Part shown: positions 1 through 64,000 of the stretch, in pieces
Numbering within the stretch: position 1 is the first letter of the stretch
How the letters are laid out: each line of letters opens with the position of its first letter
Assembly (NCBI RefSeq): GCF_029873635.1
Contig: NC_080422.1
Location: 18,718,049-18,782,048, forward strand
Origin: Malania oleifera
Taxonomy: Eukaryota > Streptophyta > Magnoliopsida > Santalales > Ximeniaceae
DNA length: 64,000 bases
Direction: 5' to 3'
Program-made: the position numbers and the translations under genes
Notes under the pieces: generated by a model
Database searches by the model: none
Told to the model about the DNA's origin: nothing
The model's input: the letters and a program-made list of their open reading frames with translations, nothing else

Positions 1-304
1 TAATCAAAAGCTGCATCCACATAATAAATTCTAGGTTCACTAATCTGTATACCAGGTTCACCCATATAATAAATTCTTTTAATGCACTAGGTAAGAACTA
101 CTCTGCCTACTAGATGATTAGGAAAATTCTTAGAGGATTTCCTCCTGTTTAGGAACCTAAAACCATTGCCATAACTGAAGGAAAAAATTTAAAAAATACT
201 TCCCTATATGAACTGGTAGGATGGCTTCTCACGTACAAGATGGCGATAAATGAAAGAACTACTGAAGGTAGAAAACAAGAGAAGTCAATAGCTCTTAAAG
301 CTGC
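1..304 (+). pseudogene. SIRE-type Ty1-copia gag, first fragment
   Basis: Broken gag reading frame of a Ty1-copia retrotransposon, cut at its left by the window edge. Translation gives text typical of copia gag proteins (a 'RKILRSLP' stretch near 120-150, then an '...YELVGWLLTYKM...' helix near 205-245). Its right end at 304 continues in sense at 11757, because both sides read as one gag sequence (ALKA then AAKKS). It is therefore the oldest layer here, interrupted by the gag-only Ty3 element 305-11756. Gag would form the virus-like particle. Assignment to the SIRE/Maximus lineage rests on the downstream pieces, which carry two zinc knuckles separated by an acidic region. Confidence 0.7.
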
Positions 305-1055
305 TGACTCACTCTAAAAATGAGTAGCGCAAAGGTTATCCCAAGTATAGGAGTTTTCTCATGAATAAGTAGCCCTAAACGGTTAGATCATCTCTTCAGG
401 GAATGCAGATTAATTTTAAACTTGTGTAAAACAAAAAAAAAAAAATTTACTGAACACATTTTAGATTCAATTCTTGGGGTTTTTGAAAGTTTGTGTGAGA
501 ATTAAGACAACGTGAATCCTAACTAGAGATTTAAGGCGCATAAAACCAACCAAACAACTCACTAATTAGACATTCAAATAATAAAACAAAGATAAACTAA
601 AATTAAACTTCAACAATGACTTAAGAATAATAACCCAACTCAACACAATAATAACTTGAATGAAATAAATAAATCAACCAATATCTGAAAATAAACTGAA
701 TTTAACAATGACTCAACTAAATAAATAAACTAAACATGACAATAAATAAGCTCAACAAAGTCTTGAATAAACATAACTAAACTTAACCAATAAAGAGGAC
801 CTTTAAACAAAAACAACTTGAACTTAACAATAAAAATAACCCAAACAAATAAAATAACTCAACTCAAAAATAACTTAAACAAAATAATTCCCAATAATAG
901 CTTCAACAAGAATGATTAAACTCAACAATGGCTTAGTTAAAAATAAATCTCAAACGAATGCTTAAATAAAAATAAATAAACTTCAATACTGGATTAAATA
1001 AGAATAAACCTCAATTAAAGTATTAAAATAACATTAAGGTAAAGAACTAATTAGC

Positions 1056-1090
<35 letters not shown>

Positions 1091-1768
1091 ATGGTCGTGA
1101 GGAGTGGAGAAAGGGTTGCTACCTCCTCTATGCGGCGCAACTCCCAAGAAAAGAAGACCCCCAGTTCCCCTTTTTTAGCCCCCTACAAAAGCCCTAAAAA
1201 CCCCTTTAGAACCCTAGCCTCAGCTTTTCATTAAAGTCCCCCCAGCACATAGCCTTTTGTTTCATTTAATTAAAGCTACCAGCTGCCCTTTTAATTCCCC
1301 CAGGCCGGCCTTCAACTCTACTGCCCATTCTAGTTGCATCCATAGGTCGGGCTCACGTGGTCTTGTCACACATAGCCCATGCACACAGCTCACTTTCCAT
1401 TTAATGTTCATGGCCCACGGTCTCACGCACGCCCAACCGCTTCTTTGCATGCAAGGAACACCCAGCTCCTATGCTTCCTTTAACATACACGGCCTACATG
1501 CATCCCTTGTTTTGGACCCAGCGCACGGCCAACCCAACTTCCTTTTGGACTCCTTCTGTAGAGACCCGGGAAATAGTAAGTAATGAAATAATTAAAAAAA
1601 AAAAAAAAGGAATATTGGTTTGGCATAGGCCAAATCGTCGATGGTTTTGGGTAAGCACAGAAAACCGTTGACTATTTTGAGTTACCGCGATCAAGTAAGG
1701 GTAAAACAATATAAATGGTTTGGTTAAAAACGGCAAACCGTCGACGATTTCCCCTACTCCAGCAAGCC

Positions 1769-1776
1769 TATATAAA
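1769..1776 (+). promoter_or_regulatory. TATA box of the solo LTR
   Basis: TATATAAA follows a CCGTCGACGATT motif (about 1738-1749) and precedes a CT-rich stretch typical of plant LTR transcription starts. Function is inferred from position in the LTR. Confidence 0.5.
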
Positions 1777-2504
1777 TTAAGTTCATTTTTATTATAAAAA
1801 TCAAAACTCTCTCCTCACTCTCTCTCTCTAGCTGCGACCTACACTCTCTGTCTCTCTTCGATTTTTTGCTTGATTTAAGCCTGAATCAAAGGATAAATGG
1901 CATTTCGAGATCCCGGTGATGATTCTCCACAGTTTAACTGTAGCAATTTTGCTAGTTTAGGCTTTCCAAACACCACTCCAAAACTAGGGTAAGGAAGTTA
2001 TTTTTCCAAGTTTAATTAGTTATTGGAAAATTATGGGCTTGGGAGTATTAAAGTGGTAAACATTCTGGGGTTGAGTTGATTAAGCTAGGATATATGGATA
2101 CAAGATTTGTGCGAGCATCGTAGGCATAGTTTTGGAATCCCTGCAGGCATACCTCCAGGAAACATATAAGGGGAAAAGATTATGTCAGAAGTTTTCAGAA
2201 ATTTTACAGATTAAATTATAACATGTGATTTCTGAGTAATATATGTATGTTTTGAGAAAGTTAGGTTATTGAGTTGAGTAAAACCCTAGAGATGGTTATA
2301 CTAATATTTTCATCAGAATATCATAGTATAGATTATCACTTAAAATGTGTGGCATGAGGTTAATATTATACATAATGATTTTGTTGGTTTGTATGATAAT
2401 ATGTATATAGAGACAGAGATATGGATTTATACAAACTTATAGTATGATGATATTTTATATAGAACTACATTATGATAGTATACATATTTATATATTATTA
2501 CAGC

Positions 2505-2760
2505 ATTCTATATAGAACTATAGTACATTTTTTATACAGAGTTACAGCGTCCTATAAAGGACTACAACATTCTATATAGAACTACAGTACAATTTTTATA
2601 TAGAGTTATAGCGTCCTATAAAGGACTACAACATTCTATATAGAACTACAGTACATTTTTTATACAAAGTTATAGCATCCTACAAAGGACTACATCATTT
2701 TACATAGAACTATAGTACAACATTTGATACAGAATTGCAGAATGATGGCGTTGTACATAG
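2505..2760. repeat. 64-bp minisatellite inside solo LTR
   Basis: Four imperfect copies of a 64-bp unit, marked by ATTCTATATAGAACTA at 2505, 2569 and 2633 and a decayed copy near 2697. Each unit also contains a shorter 'TATAGAGTTATAGCG' relative, so the unit itself grew from a smaller repeat. Confidence 0.75.
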
Positions 2761-3734
2761 AACTACAACATAATAGTATTTTTATACAGAGTTATAGTAT
2801 TTTTATAGATTTTATACAAATTTATAGTATGACAATTTATACTAAGTTTTGAATGAAATAATGTTATTATATGGTTTTAGAAATCGCATTATATGGTTTA
2901 AGAACCCTAATGGACCATAGCTAAGCACGGTGCTGTAGCTTCATAAATACCAGTGCAGCCACACTTCTCAGATAGAGTGATGGTGGTATACAGTCAGTTG
3001 TGCCATAGAAGTGTAGAGTTACCTCCTAGAGTCCAGACCAGAGTTGGGTAGGCCAATCGTACTCATAGTTACAAATACAGATACATATATAGATATAGTT
3101 GACTTAGCCTGGTTAGGCCAACCATGGCTAGGTCCGGCCTACGGGCCACACAACCCGGATCATGCAGGATTAATACATGACATTATTGTTTATCCATCCA
3201 GGGCAGTTCTTCTATGCATATATGTGCATTTATTGATACAGAGTTATTATTTTATATAAAGTATGATGTGAAATGAAAGTATGTAATTTGAAATATAGTT
3301 ATATATATGTTTTGGTACAACTTTACATGATTTCACAATGAAAGGAAAGGTAAATAAGGTGTATATTTGAAACACTAAAACTCATATTGTCACACATTGA
3401 TAATAACCTATTCCCACTTACTGAGAGGTGTCTCACCCCAAGAATTCAAACATTTCAGGAGATCTAGATAGATAGGCGGAGCGAGCTCTGAGGTAGAGGA
3501 GGTTGTGGTACTGCTTTAGTTTCAGGGTAAGTGTTTGAGCTGGGAGATATGTTTTTGTGTAATCCTGAGGATGTTTTATGGATTTTGGGGAGGTACATGT
3601 ATAATTATGGAGATAGTAGAACTCTAATATTGTATATGAGGTTCCAGTATATTATGTTTTCGCTACATAGATAGTATGTAATTAGGACAGGTATGCCCAG
3701 TACTCACTTTGGGTACGAGATGACATTGCGGATG

Positions 3735-4446
3735 TTATTATTGTATCAGAGTAATTTTATATTTTTAGCAGTATGGAAAAAAAAAACAAAATTTTCGGGT
3801 CGTGACACCTTCAACGCACGGCCCTTACGTGCATGGTCTTCATCTTTTATTTCCCGAAAATGCCAAAAGCTTTCATGTGCATTTTAATTTCGACTTCAAT
3901 TCCTGAAAAATTACCTACAATAATAGAACATGAATGTTTGTAAATTTACAGCAAGTGTAGATTAATTATCTTAAAATTATCAAATGAGCTCAATGATTAA
4001 TATACTGGACATAATTAAGCATTTAATTAAAATTATAATCTTTAATTCATGATTTTAAATGCCTAATTAGACAACTTTGACGCGTAATCTTTATTATTGT
4101 ATCAGAGTAATTTTATATTTTTAGCAGTATGGAAAAAAAAAACAAAATTTTCGGGTCGTGACACCTTCAACGCACGGCCCTTACGTGCATGGCCTTCATC
4201 TTTTATTTCCCGAAAATGCCAAAAGCTTTCATGTGCATTTTAATTTCGACTTCAATTCCTGAAAAATTACCTACAATAATAGAACATGAATGTTTGTAAA
4301 TTTACAGCAAGTGTAGATTAATTATCTTAAAATTATCAAATGAGCTCAATGATTAATATACTGGACATAATTAAGCATTTAATTAAAATTATAATCTTTA
4401 ATTCATGATTTTAAATGCCTAATTAGACAACTTTGACGCGTAATCA
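3735..4446. repeat. 356-bp tandem duplication across the solo LTR/host LTR junction
   Basis: The segment 3735-4089 recurs at 4091-4446 with an offset of 356 bp and essentially no change (one C/T difference seen, 'ATGGTCTTC' against 'ATGGCCTTC'). Each copy contains the last ~73 bp of the solo LTR, its CCTTC target copy and the remaining end of the host LTR. The duplication therefore happened after the solo LTR inserted, and recently. Confidence 0.9.
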
Positions 4447-4465
4447 CGCCCTCCCCCCCCCCCCC
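4447..4465 (-). promoter_or_regulatory. Polypurine tract of the gag-only element
   Basis: Read on the minus strand this is a G-run followed by AGGGCG directly before the 3' LTR start TGATTACGCG. That is the position at which a retrotransposon primes plus-strand DNA. Confidence 0.75.
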
Positions 4466-5503
4466 AACTAGCGTTTTGCTAGTTTCTAGCAAATAACGTG
4501 AATGCACTCATACCAGGGGAGTAGCAACCATAATTCCAATACTTTTGAAAATCACATGCCATGAAGTATGCTTATTGAGTTTAGGAACACAAGAGACAGG
4601 TTCATCCAAGTTAAGTGTCAACTGAGAGATTTATACACCATTTATTAAATCAACCAAGGTAATGGACTGTAACAAAGCTCGTGTGTATGAGAAAAGGCTA
4701 AAATTCCAAGATTGACTACCAATAGACATTAACGGTTTCAATCACAACAATTAATCTGAGACAACCGCATGGTTTTACTCTAATTCAAAATCATTGTATT
4801 GCTTTCACACTATCACACTTTAAAAGGCACCTACTTTCTTATTTAGTTAGGACTCCGATAGTAGGTAGTCGTTTCCAATGCATGAATGTACAATGGTAAC
4901 TTTCACGCTACTATACTTTAGAAGGCACTCACTTTTTTATTTAGTTAGGACCCCAGTAGTAAGTAGCCCTTTCCAAAACACAATTGCTTCCCTCTTTTTA
5001 TTTCTTTTTTTTTTTCTTTTCTCTCTTTTTCTTCTTTTCTTTTTTCAATTAATCCCTGGCTTGTTTCTTAAATTCATTTGTTTCAAACTTTTTCTTTTTC
5101 TTTCTTTTCTAAGTCATTAGGATATGGTTTATTAGAGTCTCAGACAACTGAAGTATACATCAACCAAAAACAATCTAAGGTAGTCTTTCTATGTATTTTG
5201 ACTTGTGTAGTGTGTGTTTAACAAAATTTTCAACATCCTTCCCCTTCCCCTGGTTGCAATTAAGTGAAATGGATAAAGTTCTCTTTTGATTTAAACTCTG
5301 ATTTGCACTACATCCTACATGTTCCATATCCTCAAAAAGGAAAAAAAAATATTGGCATGTAACGTTCAAAAGTAAGGAATTCAGCATGGTTTGAGCTCAA
5401 TACCAGTATTTCCCAAAGGTGGACCAAACTGACATGCAAACAACACATGCAAATATCACATTAAAATTCTATCACATAGAAGCACACAATATCACATGCA
5501 AAT
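4466..5503 (-). other. Untranslated 3' region of the gag-only element
   Basis: About 1 kb between polypurine tract and solo LTR. No open frame with retroelement similarity is visible on either strand. It has a short duplicated stretch (near 4805-4870 and 4895-4955, 'AAGGCAC(C/T)...CTTTCT/TTTTTTATTTAGTTAGGAC') and a T-rich tract near 5000-5110. Confidence 0.6.
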
Positions 5504-5508
5504 GCTCC

Positions 5509-8273
5509 TGTGACGCCCCGAAACCCGCCAAGTGGGGCCCGGGTGCCACGTGTTTCAATCACCTGTATCTGATACCATAATTATCATGCACGCAGCGGAA
5601 CATAATAAATAACCTCAAATAAATACCAGAATTCTATATAACAACCCAAAAACAAACACTACAACATCCAGATATCTATCTCCACAACCAGTATTTAAAA
5701 CATAATCTCGTACAAATATATCTATACATATATCAGTATCTCACAATACCCCAAAAAGAAACCACCAAAAACAGTCTCAGCCTAGGCCTTCAAACCCGTT
5801 CTCCAGAAGAACCTAAAAAATTGTTATTCCACTAGGGTGAGACACTTCTCAGTAAGGGTGGAATAAATTATAACAGTGTGTGACAACTGAGTTTTAATAT
5901 TTGCATATCAAAATAAATTGTTTCTCACATAATATCAATAACAACTGAGAAAATGTACCATTAATAACATCCCCGACATCTAATATCATACCCACATCCA
6001 ATATGCACAAGTACATAATTTTTATGCAGACGAAAGTCCCCAAGGATAGGGAAGATTACCCACCCATACAAGTAACTTCCCTCTAGTCTAGTACTAAAAA
6101 CTACCTACTAGAGCACTCACCTTACTCAGTAAGCCCTCAGGTGAAGAATTACCTCGCCGCCAGTACACACATCTTTATTATTTTAAAGGTGAAGGTTTCC
6201 GACGATTGGGATGTCTACCCGCCCATACAAGTAGCATCCCTTTGCATTGATACCAAGAAACTACCTAGCAGAACACTTACCTTTCTCAACAAACCCTCGA
6301 TGGTATGTTTACCTCGCCGTATGCACGCACATGCATTCACAATATGCTATACCATTATTTTTATGCTATAATTAAATTCACATGCGTACAACACATCCAC
6401 ACAGGAATCATGCATCTCATACTTCATCTTCCAATATTCTCAGTACGTGGCCCACGCAGAGCAACTGCGTACATGTCAGTACGTAACCCACACAAGAACC
6501 TACATACTTCTTATCTACACATGGCCCACATAGGCACCACTACACACACAGGGTACATAACATGGCCCACACAGGCGCCATTATCCACACAGGATATAAC
6601 GTGGCCTACACAGGCACCACTACCTAGACAGGGTACATAACATGGTCTACACAGGCATTATTATCCACACAGGATACAACGTGGCTCACACAGGCACCAC
6701 TACCCACACAGGGTACATAACATGGCCCACACAGGCGCCATTATCCACACAGGATACAACGTGACCTACACAGGCACCACTACCCACACAGGGTACATAA
6801 CATAGCCCACACAGGCGCCATTATCCACACAAGATATAACGTGACCCACACAGGCACCACTGTTCACTAGTATCCAATCCCCATGACCTACCCGTCGTAC
6901 ATCAGTAGAACAAGCTCCTCGACCTTCCAATGTCCTACCCATATAAATGACAATACGATGAGCTCCTCGACCTGCCAACATCACATCATGATTTATATCT
7001 AGGCAATATAACAACCTCCTCATGCCAACGTTATATTGAGATACATACAAATAACCGCACCAGTTAGTTCACACAGACGCATCAATGCATTTCCATATAG
7101 GAATCCAACATATCAATTCATTTCCCACACAATATCCCAACAAATCAATACATTTCCACATAGAAGTCAAACATAACAATTCATTCATCATGTCATAATC
7201 ATTCCAAACACCCCCACATACAAACCCAAATACCACAGTAATTCATATTCAATTTATTAGGAAAAATTACTCTCATGTCACATGAATTTAATATCATAAA
7301 CAATTATCCCAAATATAACCTTAAACCAAAATCATCATTTTCCCAGTAATTAGGTTATTCTGAAAATCATATAGATAAATAATAAATTTCGTATGCTCGT
7401 AAATAACTGGTTCACTTTAATAAAATACTGATATAATTTTATTCCCCCTTACCTGATTTCCTGAACCACGCCTGCAGGGCTCCCAAACTTATACCCGCGG
7501 TGCTCACCCGAACCCTGATTTAATCATATCAACCCCAATAAAATGTTATTTTAACATTTCCTAATTTACAATAATTAAATAGTAATTAATTTCTAAATAA
7601 CCCATTTATCCTAGTTTTGGAGCTATTCCTACAACGATCCCACGAGAAATTCGCTCCGCTAGACTTGTAGAGAATCATCCCTAGATTCTCGTAGTGGTGT
7701 TCGATCGCCCATTTGACTTAAAATCTAAGAAAAATTGAGATAAGAATGAGAATTTGGCTTACCCCAGGAGATATGCCCACGTTACTCCTACGACAAATCC
7801 ACTTCAGTAGATATGTCGGTAGCGGAGAATGGAGTTTGGTGGTATTTTCGGATTTTCAATTAGGTGAGAATCCGCTGCGAAATTGTAGAAAGAAAAGGAG
7901 CGGAGAGCGTGAGAGAATATATATTTTTTTTTTTCCTTTCTCTTTCCTTCCTTACTAGAGCGTGAAGTTTCTTTTTTTTTTCTTCTTTCTTCTCCTCATC
8001 CTGCTTCTCCAGAAACTTAGCCTTTAAGTTTCCTTTTTCCTTTTGTTTTTTCTTTCCTTTATCCTACTTTACTTTATCATATATATATATGTATACTTAT
8101 ATATATTACTTACATATATACTTATATATATATATAATTAAATATACATATATATATATCCACAATCCTCACATTTCTTAATTTAATTAATTTTCTTAAT
8201 AATAATTAATTAATTAATTATTATTATTATTTTTATTAATAATTTTTTATTTTTTATTTTTTGGGTCATTACA
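5509..8273 (-). mobile_element. Solo LTR of a Ty3-gypsy element
   Basis: A 2765-bp sequence starting TGTGACGCCCCG and ending GGGTCATTACA (plus strand), flanked by the perfect target duplication GCTCC (5504-5508 and 8274-8278). The conserved hairpin motif occurs in reverse (AGGGTGAGACACTTCTCAGT, 5834-5853), so the LTR lies on the minus strand. It contains an 80-bp minisatellite and a (TA)n-rich tract at 8080-8160. It sits inside the internal region of the gag-only element. It lacks the CGTCGACG palindromes of the other LTR families. Confidence 0.9.
6521..6862. repeat. 80-bp minisatellite inside solo LTR
   Basis: At least four tandem copies with an exact 80-bp period, marked by GTGGCCTACACAGGCACCAC-type starts at 6601, 6681, 6761 and 6841. 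Each 80-mer is two related 40-mers (GGCACCACTACCCACACAGG and GGCGCCATTATCCACACAGG). Confidence 0.85.
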
Positions 8274-8479
8274 GCTCCCCCTCCCCCCCAACTAAAATAT
8301 AGCATTGTCTTCAATTGTTAAAAAGAGAAACAAAAGAATGATACTGAGAGAAGTAGAAGCGTACTTGGGTAGAGAAGTAAGGGAAAAGAAAGACTGATAC
8401 TAAGGGAAAATGTACCTGAAAATAAACTAAAAACAAAATGAAAATAAAGAAAAGAAAAACATCACGGCATGTTTGGAGG

Positions 8480-10090
8480 AGGTTAGGGAGGAATTTCATC
8501 TGGTGGGTGCAGGTTTAAAAATTGAACTAGCGGGTCTCCAAATTTGAGTCGTCACAATGAATCTGCATTGTTACCTACATAAAAATTAGTTTCAAATAAA
8601 TTATTGCTCTCCAAAGTCGCAGACAAAACATGTGCAAATTGACTTCCTTGTTTTAACAAGAAAGGATCTTTATGCAATATGTTTTTCAGGAAATTCACTT
8701 CTTTAAGAACCAGTCTTTGAGGAAAATGTGTCAGAACAGTTACCTTTGGTTTTTCAAAAATATCAACATTATAATTTTTACCTAGTTCTTTGAAAATGGA
8801 ACTCTCACCATTCTACTCAACCTCCCTATCTGGTGTACTAGTTACCTTACCACTACAGAGATTTGCTTCGGCATTGCAATCTTTGGCGTTTACTCCAATA
8901 GAGGGTGACGGTTCCATGGTTGCAAATTGCACTTGAGTATCTAGCTAGGCTTGAAATGGGGATTCATCTTCCTCTAATGCACTCAATGTTGTGTTCAGCC
9001 TAGTCAAATAGGTGCTTATCTCGTTGATGGCTTGAGAAGTCTGAGTGTTGATCACATTTTGGCTTGCCATGAATTGTTGAAGTGTATTTTCCTTCTGTGC
9101 CATACTATCCTCGAAAGACTTTTTTGGTGGAGCAGGTGCTGCTAAAGAATAGATTTGAGGAATCTGATGTGCCTGATACTAATGCTGAAAGGCAGCCTGA
9201 TGATATGACGATTGAGAAGGTGGTGCATAATATTGGGGAGGTTGATTACGAGGTTGCACTATACTATTATCCTTTTCCATCTCCATAACATCCAATCTTT
9301 TGGTGATTGCAGTCATACGTGCCTAAACATCAACATCATTCTTTAATTCATATTGCCCTCCACCAGGTATTGCTCTGAATGGTTAAGCTGCAATTGGTAT
9401 TCTATCAATCCTAGTGTTACACTACTGAGCATTTTTAGCTAAATAATCTAGAAAACCCAGTGCATCATCAAGTTCCTTGTCGAAGAAATCTCCTGAACAC
9501 ATAGTATGGACGAACTGTTTCGATTCAAAAGTCAACGCAGTGTAGAAATAGTTGACCAGGCGCCATGATTCAAATCCATGGTGGGGACACATGTTAACCA
9601 GATCTCTAAATCTCTCCTAACTTGTATGAAATGTCTCATCAGCTCTTTGCAAGAATTGACTAATTTGCCCTTGCACAAATTGAGTTCTTTGAAAAGGAAA
9701 AAATTTATGTAAGAATTCACATTCCATATCAGTCCAACTAGAGATAGAATTAGCCCTCAAAGAATTAAACCATATCTTCGCTTTATCCTTTAAAGAGAAA
9801 GGAAATAAAAGAAGTTTAGTAAACTTATTAGTGCCAGCTCTAGTAATAAAAGTAGTACAAGTCAACTCAAAGTCCGTCAGGTATTGGTAAGGGCTCTTAG
9901 AGTCCGTCCCGTGAAGCTGAGGTATCACTAACATCATCCCATACTTAATCATGAAATTGGGTGCATCATTAGGTAAAGCAATGCATGATGATGTAGTGGT
10001 TCGTGTGGACTGCAAAAAATCCATAAGAGTGTGTGGTGCAGATGCATCCATAGTTTCTTCAAAACTTTTTTTTTTCATGAGAAAAATCAA
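8480..10090 (-). pseudogene. Gag of the gag-only Ty3 element (decayed)
   Basis: The longest open piece is 9617-10090. It contains a plant Ty3 gag domain: 'QYLTDFELTCTTF', then 'FPFSLKDKAKIWFNSL', then 'FLHKFFPFQRTQFVQGQISQF', characteristic of Athila/Tat-type gag. The likely start is the methionine at 10051 ('MDASAPHTLMDF') rather than the upstream one at 10090. After a frameshift near 9620 the sequence continues through 'FRDLVNMCPHHGFESW' and a proline/glutamine-rich region down to about 8480, broken by several stops and shifts. It would package element RNA in particles. No pol follows it. Confidence 0.8.
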
Positions 10091-10130
10091 AATAAAAGAA
10101 AAACACTAGTTTGAAACTAAATCTTACATT

Positions 10131-10150
10131 CCTCGGCAATGGCACCAAAA
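10131..10150 (-). promoter_or_regulatory. Primer-binding site, tRNA-Asp-like
   Basis: On the minus strand, immediately after the 5' LTR, the sequence reads TGGTGCCATTGCCGAGGA. This is a mutated form of the TGGCGCCGTTGCCGGGGA site found in Athila/Tat elements, which is complementary to the 3' end of tRNA-Asp. Confidence 0.75.
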
Positions 10151-10153
10151 ACT

Positions 10154-10919
10154 TGACTCACTCTGAAAATAAGTAGTGCAAAGGCTATTCCAAGTATAGG
10201 AGTTCTCTTATGTAATAATTAGCCCTAAAAGGCCAGAACGTCTCCTCATGAAATGCAGATTAATTCCAAACTTGTGTAAAACAAAAAGAAAAAAAATAAG
10301 AAAATAATTTTATTGAACACAATTTAGATTCGATTCTTGGGGTTTTTGAGAGTTTGTGATAGAATTAAGACAAAGTGAATCCTAACTAAAGATTTAACAC
10401 GCATAAAATCAACCAAACAACTCACTAATTAAACATTCAAATAATAAAACAAAGATAAACTAAAATTAAACTTCAACAATGACTTAAGAATAATAACCCA
10501 ACTCAACACAATAATAACTTGAATGAAATAAATAGATCCAACAATATCTAAAAATGAACTCAATTTAACAATGACTCAACTAAATAAATAAACTAAACTT
10601 AACAATAAATAAGCTCAACAAAGTCTTAAATAAACATAACTAAACTTAACCAATAAAGAGGAACTTTAAATAAAAACAACTTGAACTTAACAATAAAAAT
10701 AACCCAAACAAATAAAATTACTCAACTCAAAAATAACTTAAACAAAATAATTCCCAATAATAGCTTCAACAAGAATGATTAAACTCAACAATGGCTTAGT
10801 TAAAAATAAATCTCAAACGAATTCTTAAATAAAAATAACTAAACTTCAACACTGGATTAAATATGAATAACCTCAAACAAAGTATTAAAATAACATTAAG
10901 GTAGAGAACTAATTAGCAA

Positions 10920-10968
<49 letters not shown>

Positions 10969-11756
10969 ATGGTCGTGAGGAGTGAAGAGAGGGCTTCTGC
11001 CTCCTTTATGCAGCGCAGCTCCAAAGAAAAGAAGACCCCCAGCTCCCTTTTTCCAGCCCCCTACAAAAACTCTAAAAACCCTTTAAAACCCTAGCCTTAG
11101 CTTTTCATTAAAGTCCCCCCAACGCATGGCCTTTTGTTTCATTTAATTAAATCTGTCAATTACCCTTTTAATTCCCCCAGGCCGACCTTCAACTCTGCTG
11201 CCCATTCTAGTTGCATGCATGGGTCAGGCTCATATGGTCTTGTCACACATGACCCATGCACACGACTTCCTTTCCATTTAAAGTTCACAACCCACAGTCT
11301 CACGCACGCCCAGTCGCTTCTTTGCATGCATGGCACGCCCAGCTCCTATGCTCACTTTCACATACACAACCTGCATGCATCCCTTGTTTTGAACCCAGTG
11401 CATGGCCAGCCCAACTTCCTTTTGGACTCCTTCAACACACGACCCTTACGCCAGCCCAACTTCCTTTTGGACTCCTTCAACACACGACCCTTATGTGCAT
11501 GGCCTTCATCTTTTATTTCCCGAAAATGTCGAGAGCTTTCATGTGCATTTTAATTTCGACTTTAATTCCTAAAAAATTACCTGCAATAATAGAACACAAA
11601 TGTTAGTAAATTTACTACAAGTGTAGGTTAATTATCTTAAAATTATCAAGTGAGCTCAATGATTAAAATACTGGACATAATTAAGCATTTAATTGAAATT
11701 ATAATCTTTAATTTATGATTTTAAATACCTAATTACACAACTTTGACGCGTAATCA
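10154..11756 (-). repeat. 5' LTR of the gag-only Ty3 element
   Basis: About 1603 bp, plus-strand ends TGACTCAC...CGTAATCA, adjacent to the primer-binding site at its left. It carries a longer (GA)n run (10922-10964) than the 3' LTR. A 37-bp segment (CCAACTTCCTTTTGGACTCC... at about 11416 and 11458) is tandemly duplicated in this copy only. Confidence 0.85.
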
Positions 11757-12268
11757 ACTGCAAAGAAGAGCACAAGTGTGGAATAGGACAATGAATTAGA
11801 CGATAATGATATAGCCTTATTCATTAGACGACAAGGAAAATTCTTCAAAAAGAATAAGAGATTTGCTCAAAAATTCAGAGGGTCAAAAACTGACAAGGGC
11901 AGAACAAGTAAAAAGGAAACAAAAAATTATCCCCCTACTTATTATAACTGTAAGAAAGTAAGATATATAAAGCCTGATTGTCCACAACTCAAGAAAGACG
12001 CCAAGAAGAAGAAAAAGAAAGCAATAAAAGCAACTACTTGGGATGACTCTAGCTCAAGTGACTCAAAAAGTGAATCAAATGATCAAGACATAGGAAACTT
12101 TTACTTCATGGCGAGAGACAACGAGGTAAATTATTATTCTAGCACATCTGAATAATCTAGTGATGAATTGTGTAGTGACTCATGTGAGAGTATGCCTTCG
12201 TATAGAGAAAGTCAAGTTGAACTATTCTTACTGCATAACAGGTTCATAAAAGTATCCAAGAGAAACAT
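11757..12268 (+). pseudogene. SIRE-type copia gag, second fragment
   Basis: Continues the gag frame from 304. It contains a degenerate CCHC zinc knuckle at about 11940-11985 (Y-N-C-K-K-...-D-C-P; the glycine-histidine of the consensus is lost), a lysine run, then an acidic-serine stretch 'WDDSSSSDSKSESND' and 'FYFMARDNEV', the layout of SIRE/Maximus gag proteins. It has in-frame stops, for example after 'TSVE' near 11785 and after 'SSTSE' near 12152. It ends at the target duplication AACAT of the next solo LTR and resumes at 14472. Confidence 0.8.
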
Positions 12269-12396
12269 TGTAACGACCCGAAGAATAATGGTATTTAAAT
12301 AATAAAAAGAAAGGGAAATGGAAAATGGAAACAGAAGGAGGCAATTGACGACGTTGCATTTTTGGAAAGGATAATCTCGAGGAATTTTTCAGCTCC

Positions 12397-12582
12397 TCGT
12401 CGACGAATACAAGGGACTCGTCGACGAGGGTATAACAGGAGCTCGTCGACGAGGATATGATTCGTCGACGAGAAGATACCGAGAGAGGATTTTTGGAAGC
12501 CTGAAATTCATCGACGAGGGTTGGAGTTCATCGACGAACTTTCTACAGGACTCGTCGACGAGGTGACGTGGCTCATCGATGA
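12397..12582 (+). promoter_or_regulatory. Array of eight TCGTCGACGA palindromes in LTR U3
   Basis: Ten-base sites start at 12397, 12418, 12443, 12462, 12508, 12528, 12552 and 12573. Five are exactly TCGTCGACGA; the others are TCATCGACGA (twice) and TCATCGATGA. Steps are 21, 25, 19, 46, 20, 24 and 21 bp, and the TATA box starts 9 bp after the last site. Placement suggests binding sites for a dimeric activator or silencer; that role is inferred. Confidence 0.7.
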
Positions 12583-12590
12583 ATCCCGCA

Positions 12591-12600
12591 GTATAAATAG
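12591..12600 (+). promoter_or_regulatory. TATA box of the solo LTR
   Basis: GTATAAATAG, directly after the palindrome array and about 50-60 bp before a CT-rich leader. A good plant core-promoter match; activity not known. Confidence 0.6.
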
Positions 12601-13194
12601 GGATTAAACGTGATTTTTAGTCATTTTTTCTACACAAAACTTCCTTCTCTCTTACCCTTCGGTTTCTCCTCCTTCTCTCTTCGATTTTGGGCCGGATTTC
12701 CACCGGTTTGATGATATGAAGCCACCACGATGCTCCTGGGAAAGTTCTCTGCAAGTCTTCCGGAGCGGATCGTTGGTGGGGTTTAGTTGGAAATCATCCC
12801 AAATCCAGGGTAAGACTTTCTACACAATATTTGAATTTTTGATAGTTGTAGAAAGCATAGTACGCATAGAAATATTGAACTTTAGTTCTGGGGAATGTTG
12901 TTTTCAGGGTGTTGAATGGGGAATCATGTGGGTGCAGGACAGATTTTCTTAAGGGCTTTTCAAGAATCAGGTAAGGGGATAAACTAGACTAGTATTTTAT
13001 GAAAATATGTATATTGTTATAGCATTTGATTTCAGGAAATAAATATATTTATATATGATTTATATTTGGAAAAATACTATTGAAAATGATGGTATATTGA
13101 ATATGCGAAAAACCTGTTAGTGTGGCATGAGTAAAAATTATTATGAAATACTATTTTCTAGGAATGTGTGAATGATACGGATTTTTATAATGGA

Positions 13195-13470
13195 AAACCG
13201 GCGTACGGGCCAAGATTTTTATATGTTTTTTTGGTATACTGGCCGTGCTATATGTATGATTTGCCAGCGTACGGGCTGAGCTATGGATATATTTTGCCGA
13301 CATACAGACCGTGCTATGGATGTGATTTGCCAGCGTACAGGCTGTTATGGATATGTTTGCTAGCGTACGGGTCGAGCTATGGAAATGATTTGCCAGCGTA
13401 CGAGTTGTACTATGATTTGCCCGCGTACGAGCCAAGCTATGGTAAAATATGAAATACCGGTGTACGGGCC
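13195..13470. repeat. ~33-bp minisatellite in solo LTR
   Basis: About seven copies marked by TTGCCAGCGTACGGGC-type cores at 13261, 13294, 13327, 13357, 13390 and 13417 (steps of 27-33 bp). A reversed, diverged version occurs in the sister solo LTR at about 19880-20125. Confidence 0.8.
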
Positions 13471-14471
13471 GATGATTTTTCATGTTATACGTAAATATGC
13501 AAAATGATATGATTGATCTGATAATTAATGATATTAGATATCCATGTATCACAGTTTCAGTATATGTTATATGATATCAAAACCTGGTTGGCTTGGTCTA
13601 CGTTAGCACTTGCACGGTACCGTTGCTATGTATCCATGGTCATCATGATCATGATATTTGTGTTAACGCCGTTGCACGGAGTGGTGTGAGATTGGATGGT
13701 CGATATGGTTTATAAGAAGCATGTGAGCACCCCTGGTGTACGGACCAGGTCTGGCAAACCCATCAGACTTATAGATTGTACTTTTGACTTGGCAGTGGTC
13801 GGCTAACCATTGTCAAGTCCCGCCTTCGAGCCACACAACCCAGTCATGTGGGGATAATACATGACAACTACCAGCTAACCTACCAGGAATGTTTTTATAT
13901 TATTATTATATGAGATGAAATGTGTTTATGAAAATGCAGTATGTTCTGCCATGTTTTAATGATATATATGTTTTCCTAAATTTGACAAAACAGTTACTGA
14001 ATATGTTCTGTATGGTATATGTATAACACGGAATACTCATGTTACCACACACTGGTATTAGTTTATTTCCTTACTGAGAGGTGTCTCACCCCAAAATTTT
14101 ATAAACTTTTTAGGTGCCCCAGATAGGAGAGCGGGAAAAGTCCCGCTAATCTAGTGTTGCTTGTCTGCCCTCTTTGAAGGGTAAGTTTTAGTAGGGACAA
14201 TTGGATTTTGTGCGAAATGTCCCTAGATATTGTTTTTAGGATGTATATACTGAAATACAGTGGATTTAGCGACTCTGGTATTTATGGTAATGTGATGGAT
14301 GTTTTCGTATTTATCATATTGTGATTGTATGTTTCCTACTACTTAGGCTTTCGTTATGTGTTCTGATATATCCCTGGTACCCACGGGTCCATGTGGATTA
14401 TGATCTGCTGAGTTGAGATTTGTGATTTTGTAATATAAAAAAAAAATTTGAAAATTAAGTAGGTCGTCACA

Positions 14472-15012
14472 AACATCACACTACGAAAACAAAATGAAAC
14501 ACTAATGAACCAACGAGAGTAATCAAAATCAGCTAAAAATGAAAAAGACTCAATCATTGATGAACGCATGAGTAAAATTAACCAAATATCTCAAGAAGTA
14601 GTAAAGTTGCAAATGAATAGTAAAGGTACAAAAGACTAAAAAATACATAGTCTTGAAAGTAAAATTGAGGATCAATCTAAAATCATCTACAACTTCATTA
14701 GAGGAAAAGAGAACTTTGATAAACTAGTTGGATCGCAAAGAATGTCTTTGTATAAGGAAGGCAGAGGATTCAACGGAGTTGAAAACAAGAAGAAAAAGAA
14801 CCTCTACATAGGGTACTTTGTAAAAGCTTCAAAACATTATGCAAGCACATCTTCAACAAATACATATGAACACACTACATGTTTCTTATGTAAGAAGAAG
14901 GGATACATAAAGTTTGAATGTCCATTCAAGAGAAAGAATGTTAAAATAAAAAAGGAATGGAGAGTTAAAAATGAAACTAAAACAAACTCAAAAAGACCTA
15001 AGAAGGTTTGAG
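14472..15012 (+). pseudogene. SIRE-type copia gag, third fragment with second zinc knuckle
   Basis: Resumes the gag frame after the solo LTR with a coiled-coil-like region (about 14480-14720), then a CCHC-like knuckle at about 14877-14922 (C-F-L-C-K-K-K-G-Y-...-E-C-P; the histidine is replaced by isoleucine or tyrosine) followed by a basic stretch 'KRKNVKIKKEWRVK'. Two separated knuckles are typical of SIRE/Maximus gag. Stops interrupt it, for example near 14637. Confidence 0.75.
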
Positions 15013-15350
15013 TAGCGAAAGTAACATCGTGAATCCCTTCTTGTAGGTATGTTTTAGATCCACTCCATCAAAATACAAATGGTACTTGGATAGTGGATGC
15101 TAGAGGCATATGACTAGAAATCAGTCCAAGTTTACCTCATTGATGTTAAAGGATGGTGGACATGTCACCTTTGGAGACAATGCTAATTAAAGGCAGAATT
15201 ATTGGCATCGGTAAAGTCGATAAGGAACCCTCCTTGATAAATGTTGATGTTTTATTAGTAGAAGGGTCAAAACATAATCTGCTTAGCGTTAGTCAACTGA
15301 GTGATAAAGGTTTTGATGTAACACTCAAACAAGACAAATCAATTTGAGAG
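15013..15350 (+). pseudogene. SIRE-type copia protease and pre-integrase remnant
   Basis: Begins with 'YKWYLDSGCRRHMT'-like sequence (about 15076-15115), matching the copia aspartic protease start W-x-L/I-D-S-G-x-x-x-H-M-T, although it is frame-shifted. It continues with 'GRIIGIGKV' and 'EGSKHNLLSVSQLSDKGF' (about 15190-15320), the conserved end of copia protease/pre-integrase. The integrase core that should follow is absent; reverse transcriptase begins at once. Confidence 0.75.
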
Positions 15351-16150
15351 AAATAGAGTTTGGAAGTTAGTTCCTAGCCTTGTTGATCACTCGGTTATCG
15401 GTACTAAATAGGTTTTTAGGAATAAAAAGGATAAAAACGACATTGTAGTCCGTAACAGGACTAGACTGGTAGCTCAAGATTGCAATCAGGAATAAGGTAC
15501 TGACTACGATGAGACCTTTGCTCCCATAGCTAAAATGGAAACAATTATAATGCTACTAACCTACACATCTCATAAGAACTTTAAACTTTATCAAATGGAT
15601 GTGAAGAGTGCACATTTTAATGGATACATAAATGAAGAGGTATATGTAGCACAACCCCCTAGGTTTGAGGACTTTCATTTTCCTGATAATGTGTTTAGAC
15701 TAACAAAGGCTCTATATGGATTAAAACAAGCTCCTAGAGCTTGGTATGAATGGTTAAGTGGCTTCTTGTTAGAAAATGGGTTTTTTAGAAGGAAAAATGG
15801 ATAGCACCCTATTTATACAGTCTAAAAATAATGATATGCTCATCATACAAATTTATGTTAATGACATTATCGTTGGTGCTACAAATGAGGATTTATGCAA
15901 AAACTTCGCAAAATGCATGTAAGACGAGTTTGAGATGAGCATGATAGGCGAGTTGACATATTTCCTTGGTCTTAAAATCAAGCAAGTTAAGAATGACACA
16001 TGCATTAATCATTCAAATTATATAAATGATCTGCTCAAGAAATTCGATATAGAAGGTGGCAAGCCATTGGGGACTCCAATGAGCACTTCTATTAGTCTTG
16101 ACAAAGATGAGTAAGGAAAGCCGGTAGATGTGAAATACTACCAAGGCATG
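15351..16150 (+). pseudogene. SIRE-type copia reverse transcriptase remnant
   Basis: Conserved copia RT blocks are readable: 'VWKLVP', 'YDETFAPIAKME' (about 15505-15540), 'YQMDVKSAHFNGYI' (about 15589-15630), 'LTKALYGLKQAPRAWYEWL' (about 15700-15755), and the active-site region near 15850, which reads Y-V-N-D instead of YVDD, so a catalytic aspartate is lost. 'GELTYFLGLKIKQ' follows. There are several stops and shifts. RNase H and the 3' LTR are missing; similarity ends near 16150. An internal deletion removed integrase. Confidence 0.8.
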
Positions 16151-16430
16151 ATAGTATATCACACAATTCCCGAACAAAGCATAAATTGGTGAAGAAAAGG
16201 GGTATCCTAAGCAACATCCTCAAATACAAGGAGGTAATCCAGTTGAAGAAACCTTCAAATTAAGAAGCCATCAATGCCAAAAGTTGGGAGAATCAATGAG
16301 TCAATTCAAGCGAGTAAAGTATCCAAGATAGTTAAAGTAGAATGATTAGTCGATTAAGGGTATGAAGATAACTAGCCACCAAAAATGGAGATCCAGAAAG
16401 GGACCCATTAACTTTCTTACTTCTAAGGTT
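16151..16430. other. Unassigned sequence
   Basis: Lies between the end of recognisable copia RT and the first tandem-repeat tract. I see no coding or repeat signature in it. Confidence 0.5.
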
Positions 16431-16890
16431 TGTCTTGTCTCATTTAATCACTCTAGGTTGTGCAAGGTGCACGTAAGCCTTGTCCTTTTTTACTTACTCC
16501 AAGCTGTGCAATGCATACATAAGTCTTGTCCCCTTTCAACTATTCTAGGTCATGCAAGATGTAAGTAAGTCTTATATCTTCTAATCACTCTAGGCTATGC
16601 AAAATGCATGTAAGCCCTATCTCATATCGAATGTTCCAAGCAATGTAATGCATGCAAGTCCTATCTCCTACCAATCATTGATCACATAAATTTTGTCTTC
16701 TTTTGATTATCTAGGTGATGCAACGCATTAAAGTCCTATTTTCTTTTCAATCAATCTAGGTCATACGGAAATCACCTAAGTCCTGTTCCCTTTCAATCAA
16801 TCTAGGTCGTGCAAAAGGCACCTAAGACTTATCTTTTATTTCAATCATCTGAGGTGTGCAGGATGCACGTAAGTCCTATTCATTTGCAAA
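16430..16890. repeat. Degenerate ~46-bp tandem repeat, about 9 copies
   Basis: Units share the pattern TCTAGGTCRTGCAAxxTGCACxTAAGTCCTxTC followed by a T/C-rich tail ending in 'AATCA'. Clear starts lie near 16450, 16498, 16544, 16590, 16710, 16755 and 16800. Copies are diverged by many substitutions, so the array is old. No coding role is apparent. Confidence 0.7.
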
Positions 16891-16919
16891 ACATTTTTTC
16901 TTGAATAATCAATCCTCGA

Positions 16920-18120
16920 GTCAATCCTTAAGTGACATGATAGTGTAAGGGTTATACAACACCCCTTTGTCAAGGAATTCATTCCAAGTTACTTAACAAT
17001 GTTGAGCTCATACAATTCCCCTAGTCAAGTGCTTTTTTCAGTCTGAGATGGGTAGTGTCCCCATGGACTTTGCTCTTCATGATTTGACAATGTAGGGATT
17101 ATACAATTCCCCTTGTCAAGTGATTTTTCCAGTCTAAAATGGGTCGTGTCCCTATGGATGTTTCTTTGTTCTTCATGACTTGACAATATAGGGGTCATAC
17201 AATTCCCTTTGTCAAATGCTCTTTCTAATCCAAGATGGTTAGTGTTCTCATGGACATTTTTTTTTTTATTCTTCATGACTTGACTATGTAGGTGTCTTAC
17301 AATTCCCTTCGTCAATTGTTCTTTCTAGTCTAAGATGGGCAGTGTCTCTATGGACATTTCTTTGTTCTTTGTGACTTAACAATGTAGGGGTCATACAATG
17401 CCCCCATCGTCAAGTGCTTTTTCCAGTCCGAGATGGGTAGTGTCCCCATGGACATTTCTTTGTTTTTTTTTAATATTCCAAGTGACTTGACAATGTAGGA
17501 GTCATACAATTTCCCTTGTCAAGCGTTCTTTTTTTTTTTTTTTCAGTTTAAGATGGGTAGTGTCCTATGGACATTTCTTTGTTCTTCGCAACTTGATATT
17601 CTAGGGGTCATACAATTTTCCTCGTAAGCACTCTTTCTGGTCCAAAATGGCAATGTCCCCATAAACATTTCTTTGTTCTTCGTGATTTGACAACGTAGAG
17701 GTCATACAAATTTTCTCGTCAAGCGCTCTTTATGGTTTGAAATAGGTAGCCTCCCTATGGACATTTCCTTGTTCTTTGTGACTTAATAATGTAGGGGTCA
17801 TACAATTCCCCTCAAGAACTTTTCATTTCGAGATAGATAGTGTCCCCATGGATGTTTCTTTATTCTTCATGACTTAAAAATGTAGAGGTTATACAATTCA
17901 CCTTGCCAAGCACTATTTTAAATTTGAGATGGGTAGTGTCCCTATAGACGTTTCTTTGTTTTTCATGACTTGAAAATGCAGGGGTCATACAATTCCCCTC
18001 ATTGGGTGCTCTTTCGAGTCCGAGATGGGTAGCGTCCCCATAGACAATTTTTTTATTCCAAGTGATCTGACAGTGTAAGGATTATACAATTTCCCTCGTC
18101 AAGTACTTTTTTCCTCCTAA
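16920..18120. repeat. Degenerate ~120-bp tandem repeat, about 10 copies
   Basis: Each unit contains 'GTCATACAATTCCCCTCGTCA', a short T-rich stretch, 'GAGATGGGTAGTGTCCCCAT', then 'GGACATTTCTTTGTTCTTC' and 'GTGACTTGACAATGTAGGGG'. At least ten units can be followed from the one near 16940 to the one near 18080. Copies vary in the poly-T segment. Short open frames on the minus strand arise from the repeat and are not genes. Confidence 0.8.
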
Positions 18121-18540
18121 CTAGTATGAGATGGGTAAGGTCTCCATGGTCAGTTCTTTCCTCTTCTATGTGTGTTGTAATGGTTGGACATTTCAAGATC
18201 AACAACTCTTGAGGTCAATCGCTTCACCTAATCACTCTAAATAGGTTGTAGTGACTTGATAGTTTGAGATCAGTAACTCTCGAGGTCAATCATTTCATTC
18301 ATCCTTCTTATTTTGTTTTTCCTTAGCCTAACCTTCATTTAACATTTAGTTAAGATGGACATCTCTATATTTGTCCAACCCCTTTTTTCAAAGTTTTCAA
18401 CCAAAAAGGGGTAGTTGTCAATGGTTGACAGAATGCCCAAAATAGAGGTTGGCAAGTATTTTTTTTTGCATTTGTACCTTCTCACCTTGTATTTTTGCCT
18501 TTTTCTATTTTATTTTTGCCATTTCTTACAGTCTCCAGTG
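18121..18540. other. Unassigned sequence between repeat tracts
   Basis: Contains a weakly repeated 'CAACTCTTGAGGTCAATC' pair (near 18205 and 18270) and a stretch rich in T. No gene or element recognised. Confidence 0.4.
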
Positions 18541-18881
18541 ATTTAGGAGGGTCTAGAATAAAAAGGTGGGGCTTGATAGCGATTTTGACCTTATGCACAT
18601 AAATCGAGATAAAGCTCCTATCATTCCAAGCATTTCTACCCACTTTCCACCAATTCTAACTGCACCAGGTAATTCAGAGTAGTCCAAAATGATAAAAGAG
18701 GTCTAATAGTAATTTTAACTTTGAGCACACAAATTGAGGCAAAAACCTCTATCATTTCAAGTTTTTTGATTTTTTTCTACCAAATCTTATTGCATTGAGT
18801 AATTTGGAATAGTCTACAATAATAAGAAATGTTTGATAGTGATTTTGATTTTAGTTATGCAAGTCGAGGCAAAGACCCTAT

Positions 18882-21839
18882 TGTGACGACCTGCTTAATT
18901 TCCACATTTTTTTTAATATTACAAAATCAAAAAACTCAACTCAGCAGATCATAATCCACCTAGACCCGTGGGTACCAGGGATATATCAGAACACATAACA
19001 AAAGCCTAAGCAGCAGGAAACATACAATCACAATATGATAAATACGAAAACATCCATCACATTACCATAAATACCAGAGTCGCTATATCTACTGTATTTC
19101 AGTATATACATCCTAAAAACAAGATCTAGGGACATTTCCCACAAAATCCAACTGTCCCTACTAAAACTTACCCTTCAAAGAGGGCAGACAAACAACACTA
19201 GATTAGCGGGACTTTTCCCGCTCTCCTATCTGGGGCTCCTAAAAAATTTATAAAATTTTGGGGTGAGACACCTCTCAGTAAGGGAAATAAACTAATACCA
19301 GTGTGTGACAACATGAGTATTCCGTGTTATACATATACCATACAAAACATATTCAGTAACTGCTTTATCAAATCTGGGAAAACATATATATCATCAAAAC
19401 ATGGCAGAACATGCTGCATTTTCATAAACATATTTCATTTCATATAATAATAATAATACAAAAACATTCCTGGTAGGTTAGCTGGTAGTTGTCATGTATT
19501 ACCCCCACATGACTGAGTTGTGTGGCCTAAAGGCGGGACCTGACAATGATTGGCCGACCACTGTCAAGTCAAAAGTACAGTCTGTAAGTCTGCTGGGTCT
19601 GTCAGACCTGGTGCATACACCAAGGGCGCTCACACACTTCTTATAAACCACATCGACCATCCAATCTCACACCACTCCGTACAACAGTGTTAACACAAAT
19701 ATCATGATCATGAAGACCATGGACACATAACAATGGTACCGTGGAAGTGCTAACCTAGACCAAGCCAACCAGGTTCTGATATCATATAACATATATTGAA
19801 ACTGTGATACATGAATATCCCATATCATTAATTATCAGATCAATCATATCATTTTGCATATATACGTATATCATTAAAATCATCGGCCCGTATGCCGGTA
19901 TTACACATTTTATCATAGCTCGACCCATATGCCGGCAAATCATAGCACAACTTGTACGCTGACAAATCATTTCCATAGCTCGGCTAGTACACCAACAAAC
20001 ATATCCATAGCTCACCCCGTATGCTAGCAAATCATACACATATCTAGGTCCGTACGTCGGCAAATCATACACATAGCTTGGCCCATACATCGGCAAATAT
20101 ATCAAAATCTCGGCCCATACGCCGGTTTTCCATTATAAAAATCTGTACCATTCACACATTCCCAGAAAACTGTATTTCATAACAATTTTTACTCATGCCA
20201 CACTAACAGGTGTTTCACATATTTAACATATCATCATTTTAACATTATTTTCCCAAATATAAATCATATATAAATATATTTATTTTCCTGAAATCAAATG
20301 CTATACTAATATACATAGTTTTCATAAAATACTAGCTTAATTTATCCCCTTACCTGATTCCTGAAAAGCCCCTAAGAAAATCTGTCCCGCACCCGTAAGG
20401 TTCCCAACTCAACACCTTGGAAACAACATACGAGTGTTATTTCAGCGTAAAACATAACACAATACAATACAGTTCCAGTATAGTTCTAGTATTTTTCACA
20501 AATCCGTTATAGTATATACGATACCAAACATACGGTCAGTGTCGTCACACTAAGCACCCAATTACCCTGCAATAATCAAAGCCTCATAGCGATAAAATTG
20601 CCAATACGGTGTAGCTCACACCCATCGGTGACCAGCCAGAAAGAATAAGCGATATTTCATACCCTCAGATATAAAGTCGAACACTCTCGCCCATGGTAAT
20701 TAGCCGAGGCATGGTGTCAGCGTACAGTAATTAGCCACCCCTAACTGATTTAACATATGATAATTAGCTGCCCTTGGCTAATTTACAAAACCTGGAACAA
20801 TTTTGGAACTCATGTCCTTATCATCAGTGTACGGTAATTAGCCACCCCTAGCTATTTTACAAAACCTAGAACATTTTACATACAACAGTTCATTCCACAC
20901 TTATTTGGTATATGAAAAATCATATCGTTTTCAGTTCAAGAATACGATTTAATACAAATATGGGTATGATCATCTCAATACTATAGTTTTAATACAACAT
21001 ACGATTTCTCCAACAAAATAGAGATGATACCCGAAACCCCCAAATTTTCCTGAAAACTGTAACCCAAAAATCCTGCATTTTTACCTGATAAAATCTCGCA
21101 TTTTTACCTGATAGATTTTTCCAAATAACCAAAACATACAAACAATCGTAAACTATAGGTTTACTGATCCCAATTTCAAAAATAACTAATATAAAAAGAA
21201 TCCCCTTACCTTTTCCCGAAATACCAAAATACGAACTCTACGGCTCCAAAACTACAAATCGAGTCACCAAAACCTAAACAACGAAAAACTATACTTCACT
21301 ATAATTGTTACTACTACACATATTCTAAAACGAAACTGAAATCGGACCCTTACCTCAATTTTGGGTCAAAACCCGAAAATCCTCGAAACGAATTTTCGAT
21401 CCTCTAAAAATGTAGAGCCTCTCCTTCTGATTCACATGGTAACGTCGAATCATTGACTCAAGCGACGAACAACGAAGAATTGAAGAGAGAAGGAGAGGTT
21501 TCGCTGGTTCTAGAGAGAGAGAGAGAGAGAGAGAATTTTAGCATTCTTAGCAACTAAGCAATGAAGGAGGATATTTATAGCCCCTTTGACTTGGCCAATC
21601 CCATCGATGAAACCGCGCCTTCGTTAACGAATAATCCACACATTTAGTTGACAAATCGGCTTCTTCGGCGACGAACCCTATTCCGATATTTTGCAACACG
21701 TTCGACATATCTTCGTTGACGAGGCTCTGAATTTCGGCAACGAAGAGTATGAGGGCCTTCGTCGACGAAACCTTCAAAATTTACCTTTTTACCCTTTTTT
21801 TAGTAATTCAATCCATATATCTCGGGTCGAGTTCTTGCA
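18882..21839 (-). mobile_element. Solo LTR of a Ty3-gypsy chromovirus-type element
   Basis: About 2958 bp, plus-strand start TGTGACGACCTG and end GAGTTCTTGCA, with imperfect flanking pentamers CCTAT (18877-18881) and CCTTT (21840-21844). The hairpin motif is reversed at 19260-19279 (GGGGTGAGACACCTCTCAGT). It shares long stretches with the solo LTR 12269-14471 read in reverse (for example the AATATCATGATCATGA segment near 19700 and the minisatellite near 19880-20125). It adds a region (about 20560-20890) resembling the LTRs of the 43-53 kb element ('ACGGTAATTAGCCGCC'). Decayed palindromes lie at 21601-21768. Confidence 0.8.
21601..21768 (-). promoter_or_regulatory. Decayed palindrome array in solo LTR U3
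   Basis: Seven TCGTCGACGA-like sites start at 21601, 21621, 21645, 21665, 21713, 21734 and 21759. Only the last is exact; others read for example TCGTTAACGA, TCGGCGACGA and TCGTTGACGA. Steps are 20, 24, 20, 48, 21 and 25 bp, matching the arrays elsewhere in the window. A TATA-like 'GATATTTATAGCC' lies beside it at about 21569-21581. Confidence 0.65.
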
Positions 21840-22080
21840 CCTTTCCTATCAATTCTGATTGCATCGAATGATTTAGAGTAGTCTAAAATGATAAGGTAGT
21901 GTTTCCCAATAATTTCACCCTCCAACATAAAAATTAAGATAGAAGCCCTATCATTTCTAGCTTTTTTTTTTTTTCATTATTTGTTAAATTTGATTGTACC
22001 GGTATCTATAGCAATCCAAAATAGTAAGGAGAGTCAAATTATAATTTTGGGTGCAAAGATATTTTAAGGAATTAAACAAC

Positions 22081-22642
22081 ATTTCATTTAAAATTCCACT
22101 TCATCACCTTAATGATATTTGGTGATTTTAAGCATTGACTTGTTTCCCCCGTCCCCCCCCCCCCCCATTATGTATTTTTGTATACTCAACTCAACTAATA
22201 CATTGAAATAAAAATTAATATTTTCATAATAAAATTTCTCTTAATTGAATAGCTACAATCTCAAGATTTTTAACACATGATAGAGTTTAGTTTGCTTTGT
22301 TTATTTAATTTTTTGATTTATTGAAAAGTTAAAATTATATTACACAATGAGAAGTAGTCCATTTCATATCTTATATCCTTTTTTCCACCCAAGATATATT
22401 TGAACTGACTCGACATATTAAAATATTTGAACTCCACTTAATAAAAAATTTTAACTTAAAATTTAACTCAAATTTAATCGATCTTACTTACAAACTCAAC
22501 TTTAATTATGAATTATAAAAAAAATTCTTTGTTCTATGAATTCTTAAAATTTAAGCTAAAATTCTTAAAATTTAAGCTAACTCCATTAGACTTGATTATG
22601 CTATAGAACAATATTAAGTATGTATAAATATATAATATTTAG
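22081..22642. other. AT-rich sequence, nothing assigned
   Basis: Contains a poly-C run near 22147-22166 and AT-rich sequence with a direct repeat 'TTCTTAAAATTTAAGCTAA' (near 22541 and 22561). It borders the pararetrovirus copy. Confidence 0.5.
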
Positions 22643-22674
22643 AAGAACGAGGTACAATTAGCAACAAGGAAAAC

Positions 22675-23570
22675 TTGCAAACCATCGATACACCCTCTCA
22701 AGATTCCAACCGTCTTTCTTCTTCTATCTCTCTTCCTCCCTCGATCAAAAGAACCACTTCTTCCAAAATTACCAACTTAGTTGAATACTCCTATATTCCT
22801 GATTCTGCTCGGATACAGGAAATCTCTCTTCCTCTTATTAATCCTTATAATATCTTTAGAAAAAAGAAATCCTTAGCTAACCAAGTCCGTACTCTCCTTA
22901 TTTCCCACAATAGACTTCATGTCAAAGAATATGTTCAGACCATGGCTCTTGATAAGTATCTTATCCTAGCCTCTTCAAGAGAACAATATATTGATCTTGA
23001 GCTTGACCAAGATCTGATAAACCAATGGATTAGAGAAGATTATACTCACCTTCACTTCGGTGTTGTTCGTCTTCTTCTCACCCTGCATGGCAAAAAAGGA
23101 CTTCCTGTTACAGTAAGGATTACTCTCCTCAACACCACTTATACTAGCATGCTGCTATTGGGACTTCTCTCACTACACTTCAAGCTAGAAGTGTCTGCCT
23201 CACTTTTTTCCCAAACTTCAATATTCCTTTAAGGGATAAAAATTTGAAGAATTGTATAAAGGTCCAACTTCAAATCACTGGTGCTCCTTAGATATCCTCC
23301 GCCTATATGGCCACTTTTCACCATCAGTTCATCTACATACTACAAGATCATGCCGTTGATCTTCCCTTTCCAGGACAGTCTGAAAACACTATTCCATGAC
23401 TTCTGAAAGAGAGGATGAAGTGCCAACAATCTTACAGATACCAAGACAAATTCCTAGAGATGAATTAAAATAGCTTATTCCTTTGGAATGGATTACCAGT
23501 TATGAGCAACTTCACCAGCATTCCATACCAATTTATCTTTCAAATCCAAAATTTTAGAGACTTCTGGATG
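22675..23570 (+). pseudogene. Caulimovirid movement protein, broken
   Basis: The first open part runs to 23232. It has a family-typical 'YTHLHFGVVRLLLTLHG' segment (about 23041-23091), which in caulimovirid movement proteins lies in the core of the 30K-type fold. It shifts frame near 23225 and continues with further stops to about 23570. The protein would move virus between cells. The upstream part has no clear ATG in this copy, so the true start is unknown; it may begin upstream across the circular junction. Confidence 0.75.
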
Positions 23571-23575
23571 GAACT

Positions 23576-25000
23576 GTGAAAATTTTGTTTGATCCAAAAG
23601 ATGGTGCTTCCTCCAGCACACCTCCAGTTTTCCAATCCCTGATGATAAAGCCTGTCACTTTTGAAGAAGATATTCCCTTAAACAGTGTTGAAGCATATGG
23701 ATCTCCCATCTACACTGACAAAATTGAAGGACACTTTATCTGGGATGTTGATCCTTCAATGTGTGATCCTGTTTGTGATTGCCATATATAACACCAGAAG
23801 GAAACCAAACCGTCTGCAAACCATTTCCCCCTCACAGAAGGCCTAATGATCCAAATAGCTCATGGATAGGAATTCGACGCCCGGATCCTAAACCTAAGCT
23901 CTTATGGATCTATGAAAGAGCCCTTGAGATTCTTTGTGAAGAAGGATTACTTCCTCCAAAAGAAACTGATCCAGTTCCTTACCAAAATTTAGTGCCTAGC
24001 CAGACTCAAGCCCAACCTATTCCTTGTTTCATGGCATCCCCATATGATAAACATTTTCCACCATTGGAACCCAGGTCATATCCAAAATCAAACCTTCATT
24101 CTCAACCTTTTGTTCAAACTTTCGAAGTCCAACTAGATGCTTCCAGGAAACTCCCCTCACAAACTGAACAAGTCTTAAACTGCAAACCCAAAATGCCAAA
24201 TCTCAGAATTCAACTTTATCTTCCATTGACCATAAGGTTGATAAACTTATTTCTCAAGGTACTTAGATGAACCAAAGACTTGATTGTATTGATTCCAGAC
24301 TTGATGATATGTACTCTGGCTTGAAAAGGAAAATTAATAGTCTTGATGCTGAGCTTAGACAGTACATTGATGCAGGATATTATGGTCCAATGTTCAATGA
24401 AAAGGAGACAGAGATTAATAGACTCAAAGACCAATTATCTCATGTGGAACGGGATCTCCATCATCTCCATCAATTTATTATATTCCTAAATCCTTTCTAT
24501 ACACTCAGTCATATTCCTCCTTTCCATTACTTACCAGATTACTCTAAGCATTTCAAATCAACTGCTGATTTCTTCAAAAGACATTCTCTCATACCATCCA
24601 AAGCCACTCCCCCAAGACCCCCAGCTCTAGCTTTAACTTCCAAACCTACTTCCATTGATCAAAAGTTTAAACTACCGTTTTCATCTCCGGATCAGCCACC
24701 ATCATTGCTTGCTGACAAAGTTCTATCCATCCCTGAAGCATCTTCTGAGGATAATGATGACATTGATGTTTCCATTGAAGCATTATCAAAAACCCTGTCC
24801 ACTCCAAATGATGAGATTACAGATCTTTCACACATGCTAATGGCATCTCCCATTGATCTAGGATCTTCTAGAACACAAAAATTTAATGAGCAGACTGATA
24901 CTATAACTCCTATTGTGGGAGAACCCATTGAAGTTGATTCAGCTACAGCTGACTTAGCCCCAAAGTAATCTATTCCTCATAATTCGACAAATGGTTCCTG
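23576..25000 (+). pseudogene. Central region between movement and coat proteins, broken
   Basis: Three open pieces in different frames (23576-23788, 23779-24267, 24267-24968), apparently parts of one polyprotein. The last piece begins with a coiled-coil-like stretch ('LKDQLSHVERDLHHLHQF', about 24424-24477) and ends with an acidic serine-rich segment (24720-24960). Coiled coil plus acidic region just before the coat protein is a plausible caulimovirid arrangement. I do not recognise a specific enzyme domain. Confidence 0.6.
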
Positions 25001-25007
25001 GTTCTTA

Positions 25008-25877
25008 TTTGAAGGACTCTCACCCACGAAATGGAGAGACAGAATTTGAGAATTTGGTGCTTGGATTGATCTCCAACTCTCTAAATCAGACAACAATCTT
25101 GAAACAGTTCTTCTTAAATTCATTTTTAGATTCACTGGAACGTTAAGAGATTGGTTTCAAAGTCTTGGTGATTATACACAATTATAGTTCATCATATCAC
25201 AGTCTCTCTCTCATGCCCTTGGAACTCTTTACCGAGAATTCATTGGAGACCCTAATGCTCATGCTAATGCAGTCAGACAAGAATACTTTGAGATGCATTG
25301 TTGTTCATTAAAAAGAAAAGATCTTGATTTTCATTATCAAAGAATGTCCAGACGATATTATCTTCTTAATGGTCTTAATGATGAAAACCTCAGGCAGGTT
25401 TACGTTAATTCTCTACCAGAAGATATTCAGCCTGAACTTCAAAGGAGAATCTCTTCTCTCCAAAGATCTCTTAGAGACATCTCTCTTGGAGAAATTCATC
25501 AGCTTGCCTTGGATTCTCTTGAAAAATTATGTGAAACACACCAACTATTCCCAAAGATGATGAAGCAAAACCACAAGTTCACTAAGCAGTGCAAGAAACC
25601 TTATCTCCAGATCAAATGCAAAGAAAAGGATTGCATCTATAGTCTTAAAAAGAAGAAACACTTCAAAGATTATGGTTTTGATAAGCGTCTCAGAAAGAAT
25701 TCCAGAAGGAAAAGGAGATTCAAATTCTTCAAAAAGAAATCTCGACAAGGACACGACAAGTCTTCTCGTTGTTTCATTTGCAAAAATAAAGGGCACTATG
25801 CTAAGAAATGCCCTGCAAATCGAACAAAATCTGCAAAGCTTGCCCAACAACTACAAACTGAAGACAAGAAGAAATGA
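25008..25877 (+). pseudogene. Caulimovirid coat protein with zinc knuckle
   Basis: Frame-broken at the start (a stop near 25050 and one near 25185), then open from 25293. It has a capsid-like helical part ('YYLLNGLNDENLRQVYVNSL', about 25356-25415), a strongly basic region (25600-25750) and a classic CCHC knuckle C-F-I-C-K-N-K-G-H-Y-A-K-K-C at about 25771-25812. The basic region plus knuckle is how caulimovirid coat proteins bind nucleic acid. Confidence 0.8.
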
Positions 25878-25879
25878 TT

Positions 25880-26330
25880 GATGAAACCATTCTTGTCCTT
25901 ACTAACTCAGAAGATTCTGATTCAGATGATTCCTATTCAAATGAAATATTCAATGTCCAACCTCTCCTCTCCTCTGAAGAATCATAGATAAGTCCTCATG
26001 TTCAAATCCAACTCCTTCCTAAAAAATATGGTAAACCCATACATGCTATTGCATACATTGATACAAGTTCCCATAAGACCATGATTAATCCAAAAGTCTT
26101 ACCTTCAGATTTTTGGTCTTCCCACACTCAGTTCTTTAGAGCCGAAAAGGATTAAATCTTCACCACCACTTTGGTTTCCAAAAGAAAAAATTGGAATTAA
26201 ATTCCTTCCTAATTGCATCATTTGGACACATGTCATTGGAAGTTCTCTCCCACAAAAAGATGTTCTTTCAGGATGGGATGTTTATTGTCTATCCAAATCC
26301 TTGAGGATTCTTCCCACTAGAATTAAGTGA
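25880..26330 (+). pseudogene. Caulimovirid aspartic protease remnant
   Basis: An acidic serine-rich linker (25885-25985) precedes 'IHAIAYIDTSSHKTMIN' (about 26038-26090). The catalytic motif of retroviral-type proteases is D-T/S-G; here the glycine is replaced by serine (DTS), and a frameshift follows near 26150. It would have cut the polyprotein. Confidence 0.7.
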
Positions 26331-27230
26331 AAAAGAATTCAAGCCCTTTACTCAGACAAACAAAATTTATTCTCTTTCCTATTCCTCTCCAGATTTTCAG
26401 CCCATTCAAGAACAACTCCTAAAATTATGTGCTAAAAGCCATGATCAGTTTATCCATGACCATCCTTTTTGGAAAAATCCAAAATTCTTTATTCATATCC
26501 CTTTCAAATTGAATGAAGATGTCAGTCCTACCAAAGCTTTCCATCCGGGAATGTCCCCCTCAGATCTTCAACTTGCAAGGGAATAATGTCATTCTCTGTT
26601 AAAACAATGTCTCATTGAGCCGACCAGATCTTCTTGGGCATGCCAAGCATTTTATGTTGAGAAAAGATCAGAAAAAATCAGAGGAAATAAAAGACTAGTC
26701 ATTGATTACAAGTCTCTTAATACATTCATTAGAGATGATAAGTTCTCTATTCCAAAAGTCAGGACATAATTCATTCATCTTGCTTAGGCAACAATTTTTT
26801 ACAAGTTTGATCTCAAAGGAGCCTTTTGGCAACTTGGAATCCATCCAGATGACAAATACAAAACTGCCTTCTACATCCTGAATGAACAGTTTCAATGGAA
26901 TGTTTTGCCTTTCGGCTTGAAATTTGCTCCATCACTATTTTAGAAGGTGATGACTAGGATTTTTAATCCTATCTTGCATAGTACTCTGATATACATTGAT
27001 GATATCCTGCTATTCTCTAAATCCCAAGCAAACCATTATCAGCTTCTTCGACAATTTGAACAGCTGGCAACATCTTACGGGATTATGCTTTCGGAAAAGA
27101 AAAGCACAATTGAACAAAATACAATTGACTTTTTAGGTATGCAAATTTCACATGGGACAATCTGTCCAGGACCCCATCTTGCTAAAGAATTATTGCATTT
27201 CCCTGATAAAGATCTCTTTGTAAAGTAAGT
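26330..27230 (+). pseudogene. Caulimovirid reverse transcriptase, broken
   Basis: RT blocks in order: 'RLVIDYKSLNTFI' (about 26694-26735), 'FYKFDLKGAFWQLGIHP' (about 26799-26850), 'LPFGLKFAPS' (about 26905-26935) and the active site 'YIDDILLFSKS' (about 26992-27025), which is intact. Stops lie near 26584, 26767, 26785 and 26941. It would copy pregenomic RNA to DNA. Confidence 0.85.
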
Positions 27231-27894
27231 TCAATAGTTTCTTGGCATCATCAATTACGTAAGAGACTTTATCCTTCATGCCAATCAGTATACCACTACC
27301 TTGTCATGTCTTTTGAAAAAGAAGCCGCCCCCATGGGGCCCTGACCAGACAAAGGCTGTCAAATATCTTAAGAAAATTGCAGAGAATCCACTGCCTCTAA
27401 CAATTCTGTCCATAGGAAATCTTATCTTATAGTCAGATGCTAGTGACCATTATTGGGGTGCCTTACTGCTTGAAGAAAAGGACAATAAAAAATCTTATTG
27501 TGGACATGCCAGCGGAGAATTCAAAGATTCCCAGAAACACTATCACACTGCTTTTAAAGAAATTCTTGCGGTGAAAAATGGGACTCGAAAATTTGACTTT
27601 TATGTCAGATCAAAGCAATTCTCGATTGAAATGGACAATTCATCTTTCCCCAAAATGCTTGATTTCAAGAATAAGATTCTCCCTGATCCATAGATCCTTA
27701 GATTGAAAGATTGGTTTTCCAGATATGATTTCTCTGTGAAATATATAAAAGGCGATCACAATATTGTTGTTGATATAATTTCTCGCCCTCGGAAAACTTC
27801 TTTTCTAATCTCCAAACACCAGGCCATTCCTTTGATCCTAATGGCTTCCTCCTCTTGCCCTTCGAATATTCTTTATCTTGGTGCCTCTACCTAG
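27231..27894 (+). pseudogene. Caulimovirid RNase H, broken
   Basis: Follows RT directly with 'FLGIINYVRDFI' (about 27238-27275), 'SDASDHYWGALL' (about 27434-27470), a conserved 'HTAFKEILAVKNG' (about 27544-27582) with the glutamate of the catalytic set, and 'YIKGDHNIVVD' (about 27740-27775). Stops near 27226, 27430 and 27691. Confidence 0.8.
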
Positions 27895-28690
27895 TTGCAA
27901 TTTCCTCCAAAGATTCCTCCCCAGACCTTTGATACCTTCTAGATCAAATCTTATGCCAGGACCTTCTATGGATATTATGCCGATCGAATAAGCCATCATC
28001 TGAATTTTCCAGCATATCTATTCCTTAGCCCTTATCTCATCATACCCATGACTCTTGATACTAATGTATTATGGTATATCTGGTATATCTCTGTTTTATA
28101 GGTACATGCTATATTCCTACTACTATAGGAGACGTATGCTTATCTCAATGATCCAGCTAATCAAAATTCCCTGTATTGGACTCTTCTTTAGTGGTTCGAC
28201 CCTCTATATACCTAGAGAAAAAGATTACCCACTCTCATGGGTAATCATAATCTCTGGAAATTGGATCCAACTGTGGCATCCTTTGTTCACTGTATCATCA
28301 TTCTACACAGACCATATTCCTACAATCCTGCTAGAAAACTACTATGGTCTTAGAATCAAGCGTATGAATTGGACACTCTGTACAACTTTCCTAGTACATG
28401 GTCCAGTTACAAGCCCTCACTGTTAAATTACCTCTGTGAAATGAATAACCTGCAGTTCTGCTCTAAACTCATCCATGCTGTTCTAGACGTAATTCTATCT
28501 CCGAAGCTAGCATTTGAAAAAGATCACAATGATCATGATCCAATGGACATCGATGATTATTCTTTTGATCCGCGAACGTACCACCATCCGATTCATGGAG
28601 ATATCACGGATGAGGCTACATCAACCTCAACCTCTCTCCATCACATCACATGTAGCCCCACATGTCTTCCACTTTGTTTGTAAAGTTGTT
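27895..28690 (+). pseudogene. Viral 3' coding region of unknown function, broken
   Basis: Short open pieces in shifting frames follow RNase H up to about 28683. The last ends with an acidic region ('HNDHDPMDIDDYSFDP', about 28524-28571). Position after RNase H and before the promoter suggests the polyprotein C-terminus or a separate downstream frame. I cannot assign a function. Confidence 0.45.
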
Positions 28691-28909
28691 TGGCATCAAA
28701 GTCTATAATATATGTTGTTTGGAAGTTTGTGTGTGATAAGTCAAAAGTTTCAGCTTGATTGAAAGGTGGTGGGTCACTCCTGCACAAATGCAGCCGCCTA
28801 TGTGCTGTCACATTTTCCAGCTATCTCTTTTAGTCTGATAAGTCAAAAATAAGTTGCTTTATGTCTCTTTCAGTTGTTTGCTTTGCGTGTAAGCTAAGGT
28901 CTCAGACCT

Positions 28910-28917
28910 CTATATAA
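28910..28917 (+). promoter_or_regulatory. Pararetroviral TATA box
   Basis: CTATATAAGG in the non-coding region after the coding block, the expected place for the single pregenomic RNA promoter. It points toward the host gene about 0.9 kb away. Confidence 0.65.
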
Positions 28918-28967
28918 GGGACTGTCTTCCCGATTGTAAGATAGAAGACGTTGGAACAAGTTTGAGA

Positions 28968-28973
28968 AATAAA
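28968..28973 (+). terminator. Pararetroviral poly(A) signal
   Basis: AATAAA about 50 bp after the TATA box. In caulimovirids the signal lies in the terminal redundancy downstream of the start and is bypassed on the first pass. Confidence 0.5.
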
Positions 28974-29388
28974 AATCCTTTGTGTTCTTATCTATGACTT
29001 TCTAAGTTCTTTTTTTTCCCTAAAGCTATTTGTCCAAAGGGCTTCTAAGCTTCACTTCTATGAGCTTGTAATGTTCTCATGATTTCATAAGGGATAACTT
29101 TACAGTGGATACCCGTAACCTAATCTTTGAGGCTTAAACTCAGGTTTAACGAAATTGTAATGGGTACCTCTGATGTTCATGTCATGGCGTCGAGTATGCT
29201 TTATGCTTGCCTCTAAAGAGGATTGTGCACATCAGAAAGGTTGTACGGTCCCCATTGATCTCCTTTGGTAAAGCATTGATTGAAAGACCCGAGTTCTCCG
29301 TTTGAAAATTCATGGGAAGGATTGTGTTGGAGATGTGGTCTTAGATTGATTGCTTTCCTTTGAAAGTCAAGGGGCTCCCGACTCTGTG

Positions 29389-29402
29389 TGGTATCAGAGC
29401 CA
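29389..29402 (+). promoter_or_regulatory. Primer-binding site for initiator tRNA-Met (pararetrovirus)
   Basis: TGGTATCAGAGCCA, an exact match to the site complementary to plant initiator tRNA-Met used by caulimovirids. There is no LTR next to it, separating it from LTR-retrotransposon sites. Confidence 0.8.
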
Positions 29403-29464
29403 TGTTTCTTGCCTAGAGTCTAGGAAAGTTAAGAACATAGAAGTGATTTTAAAAGAACGAGGTA

Positions 29465-29799
29465 TAATAAATATGTGCATAATATATCACTTAAGCAATA
29501 AAAAAAGATTAATTAACCTCATATATCATACTTGCCGATAGTATTACGGAACTCAAACATGAGTTGTTGAAATTGAGTCGAATCAAATAGAGTCGAGTTT
29601 AGTTAATCTACGATGTGCCAGTTAACTTGATCCATTTTTGCTTATGTTTTTCTCTTCTTAATTTCTAAATTGAACATTTCTAATATAAAAATTACAAAGT
29701 CTAATTAATTTTAATTAAATTATCAGGTTTAATTAAGTTGTTTCCTGGAAGGAAAAAAAAACACTATTTTTGAGAGATACCCACGTGTTTATCACGCGC
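29465..29799. other. AT-rich intergenic sequence before the host gene
   Basis: Short stretch between the viral copy and the CT-rich start of the host gene. It must contain at least part of the host promoter. I see no clear TATA box at a convincing distance; a G-box-like CACGTG lies at 29782-29787 ('CCCACGTGTTT'). Confidence 0.4.
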
Positions 29800-29949
29800 T
29801 TTGGGTGCGTCTAAGAATATCTCCTTCTGTGTATTCTCTCTCTCTCGCTCTCTCTATTTCAGGTCGACTGCTACGCTCCGCTGCATGGCCGTCGAATCGG
29901 TGGCACTACCTGGTACGGCCGGTCAGAAGAACGTGGGCACACGGCGCAG
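29800..29949 (+). other. Probable 5' UTR exon 1 of the BAH gene
   Basis: GC-richer than its surroundings, with a CT-rich start (29836-29862) as common in plant 5' leaders, ending in a strong splice donor CAG|GTTAGT (29947-29955). It contains one ATG (29885). Spliced to an acceptor at 39953 (TTTTAG|G), the frame from this ATG would run about 33 codons and stop at 39988-39990, before the BAH start, so it would be a small upstream frame. The 5' boundary is approximate. It could instead belong to another transcript. Confidence 0.5.
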
Positions 29950-30174
29950 GTTAGTCGAGTCTATTGCCCGCTTCCCGTTTCTGCGACTGCATTCCATTTC
30001 CGAAGAAAATGGCTTAAATGGGTCGTGTTGGGTTGCGTTCCTTTTTCTCTTTTCTTACCCATTCTGCACCTCTATCCGTTTTTCTCTCCGTTTCACGCAA
30101 AACCCTCTCGCTTCCCCTATCTTTCTCTCTCGTGTCTTCTTGAAACCTCTCCTTGCTTCAAATTCGAGCATTGT

Positions 30175-30211
<37 letters not shown>

Positions 30212-31014
30212 GTTTTGGCTCGGCTGTGCTTTCAAATATAATGGAATCACACTTGCGGGACTAAACCTTGGTGTTGAATCTTTCACTCTGTTTTTTCAGA
30301 TCGCCAATCTCTCAGTTTTGTGTATGAATGATTTCACTCTATCTCGGACGAGTTTGGTTTTGCTTGAAGCGGTAGTTCATGGGTAGGCTTAACTATGGTA
30401 TTGCTTTTTAGTTCTCTTTTCAGAAGTGAGTTGTGACCATCTCACCGTTTTGTGGGTTAACAGTTTCACTTTTTGTTTTGAACTAGACGACCGAATGGGT
30501 GTTTTGGATCTCAACTGAGGTATATTCTCTATCAATTCTCTTGAGCATTTCTTAGTTAGTTCTACATGTTCTGAAATTGTGTATATTCTCTTTCATTTGA
30601 TTTCTCTTGAATATTTCTTAGTTCTACTTATTCTGTAATTGCGATCATTTTCCATCTTGAACGGAAGTGAATGCGTTTAATCTTTCAAGGAAAAAGAAAG
30701 AAAAAAAAAAAAAAAAGTAAGTAAATGCGTTTGGTTAATTCATTGATTCATTTTATATTTTTAAAATATATTTATATTTATATACTTTGTTTGGCGAGAA
30801 TTGTACTGTATATATGATCGCATATAATCTTTTGATTTTTTTAATGAAAAAAATATTCACATAGTTAAATGCATGCTTTGTGTAGAGTACATTGTTTTTC
30901 ATGTTTAACCCTTTCTAACAAGCGCGCCATTTGGCCCATCTTCATCTTCAATTGCTGAAAATATAAGGGAAAATTGATTCACATAGCCTACTACCTAGGT
31001 AAAGTTACAACGGT

Positions 31015-31305
31015 TGTTAGATTACCATTTTACCTAAAAGTTTAAGCTGTTAGGTTGTGAGCCAACAATGTATATCAAGTTTTAACACTCCCCGCACGTG
31101 CCGTCCGATAGCATGTGGAGAGATAAACATATGATAAATAGCACCCATAATAAGGAATGCAATATTTTTCTTTTAAAATTGCGGGCAACAAGGCTAGAAC
31201 CCAGGACCTTCTGGTAACCAACTCTTATACCATGTTAGATTACCACTTTACCTAAAAACTTAAGCTGTTAGGTTATGGGCTAACAATGTATATCAAGCTT
31301 TAACA
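31015..31305 (-). mobile_element. TRIM retroelement (291 bp, complete)
   Basis: Two 73-bp terminal repeats (31015-31087 and 31233-31305), each TGTTAGATTACC...TTTAACA, bracket a 145-bp interior. On the minus strand, a primer-binding site TGGTATAAGAGT (31221-31232) follows one repeat and a polypurine tract GTGCGGGGAG (31088-31097) precedes the other. The target duplication ACGGT is perfect (31010-31014 and 31306-31310). No coding capacity. The terminal repeats differ at seven positions by hand alignment, all transitions. Confidence 0.92.
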
Positions 31306-31598
31306 ACGGTGATGGCCTTTGGGTTGAATCATAAGTGGCACCTGGCGCTTTCCCAAATCACCTTGGGCGTGGATGTTGGAGTTCAAAATCAGTATTAGAG
31401 TTTGAATTCAGTAAAATGAATTACTTTTGAGTTTAGTCATGTACATACATTCACCATGAAGATGCTGACGAGGCTTTCATTTTGTTACCCTGTCTCAATA
31501 ATCTTTGTGTTCATAGTAAGTGCAGTTAAGTTTTGAGTCATCTAAAATGCAAATGGGTTCACCATTGAAGGCCTTGTCAAACTTTTCTTTTTCCTAGT

Positions 31599-31794
31599 TG
31601 TTAAAATCCCAAGTATCTTTGTGACTAATGAATAAATTAGGAAAGTGGATAAACGTAAGAGATTTTATTTTATTGTAATTTTATTCTCTAGGGAGATTAT
31701 TTCTTTATTTAAATTAGTTGATTGTATTATAAAAGATTGGGATGTACATATGTAAATTGAATCTAAGAATTATTCATATAGAATTCTGCTTACA
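31599..31794 (+). repeat. 5' LTR of copia element
   Basis: 196 bp, TGTTAAAATCCC...TTCTGCTTACA, followed at once by the initiator tRNA-Met-type primer site. Confidence 0.92.
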
Positions 31795-31831
31795 TGGTAT
31801 CAGAGTTAGGGTTTCTAAACCTTAGCTAACT

Positions 31832-32990
31832 ATGGCAGACAACGTCGTCAACAGCAGAGGGTCAAGTTTCTCTGAAACTCTCGATGGCAACTCTGACATC
31901 ATCTCAACTGTGAGTTCGCAGGGGCTAGGCAACACGGCCTTTCCACTCTCGGTGGAGAAATTGAACGGAAAAAATTTTCGTGAATGGGCTCAGTCCATTA
32001 AACTAGTGATTGAAGGAAAATGGAGGTTAGGATACCTCACCGGCAAACGGAAGAAGCCCGCCACAACCAACATCGCAGCTCTGCAAAAATGGAAAGCCGA
32101 GAATTCCATGGTGACGGCGTGACTCATAAATTCGATGAAGCCCTCAATCGGCAAGATATACTTGTTCCTTCCAACGGCGAAGGATGTCTGGGATGCATTT
32201 CGCGAGACATACTCTGATGCCAAAAGTTACTCCCAAATCTTTGAGATTAAGACCCGACTGTGGCAGTTGCGGCAAGGAGAAAGGGAGGTCACTGAGTACT
32301 TCATGGAGATGACCACCCTCTAGCAGGAGCTTGATCTCATTGTCGATGAAGAGTGGGAGTGCTTTGGTGACAGCATACGGTACAAGCAATGCCTCGAGAA
32401 TGAGAGGGTGTTCGAGTTTTTGACAGGTCTCAATCGCGACCTGGATGATGTATGAGGGAGGATCCTTGGCCGGCGTCCCCTACCTTCGACTCGGGAGGTG
32501 TTTGCAGAGGTGCGGCGTGAGGAGAGTCGCCGCAAGGTGATGTTGAAAACTCACCGTGAACCTAAAATCTCAGCCCTAACACGAAAAGAAATGGGGCTTG
32601 AAGTTTCAATCCTAATGTTAAAAAATCCTGCGGGCTTGGGCTTTGGTGCGGGCTCGGGCTCCAGTTCTCGACAAAGGCCTCAAAAAGGAAAAATTTGGTG
32701 CGAACATTGTCGAAAGTTAGGACATTCAAAAGACACCTACTAGGAGATTCATGGAAAACCTGCAGATTGGAAGCCGAGACAATATCAGAAAAATCGTAGG
32801 TATCAGGCTACTGCTAATTGTTCAACCGAAAAACCACAAGGTGAAAAAACCAATAATATTTCAAGTAGTGCGTTCAGCCCTGAGCAGTTGGATCAGCTGT
32901 ATAAAATGATTTCCTTAATTCAAACATCGGGTCAGTCTTCCACTGGTTCTCTGGCTCACCGAGGTAATTATTTGTCAGCCTTAAATACTA
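31832..32990 (+). pseudogene. Copia gag, broken
   Basis: Starts at the ATG 31832 ('MADNVVNSRGSSFS'), just after the primer site. The gag domain ('KLNGKNFREWAQSIKLVIEGKWRLGYLTG', about 31963-32050, quoted in two overlapping parts in the family) is followed by 'VWDAFRETYSDAKSYSQIFEIK' and a zinc knuckle C-E-H-C-R-K-L-G-H-S-K-D-T-Y (about 32701-32742) whose last cysteine is tyrosine. Stops at about 32120, 32323, 32453 and 32743 break it. Confidence 0.8.
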
Positions 32991-33930
32991 TATCCTGTTA
33001 CAAATCACCATGGATAATTGACCCGGATCTGATCATATGACTGGTTCTTATTAATTGTTTTCATCGTATTCACCATATGCTAGAAATTTGAGAGTCAAAA
33101 TTGCAGATGGTTCTCTTTCACTAGTCGTCGGTAAAGGAAGTATTCGCATATTTGACTCAGTAACTTTAAAATCTGTCCTCCATGTTCCCAAGTTATCTTG
33201 CAATTTGTTATCTATCTGCCAGTTAAGGAAAGACTCCAATTGCTCTGCTAAATTTGTTTCATCTCATTGTGTTTTTCAGGACCTGTCATCGGGGAAGATG
33301 ATTGGCACTGCTAAGGCGTATGAAGGACTCTACTACTTTGAGGAGGCAAGCTGGAGCAAACAATATAATAATACTGCAATTTGTGATTCTGTATCTATCT
33401 CTAGAGAGAATGAGCTTTTGTTATGGCATTCTAGGATGGGTCACCCAAATTTTCAATATTTAAAATGCTTGTTTCCATCTATATGCTCAAATAAAAAGTC
33501 TTCTAAGTTTCAATGTGAAGTGTGTGAGCTTGCCAAACATTGGCGTGCCTCTTTCCCATCATCCATATACAAACCATCCCGTCCGTTTACTATGATTCAC
33601 AGTGATTTGTGGGGATCCTCAAGATCTCCCAATCGCACCCATACACAATGGTTTGTTATTTTTATCGATGATCATACTCGTTTTGTTGGGTTTACTTGTT
33701 GAAAGATAAAACAGAAGTTTGCTCCATTTTTGTCAATTTTCATTCCATGGTTCCAACACAATTCTAGACTCAAATTCAAATTTTACGTACTGATAATGGT
33801 ACGGAATATTTTAATGAAATTCTGGGAACTTATCTTCAAGGACATGGGATTATTCATCAGAGTTCTTGCGTAGACACCCCTTAACAAAATGGGGTTGCCG
33901 AATGAAAAAATAGACATATACTTGAAGTAG
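32991..33930 (+). pseudogene. Copia protease and integrase N-terminal part, broken
   Basis: The protease start should read W-I-I-D-S-G-A-T-D-H-M-T-G; here, at about 33010-33045, a deletion shifts the frame after 'WIIDP'. The open piece 33055-33700 carries 'LHVPKLSCNLLSICQL' (protease end), the pre-integrase zinc motif 'WHSRMGHPN...CEVCELAKH' (about 33424-33540) and the start of the integrase core 'HSDLWG' (first catalytic Asp) and 'FIDDHTR'. Frameshifts follow to 33930, where 'DNGTEYF' and 'PQQNG'-like sequence is readable in pieces. Confidence 0.75.
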
Positions 33931-35117
33931 CTCAGGCTTTGATGTTCACTACAAACATGAAAAACTATTTTTGGGGAGATGCCATCTTAATTGCTACCCA
34001 TCTCATTAATCGAATGCCGAGTCGAGTACTTTCCTTTGCCACTCCTCTCCAGAAATTCCAGGAATTTTTTCCTAGATCTCGCCTTCCCTCCAGTCTTCCA
34101 CTAAAAATCTTTGGTTGCACTGCATTTATTCATGTTCATGCTCACCATGGGGATAAATTGGGTCCTCGTGCTATTAAATGTGTTTTTATTAGTTACTCCC
34201 CTACCCAGAAAGAATACAAATGCTATGATCCTGTCTCAAAACAGACGTTTGTTAGCCTGAATGTCACATTCTTTGAAACCACTCCTTATTTCCCCAAGAC
34301 CTCCCTTCAGGGGGAGAAATGGAGTGAAGATCGGTTCGTTGACTTCTTTACTACTGAATATGTACCATCTGAACCCGTACCATCTATTGAGCCTCCCATT
34401 GCTTTATTCCCTGACCCATCTATTGAGTCTTCCATTGCTTTACTTCCTGACCTGCCAAACACAAAAGAGCGCTTAATCTCAGGGGGAGATATAGAAAAAC
34501 AAAACAACGCAGATATACTTGTTTACTTAAGAAAGCCGAACACAAAGAACAGGGAGAATCCCATACCTGAGGCATCAAGAGCGTTGGAACTGGTGATGGC
34601 TCCGAATAACCATGAGTCCACACCCAATCCTGATCCGATAATAGAGCTCCAGTCTGATAATCCCCTACCTGAAGACATCAATTTACCAATTGCAATCAGA
34701 AAACAAACCAGGTCATGTACTCAATATCCCTGGTCTAAATACATGTCCTATAAAAGTTTGTTTACAGGATATCGTGCTTTTGTCTCTAACCTTGACAGGA
34801 CGAGAATTCCAAAGAACATTCAGGAAGCCCTGGGAATACCTAAATGGAGGGAGGCGGTCATGGAGGAAATGTGGGCTCTAGAAAAAAATGGAACTTGGGA
34901 ATTAATAAATTTGCTGAAAGGGAAGAAGCTAGTTGGTTGTAAATGGGTCTTCATAGTGAAACATAAATCTGATGGGACAATTGAACGATATAAAGCCAAG
35001 CTTGTTACAAAAGGTTTTACACAGACTTATGACATTAACTATACGGAGACATTTGCAGCAGTGGCAAACTTAAATACAGTTTGGGTCCTCCTGTCCTTAG
35101 CAGCCAATTTAGATTGA
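33931..35117 (+). pseudogene. Copia integrase C-terminal part and start of reverse transcriptase
   Basis: Longest open frame of the element (33939-35114). It has 'YFWGDAILIATHLINRMPSRVL' (integrase core end), 'FGCTAFIHVH' and 'KCVFISYSPTQKEYKCYDP' (integrase C-terminus), a variable linker with a short repeated 'PSIE(P/S)..IALFPD' unit, then RT: 'WREAVMEEMWALEKNGTWELI' and 'YKAKLVTKGFTQTYDINYTETF'. It ends with TGA after 'LAANLD', where intact relatives continue with 'W-x-L-x-Q-L-D-V-K-N-A-F-L'. Confidence 0.8.
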
Positions 35118-36340
35118 CCACTACAACAACTTGACATTAAGAATGCATTTTTAAATGGTGAGTTAGAAGAAGAAATTTACATGACTATACCATCAAGATT
35201 CAGCATGAAAGGTGAAGAAAATAGAGTGTGTAAACTCAAGAAGTCCTTGTATGGACTTAAACAATCTCCCAGAGCATGGTTCGACAGATTTGCAAAAGTA
35301 ATAAAGAACCAAGGATATTGACAAGGGCAATCAGATCACACCCTATTCTTCCAACAGTTTGAAAAGGGCAAGAAAACAATTCTAATAGTATATGTTGATG
35401 ATATAAACCTAACTGGGGATGATATAGTAGAGATGGAAAGATTGAAGAGGGTTCTAGCTACTGAATTTGAAGTTAAAGACTTGGTACAAATGTGGTACTT
35501 CTTGGGCATGGAAGTTGCTAGAACGAAAAAGGGAATTAGTGTTTCTTAGCGAACGTATGTTACTGATCTCCTAATTGAAACCGGCATGCTTGGAGGCAAA
35601 CCTAGTGAAACCCCTATTGAAGCAATAAAGAGGGTTGAAGACTATGGGATACCAGTTGAAAAGGAGAGGTATTAGAGATTGATTGGTAAGCTAATCTACC
35701 TATCACATACTAGACCAGATATTGCATTTGCAATCAGTGTAGTAAGCCAACATATGCATTCACCAAAAGAAGCCCACTTAGATGCCGTGTACAAGATCCT
35801 TCGATATCTCAAGAGCTTCCCGGGCAAAGGACTCTTCTTTAAGAAATGTGAAAACAAGAAAGTAGAGATTTTTACAGATGCAGATTGGGCAAGATCAGTG
35901 GAAGATAGAAGGTCCACCACAGGTTATTGCACATTCGTCTGGGGAAATCTAGTAACTTGGAGAAGCAAAAAACAGAATGTAGTGGCTCGTAATAGTGCTG
36001 AAGTTGAGTTTAGGGCAGTTGCTCAAGGAATATGTGAAGGACTGTGGTTACAGAAACTCTTGGAGGAACTACAGGTCCCGGTGGAATTTCCTATCTAACT
36101 CTATTGTGAGAACAAGATAGCCATTAGTATCTCTCTCAATCCAGTTCAACATGACATGACTAAACATGTGGAAGTGGACATAACTTTTATCAAAGAAAAA
36201 ATTGAAGAAGGAACTATCTGTATGACTTATGTACTACCAAGGAAGAAACTGCAGATATCTTCACTAAAGGGTTGGGGCGACAGAACTTTGATGATCTCAT
36301 TAGCAAGTTGGAGATGATTAATATCTATGATCCAACTTTA
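35118..36340 (+). pseudogene. Copia reverse transcriptase and RNase H, broken
   Basis: Continues with 'QLDIKNAFLNGELEEEIYM', 'YGLKQSPRAWFDRF', and an intact active site 'YVDDINLTGDD' (about 35391-35420), then 'YLSHTRPDIAFAISVVSQHM' (35697-35760) and RNase H with 'FTDADWARSVEDRRSTTGY' (35872-35928) and 'SAEVEFRAVAQG' (35995-36030). Stops near 35320, 35548 and 35673 and a shift near 36240 inactivate it. Confidence 0.8.
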
Positions 36341-36347
36341 GGGGGAG

Positions 36348-36542
36348 TGGTAAAATCCCAAGTATCTTTGTGAACAATGAATAAATTAGGAAAGTGGATA
36401 AACGTAGGAGATTTTATTTTATTGTAATTTATTCTCTAGGGAGATTATTTCCTTATTTAGATTAGTTGATTGTATTATAAAAGATTGGGATGTACATACG
36501 TAAATTGAATGTAAGAATTATTCATATAGAATTCTGCTTACA
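36348..36542 (+). repeat. 3' LTR of copia element
   Basis: 195 bp, TGGTAAAATCCC...TTCTGCTTACA, preceded by the polypurine tract and followed by the CTAGT target copy. Confidence 0.92.
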
Positions 36543-37612
36543 CTAGTCTATGGTTTTGTGGTGGGTTTTTTCTCTTCTTCTACTTTGGTGGATAATCCAA
36601 CCATAAGGAGGTGTACCTCTTCAAGTACATGTGAAAGTGTAGAAGGGCATATTTTTTCTTTGTACCAACTCAGTAAGGAGGAAAGCCGCTACTCTTGTGC
36701 ATTCATCATGGGTTGAGCAGGAGTTTCCCATATTTAGTCTCATTAATCTCAGGATCATAAAGAAAAGTGTTTGTAAACTTGTTAGATTCCATCTCCTCTC
36801 TGCCGTATAAATACATTTACTACCTTAATTGACTTATTTCGAGCCATTCTATTCAATATAAGCTAAAGAAGAATTGTATTTTGAATAAAATGATATTCTA
36901 GAAAGGAATTTACCTTTGAGTTTGATGTTTAGGTATTTCTTTGAGTGTATTCTTGTAGGGATTTTAAAGAAATTAGGTGTTTTTTCTGTTGCTCCCCAGG
37001 TGGATGATTCAGGAAGTGAATGCAGTGTTTGAGGTTCTGCTAGGTTTGGATATTGTTTTCTGTTTGATTGGGATCTACTAACTCTTTTAGAAGGCAACTA
37101 ATTGTGTCAAAACATTTATTATTCTTATCATACAATTGAAGTGAACCTATAACTTGAAATTCTCTTGCATCTAAAAGTGCACATGGAAATGCTGAGTGCA
37201 GTTTTTCCACAACATGTTTTCATTTTGTTTCTAATTATAACAAAGAAAAAGACAGTGTTGCGTGAATGTTTTGTAGAACAGCTGGAAGCAGCTTTTTTTT
37301 GCTTCCAGAATCTGCCCATTCTGGCAACATGTTTTCAGAAACAGAGAACCAAAAACAGTTTTTTACACTTTTACCATTACTAACAGACACTGCTAACACC
37401 ATGGTAAGCTGCAAATCAGTACAAACTATATAAGAACGTTCAAAAACATGTTAAGTTTTATTTCAATATTTTCCATATGACATTTGATTATGAGTAAAAG
37501 TGGAGCACTATTGCATTGTAAGTTATCTTTTGATCATAATCCACTTCACCAAAGAAATTGTCTTTCAGATTTATAAACATATAACAAATATCCTTTCTTA
37601 AATATATGTGTG

Positions 37613-38292
37613 ATCATGGTTTTAAAACCCAGTCTAGGCCCGCTGGTCCAATTGGTTTGGACCGGAATCAATCACCATATTGGTATGGATAAATTGATAA
37701 ATGGAAATTACTCTAATTCATGTTTTGAAAACTGGACTGGACTAGCCAGTTCAATTGGTTGGACCGGGAACCGGTCTCCTTTTCAGTTCAGGTTGAAGAT
37801 ATATTTTATATACATTAAAACCTGGTCAAAATAAGAATAAACTGGTGAACTGGCCGACCCAAAAGAACTGGACCAAACTGGGTTCAGTGAAATTTTTCCT
37901 TGTATCTTGAAATTTCTTTGTTGGCAACCGGCGGCTACAGATCAGCACCTTGCTCAAAGGGGAGCCCCAACTCCCAAGGCCCTCAAATGGCTGTTGTTTT
38001 GGGATTTCCCATATGCCCATTGTTTTAAAACATTAAATAATAAGAACTTGATTTGCTTTTTTATTTGTTTTCTTTGGTATATTTTATTTCAATAAATGAT
38101 GGTTATTTTGAGGTTGGAAAAAATATAAAATTTTGTGGTATTAGAAATCTAATAAATAATATTTTTATAATTTTTTTTTAATTGTGACATCACCTAATTG
38201 ACCAAGACTGCTTGGGAGCTGTTAGACCAGTCAACCCAAGAGTTGGTTAGGCTGCCGGTTCCCTATCCAATCTAGTTTTAAAAAACATTGCT
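37613..38292. mobile_element. MITE-like repeat with GTTTTAAAA ends
   Basis: About 680 bp beginning ATGGTTTTAAAACCCAGTCT and ending AATCTAGTTTTAAAAAACAT, the two ends forming an imperfect inverted repeat. The interior has several 'GGACCGG...GGTTGGACCGG' and 'AACTGGxxxx' stretches, a style common among plant non-autonomous DNA transposons. No transposase and no clear target duplication were found, so superfamily is open. Confidence 0.4.
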
Positions 38293-39027
38293 CGAACTGA
38301 GATCATTTATGATGGACTTGGGTGACTTGGCCTAACCCGGCCAGACCTAGTGAGTTTGACTTGCCTTTTATTAAAATTAAATAAATAAATAAAGCTACAC
38401 TTCTGTAGTTGTGGGGGATAGGATTTGAGACCTTATGGGGGTAAAGCAGGAGCACTACCAGTGTAAAAATGGTTGTTTGTGTGATGGTTAAATGATCAAA
38501 GAACATATATAGCTAATGCATCTATATGGGTATGTATATGCACACATGCATGCAAACTTATAACTAAATCAAGCTCTCTCTTACTCTTATTTACTATTTA
38601 TGAAAGTAAACTTTTAATGAATCAAATCCTGTCTCACTATTATTTAAACATTTGTTTGACTTTTAATGATAATAATAATCAACATCATTAAACTTTCTGT
38701 ATAACACACATGTATATTGTATATTATCTAACATTACTGGTTCAACCACTACCATTTTACTCAATGATCTGACAAAAACAACCCCAATGACTTTACCGGG
38801 TTGGTCACTTCTTAGAGTTTTAAAGCAATATGTCTAATCACACATTTTCACTGAATATATAGATAAATTGTACCCTTAATATACCTCATTTTAAAGCACG
38901 TGACATCTTGTGGTCTCATTCTCGTACCTTGAACGAAAGTGTTCTAGATAATATTGGTTTTACTAAACATGCTTTTTACCTTTGTTTTACAAAAGCCATA
39001 AACATCAACAAGAAATAGGACAAGAAC

Positions 39028-39115
39028 ATTTTCAAGTAGAACTGATGAATTATTTATGCCAATTATCTCATTTTCAAGTAGAACTGATGAATTATTTATG
39101 CCAATAATCTCTATT
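39028..39115. repeat. ~46-bp tandem duplication
   Basis: ATTTTCAAGTAGAACTGATG and the following 'AATTATTTATGCCAAT(T/A)ATCTC' occur twice in a row. Confidence 0.8.
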
Positions 39116-40007
39116 TGAAGGCTAGAATGTATTTTAAGTCATAGGCATCCAATATTAACCGTGTGTGGTGTGCTTGATTTGTGTTTGATTGGCATCTAAC
39201 ATGTACACAACACAGAGAGTCAGAGACCATTCCTATGCTAGGGCTATCATTTCTTTTCTTATCCCCCTTGGTTTCCATGCTTTTGTTGTTGTAATGCTTT
39301 CAAGGAGTTGTTACTTGGTAACTTATTGCTTTTTACCGAAGATGGACATACATCACACGAGTTAAGACTGCTTTTAGTTATGTTGTTCACAATTTTTGTA
39401 ACATCAAGTTGTCTCACAAATGCTTGCATTCCTTATTCCTATATTCTCATGGATAATCTTGAAAATTTTTGGGTTATTCTTCTATACTAAATTTCAGTTG
39501 ATGTTATTATTATTAAGTTAATTTTTAAATTGTGTTACTAGTGTTTTGTATTTTACTGATAATTTTGGCATTTTGGGGCTTCTCAACTTATCATAGCTTG
39601 CCATAACTTTATCAAATTTGGCTCCTAGTAACTCTTCGAAGTTTATATAATGATATTTTTGAAGCTCAATCTAAGAATTTTCTATTATTGTTTCCAAGAT
39701 AATTTATTATATTACTATATCTTTGATATACTACCTAGCATATTGCATCTTTTCCGTATTTTATATTACATTAGTATTTCTTATTGTGTCTCAGCATAGC
39801 TTAGGGTTATACAGTTTGGTTTTTGATAGCATATAAATTTTGGTTTTTAGTAGCACTTCTGTTGAATATCTTCAGTAATTTACTTGAAGTTTAGTTTACG
39901 AATTTTTATTGTTGTTTATGATATATAGTTTTACCTTGATTCTTTAATTTTAGGTTCTCAAAGACTAACCAATATCAGTGTTACTATTAACTGTAGATGT
40001 ACCTACT

Positions 40008-40361
40008 ATGTCGCACCTCAACGGAGCAAAGGACAAAGATAATCTGGAATTTAAGTGGGGCATTAAGAAGGGAATTGGTGGACCACATGGAGACATTCAG
40101 TTTTATGAGTCATTTACTTTTGATGGCGAGGAGTACTTTCTTTATGATTGTGTTTATATGTTTCGCGAAAATGAACCTGAACCTGATATTGGTAAGCTTG
40201 TAAAAATATGGGAGACACCAAGCCATACAAAGAGAGTGAAAGTTGTGTGGTTTTTTCGCCCCATTGAAATACGTAATTGGTCGGGAGATGATGAGCCGCT
40301 CCAAAATGAACTGTTTTTAGCATGCGGAGAAGGAACAGGCCTTTATAATCTGAATCCTCTG
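40008..40361 (+). CDS. First coding exon of ASI1/IBM2-like BAH-domain protein
   Basis: Encodes residues 1-118, ending at a phase-0 splice donor CTG|GTAACT. The BAH (bromo-adjacent homology) domain starts about residue 14: 'EFKWGIKKGIGG', 'DIQFYESFTFDGEEYFLYDCVYMF', 'GKLVKIWETPSHTKRVKVVWFFRP', 'NELFLACGEGTGLYNLNPL'. This order and the F-Y-x-S-F / W-F-F-R-P / N-E-L-F-L-A motifs match the BAH domain of plant ASI1/IBM2/SG1, a nuclear chromatin reader. Start: ATG 40008 has A at -3, and an in-frame stop lies at 39966, so it is the first possible in-frame ATG. Two other ATGs precede it out of frame (39997 and, if exon 1 is right, 29885). The frame is intact. It may be a diverged paralogue: 'GPHGD' stands where I expect a lysine-rich GKKKD. 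Confidence 0.88.
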
Positions 40362-41385
40362 GTAACTTGGATTTGTTATGCATGTCTTTTCTTGTTGTGC
40401 ATGTCTTTTCTAGTTTTTAAATCCATGCTTTTGGAAATATAGCCTAGTTTGATGCTTCTGTGCTAGTGGAAGGGAATCTTATGCAATCAAGTTAGCATTA
40501 ACTACATGAACAGGTTCTTGTAGTTGTCATAGAAGTGGTTTTATCTTTGGTTCATGAAAACTTTAATATATATATTTTAAGGTGTGACACTATTGACTCA
40601 CAATGCTTTAGCTAGAGATGGTATATTGGTTTGTTTATACACAAGAAGCACAACATAACTATAATTGACATAAATAGCATGTTTTTATAATTTATTGACA
40701 ATATGATATTCTCTGTTAATGGTTACTTTGGTCATTTAGCATTATTAGTATGAACTAGTATTGTGTTGGTAAGCATGAGTTAGTAAGGGTAATATGGTCA
40801 TTGGGATGTATTTGATGTATACTGTAAATAATGGGAGAGACCTACCGCTGTGGTTAGGTCTTCCATTTTATCCAATTACTCAACATCGTATTATGCATGA
40901 TTTTGAGACCTAAACCCTAATTGCCACATCCACCATAAAAATTGAAGCCTAAAACCCTAATCTGTTGCATTTTTTACAATCATAGGAGAATCCTAGCATC
41001 ACTATAGGCTTGAAAAACAGCCAGCAGCTGTCGGAAGCCTCAACAATTGCTGGAAGTTTGTTGGTGATACTGGCAATTTAGAAACACAAAAACCTATGTA
41101 GATTTTGCAAAATCAGCTCTATAGACACCCACATGCATTTCTGGTCTAGTCTCCACTGAAATCCCATCCTAGAGCTCCACCTATCCGCTGATAAAGGCAC
41201 GCAAGGCCAATGCCACGCTTCGGTGTGAAGCTTATTTCAGGCATGTTTTGGCCTAAATTCATCCTGCAATTTTCGATTCCCTCTTTAAACATATTGAAGC
41301 TTTCCATGATGTTCTTTGTTCAAATAATGAATGTCTGATGCTTCTTGAAGCTGTTTCTCAATGTTTATTGAGTTCATTGGGGCCT
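40362..41385. other. Intronic sequence, mostly unassigned
   Basis: AT-rich and apparently unique to about 40760. 'TGTTGGTAAGCATGAGTTAG' near 40765 and a stretch with 'CCTAAACCCTAATTGCC' and 'CCTAAAACCCTAATCTG' (40910-40970) look like the start of a copia LTR/leader belonging to the relic downstream, but I cannot prove it. Confidence 0.4.
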
Positions 41386-41390
41386 GAAAA

Positions 41391-41735
41391 TGGTATTTGC
41401 TGTGTTTATGATTTGTTTATTGTGTGCTTGTGGTTTGCATCAATTATCAAAGGTATGTGTTGGGATGGAGTAAGTGAATCCCAAAAGCATGTTGTTCGTT
41501 ATGTAATTCTGATTTTCCGCTATACCGAGGTTGTGTGTATTGGGATGAGTCCCCAAATCCATGGTATTTGTTGTGTTTATGATTTGTTCATCATGTGCTT
41601 ATGGTTTGCATTGGTTATCAAAGGTTGTGTGTTGGGGTGGAGTTGGTGAATTCCAAAAGCATGTTATTCGTGATGTATTTCTGATTTGCTGCTATACCGA
41701 GGTTGTGTGTGTGTTGGGATGAGTTCCCAAATCCC
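41391..41735. repeat. 171-bp tandem duplication
   Basis: TGGTATTTGCTGTGTTTATG at 41391 recurs at 41562 (TGGTATTTGTTGTG...). Both copies end with 'CCGAGGTTGTGTGT...GGGATGAGT(C/T)CCCAAATCC'. Copies are about 90% similar by eye. Confidence 0.8.
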
Positions 41736-41739
41736 AAAG

Positions 41740-42795
41740 GTGTTTTCCTCGTCAGTCACTTTTTCGAGTGAACAACATACTAGAACTGTCTCAGAGGAGT
41801 ATTCTAGGTTCCTGCAATATTACTCATCCCAACAAGCATCTCATCACATTGCATATTTTGCTCAAAAAGGTAATTTTTATTGTCTATATGTCATCTGGTG
41901 TCTCTCCCACTAGTTCTTGGGTTATGGAGTCTACATCTACTGACTATATGACAGGTGTCACCTACTTCCTTTTTGCCTTATAGTATTCTAAAAATCTGCC
42001 TCAAGTTACCTTGTTGATGGGCCCTCTACCATCGTTAAGGGGATAGGAGTAGTAAATCCTACTCCTCCATATCTTTTTCTTTTGCTTTGTACATTCTTAA
42101 AGCCTCCTTCAATCTTACGGCTGTTAGTAAAATTACAATCATTAAATTGATTTGTGATCTTCTTTCCTTATTATCTAGGGCTTGAACATGAGGAAGATAA
42201 TTGGCATAGGATGTGAGGTTGGTGGGCTTACTATTTTGAGTAGCTCTCTCCTCCTATTACTTGTAGTGCCGTTGTAAGACTACATCAAATCCATTATTGC
42301 CTTGGTCATTTGTCATTGAAAAAGTTAAAATAGGTAGTTCCTACTTTGAGTTTTGAGTCTAATCTTAAGTGTGAATCTTTTCAATTAGGAAAGCCTCATC
42401 ATGTTCCCTTTGCTTCCCAAGTCAATAAAAAGGTAGTTAGCCCTTTCATGTTAGTCCATTATGATGTTTGGGGTCCTAGTTGTGCTACGTCAAAGTTAGG
42501 GCCGCGGTTCTTTGTTATATTTGTTGATGAATACCCCAGAATGACTTGGTTCTATTTAATGGAAGATCATTTTTGAGTTGTTTAATATCTTGTGTTTTTT
42601 GATCTCTAATAAGGACTCATTTTGATATGCTAGTTCGGATACTTTGTAGTGATAATGCAAAGGAGCATTTCAGTACTCAATTCACTACCTATCTAACTAA
42701 CTCTGGTATGAATCATCAGTCCTCGTGTCCACACTCCATAACAAAATGGAGTTGTAGAGTGAGAAAATAGAAATATTCTCGAAGTCACTCGAATC
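41740..42795 (+). pseudogene. Ty1-copia pol relic (protease, integrase start)
   Basis: Readable pieces: a serine/glutamine-rich gag end ('YSRFLQYYSSQQASHH', about 41804-41850), protease-like 'SSWVMESTSTDYMTG' (about 41908-41955; consensus DSG is replaced by EST), pre-integrase and integrase core: 'YHCLGHLSLKKLK', 'LGKPHHVPF', 'VHYDVWGPSC' (first catalytic Asp) and 'FVDEYPRMTWFY' (about 42510-42560), then 'PxQNGVVE' (about 42740). Similarity stops near 42795, before the RT. Multiple stops. Confidence 0.7.
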
Positions 42796-42801
42796 CTACT
42801 A

Positions 42802-42985
42802 TATTGTTAGGATTCTCAATTCAATTAGGATTTCTATTTAATGTTTTAGGATCCCCAAATCAAATAGGATTTCTATTTAATGTGTTAAGGTTCCCAAATT
42901 AGTTGGGATTTCTATTTAATGTTACGATTCCCAAATTAATTAGGATTTCTATTTAACGTGTTAGGATTCCCAAATCAAATATGAT
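42802..42985. repeat. ~45-bp tandem repeat
   Basis: Four to five copies of 'TTAGGATTCCCAAATxAAxT' plus 'AGGATTTCTATTTAATG', ending near 42985. It abuts the end of the copia relic. Confidence 0.8.
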
Positions 42986-43024
42986 TGAGTCCATTAAGGA
43001 CTTGGGTTGGGATTTTTTACATTC

Positions 43025-43161
43025 CTATTTAATGTGGCTCCAACAAGACTATTAGCAAGCATAATGTTAGCAGCACTATCACACCACCTACCCCTTGCTA
43101 TCCTCCTATGAAACATTGATTCAAAAGGAACTTAAGGAGCGAACAACAAAGGGTTTGTGCT
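43025..43161 (+). pseudogene. Older chromovirus relic, left part (gag end)
   Basis: Ends with 'ELKERTTKGLCWH' (about 43129-43166), the start of a C-x2-C zinc knuckle. The next residues 'CD-x-KWHRGHFCKK' are found at 53232 onward, across the 10-kb Tekay insertion, so the two parts are one interrupted gag. The left limit is approximate. Confidence 0.7.
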
Positions 43162-43166
43162 GGCAT

Positions 43167-45236
43167 TGTCACGCCCCGAACTTGGAAATGGGACCCAGGG
43201 ATGAATTTAAGTAGCCTAACCTGTTTCTGTATTAATTTAAACATACATGATACAATACAAATAAGAGAGTCCGACCCCGTGGGGTACATGGTTGCCCTAT
43301 GTACATACACATACCTATCCATACTCATCAGATATACAGCGGAATACGGTCTTTTATACATAAACGAGATCATACCGGAGTCTATACAAACTAGGACATA
43401 CATTCCCATAATTACAACATATACTTCAGGTGTCTACAAAACTATCCTGACAACCTGGATACCAAAACTCGTACCTAAAAGGTACTAGCAGTAGCTACGA
43501 CACCCCTTGCTTCCGGACGCTAGGATGCTACTTACCGCTACCTGAAGGACCTGAAAAACATTGTACGTACATTCGGGGTGAGACACCTCTCAGTAAGGAA
43601 GAAAACAGTTTATATTAGTGTGTGGCATACCAGTGTCATTTTACATACTTCATAACACTATACATACGATACAGTTCGAAACAATTCGTACAGTTTCATA
43701 CAATTCCATACAGTTCCAGTATTTTCAGAAAAACGTTCCAGTTCATATGATACCCAAATATACATACATACATACATACATACGGTCAGTGTCGTCACAC
43801 TAGTTTGCAACTACACAAGGTCACCTCGTCTCACAGCGATTACATTGCTACATACGCAACTACGCTGCGACGATCAAGGCCCAATAGTGATTACATTGCT
43901 CCATACGCAACTACACAAGGTCACCTAGTCTCACATCGATTACATTGTTACACACGCAACTACAATGCGACGACTCAGGCCTAATAGTGAATCCATTGCT
44001 TCATACGATGTAGTATATAACTTACACCACTTCGGTGACTAACCGGAATTAGACTGGTGATATTCACACCCTTGGATATAGAGCCGGACACTCTCGCCTA
44101 CGGTAGTTAACCGATCCATGGCACAGAGTACGGTAATTAGCCGCCACATAGCTGTTTCGGCGTACGGTAATTAGACGCCACTAGCCGATTTCACAAAACC
44201 TGGAATCATTTTGGAACTCACGTCCCTATACATTTTAGCGTACGGTAATTAATCGCCACATAGCTGTTTTACAAATACCTGGAATAAATACATACATCCA
44301 TACATATCACACTTATTTGGTTTACGGCAAATTATATCGTTTTCAAATTCAAGTATACAGTTTATACAAATATGGATTACGGTCACCTCAATAATACAGT
44401 TTAATCATAACTAACAGTTTTCCAAACAAAATAGAGATGATAACCGAAATCCCCAATTTTCCCGAAAACTGTAACCCAAAAATCCCGCATTTTTACCCGA
44501 TAGATTTCCCAAAATAAGTAGCCAAAATATACATATGATCGTAGCCTACAAGTTTACCGATCCTGATTTCGAAAATAAGCTGATATAAACAAAATCCCCT
44601 TACCTTAACTTGATTTCCAACTACGAATTCTATGGTTCCCAAAACTACGAACCGAGACTCCAAAACCTACAAACCACAGTACAATATAGGCTTACAATCC
44701 GTACATATACTAAATCATAAACAAAAACCAAACTTTACCTCGATTTTAGCCTGAAACCCAAAATTCTCCAAAACGAGATTCCGATCCTCTAGAAACGTAG
44801 AGGATCCTTCGCTGATCCTCGTAGTAATGTTGGATTTGTGATTCAGGCGACGAACGGCGAAGAAATCGGGAAGAGAGAGAGAGCTTCGAATTCTAAAGAG
44901 AGAGAGAGAGAGGATTTCCAAAACTTAGCAATGAAGCAACCCAAAAATATCTTTTATAAGCCTTTGACCCGAGTAGATTCGTCGATGAATCGGGATCCTC
45001 GTTGACGAATTCTTCACAAGATTCGTCGACGAATCGGTGGCCTCGTCGACGAACCAGATATTTCCATTTTTCCCGAACCTCTCGGCATTCACTCGTCGAC
45101 GAGCTTCTGAATTTCGTCGACGAATTCTTCACTATCTTCGTCGACGAATTATGGCCTCGTCTACGAAATCTGTACAATTCCATTTTTACCCCTCTTTTAC
45201 ATAATAAACCCATATACCACGGTTTGGGTTCTTACA
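43167..45236 (-). repeat. 3' LTR of the Tekay element
   Basis: 2070 bp, plus-strand TGTCACGCCCCG...GGGTTCTTACA. It contains the reversed hairpin motif (43575-43594), an (ATAC)n run (43761-43782), a ~105-bp duplicated segment (about 43805-44010), (GA)n runs near 44875-44912, a TATA box read on the minus strand as GGCTTATAAAAG (about 44952-44963), and eight palindromes (44979-45166). Confidence 0.93.
44979..45166 (-). promoter_or_regulatory. Array of eight TCGTCGACGA palindromes in LTR U3
   Basis: Sites start at 44979, 44999, 45023, 45043, 45093, 45114, 45138 and 45157 (steps 20, 24, 20, 50, 21, 24, 19). Five are exact TCGTCGACGA; the others are TCGTCGATGA, TCGTTGACGA and TCGTCTACGA. The TATA box lies 16-27 bp from the nearest site, downstream in the minus-strand sense. 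Confidence 0.7.
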
Positions 45237-45246
45237 ATCTCCCCTC
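45237..45246 (-). promoter_or_regulatory. Polypurine tract of the Tekay element
   Basis: GAGGGGAGAT on the minus strand, ending exactly where the 3' LTR starts (TGTAAGAACCC). Confidence 0.8.
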
Positions 45247-45324
45247 ATTACAAAATTTCGTCATCAAAATTTGCAATCTCTCTTTACAATCACATTCATA
45301 CTACTACATACATACATACTCTGA

Positions 45325-45605
45325 GGTGAAATGGTGACCATTTATACGCAGTCCCTCTACGATACATACATACACACTCTAGAGAATACGGCGGCCATTT
45401 ATACGCAGTCCGGTTACAATACATACATAGATATTCTAGAGAATATGGCAGCCATTTATACGCAGCCCCGTTACGATACATACATACACACTCTAGAGAA
45501 TATGGTTGCCATTTATACGCAGCCCTGTTACAATACATACATACATACTCTAGAGAATACGGCGGCCATTTTTACGCAGACCCGTTACGATACATACATA
45601 GATTC
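45325..45605. repeat. 57-bp minisatellite in the Tekay 3' untranslated region
   Basis: About five copies, marked by TCTAGAGAATAxGGC at 45379, 45435, 45492 and 45549. It lies between the chromodomain stop and the polypurine tract. As 57 is divisible by three, it gives long open frames on both strands that are not genes. Confidence 0.85.
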
Positions 45606-45767
45606 CCTCACTTATGGCGGAGGAATACCGTGGTTACACACATACACGGTCTCGGGAGCTCACAATACAACAGGGCTCTCCCAGAGACTAACCACCAAAT
45701 ACCATATGATAACAGAGGTTTACATACATACATACATACTCGTACCACCCTGCTATCCAAATACTAC

Positions 45768-46073
45768 TCAAAACAACTGCGGATACTTCCGGCGTATTTC
45801 CGTCTCTAGTTCCCAAGAAGCTTCCTCAACCTCGTGTTTCCGCCACAATACCTTTACTAATGGTATCTCTTTGGTACGAAGCTTCTGAACTTTACGGTCC
45901 AGAACTTGAATAGGTATTTCCTCATACGCTAAAGTATCCTCGATTTCCAACTCATCATAACTAATAACATGAGATGGGTCCAACACGTACCTTCTCAGTA
46001 TGGATACGTGAAATACATCGTGAACCTTCGAGAGTGCTAGGGGTAGTGCAACTCTATAGGCTATTAGACCCAC
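45768..46073 (-). pseudogene. Integrase C-terminus and chromodomain (Tekay)
   Basis: The open piece reads 'PLALSKVHDVFHVSILRRYV' (integrase C-terminal GPY-like end), then 'ILDRKVQKLRTKEIPLVKVLW' and 'EEASWELETEIRRKYPQLF', a chromodomain as in Del/Tekay elements. In chromoviruses this domain is thought to direct insertion by binding histone marks. It ends at a normal stop at its 45768 end. Confidence 0.85.
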
Positions 46074-47603
46074 TCGCTCAATGACCTAGAAGGGTCCGAT
46101 ATGCCTCGGGCTCAACTTGCCATTCCTTTCGAATCTCATCACTCCCTTCATCGGAGCGATTCTAAGGAATACCTTACCTCCCACCTCGAACTCCAACTCA
46201 CGGCGGTGAACATTCGCCTAACTCTTCTACCGACTCTGAGCCGATCTAATCCTCTCCCGGATCAAACCTACCTTCTCATACGCCTGCTGTACAAGTTCAG
46301 GTCCTAAAACCTGACGTTCACCGACTTCATCCCAATACAAAGGAGATCGACACCTCCAACCATAAAAAGCCTCAAACGGTGCCATCCCTATATTAGCTTG
46401 GAAGCTATTGTTATACGCAAACTTCACTAGTGGCAGAAACTGAATCCAACTACCATCGAAGTCCAATACACAAGCCTGTAATATATCTTCCAAGATCTGT
46501 ATCGTCCTCTTCGACTGTCCATCAGTCTGGGGGTGGAACGCTGTACTGAAGGTAAGCTTCGTCCCAAGTGCTTCCTGCAAGCTCTTTCAAAATCGAGAAG
46601 TAAATCTCGGATCTCGATCTGAAACAATGGACACCGGTACTCCGTGTAGTCTGACTATCTCCTGCACATATAGGTTCGCTAGCCTACTCAAAGGGTAGCT
46701 AACCTTCGTCGGTACAAAGTGAGCAGATTTCGCCAACTTGTCCACAATTACCCAAATAACATTCTACCCGTGAAGTGCTATCGGTAATCCGGTAACAAAG
46801 TTCATGGAAATGTGCTCCCATTTCCATACCAGAATAGGCAAAGGTTGCAACGGCCCTGTCGGCCTCTAATGTTCAGCTTTTACGTGCTAACACATCAGAC
46901 ACTGCTCCACAAACCGGGTAACATCCCTCTTCATACCACTTCACCAGAAGGACTCACGTAAATCACGATACATCTTCGTACTACCCGGATGTACCGTAAC
47001 AAAGTCCGTGGAAATGTGCTCCCATTTCCATACCGGAATAGGCAAAGGTTGCAACGGCCTTGTCGGCCTCTGATGTTTAGCTTTCACCTATTGACACGTC
47101 AAACACTGCTCCACAAACCGGGCAACATCCCTCTTCATACCACTCCACCAGAAAGACTCATGCAAATCACGATACATCTTCGTACTACCCGGATGTACCG
47201 TATACAGAGAACGATGCGCTTCCTCCAGAATCGTCCTTCTGATCTCATCGTCTTTTGGAACACACAGCTTGGTCCCAAACCTCAACACACCTTTGTCAGT
47301 GATGTTAAAATCCGCAGCCAAACCCTGCTGCACTTTCTCTACAATTTCAGCTAACTCTGCATCATTAGCCTGTGTGGCTTTAATACGCTCAAACAAGGTC
47401 GGTTGGACCATCAAGCTAGCAATGAAAGCCTGATGATCACCAGACACCAACTCTATGCCAAGGCTTTCCAGATCTCGTCTGACATGATGCTGAGCTAAAA
47501 CTGTAGTTATTGCTGCATGCTCTGACTTCTGACTCAATGCATCTGCTACCACATTGGCCTTTCCCGGGTGATAACTGATCGTACAATCGTAGTCCTTAAT
47601 CAA
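46074..47603 (-). pseudogene. Integrase (Tekay), with internal duplication
   Basis: The open piece 47088-47603 has 'YHPGKANVVADALSQK' (RNase H end) and the HHCC zinc domain 'EEAHRSLYTVHPGSTKMYRDL...WWSGMKRDVARFVEQCLTCQ'. A 204-bp tandem duplication repeats the end of this domain. The core continues with stops, then the piece 46227-46580 holds 'FSTAFHPQTDGQSKRTIQILED' with the catalytic region and 'WIQFLPLVKFAYNNSFQANI'. It would insert element cDNA. Confidence 0.82.
46792..47199. repeat. 204-bp in-frame tandem duplication in the integrase
   Basis: GTAACAAAGTTCATGGAAAT (46792) recurs at 46996 (GTAACAAAGTCCGTGGAAAT), and the following ~200 bp match with scattered changes. Length 204 = 68 codons. 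It duplicates the C-x2-C half of the HHCC zinc domain. Confidence 0.88.
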
Positions 47604-48892
47604 CTCTAGCCACCGCCTCTACCTCATATTCAGCTCATTCTGCGTGAAAAAGTACCTGAGGCTTTTGTGGTCAGTGAAAATCTCACACTGAACACCGTAC
47701 AGGTAGTGTCGCCAGATCTTCAAGGCATAAACAACTGCAGCTAACTCTAAGTCATGCGTAGGGTAATTTTTCTCATACTCCTTAAGTTGCTGAGAAGCAT
47801 AAGCTACCACCTTACCTTATTGCATAAGCACACATCCCAAGCCCTTCAGGGACGCGTCGCTATAGATCACAAAACTCCCATCTCCCGAAAGAATGGTCAA
47901 TACTGGAGCAGTAACCAGCCGGTGCTTCAACTCGAGAAAACACTGTTCGCAATCACTAGTCTAGTCAAATTTCACCCCCTTCTTAGTCAATCGTGTTAGA
48001 GGTCCAGACAATTTAGAGAAACCCTCCACGAACCGACGATAGTAACCCGTCAGTCCCAGAAAACTCCGAACCTCCTACACACTCTTAGGTCTAGTCCAGT
48101 CGACCACAACTTCAATCTTATTGGGATCAACGGAGATACCACCCCTAGACACCACATGGCCTAGGAACGCGACTTGATTCAACCAGAACTCACACTTCTT
48201 CAGCTTAACATACAACTTCTTCCCTTGCAGAGTCTGTAGTACCAACCTCAAATGGTACTCATGCTCTTCCGAACTCTTCGAATATACCAGAATGTCGTCA
48301 ATGAACACTACCACGAACCGATCTAGGTATTCATGGAAAACTCTGTTCATCAGATCTATGAACACCGTCGGCGCATTGGTCAACCCAAATGGCATAACCA
48401 AGAATATCTGGTTCGGAAAGTAGTCTTCGCTACATCTTCCGCTCTAACCCTCACCTGATGATATCCTGACCGTAAGTCGATCTTCGAAAAGACCTGCGTT
48501 TCCTGCAACTGGTCAAAAAGATAATCTATACGAGGCAAAGGGTAACGATTCTTCACCGTCACTTTGTTGATCTCACGGTAGTCAATGCACATATGCATCG
48601 ACCCGTCCTTCTTCTTCACAAATAATACTGGAGCTCCCCAGGGCGAAACACTCGGCCGAATAAAACCCTGGTCTAGTAATTCCTGCAACTGCTCCTTCAA
48701 CTCTCGAAGTTCTGCTGGAGTCATCCGGTACGAAACTTTAGAAATCGGTGCCTTGCCAGGCAACAACTCTATCGCAAACTCCACCTCACGATCCGGAGGT
48801 AAATCGGGTAAGTCATCTGGAAACACATCCGGAAACTTGTTGACCACCCGAATATCCTCGAGTCTCAACTCATCTCGTGGCAGTTCCTTCAC
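47604..48892 (-). pseudogene. Reverse transcriptase and RNase H (Tekay)
   Basis: From the 48892 end: '[20 protein letters not shown]', '[19 protein letters not shown]', '[20 protein letters not shown]', '[15 protein letters not shown]', then a frameshift at about 48380-48400 and '[20 protein letters not shown]', the intact active site '[12 protein letters not shown]' (about 48276-48311), '[11 protein letters not shown]'. RNase H follows with '[27 protein letters not shown]' pieces and '[13 protein letters not shown]' (47619-47810). A stop near 47617 follows 'NELNMR'. Confidence 0.88.
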
Positions 48893-49075
48893 GCAAGTTG
48901 GGTACCCCTAACATTGGTCGAAGAGTAGCCTTCTTGCCTGTAATGCTGATAGAATCTGTGGTACCAAACGCACACACGATCCTACGAACTCATACTCCTG
49001 CTTCCTAGGAGGTCTAAACACTACTACCTTCTTACGACAATCAATCACTGCATAGCTGGAGAACAACCAATCCAT

Positions 49076-49380
49076 TCATAGTATGACGTCGAAACCCGAC
49101 ATGTCGTATACTACAAGATTCGTCGGTAGTAGTCTCTCCTGAATCACAACTGGGCAGTTTCCTAACATCTTACTACAAGTCATTAAACTCCCAGTCGGCG
49201 TAGTCACAGACAACATTTCATTCATCACACAGGTTTTCGCCCCACACAATTTCACAAAACTAGCAGATATAAACGAATGGGTTGCCCTCGAATCAAATAA
49301 CACAGCAACTCTATTTGAAAGCAGTAACATAGTACCTGTTACCACGTTACCAGCGTGTTCTGCATTTGTTGGAGTAAGTG
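49076..49380 (-). pseudogene. Aspartic protease (Tekay)
   Basis: 'VAVLFDSRATHSFISASFVK' (about 49255-49315) is the protease start; the catalytic D-S-G has become D-S-R, which should abolish activity. 'VYDMSGFDVIL' near 49078 corresponds to the conserved 'M-x-x-F-D-V-I-L-G-M-D-W' block, cut by a stop. Confidence 0.82.
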
Positions 49381-50413
49381 AATATACTCTCGCCGGAGCC
49401 GTGGTTGCCTGGTAATTCCCCCGAGGCACCTGATTACTCCCACGGTTCTGGCTCTGTGCAGACATATCCTTCCTCGTTTCTTGGCAGCTCTTCGCCATGT
49501 GGCCCGACTTGCCACAGTTGTAGCAAACACCCCATAATGGCAGACATTCGCTATCGTGCCATTTATGGCACTTGGCGCACGGTGCGGAGGATGGATCCCC
49601 CTGAGAACTCGGCCGCTCGGTGTTCTGCCGATAACCAGAGCTGTAATTCTTCCTCTTTTTCCACTGATTCTACCGTGGACCACTCTAAGGACCAGAAGAT
49701 ACTGACCTCTTCCCCTGAACCTGCACTACCTCATCTCCTCGAAGGTCGGTCTCAACTATGGTGGCTTTATCCACCAGGACAGAGAACTCACGGATCTGCA
49801 GTAGCCCCACAAGACGGCGGATGTCTTTCCTTAGACCCCTCTCGAACCTTCGATCTTTCTCGTGCTCATTCGGAACCAAGTACGACGCAAATCTAGATAA
49901 CTCGATAAATCTAGCAACATACTTCTGTACCGTCAAAGTACCTTGTATCAGACCCGAAAACTCATTGGCCTTCGCATCTTGAGTGGAGACCGGAAAGTAT
50001 CTCTCGAAAAATACCTCCTTGAAACGGCCCCACATCATATCAGATGGACCCGCTCTCTGCCTCTCCAACAGGCTCACTGCCGTCCACCATCACCCTGCCT
50101 CCCCAGTAAGCTGGAAGGTAGCGTACAAAACCTTTTGCTTCTTTGTGCAGTGGAGGACTTCCAAAATCCTCTCGGTCTTCTCGACTCAGTCCTCCGCCTC
50201 TATCGGATTTGGTCTTCTTGTAAATGTCGGAGGGTGCATGCGTGTGAACCTCTCAATGGTACACCCTACATCAGTAGGAGAGCTCTCGCGTCTTTTAACA
50301 CTTCGCCCAATCTCTCGGATCACCTGTCTCGCCAAACCACGAGACACTGAAGGAGACTCATCGCTCGCCGTCTCCTCGGAGCCACTCTCCAAGTTATTGT
50401 CCTTAGGCTCCAT
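49381..50413 (-). pseudogene. Gag (Tekay)
   Basis: Probable start at the methionine 50413 ('MEPKDNNLESGSEETAS'), in the same frame as protease and early RT. The gag domain reads 'WGRFKEVFFERYFPVSTQDAKANEF' in two overlapping blocks (about 49960-50035), then 'YVARFIELSRFASYLVPNE', and a zinc knuckle C-Y-N-C-G-K-S-G-H-M-A-K-S-C (about 49487-49531). Stops near 50183, 50100 and 49682. Confidence 0.85.
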
Positions 50414-50723
50414 TCTGAAAATAGAATAGGAATCGGTTAGAATTCCTATATCGTACACAGTTAACACAATCATTGACCTAATCATGTCAACTATTACTCT
50501 CATAGGTCTAGGCTTGTCCCGACACACCGACACGAAAGTCATCAATGGTCTGCCCTGCCTTTACTGGAATCGTTATCCTAGGAAAGACACAGAATACCGC
50601 CGACAAATCCTGGTCTAGCAACAGAACAACCCTCAACCAATACTACCCATTTCCTACATCCTTTACTTTGGTATGTACACATCAATACTCCTAACCAGTT
50701 TACAAGACCTAACCACCTGGTTA

Positions 50724-50735
50724 GCTCTGATACCA
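50724..50735 (-). promoter_or_regulatory. Primer-binding site, initiator tRNA-Met (Tekay)
   Basis: TGGTATCAGAGC on the minus strand, three bases inside the 5' LTR end. Confidence 0.88.
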
Positions 50736-50738
50736 AGT

Positions 50739-53226
50739 TGTCACGCCCCAAACTCGGAAATGGGACCCGGGGGTGAATTTAAGTAGCCTAACTTGTCTCT
50801 GTATCAATTTAAACCTACATGATACAATACAAATAAGAGGGTCCGACCCCGTGGGGTACACGGTTGCCCTATATACATACACATACCTATCTATACTCAT
50901 CAGATACGCAGCGGAATACGGTATTTTATACATAAACGAGATCATACCAGAGTCTATACAAACTAGGACATACATTCCCATAATTACAACATATACCCTA
51001 GGTGTCTACAAACTATCCTGCCAACCTGGATTCCAAAACTCGTACCTAAAAGATTCTAGTAGTAGCTACGACATCCCTTGCTTCCGGAAACAATTAAGCT
51101 TCCTAAGGATTTCACTGAGAGCTCATGCCCACCCCATTTCATGCTCTCCCACTCTCTCTCTCTCTCTCTCTCCTCCGCCCCTCCCTCTCTCTCTCTAGAT
51201 TATTTCTTCATTCGTAAGCTGAATCGAAAAATGAACACCACCACGGAGTCCCAGTTTCAATCATGAGCAAATTAATCGAAGCAGATTTTAGGCTTGGGCT
51301 TCCTAGGTACCACTCTAAGGCTAAGGTAAGGAGTACAAATTATGTCAATTATTTAAGGAATTCACTTGGTTAAATCATGGTATATAATTACTGGAATATT
51401 GTATGTAGATTTCTGAGTAATTTTATGGGTATGAAAATTATGGTTTATTTATTAAATTGTAGTATTTGATTAAATTATATTTTTGGGAATATTTTGGAAT
51501 TAAGCTAGACTATAGGGATTTGATTAAATGCTACTTATCGCTACCTGAAGGACCTGAAAAACATTGTACGTACATTCGGGGTGAGACACCTCTCAGTAAG
51601 GAAGAAGACAGTTTATATCAGTGTGTGACATACCAGTGTCATTTTACATACTTCATAACACTATACATACGATACAGTTCGAAACAATTCGTACAGTTTC
51701 ATACAATTCCATACAGTTCCAGTATTTTCAGAAAAACGTTCCAGTTCATATGATACCCAAATATACATACATACATACATACATACGGTCAGTGTCGTCA
51801 CACTAGTTTGCAACTACACAAGGTCACCTCGTCTCACAGCGATTACATTGCTACATACGCAACTACGCTGCGACGATCAAGGCCCAATAGTGATTACATT
51901 GCTCCATACGCAACTACACAAGGTCACCTAGTCTCACATCGATTACATTGCTACACACGCAACTACATTGCGACGACTCAGGCCCAATAGTGAATCCATT
52001 GCTTCATACGATGTAGCATATAGCTTACACCACTTCGGTGACCAATCGGAATTAGACTGGTGATATTTCACACCCTCGGATATAGAGCCGGACACTCTCG
52101 CCTACGGTAGTTAACCGATCCATGGCACAACATACAGTAATTAGCCGCCACATAGCTGTTTCGGCGTACGGTAATTAGCCGCCACTAGCCGATTTCACAA
52201 AACCTAGAATCATTTTGGAACTCACGTCCCTATACATTTCAGCGTACGGTAATTAACCGCCACATAGCTGTTTTACAAATACCTGGAATAAATACATACA
52301 TCCATACATACCACACTTATTTGGTTTATGGCAAATCATATCGTTTTTAAATTCAAGTATACAGTTTATGCAAATATGGATTACGGTCACTTTAATAATA
52401 CAGTTTAATCATAACTAACAGTTTTCCAAACAAAATAGAGATGATACCCGAAATCCCCAATTTTCCCGAAAACTGTAACCTGAAAATCCCGCATTTTTAC
52501 CCGATAGATTTCCCCAAATAAGTAGCCAAAATATACATATGATCGTAGCCTACAAGCTTACCGATCCTGATTTCGAAAATAAGCTGATATAAACAGAATC
52601 CCCTTACCTTAACTTGATTTCCAACTACGAACTCTATGGTCTCCAAAACTACGAACCGAGACTCCAAAATCTACAAACCACAGTACAATACAGACTTACA
52701 ATCTGCACTACTACACATATACTAAATCAGAAACAAAAACCAAACCTTACCTCGATTTTAGCCCGAAACCCGAAAATCTCCGAAACGAGATTCCGATCCT
52801 CTAGAAACGTAGAGAATCCTTCGCTGATCCTCGTAGTAATGTTGGATTTTTGATTCCGGCGACAACAGCGAAGAAATCAAGGAGAGAGGGAGAGAGCTTT
52901 GAATTCTAGAGAGAGAGAGAGAGGATTTCCAAAACTTAGCAATGAAGCAACCCAAAAATATCTTTTATAAGCCTTTGACCCGAGTAGATTCGTCGACGAA
53001 TTGGGATCCTCGTCGACGAATTCTTCACAAGATTCGTCGACGAATCGGTGGCCTCGTTGACGAACCAGATATTTCCATTTTTCCTAAACCTCTCGGCATT
53101 CACTCGTCGACGAATTCTTCACTATCTTCGTCGACAAATTATGGCCTCGTCGACGAATTCTGTACAATTCTAGTTTTACCCATCTTTTACATAATAAACC
53201 CATATACCACGGTTCGGGTCCTTACA
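50739..53226 (-). repeat. 5' LTR of the Tekay element, with insertion
   Basis: 2488 bp, plus-strand TGTCACGCCCCA...GGGTCCTTACA. It equals the 3' LTR apart from an extra segment at about 51089-51528. Hairpin motif (reversed) at 51578-51597. Seven palindromes remain at about 52989-53160; the pair corresponding to 45093/45114 of the other LTR has collapsed to one site, as expected from recombination between repeats. Confidence 0.93.
51089..51528 (+). mobile_element. ~440-bp insert in the Tekay 5' LTR, fragment of another LTR
   Basis: Sequence absent from the 3' LTR, between CTTGCTTCCGGA and TGCTACTTATCGC. It has (CT)n runs (51154-51198) and 'GGCTTGGGCTTCCTAGGTAC' followed by 'AAGGCTAAGGTAAGGAGTAC', resembling the R/U5 region of the solo LTR at 1557-3807 (about 1805-2000). 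It therefore looks like a truncated piece of a related LTR in plus orientation. No clear target duplication. Confidence 0.55.
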
Positions 53227-54361
53227 GGCATTGTGATTAGAAGTGGCATAGGGGACACTTTTGTAAAAAAGGATGACTCTTGATGATTGAACTAGTGGAG
53301 GAGCTAGAAGAGGTTGAGGATGAATATGTTGATTAAGATAAACAAGGTATGAAATTTGATGATAATGATGAATCTATCACTTCTTCAGCTCATGCTCTAG
53401 CTAGGTATGCTAATCCTCAAACCATGAAAATTAATAGCTTCTTAAAACGGAAACTCGTCACTGTCTTAATTGATACATGTACCACTAATAATTTCATGGA
53501 TACTAAAATTGCTAAATGGCTAGCCTATCTTGTGGAGCAATGTGAGAAGTTTGATGTGAAGGTTGCAGATGGAAGCACCTTGAGATGTGAGAGCAAGTGT
53601 CCGCGAAGGTTAAACTTACTATGCAGAATCATGAGTTGTATGTTGATTTCTTTTTGCTGCCACTAGAAGACTATGAAGTGGTTTTGGGTATTGAATGGTT
53701 ATGAACTTTAGGTGATATAACTTGGGTTTTTTCTATACTGATTATGAAGTTTGCTGTAAATGGCCAGAGAGTGACTCTTAAAGGCTAGCTTTGTGGTAAT
53801 GTGACTACAATTTCAAGCCATCGTATGGAGAAGTTTCTTAAAAAGGAGTGACATGGCTGCCAAGTACAACTTGGAGCACGAGAGGGGTTACAACATCAAT
53901 TTGGCTAGGATGAAGGGGTAGAATCTCTCATTTTAGAATTTTTTAAATTGTTTGCAGAGCCCCAGGGATTCCCACCTCAGCGAACACATGATCACTGCAT
54001 TCCTCGATTGCCATGTAGTGTCCCTAGTAATGGCTGTCCTTATTGATATCCTTATTTTTGAAAATTAGAAACAGAAAAAAAAAAATGTTAGGATGCTGGC
54101 ATTATTCAACCAAGTGTTAGTCACTTAGTCCATATTCTTCTCTTGTCTTATTGGTGGAAAGGAGGATGGTTCTTGGCGGATATGTATTGATATTGAGCAC
54201 TCAAAAAGAGCACTATAAAGGATAAATATCTTATCTTTGTTGTGGATGAATTGGGAGGTGCCCAACAATTCACCAAACTCGACTTGAGAACGGCTATCAC
54301 CAGATTTGGGTGCATGAGGATGACATTTAGAAAACTGCATTTAGAACTCACGATGGCCATT
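53227..54361 (+). pseudogene. Older chromovirus relic, right part (gag end, protease, RT start)
   Basis: Continues the gag knuckle from 43166 ('KWHRGHFCKK'). The protease block 'KLVTVLIDTCTTNNFMDTKIAKWL' (about 53451-53520, catalytic D-T-C for D-T/S-G) is followed by 'EQCEKFDVKVADGSTLRCE' and, after a shift, 'FFLLPLEDYEVVLGIEWL' (53650-53703). RT begins near 54165 with 'KEDGSWRICID' and 'VDELGGAQQFTKLDLR' (54240-54290), and stops at about 54361. The style fits Reina-like chromoviruses. Heavily mutated. Confidence 0.75.
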
Positions 54362-54662
54362 ATGAGCCCTCGGGGAACCAAGGACGAGCAAACTCACCGC
54401 CAGAACCGCCGTGTGACCACTGCATTCTCGGCCATTGCTCATCGGTGTCTACTTTTTTTCAACTATAATCGAACTCTCTTTACCAAAGCCTCACTGCGCT
54501 CAGAGGGATACCTGCACCCTGCGCTAAACAAAGCAAATGTTCCGGGGCCTGCCAGCCCATCTGAATGGGGTTCAAAGGGGACTTGATAGCGTTTGGGCGG
54601 TATTGAGGGAGTTGATCGTACAATTAGAAATTCCTTTTTTCCTAAACTCATCTAGCGGGACG
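54362..54662. other. GC-richer insert of unknown origin
   Basis: About 300 bp between the chromovirus RT relic and the LINE. GC content is visibly above its neighbours. An open frame runs through it on plus (54242-54583, mostly within) and minus (54463-54651). It shows no retroelement motif. An organelle-derived or cellular-gene fragment is possible; I could not identify it. Confidence 0.4.
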
Positions 54663-55006
54663 AGTCAAAACATTCATAGGATCTAATTTGAATGGACACA
54701 TTGGAAAGGATAATATAAGCTATGAGAGGATACATGAAGGTCATGGATATGGAGATAAAAATAAGGCCAATGATACAATTTTAATTTTTTTTCATGTCTT
54801 ACAATTTTGTTATATTGAATACTTGCTTTATAAAAAGAGAAGAACACTTAATAACTTTCAAGAGTGAGCATAGTAAAAGTCAAATAGATTTTTTCTTAAC
54901 TAGGCACGGCGATCGTCTATCTTGTAAGAATTGTGATGTTATTTTTGGTGAAAGTTTGGCTACACAACATAGAATTCTAGTATTAGATGTACATACTAAA
55001 AAATGG
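54663..55006 (+). pseudogene. LINE (plant L1-type) endonuclease part, 5'-truncated
   Basis: Begins with 'KTFIGSNLNGHIGK' (about 54667-54710), corresponding to the 'G-D-L-N-G-H-V-G' block of the AP endonuclease domain, then 'GHGYGDKNKAND', 'FITRHGD'-like 'SQIDFFLTRHGDR' and 'LATQHRILVLDVHTKKW' (to 55006). Frame breaks at about 54780-54830. It continues at 55612 after a nested LINE copy. Confidence 0.8.
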
Positions 55007-55598
55007 GATGATATCTTTGATCTATTATGCAAGTGGAAGGGGAAATTGAAGAATATGTAATACATAGGATTAAAGCAGATTGGGTAAAATGGAGTGCGTT
55101 AGGTGGCGTGTTGTGTGATCGTAGAATATCCTTAAAATTAAAAGGAAAGTTTTATAAGATGATTACAATGCCGGTTATGCTTTATGATTTAGAATATTGG
55201 GCAACTAAGAAACAACATGTACAAAAAGTAAAAGTTGTTGAAATACAAATGTTAAGGTGGATGAGTTGTATAACATTAAAAATAAACTAAGAAACGAGCA
55301 TATATGCAATAATCTACGCGTAGAAATGGTCAAAAGACAAGATAAGGAAGAGGTGACTTAGATGGTTTGGGCATTTGAAATGCAGGCCTAGTAGAGCACT
55401 GTGAGGAGGAGTGAGTTTGATATTGTTTCTAACATGAAAAGGGGTGGGGGTAGGCCTAAAATATCTTGGAATGAGTTAGTAAGGAAGGATTTAATAATCC
55501 TTAATCTAGTATAGGAAAATGCTCTCGATTGAGTGAATTGGAGAAATTTAATTCATGTAACCGACCCCACTAGTGGCACTTAAGGCTTGTTGTTGTAT
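55007..55598 (+). mobile_element. Nested 5'-truncated LINE copy
   Basis: Starts inside the 3' part of the LINE frame ('VIHRIKADWVKW', 'YWATKKQHVQKVKVVEIQMLRW', then 'IRKRxLRWFGHLKCRP') and ends with 'CCCCACTAGTGGCACTTAAG' and a TTG-repeat tail. It is flanked by a near-perfect 12-bp target duplication: ACTAAAAAATGG (54995-55006) and GCTAAAAAAATGG (55599-55611). 5' truncation, TTG tail and long target copies are hallmarks of LINE insertion. Confidence 0.85.
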
Positions 55599-57770
55599 GC
55601 TAAAAAAATGGAAGAGAGAGTAACATAAATCAACACAGGAGGACTAGGTGGTGGAGCTTGAAGGGAGATAATATAATAAAATTCAAAGATTAAATTATTA
55701 AAGAGTGAATGGATAGTAAGGGATAAGGTAGATGCAAATACTATTTGAAATAAAATGGCCAACTCTATTGTGAGGACAACAAAAGAGATTTTAGCTGAGT
55801 CCAAAGAAAGATACTTAGGTAATAAAGAAAGTTGGTGGAGGGATCAAGAAGTCCAAAAAGTGTTAAGAAAAAAAGAAATGGGTATAGAATATGACAAAAT
55901 TGTAGAATTATAGAAAATATTTAAAAGTATAAAGAGACAAGAAAAAATGCAAAAAAGATTATTAGTGAAGCTAGACATAGTGTTTATGATACTTCATATA
56001 CTAGACTAGATACAAAAAAGGAGAAAGAGACATTTATAAACTTGCTAGAGGTAGAGAAAGAAAATGCAAAGATATAGGTAATGTAAAATGTATGAAGGAC
56101 GAGAATGATACTGTCTTAACTAGAGAAGAAGACATAAAGAGAGGTAGTGAGGATACTTTGATAAGTTGTTTAATGAAAAGTGAAAACCAAAATGAAAGAT
56201 TGAACTTGGAAGTGACAAATGAGGAAAAAGACTAAAAATAATAGATTTATTTGCAAAATTAGAGTCCTGCCAGTGAAGATGGAGTTAAAAAAGATGAAAA
56301 GTGAGAAATCCATAGGACTAGATAATATATTGATTGAAGTTTGGAAATGTTTAGTGGATAAAGGAAATATTTGGTTAACTAATCTTTTCAACATTATTAT
56401 AAAAACCAAGAAAATTGTGGAAGAATGGAGGGAAAAAATGATAATATACCTTCATAAAAAAACAAGGCGATATTCAAAATTGTAATAACTATGGTGGAAT
56501 TAAGATTATGAGTTATACGATGAAATTATAGGAAACGGGTAATTAGGCGAAGAATAAGATTAAAAATGAAGATTTCAAACAATCAATTTGGTTTTATGCT
56601 TGGGAAATCAACAATAGAAGCTATTTATCTTTTAGAAGATTAATGGAAAAGTTTAGGGAAAAGAAGAGGGATTTACATATGGTTTTTATTGACTTAGAGA
56701 AAGCATATGATAGAGTACCTATTGAAGTTCTTTGGTGGGTCTTAGAAAAGAAGGGGGGTTTATAGTAGATATACTGAGGTCATTGAGGATATGTATAATT
56801 GAATAGTGATTAACATTAGGACTGAAGGAGGGGTATCTAGGGAATTGCCAATCACAATAGGTGTAATCAAGGTTCTACTTTGAGTCCTTATCTTTTTTTT
56901 TTTTTTTTTTTTTTGATGAACTTACTAGGCATATCCAAAAAGAGATCCATTGACATATGTTTTTTGCAGATGATATTGTATTGATTGATGAAAGTAGGAG
57001 CGGAGTGGAATCTAAGTTAAAACTTTGTAGAATTGCATTAGAGTCCAAAAGTTTTAAGATAAGTAGGAATAAGACAAAATATATGAAATGTGATTTCAGT
57101 AATGTAAGGAGTAGCAGTGGACAGAAGATTAAACTTGATAATTAAGAAATTATTGACAATAATATATTTCAATATCTTGGATCTATTATGCAGGCGGAAA
57201 GGGAAAAGATGTAATACATAGAACTAAAGCAAGTTGGGTAAAATGGAGGAGTGCGTCAGGTGTGTTGTGTAATCGTATAGAATACCCTAAAAAATTAGAA
57301 GGAAAGTTTATAAGATGGATATAAGGTTGGCTATGCTTTATGCTTCCAAAATGTTGGGCAACTAAGAAACAACATGTAGAGAAAGTAAAAGTTGCCAAAA
57401 TAAGAATGCTAAGGTTGAGGAGTGGTATAACATTAAAAGATAAATTAAGGAACAAACATATACGCAATAATTTATGCATAGCACCTGTCGAAGACAAGAT
57501 AAGGGAGGGGCGACTTAGATGGTTTAGGCATTTGAAACGCAGGCCTAGTAAAACACTTTTGAGGAATATTTAGTAAATTATTATTTTTGGCATGAAAAAT
57601 GGCAAGGGTAGGCCTAAAATACTTGGAATGAGGTAGTGAGGAAGGATTTAATAGCCCTGAATCTAATAGAGGAAAATGCTCTCAATCAGGTAAATTGGAA
57701 GAAAAAAAATTCACGTAGCTGACCCCACCTAGTGGGACTTAAGGCTTCTTCTTCTTGTTGTTGTTAGTTA
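55599..57770 (+). pseudogene. LINE (plant L1-type) linker, reverse transcriptase and C-terminus
   Basis: Resumes after the nested copy with 'RTRWWSLKGDNIIKFK' (about 55640-55690), 'SWWRDQEVQKVLRKKEMG', RT blocks 'SEKSIGLDNILIEVWKCLV' (56298-56355), '[13 protein letters not shown]' (about 56678-56720) and 'MLFADDIVLIDESRSG' (about 56955-57005; active site A-D-D intact), then the C-terminal 'WATKKQHVEKVKVAKIRMLR' and 'IREGRLRWFRHLKRRPSK'. The 3' end is 'GACCCCACCTAGTGGGACTT' followed by a TTC/TTG tail (57746-57765). Many frame breaks. Confidence 0.85.
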
Positions 57771-57926
57771 GTTAATTTGATTTTTTGTAAAATTAGAATT
57801 TTTGCTTAATGTTATATTCAATTTTTTGGAATATTTAGTTCTACTGTGTCAATTGGCAGAGTTAGCTATGGAATGAAAAAACATAACATATTTAAAGACG
57901 AACAAATTTTTGATTTGGTTGAAGAG

Positions 57927-58008
<82 letters not shown>

Positions 58009-58582
58009 ATCTTCGGTTTCTATTCCTTGATCAAAAACCCTAAGTCTCAATGTCTTGTTTGCTTTTATTTTTCTCTTTTTGTATTTTATCTTAATAATTG
58101 GAAAAATTCTTGTTTTTTCTTATTATAGGGAAACACACCAGAAATTACATCAATTTTTGGTATCAGAAAGTTCAAGAAATCACATTAAGAAAAATAATGA
58201 CTAATTTAAAGATGAGTGGTAATTAGGTTTAATAGGATGGATGTACATTAGAGAAAAAAACTTCTCTGATTTGTTATGATGAACAACTCAAGAGAGGTTA
58301 CCTGTATTATTCAGAATTGGAGGCGAGGTCTCCGCGGACACTATTATCTGACTGATACATTTGACATTCCACTTGAAATTTAGTGAAAAATATTTGGAAA
58401 GTGGAAGAGGGAATTGAGATGCTTTTTGAAGAAAAAATCTTATGCAAACAAGTAAGCAATAATGTCTAAAAGATATATATATATATATTTAGGATAAAGG
58501 TGATGAGATAAAAATTTGAACAAATTTTTGGAGATTAGATAAAAAAAAAAATGTGAGCATATTAAACTTTGTAATGTTGTAA
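57771..58582. other. Intronic sequence with long (CT)n run
   Basis: Contains a (CT)n microsatellite at 57930-58008 (one CTTT interruption) and an (AT)n run at 58471-58489. No gene recognised. Confidence 0.6.
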
Positions 58583-58976
58583 TGTGGCTCGCCTCATAAA
58601 AAAAAAAAAAGGAAGGCGAAGAGTTGTCTGCCATTTAGTGGTCAGACTTGGTTGCTGTTTGGTGCAACCATCTCCACCCACTCCTTTGAAAAAAAAAGGA
58701 GAACTGATGGTGATATTTTTGGAGGAGATTTGGGCTGCGATGATTTCCTCTTCTCCTATAAAAGGATTACTCCTCTTCCATTGTAGAGTAAGAGGTAAGA
58801 CACAATAAGTGTGAGTGCACTGTGTGTGTGTTATAATCCTCCTCCTCCTTCACAATATACCCATATATATATATACTCCTCTCCCATAGACATAGGCTAA
58901 ATTGGCCGAACTTACGTATATCTTGTGTGTTTTTTGTGTATGTTATTTCATATTGGGTTGGATTCATATCCCAACA
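58583..58976 (+). repeat. 5' LTR of Tork element
   Basis: About 394 bp. Contains CTCCTATAAAAGGATTACTC (TATA box near 58757-58764) and ends 'TTCATATCCCAACA'. It matches 63168-63545 apart from short indels, including extra 'CACTGTGTGTGTGTTATAAT' sequence near 58818. Confidence 0.8.
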
Positions 58977-59159
58977 ATTGGTATTGGAGCTATAGGTTTT
59001 ATTTCTATGTATTAATACCGCCTTAATGACAGGTTTTATTGATGTGTATTGATACCGCCTTCATGGCTGGATCTATTCTTACTTTTTTGAGATTATACTG
59101 TAGCAACATTGTTCAGTGCAATTGTCCACATATAGTACTAGAGTATATTAAATGGAGGA

Positions 59160-60000
59160 AAGTACAAGCATTGTTAGTAGTTCCATGATCAGGCTTATAG
59201 AGACAAATTATTTGATCTGGAAGACAATGATGGAAGATTTGTTGTACTGTAAAGATCTGTTTGATCCTATTGAGTGCAAAGGGATCAATACAAAATGGCA
59301 AAAATGATTCTGATTGGAAGAAGCTCAACAGAAGGGCTGTCAATGTTATAAGATAGTGGGCTGAGCCGAGGGCAATCCGTGATCCAGCCAAAGAAACGGA
59401 TGCCTACAAACTTTGAATTTGGGAGAGATGTACAGCCAAAGAAATGGATGCCTACAAACTTTGGCAATATCTGGGAGAGATGTATGAGCCACAGAATGCC
59501 CAAAACAAAGCCTTCATGATAAGAAGGCTTGTGAATTTAAAATTATGTAATGGACAAAATGTTTCAGATCACTTGGATAAATTTAATGAAATTCTTGATA
59601 ACTTGACAAGCATGGAACTGACTATTGCAAATGAAATACAAGCATTGATTATGCTGGGTTCATTACCGGATAGTTGGGAGACACTGGTGGTAGCTCTCAG
59701 TAATTCAATACCAGACGGAAAGGTAACCTTGAGTACGGTGAAGGATAGCATCCGTAGAGAAGGCAAAAGAAGAGTTGAGTAAGGCTTGCCCACTCACTCT
59801 CAAGGACAAGCGATGGTTACTGAGAGGGGCAAAGTAGATTTTCCTAAGGAGACTAGAAGAACATAGGAAAGCCAGAAGCAAGTCCAGAGGCAGACCAAAA
59901 TCAAGAGTTAACTTCACCTACTATTATTGTAATAAATCTGGACATTTAAAGAAGAATTATTGGAAATGGAAGGAAAAACAAACCAGTGAAGACAAGAAAG
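59160..60000 (+). pseudogene. Tork gag, broken
   Basis: Starts near 59152 with 'MEESTSIVSSSMIRLIETNYL'-type sequence. The open piece 59444-59779 has 'YEPQNAQNKAFMIRRLVNLKL', 'LDKFNEILDNLTSMEL' and 'LGSLPDSWETLVVALSNSIPDG', the Tork gag core. A zinc knuckle Y-Y-C-N-K-S-G-H-L-K-K-N-Y lies near 59925-59965; its last cysteine is replaced by tyrosine. A 48-bp tandem duplication (CAGCCAAAGAAAxGGATGCC at 59385 and 59433) and stops break it. Confidence 0.8.
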
Positions 60001-61530
60001 AGGAGGACAAAAGTAGTGCACTTATGACTTCTGATGATCGCGAGACTTATGTGGTGTGTGAGGAAGGACATGTTAACCTCACTTGCCAAGACACAACATG
60101 GACGATTGATTCTGCAGCATCATTCCATGTAACAACATGAAGAGACTTCTCATCTTGCAAATGTGGTGATTATGGTTTTGTTAAGATGGGAAATGAAGCC
60201 AAATGCAAAGTTGTTGATAAAGAAGATGTGTTGATATAAACAAATGTTGGATGCAAGCTATACTACTGAAGGATGTTCGGCATGTCTGAGAGATTCGCCT
60301 TAACTTAATCTCCACAGGTCAACTTGATGACATGGGTTATGAAAACTATTTTAGTGATGAAATTTGGAAGCTTTAGAAAGGGAATTTGGTGGTGGCCAAT
60401 GGAAAGAAGGATGCTAGTTTATACTATACTCAAGCTAAGCAACTCTATGCAAGAGATGTGAATGCTACAAAATATAAAGTCACCACTGAGTCATGACACA
60501 ATAGACTTGGCCACATGAGCGAGAAGGGACTCCAGGTTCTTGCAGGGAAAAAGCTCCTTCCAAATTTCTCAAGTAAATCTTAAAAGAACTGTACTCATTG
60601 TTTAGCTAGTAAAAAACATAGAGTTGCATTTCAAAAGAACCCCCCCATTTAGGAGAAAGCATATTCTAGATCTGGTTCATATTGATGTGTGTTTTATGAA
60701 TGATAAAAGTATTGGTGGATCATTGTACTTTGTTACATTTATTGAGGACCACTCTAGAAAAGTATGGTCTTATTCTTTGAAGAGTAAAGACTAGGCGTTA
60801 GATATGTTCAAGAAGTTTCAGGCCAATGTTGAAAAACAAAGTGGAAGAAAGCTAAAACGTGTTCATTTAGACAATGGTGGTGAATACATTGGGCCATTTG
60901 AAGAGCATTGCAGAGTCCATGGTATCGGGCTTGAGAAGTCAGTTCCCAAGACTCCTCAACATAACGACATTGCAGAAAGAATGAATAGAACCATCTGCAA
61001 CAAGATTATTTGCATGCTCTCTCATTCAAGATTGCCAAAATCCTCTTGGGATGAGGCGTTAATGAAAACAGTTAATCTCATCAACCTTTCTCCTTTAGTT
61101 CCTTTAGGAGGTGACATTCGTGAAAGGATTTGGACTGGGAGAGACGATCCTATTAATTGGTTGTAAAGCTTTTGTCCATGTTCCTTGGGATGAAATGACC
61201 AAATTTGATGCAAAGAAAAAAGAGCGCATCTTCATCCGTTATGGTATTGATGAGTTCGGCTACAGAATATGGGATCCAAAGAACAGGAAAGTCATCCGAA
61301 GCAGAGATGTAGTATTCTTTGAAGATCAAACTATTGTCGATTATGAGAAGGTCAATAAGCTAAAGCATGTCCTTAGGAATCCAATTGAGTTGATTCTAAA
61401 TTCACCACCACAGCCACAAGAAAAGCATGACGATAATAGGGAAGTTGATGAGAGTGATGAACCAATAGCTAAAGGTGATCAAGAAGCTCTATCTTGCAGA
61501 ACCCTAGATAAGAAGATCTGCTAGGGAGCG
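60001..61530 (+). pseudogene. Tork protease and integrase, broken
   Basis: Protease start 'TWTIDSAASFHVTT' (about 60098-60140; D-S-A for D-S-G). Pre-integrase 'LGHMSEKGLQVL' near 60510-60545. The integrase core has 'DLVHIDVC' (first Asp), 'KRVHLDNGGEYIG' (second Asp, about 60858-60895) and 'TPQHNDIAERMNRTI' (Glu, about 60952-60995). The next open piece 61111-61524 gives 'GCKAFVHVPWDEMTKFDAKKKERIFI' in two blocks and 'WDPKNRKVIRSRDVVFFED'. Stops and shifts throughout. Confidence 0.8.
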
Positions 61531-63052
61531 TCAACCTTTTAGAAGATACCCACCAGATGAGTATGTGTTGCTAATTGATGGGGGAATACCAAAATGTTTT
61601 GAGGATGTCATGTCACATGAGCACAAGAATGAGTGGCTAAAGGCCATGCAAGAAGAGATGAAATCCTTACATGAGAACCACACTTATGATTTGGCAGAAT
61701 TATCAAAGGGAATGAAACCACTCAACAACAAATGGGTGTTTAGATTGAAAAATGAAGATGGAAACTCACAAACAAGGTACAAGGCGCGACTATTTGTGAA
61801 AAGTTTTGGTCAAAGAAAAGGTATTGGCTTTGAAGAGATTTTTTCGCCCATGGTGAAGATGTTATCTATTCGAGTTGTTCTCAGATTGGCTGCTAGCTTG
61901 AACTTGTAGATTGAGCAACTTGATGTAAAAACTGCATTTCTCCATGGTAATTTCAAAGAATAAATTTATGTGAAACAACATGAAGGATTCGAGATCAAAG
62001 GCAAAGAACAGGTGGTGTGCAAATTGCGAAAGAGTTTGTATGGCCTCAAGCAGGCACCGAGGCAGCGGTACAAGAAGTTTGATTCCTTCATGTTGGAGCA
62101 CAGGTATAACAGGACCACATCTGACCATTGTGTTTTTATTAAGAGATTTTCTAGTAATGATTTCATTATTCTCATGCTTTATGTGGATGATATGCTAATA
62201 GTTGGTTGTGATACTGAGAAGATAGAAAAGTTGAAGAAAGAACTAAGCAAATCCTTTGCAATGAAGGATTTAGGTCCAACAAAACAAATTCTTGGAATAA
62301 AGATCTTTCGAGATGGGAAAAATAGAAAGTTGTGGTTGTCTCAAGAAAAGTATATTGAGAAGGTGTTGGAAAGATTTAACATGAACAAGGCAAAACCAGT
62401 CAGTTGTCCACTTGCAGGACACTTCAAGCTTACTTCCAAGCAATATCCTACAAGTGAAAATGACAGAAGAAATGAAGAAAGTGCCTTACTCTTCAGCCGT
62501 GGGTAGCTTGATGTACACCATGGTATGCACAAGACTTGATATTGCTCATGCAGTTGGAATAGTCAGTCGATTCCTTTCTAATCCTTGAAAAGAACATTGG
62601 GAAGCCATCAAGTGAATTCTTAGGTATCTCAAAGGTACTTCTCATTTATGTTTATGTTTTGGTCATGACAAACCTATGTTGGAAGGTTACACAGATGCAG
62701 ATATGGCTGGTGACGTTGACTCCAGAAAGTCTACTTCGAGATACCTGATGACATTTTCAGGGGGAGCAGTGTCATGGCAATCAAAGTTACAAAAATGTGT
62801 TGCATTGTCCACTACTGAGGTAGAGTACATCGCCATCATTGAAGCAAGCAAAGAGCTTCTATGGATGAAAAAGTTCCTGGAGGAACTTGGCCTCAAGCAA
62901 TTGAAGTATGTTCTCTACTGTGATAGTCAAAGTGTCATTCATCTTAGCAAGAATCCTAGTTTTCATTCAAAATCAAAGCATATTGATGTTCAATATCATT
63001 GGATTCGAGAAGTGTTAGAGTCAAAGCAGTTAAAGTATAGAGAAGATTCATA
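61531..63052 (+). pseudogene. Tork reverse transcriptase and RNase H, broken
   Basis: RT blocks: 'HKNEWLKAMQEEMKSLHENH', 'NNKWVFRLKNEDG', 'GFEEIFSPMVKMLSIRVVL', 'QLDVKTAFLHGNF' (about 61916-61955), 'SLYGLKQAPRQRYKKFDSFM', and active site 'MLYVDDMLIVGCD' (about 62176-62213), intact. RNase H: 'GYTDADMAGDVDSRKSTSRYL' (62685-62745), 'ALSTTEVEYIA' and 'SKHIDVQYHWIREVLE'. Stops at about 61908, 61961, 62504 and 62586 break the frame. Second-youngest-looking pol in the window by readability. Confidence 0.83.
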
Positions 63053-63167
63053 GTGATGACAATGCATCAGACATGATGACTAAAACAATGTCCAAATCAA
63101 AGCTTGAAGCTTGTAGAACCACGACAGGTTTGTTGGAACTCTCCGCATGAGTTGGGTGGGGGAGATT

Positions 63168-63545
63168 TGTTGGGCCCGCCTCATAAAAAAACAAAAAAAG
63201 AAAAAGAGGCAATGACTTGGTTGCCATTTGATAGTCAGACTTGGCTGCTGTTCGGTGCAACCATCTCCACCCACTCCTTTGAAAAAAAGGAGGAGAACTG
63301 ATGGTGATATTTTTGGAGGCGATTTGGGCTGCGATGATCTCTTCCTCGTCTCCTATAAAATGATTACTCCTCTTCCATTTTAGAGTGAAGGGTAAGACAC
63401 AACAAGTGTGAGTGTATACCCATATATATATATATAGTGAAGTTACTCCTCTCCCGTGGACGTAGGCTAAATTCGCCGAACCACGTAAATATTGTGTGTT
63501 TTTTGTGTATGTTATTTGATCTTGGGCGGGATTCGTATCCCAATA
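63168..63545 (+). repeat. 3' LTR of Tork element
   Basis: About 378 bp, TGTTGGGCCCGCC...GTATCCCAATA, directly after the polypurine tract. TATA box CCTATAAAAT near 63352. Confidence 0.82.
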
Positions 63546-63980
63546 GTGCATTTGGGCTGAATTAGTAGAATTGATTAGAGTACACTTCTTTTATTCCCTT
63601 GCCTACCTTCTTCCTAGTTCCTAGAGATGATATCGTTATTTTAATTTTCCAACTAGAAAAAATGATTTAGTGTGGTTGAAGACTTCAAAGATGGTTGTAG
63701 CCAAAGATTGTAGCTAAACTGCATTTGCTGAAATAAATGACTAGTGTATGCTGCACTTCCTCTCCCTCTCTCTCTCTCCATGCTTCCATGCCTGGTGCCT
63801 GCATGGATGGGGCTCAGCATTCAATGACATAAACTGTATTGGCATTTTATTGTTTTTCCAATTGAAATGTCTCGTATGAATTCCAACATACATACTTGTT
63901 ATGAATGTACTGAACAAATGAATATATGAAACTTCTGTCAGTCTATTGGATCAATACTTTTCTTATTTTATTCATTTTAG
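63546..63980. other. 3' end of intron 2
   Basis: Apparently unique AT-rich sequence with a CT run (63757-63778), ending in a good plant acceptor (T-rich, TTCATTTTAG at 63971-63980). No other feature seen. Confidence 0.6.
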
Positions 63981-64000
63981 GAAGCAATTTGTGGAAAATG
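63981..64000 (+). CDS. Second coding exon (start only) of ASI1/IBM2-like protein
   Basis: GAAGCAATTTGTGGAAAATG follows the acceptor AG and in phase 0 encodes E-A-I-C-G-K plus the first two bases of the next codon. Joined to '...NPL' of the upstream exon it matches the 'NPLEAI.GKC' continuation I know from plant ASI1/IBM2-type BAH proteins. The window ends here. Confidence 0.82.

Follow-up and report, generated by a model that had tools for sequence, protein, structure and literature searches.

A 23.6-kb retrotransposon-filled intron splits the BAH domain of a likely ASI1/IBM2/SG1-type gene in Malania oleifera

In a 64-kb stretch of the Malania oleifera genome (hereafter the window) we find a coding exon for the first part of a BAH domain, which is separated from the next exon of the same gene by a 23,619-bp intron packed with retrotransposons and their relics. 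We consider it probable that this is a working gene of the ASI1/IBM2/SG1 type, in which repeated retrotransposon insertions would have enlarged the intron splitting the BAH domain to 23.6 kb, with the frame of the exon and both splice sites staying intact throughout this growth. The polymerase would then read across the silenced transposons and the intron would be spliced out, the poly(A) sites within it being masked by the ASI1-AIPP1-EDM2 pathway as in other such genes. The features on which this reading is built are the following (positions in the window, strand, description and means of detection):

40008-40361, plus strand: coding exon that starts with the ATG at 40008, encodes residues 1-118 and covers the first part of the BAH domain (open frame, Pfam)
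40362-63980, plus strand: intron, GT...AG, 23,619 bp (splice sites, junction alignment)
40362-40442, plus strand: read-through of the exon to an in-frame stop at 40440-40442 (translation)
42268-42393, plus strand: copia relic, gag_pre-integrs (E 4e-6, 27.0 bits, under the Pfam cut-off of 28.4)
43162-53231, minus strand: Ty3 chromovirus, including its 5-bp target site duplication GGCAT at 43162-43166 and 53227-53231 (domains, LTRs, duplication)
53591-53707, plus strand: Ty3-type protease relic, RVP_2 (domain search)
55011-57753, plus strand: LINE-like relics (self-BLAST, domain search)
about 58575-63545, plus strand: copia element, sense to the gene (gag, integrase core, RVT_2, LTRs)
63981-64000, plus strand: start of the next exon, EAICGK, 20 bases up to the window end (junction alignment)

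The BAH exon and its splice junction

The exon is an open run of 118 codons, which has a chance of about 7e-4 at one given place and frame under an order-2 model, and it matches the Pfam BAH profile with an E-value of 2.3e-8. It closes after the residues NLNPL with the phase-0 donor CTG/GTAACT, and no row of a self-BLAST of the 64-kb window (E up to 1e-10, matches longer than 80 bases) covers it. At the other end of the intron the acceptor TTTTAG/GAAGC, with its AG at 63979-63980, is followed by GAAGCAATTTGTGGAAAA, encoding EAICGK. When the two exons are joined, the alignment with the Protein Data Bank chain 7xpj extends without a gap by six columns, five of them identical (EAICGK versus EAIGGK), and its score rises from 101 bits for the exon alone to 110.5 bits, a gain of 9.5. 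Under a first-order Markov model the intron should contain 3.3e-4 occurrences of the pattern AG-E-A-I-x-G-K; both strands of the whole window together hold a single one, at 63979. On a simple count the pyrimidine tract is as good at 29 other intronic YAG sites (30 with the acceptor at 63979 included), and hence it is the continuation of the protein, and not the splice site itself, that supports the junction. These 29 sites, and the representation of the downstream exon by 20 bases only, are what might be said for the exons not being spliced together and the acceptor with EAICGK being a product of chance; we find this scarcely credible in view of the low expected count and of the bits being gained exactly at the point of continuation. 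Both the BAH exon ending in a phase-0 donor and the expected EAICGK beyond an acceptor 23,619 bp further on, as claimed in the initial annotation, are thus borne out.

Contents and age of the intron

Translation that runs on from the exon meets a stop at 40440-40442, so that a transcript ending inside the intron would encode 144 amino acids with a truncated BAH domain. The chromovirus proper occupies 43167-53226, with LTRs at 43167-45236 and 50739-53226. Its minus-strand domains comprise gag, a CCHC zinc knuckle, protease, reverse transcriptase (in two frames), RNase H, H2C2 and SH3_Tf2-1, together with a weak chromodomain (E 0.0097, below the cut-off); an integrase core is absent from the domain matches listed for this strand of the element. 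This domain order, weak chromodomain included, together with the LTRs and the target duplication, is that of a Ty3 chromovirus. In the copia element the domains are spread over several frames and gag, integrase and then RVT_2 follow one another between the LTRs, the arrangement of a copia element; no target duplication was identified at the ends of 58575-63545. Between these two elements, the segments 55011-55594 and 57172-57753 are 80% alike, and pieces of reverse transcriptase (RVT_1, below the Pfam cut-off) lie at about 56634-57181; we take these relics to be of LINE origin. The chromovirus and the copia element together make up 15,041 of the 23,619 bp of the intron (64%). As the domain scan covered 28 chosen chunk-frames, further relics may exist. 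The transposon-rich content that had been noted for the intron is confirmed, in the form of a minus-strand Ty3 chromovirus, a plus-strand copia element, and LINE-like, copia and Ty3 relics. The initial annotation names the clades Tekay for the chromovirus and Tork for the copia element, both of which are to be taken as putative.

The chromovirus LTRs are 95.2% identical over 2,046 aligned sites (K2P 0.050; 468 gap columns set aside), and those of the copia element are 89.7% alike over 350 aligned sites (K2P 0.112; 60 gap columns set aside), a gapped BLAST alignment of the latter giving 79.75%. At rates of 7e-9 to 1.3e-8 substitutions per site per year, the chromovirus would be about 1.9-3.6 My old and the copia element about 4.3-8 My. 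With the formula unchanged, the Chloranthus rate of 1.51e-9 given in PMC8626473 would place them at about 17 and 37 My. With LTR divergence giving such ages, the large size of the intron probably goes back millions of years, and the intact exon frame and splice sites over that time argue for a gene in use.

The insertions could instead have inactivated a dying or silent copy, with another intact gene doing the work. The very large intron would be in keeping with this, as would residue 60 of the exon, an Asp where the alignment of Protein Data Bank matches has Tyr in 7xpj, BAHCC1 and TNRC18 and Ile in RSC2; this Asp could be a sign of decay or of divergence. Likewise, no cellular-gene domain was found upstream in seven of the nine ORFs of at least 150 aa and in one 3.6-kb stretch. 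However, the frame, the donor and the acceptor are intact despite a copia LTR divergence of K 0.11, a span over which neutral decay would probably have left damage, and we therefore regard a dying copy as decidedly unlikely. Nor does the size of the intron set the locus apart, since in a large genome there may be nothing unusual about an intron swollen by transposons: in Chloranthus, according to PMC8626473, 876 genes exceed 20 kb when 2,184 orthologs are compared, and LTR elements are a major contributor to the long introns. There and in magnoliids LTR retrotransposons swell the introns of ordinary genes just as they do here, and the sole known distinction of the present case is the likely identity of the gene.

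Affinities of the encoded protein

A search of the Protein Data Bank with the exon reported 12 of 177,635 distinct sequences up to an E-value of 10. The best matches, 7xpj and its near-twin 7xpk at about 101 bits, are titled only "BAH domain-containing protein", and the other ten are weak, led by BAHCC1 (6vil) at 25.5 bits and including 7cce, which we take to be AIPP3, at 16.2 bits. The gap in score that separates 7xpj from all other chains listed except 7xpk groups the exon with it. According to PMC7718874, a BAH domain that reads H3K27me3 combines an aromatic cage with a His and an Asp; in AIPP3 the cage is Tyr-Trp-Tyr at 149/170/172, and the His and Asp, which read H3P30, lie 28 and 30 residues past the cage Trp. 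Placed by the AIPP3 spacing only, the cage positions of the exon are D60, W81 and F83, and neither the His nor the Asp of the H3K27me3 readers (EBS, SHL, AIPP3) is present in residues 96-118, where the spacing from W81 would put them. An ASI1 identity fits, because these two residues are missing and because the literature gives SG1 as unique in Arabidopsis (PMC3880313) and IBM2 as single-copy in rice (PMC7145194).

The gene is thus likely to be of the ASI1/IBM2/SG1 type. Its BAH domain would then belong to the subfamily of those of Arabidopsis At5g11470 and rice OsIBM2 (Os01g0610300), and its RRM part would lie beyond the window end at 64000. A related BAH protein of another plant subfamily, with neither an RRM nor a role in intronic heterochromatin, would also have to be considered, given that part of the BAH domain lies within the window and the RRM region outside it, and that the best match, 7xpj, carries a generic name and no organism. 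This we hold to be clearly unlikely, since the exon departs from the H3K27me3 readers at the His and Asp (PMC7718874), and scores so little against 7cce, and since SG1 and IBM2 are reported as unique or single-copy in the two plants named above. The interpretation offered in the initial annotation therefore stands as regards a transposon-filled intron in a BAH gene, and its ASI1/IBM2/SG1 identity, to which the match with 7xpj and 7xpk and the missing His and Asp point, is to be taken as likely rather than proven. The available texts on the known ASI1 genes, gene-structure figures excepted, mention no transposon-filled intron, whereas the Malania oleifera gene has one.

Traces of methylation and polyadenylation signals

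An excess of C/T differences at CG sites between paired LTRs is expected after past methylation. With both LTR pairs pooled, such differences are found at 31 of 225 CG sites versus 55 of 635 CHH sites (p 0.04). The copia LTRs alone give 6 of 15 versus 14 of 117 (p 0.01), and the chromovirus LTRs alone give 25 of 210 versus 41 of 518, which is not significant (p 0.12), as is also the case when CG and CHG are taken together in the pooled set (p 0.051). These counts offer a faint hint of past methylation. Depletion of CpG was rejected as proof of it: the observed/expected ratios of the chromovirus LTRs are 1.27 and 1.09, that is, undepleted, and those of the 5' part of the intron, the 53232-58580 stretch and the copia element are 0.30, 0.41 and 0.35 respectively. 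The 1 kb before the exon likewise has a ratio of 0.27, and hence age and composition confound this measure.

On the sense strand the intron contains 14 AATAAA hexamers, four of them inside the chromovirus LTRs, and on the antisense strand 16. A poly(A) signal in the copia LTRs was considered as an obvious proximal site and rejected, AATAAA being absent from both of them.

Possible dependence of the gene on its own product

The ASI1-AIPP1-EDM2 complex is reported to bind intronic heterochromatin and to favor distal poly(A) sites (PMC7472560), IBM2 and EDM2 to block ectopic 3' end processing in introns of more than 10 kb that carry heterochromatic T-DNA (PMC5364540), and OsIBM2 to act likewise on heterochromatic introns in rice (PMC7145194). 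The known case of an epigenetic regulator under the control of its intron is IBM1 (PMC11265718). In having its coding sequence interrupted by an intron full of repeats or transposons, the present gene is like IBM1, RPP7 and further genes whose introns are heterochromatic; unlike them, if the dependence were real, the regulated gene would here encode the regulator.

The product of the gene might, together with EDM2 and AIPP1, bind its own intron and be needed for its own full-length mRNA, so that loss of the product or of intronic methylation would yield short mRNAs ending in the intron, which amounts to positive feedback. In keeping with such a scheme are the very long intron, with its fairly young antisense element and its sense copia element, the 14 sense AATAAA signals with four in the chromovirus LTRs, and the early stop at 40440 that would be met if the intron were retained. 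Precedents are the dependence of IBM1, RPP7 and T-DNA-bearing introns of more than 10 kb on the complex or its members, as reported in PMC11265718, PMC5364540 and PMC7472560, and the self-regulation of FPA, which resembles the proposed loop in being an RNA-processing factor that chooses between an intronic and a distal end of its own mRNA (PMC8116057). The sign is the opposite one, however: FPA promotes its own premature end at intron 1 (PMC8116057), whereas the feedback considered for the present gene would be positive, with the chromatin of the transposons setting it.

Against this scheme, sense AATAAA signals are no commoner than antisense ones and are wanting in the copia LTRs. In the OsIBM2 lines of rice, genes with heterochromatic introns account for 93 of the 454 commonly affected genes, set against 4,227 genes that have introns of this kind, which suggests that a heterochromatic intron alone seldom leads to a visible dependence on OsIBM2; the authors point out that their mutants are partial losses of function (PMC7145194). 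In a literature drawn mostly from outside subscription journals we found no report of ASI1 self-regulation or of an ASI1 gene under the control of its own heterochromatic intron. A need of the gene for its own product is on balance unlikely, and the further proposal of a self-dependent and possibly bistable positive loop, in which the transposon load of one intron would set the masking of introns genome-wide, is rather doubtful.

Implications

Apart from any such loop, a working gene of the ASI1/IBM2/SG1 type with this intron would remain a good test of the extent to which the growth of an intron by transposons is tolerated in a gene that is thought to be essential; in rice, no homozygous seed was obtained for the osibm2 deletions in the BAH domain (PMC7145194). 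Were the loop real, a protector of transposon-laden genes would itself come under the control of transposons residing in the gene that encodes it, much as IBM1 is controlled by a heterochromatic intron, but with a direct self-dependence added. Such a loop could lock expression in a high or a low state and differ among species according to their history of insertions, and through it an important gene could become sensitive to the loss of methylation.

Repeats flanking and within the BAH gene

A BLAST comparison of the window against itself matched the segment 20612-21839 at 70-75% similarity to both LTRs (44018-45236 and 52021-52923) of the chromovirus, the antisense Ty3 element in the intron of the likely ASI1-type gene, which places a related element or a lone LTR upstream of the gene. 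Pieces resembling an endogenous caulimovirid occupy 22636-27727 (+); in this stretch we take the CCHC frame to be coat-protein-like and a further frame, for which no Pfam match was obtained, to be presumably movement-protein-like. The same self-comparison recovered two tandem repeats outside the intron, and part of the 355-bp unit of one of these recurs at 11470-11756 with 92% similarity.

Mobile-element pieces and tandem repeats
3735-4445: 355-bp unit duplicated in tandem almost perfectly (99.7%)
16981-18166: tandem array repeating about every 95 bp; matches within it show 69-76% similarity
25188-25877 (+): CCHC frame, zinc knuckle scoring below the Pfam cut-off
~26662-27727 (+): reverse transcriptase and RNase H of the caulimovirid-like stretch
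33055-35117 (+): copia element pieces (gag_pre-integrs, SH3, RVT_2) upstream of the BAH gene
45331-45615: 57-bp repeat units, also within the chromovirus
46792-47202: 204-bp unit duplicated in tandem (91%), overlapping the chromovirus H2C2 domain

Residue 60 of the BAH exon

Codon 60 of the BAH exon (40185-40187) encodes Asp, at a position occupied by Tyr in 7xpj, the best-matching solved BAH chain, and in the weaker-matching BAHCC1 and TNRC18. Judging from this comparison of residues, it is possible that a methyl-lysine cage residue has been lost, or that the Asp represents a lineage change.
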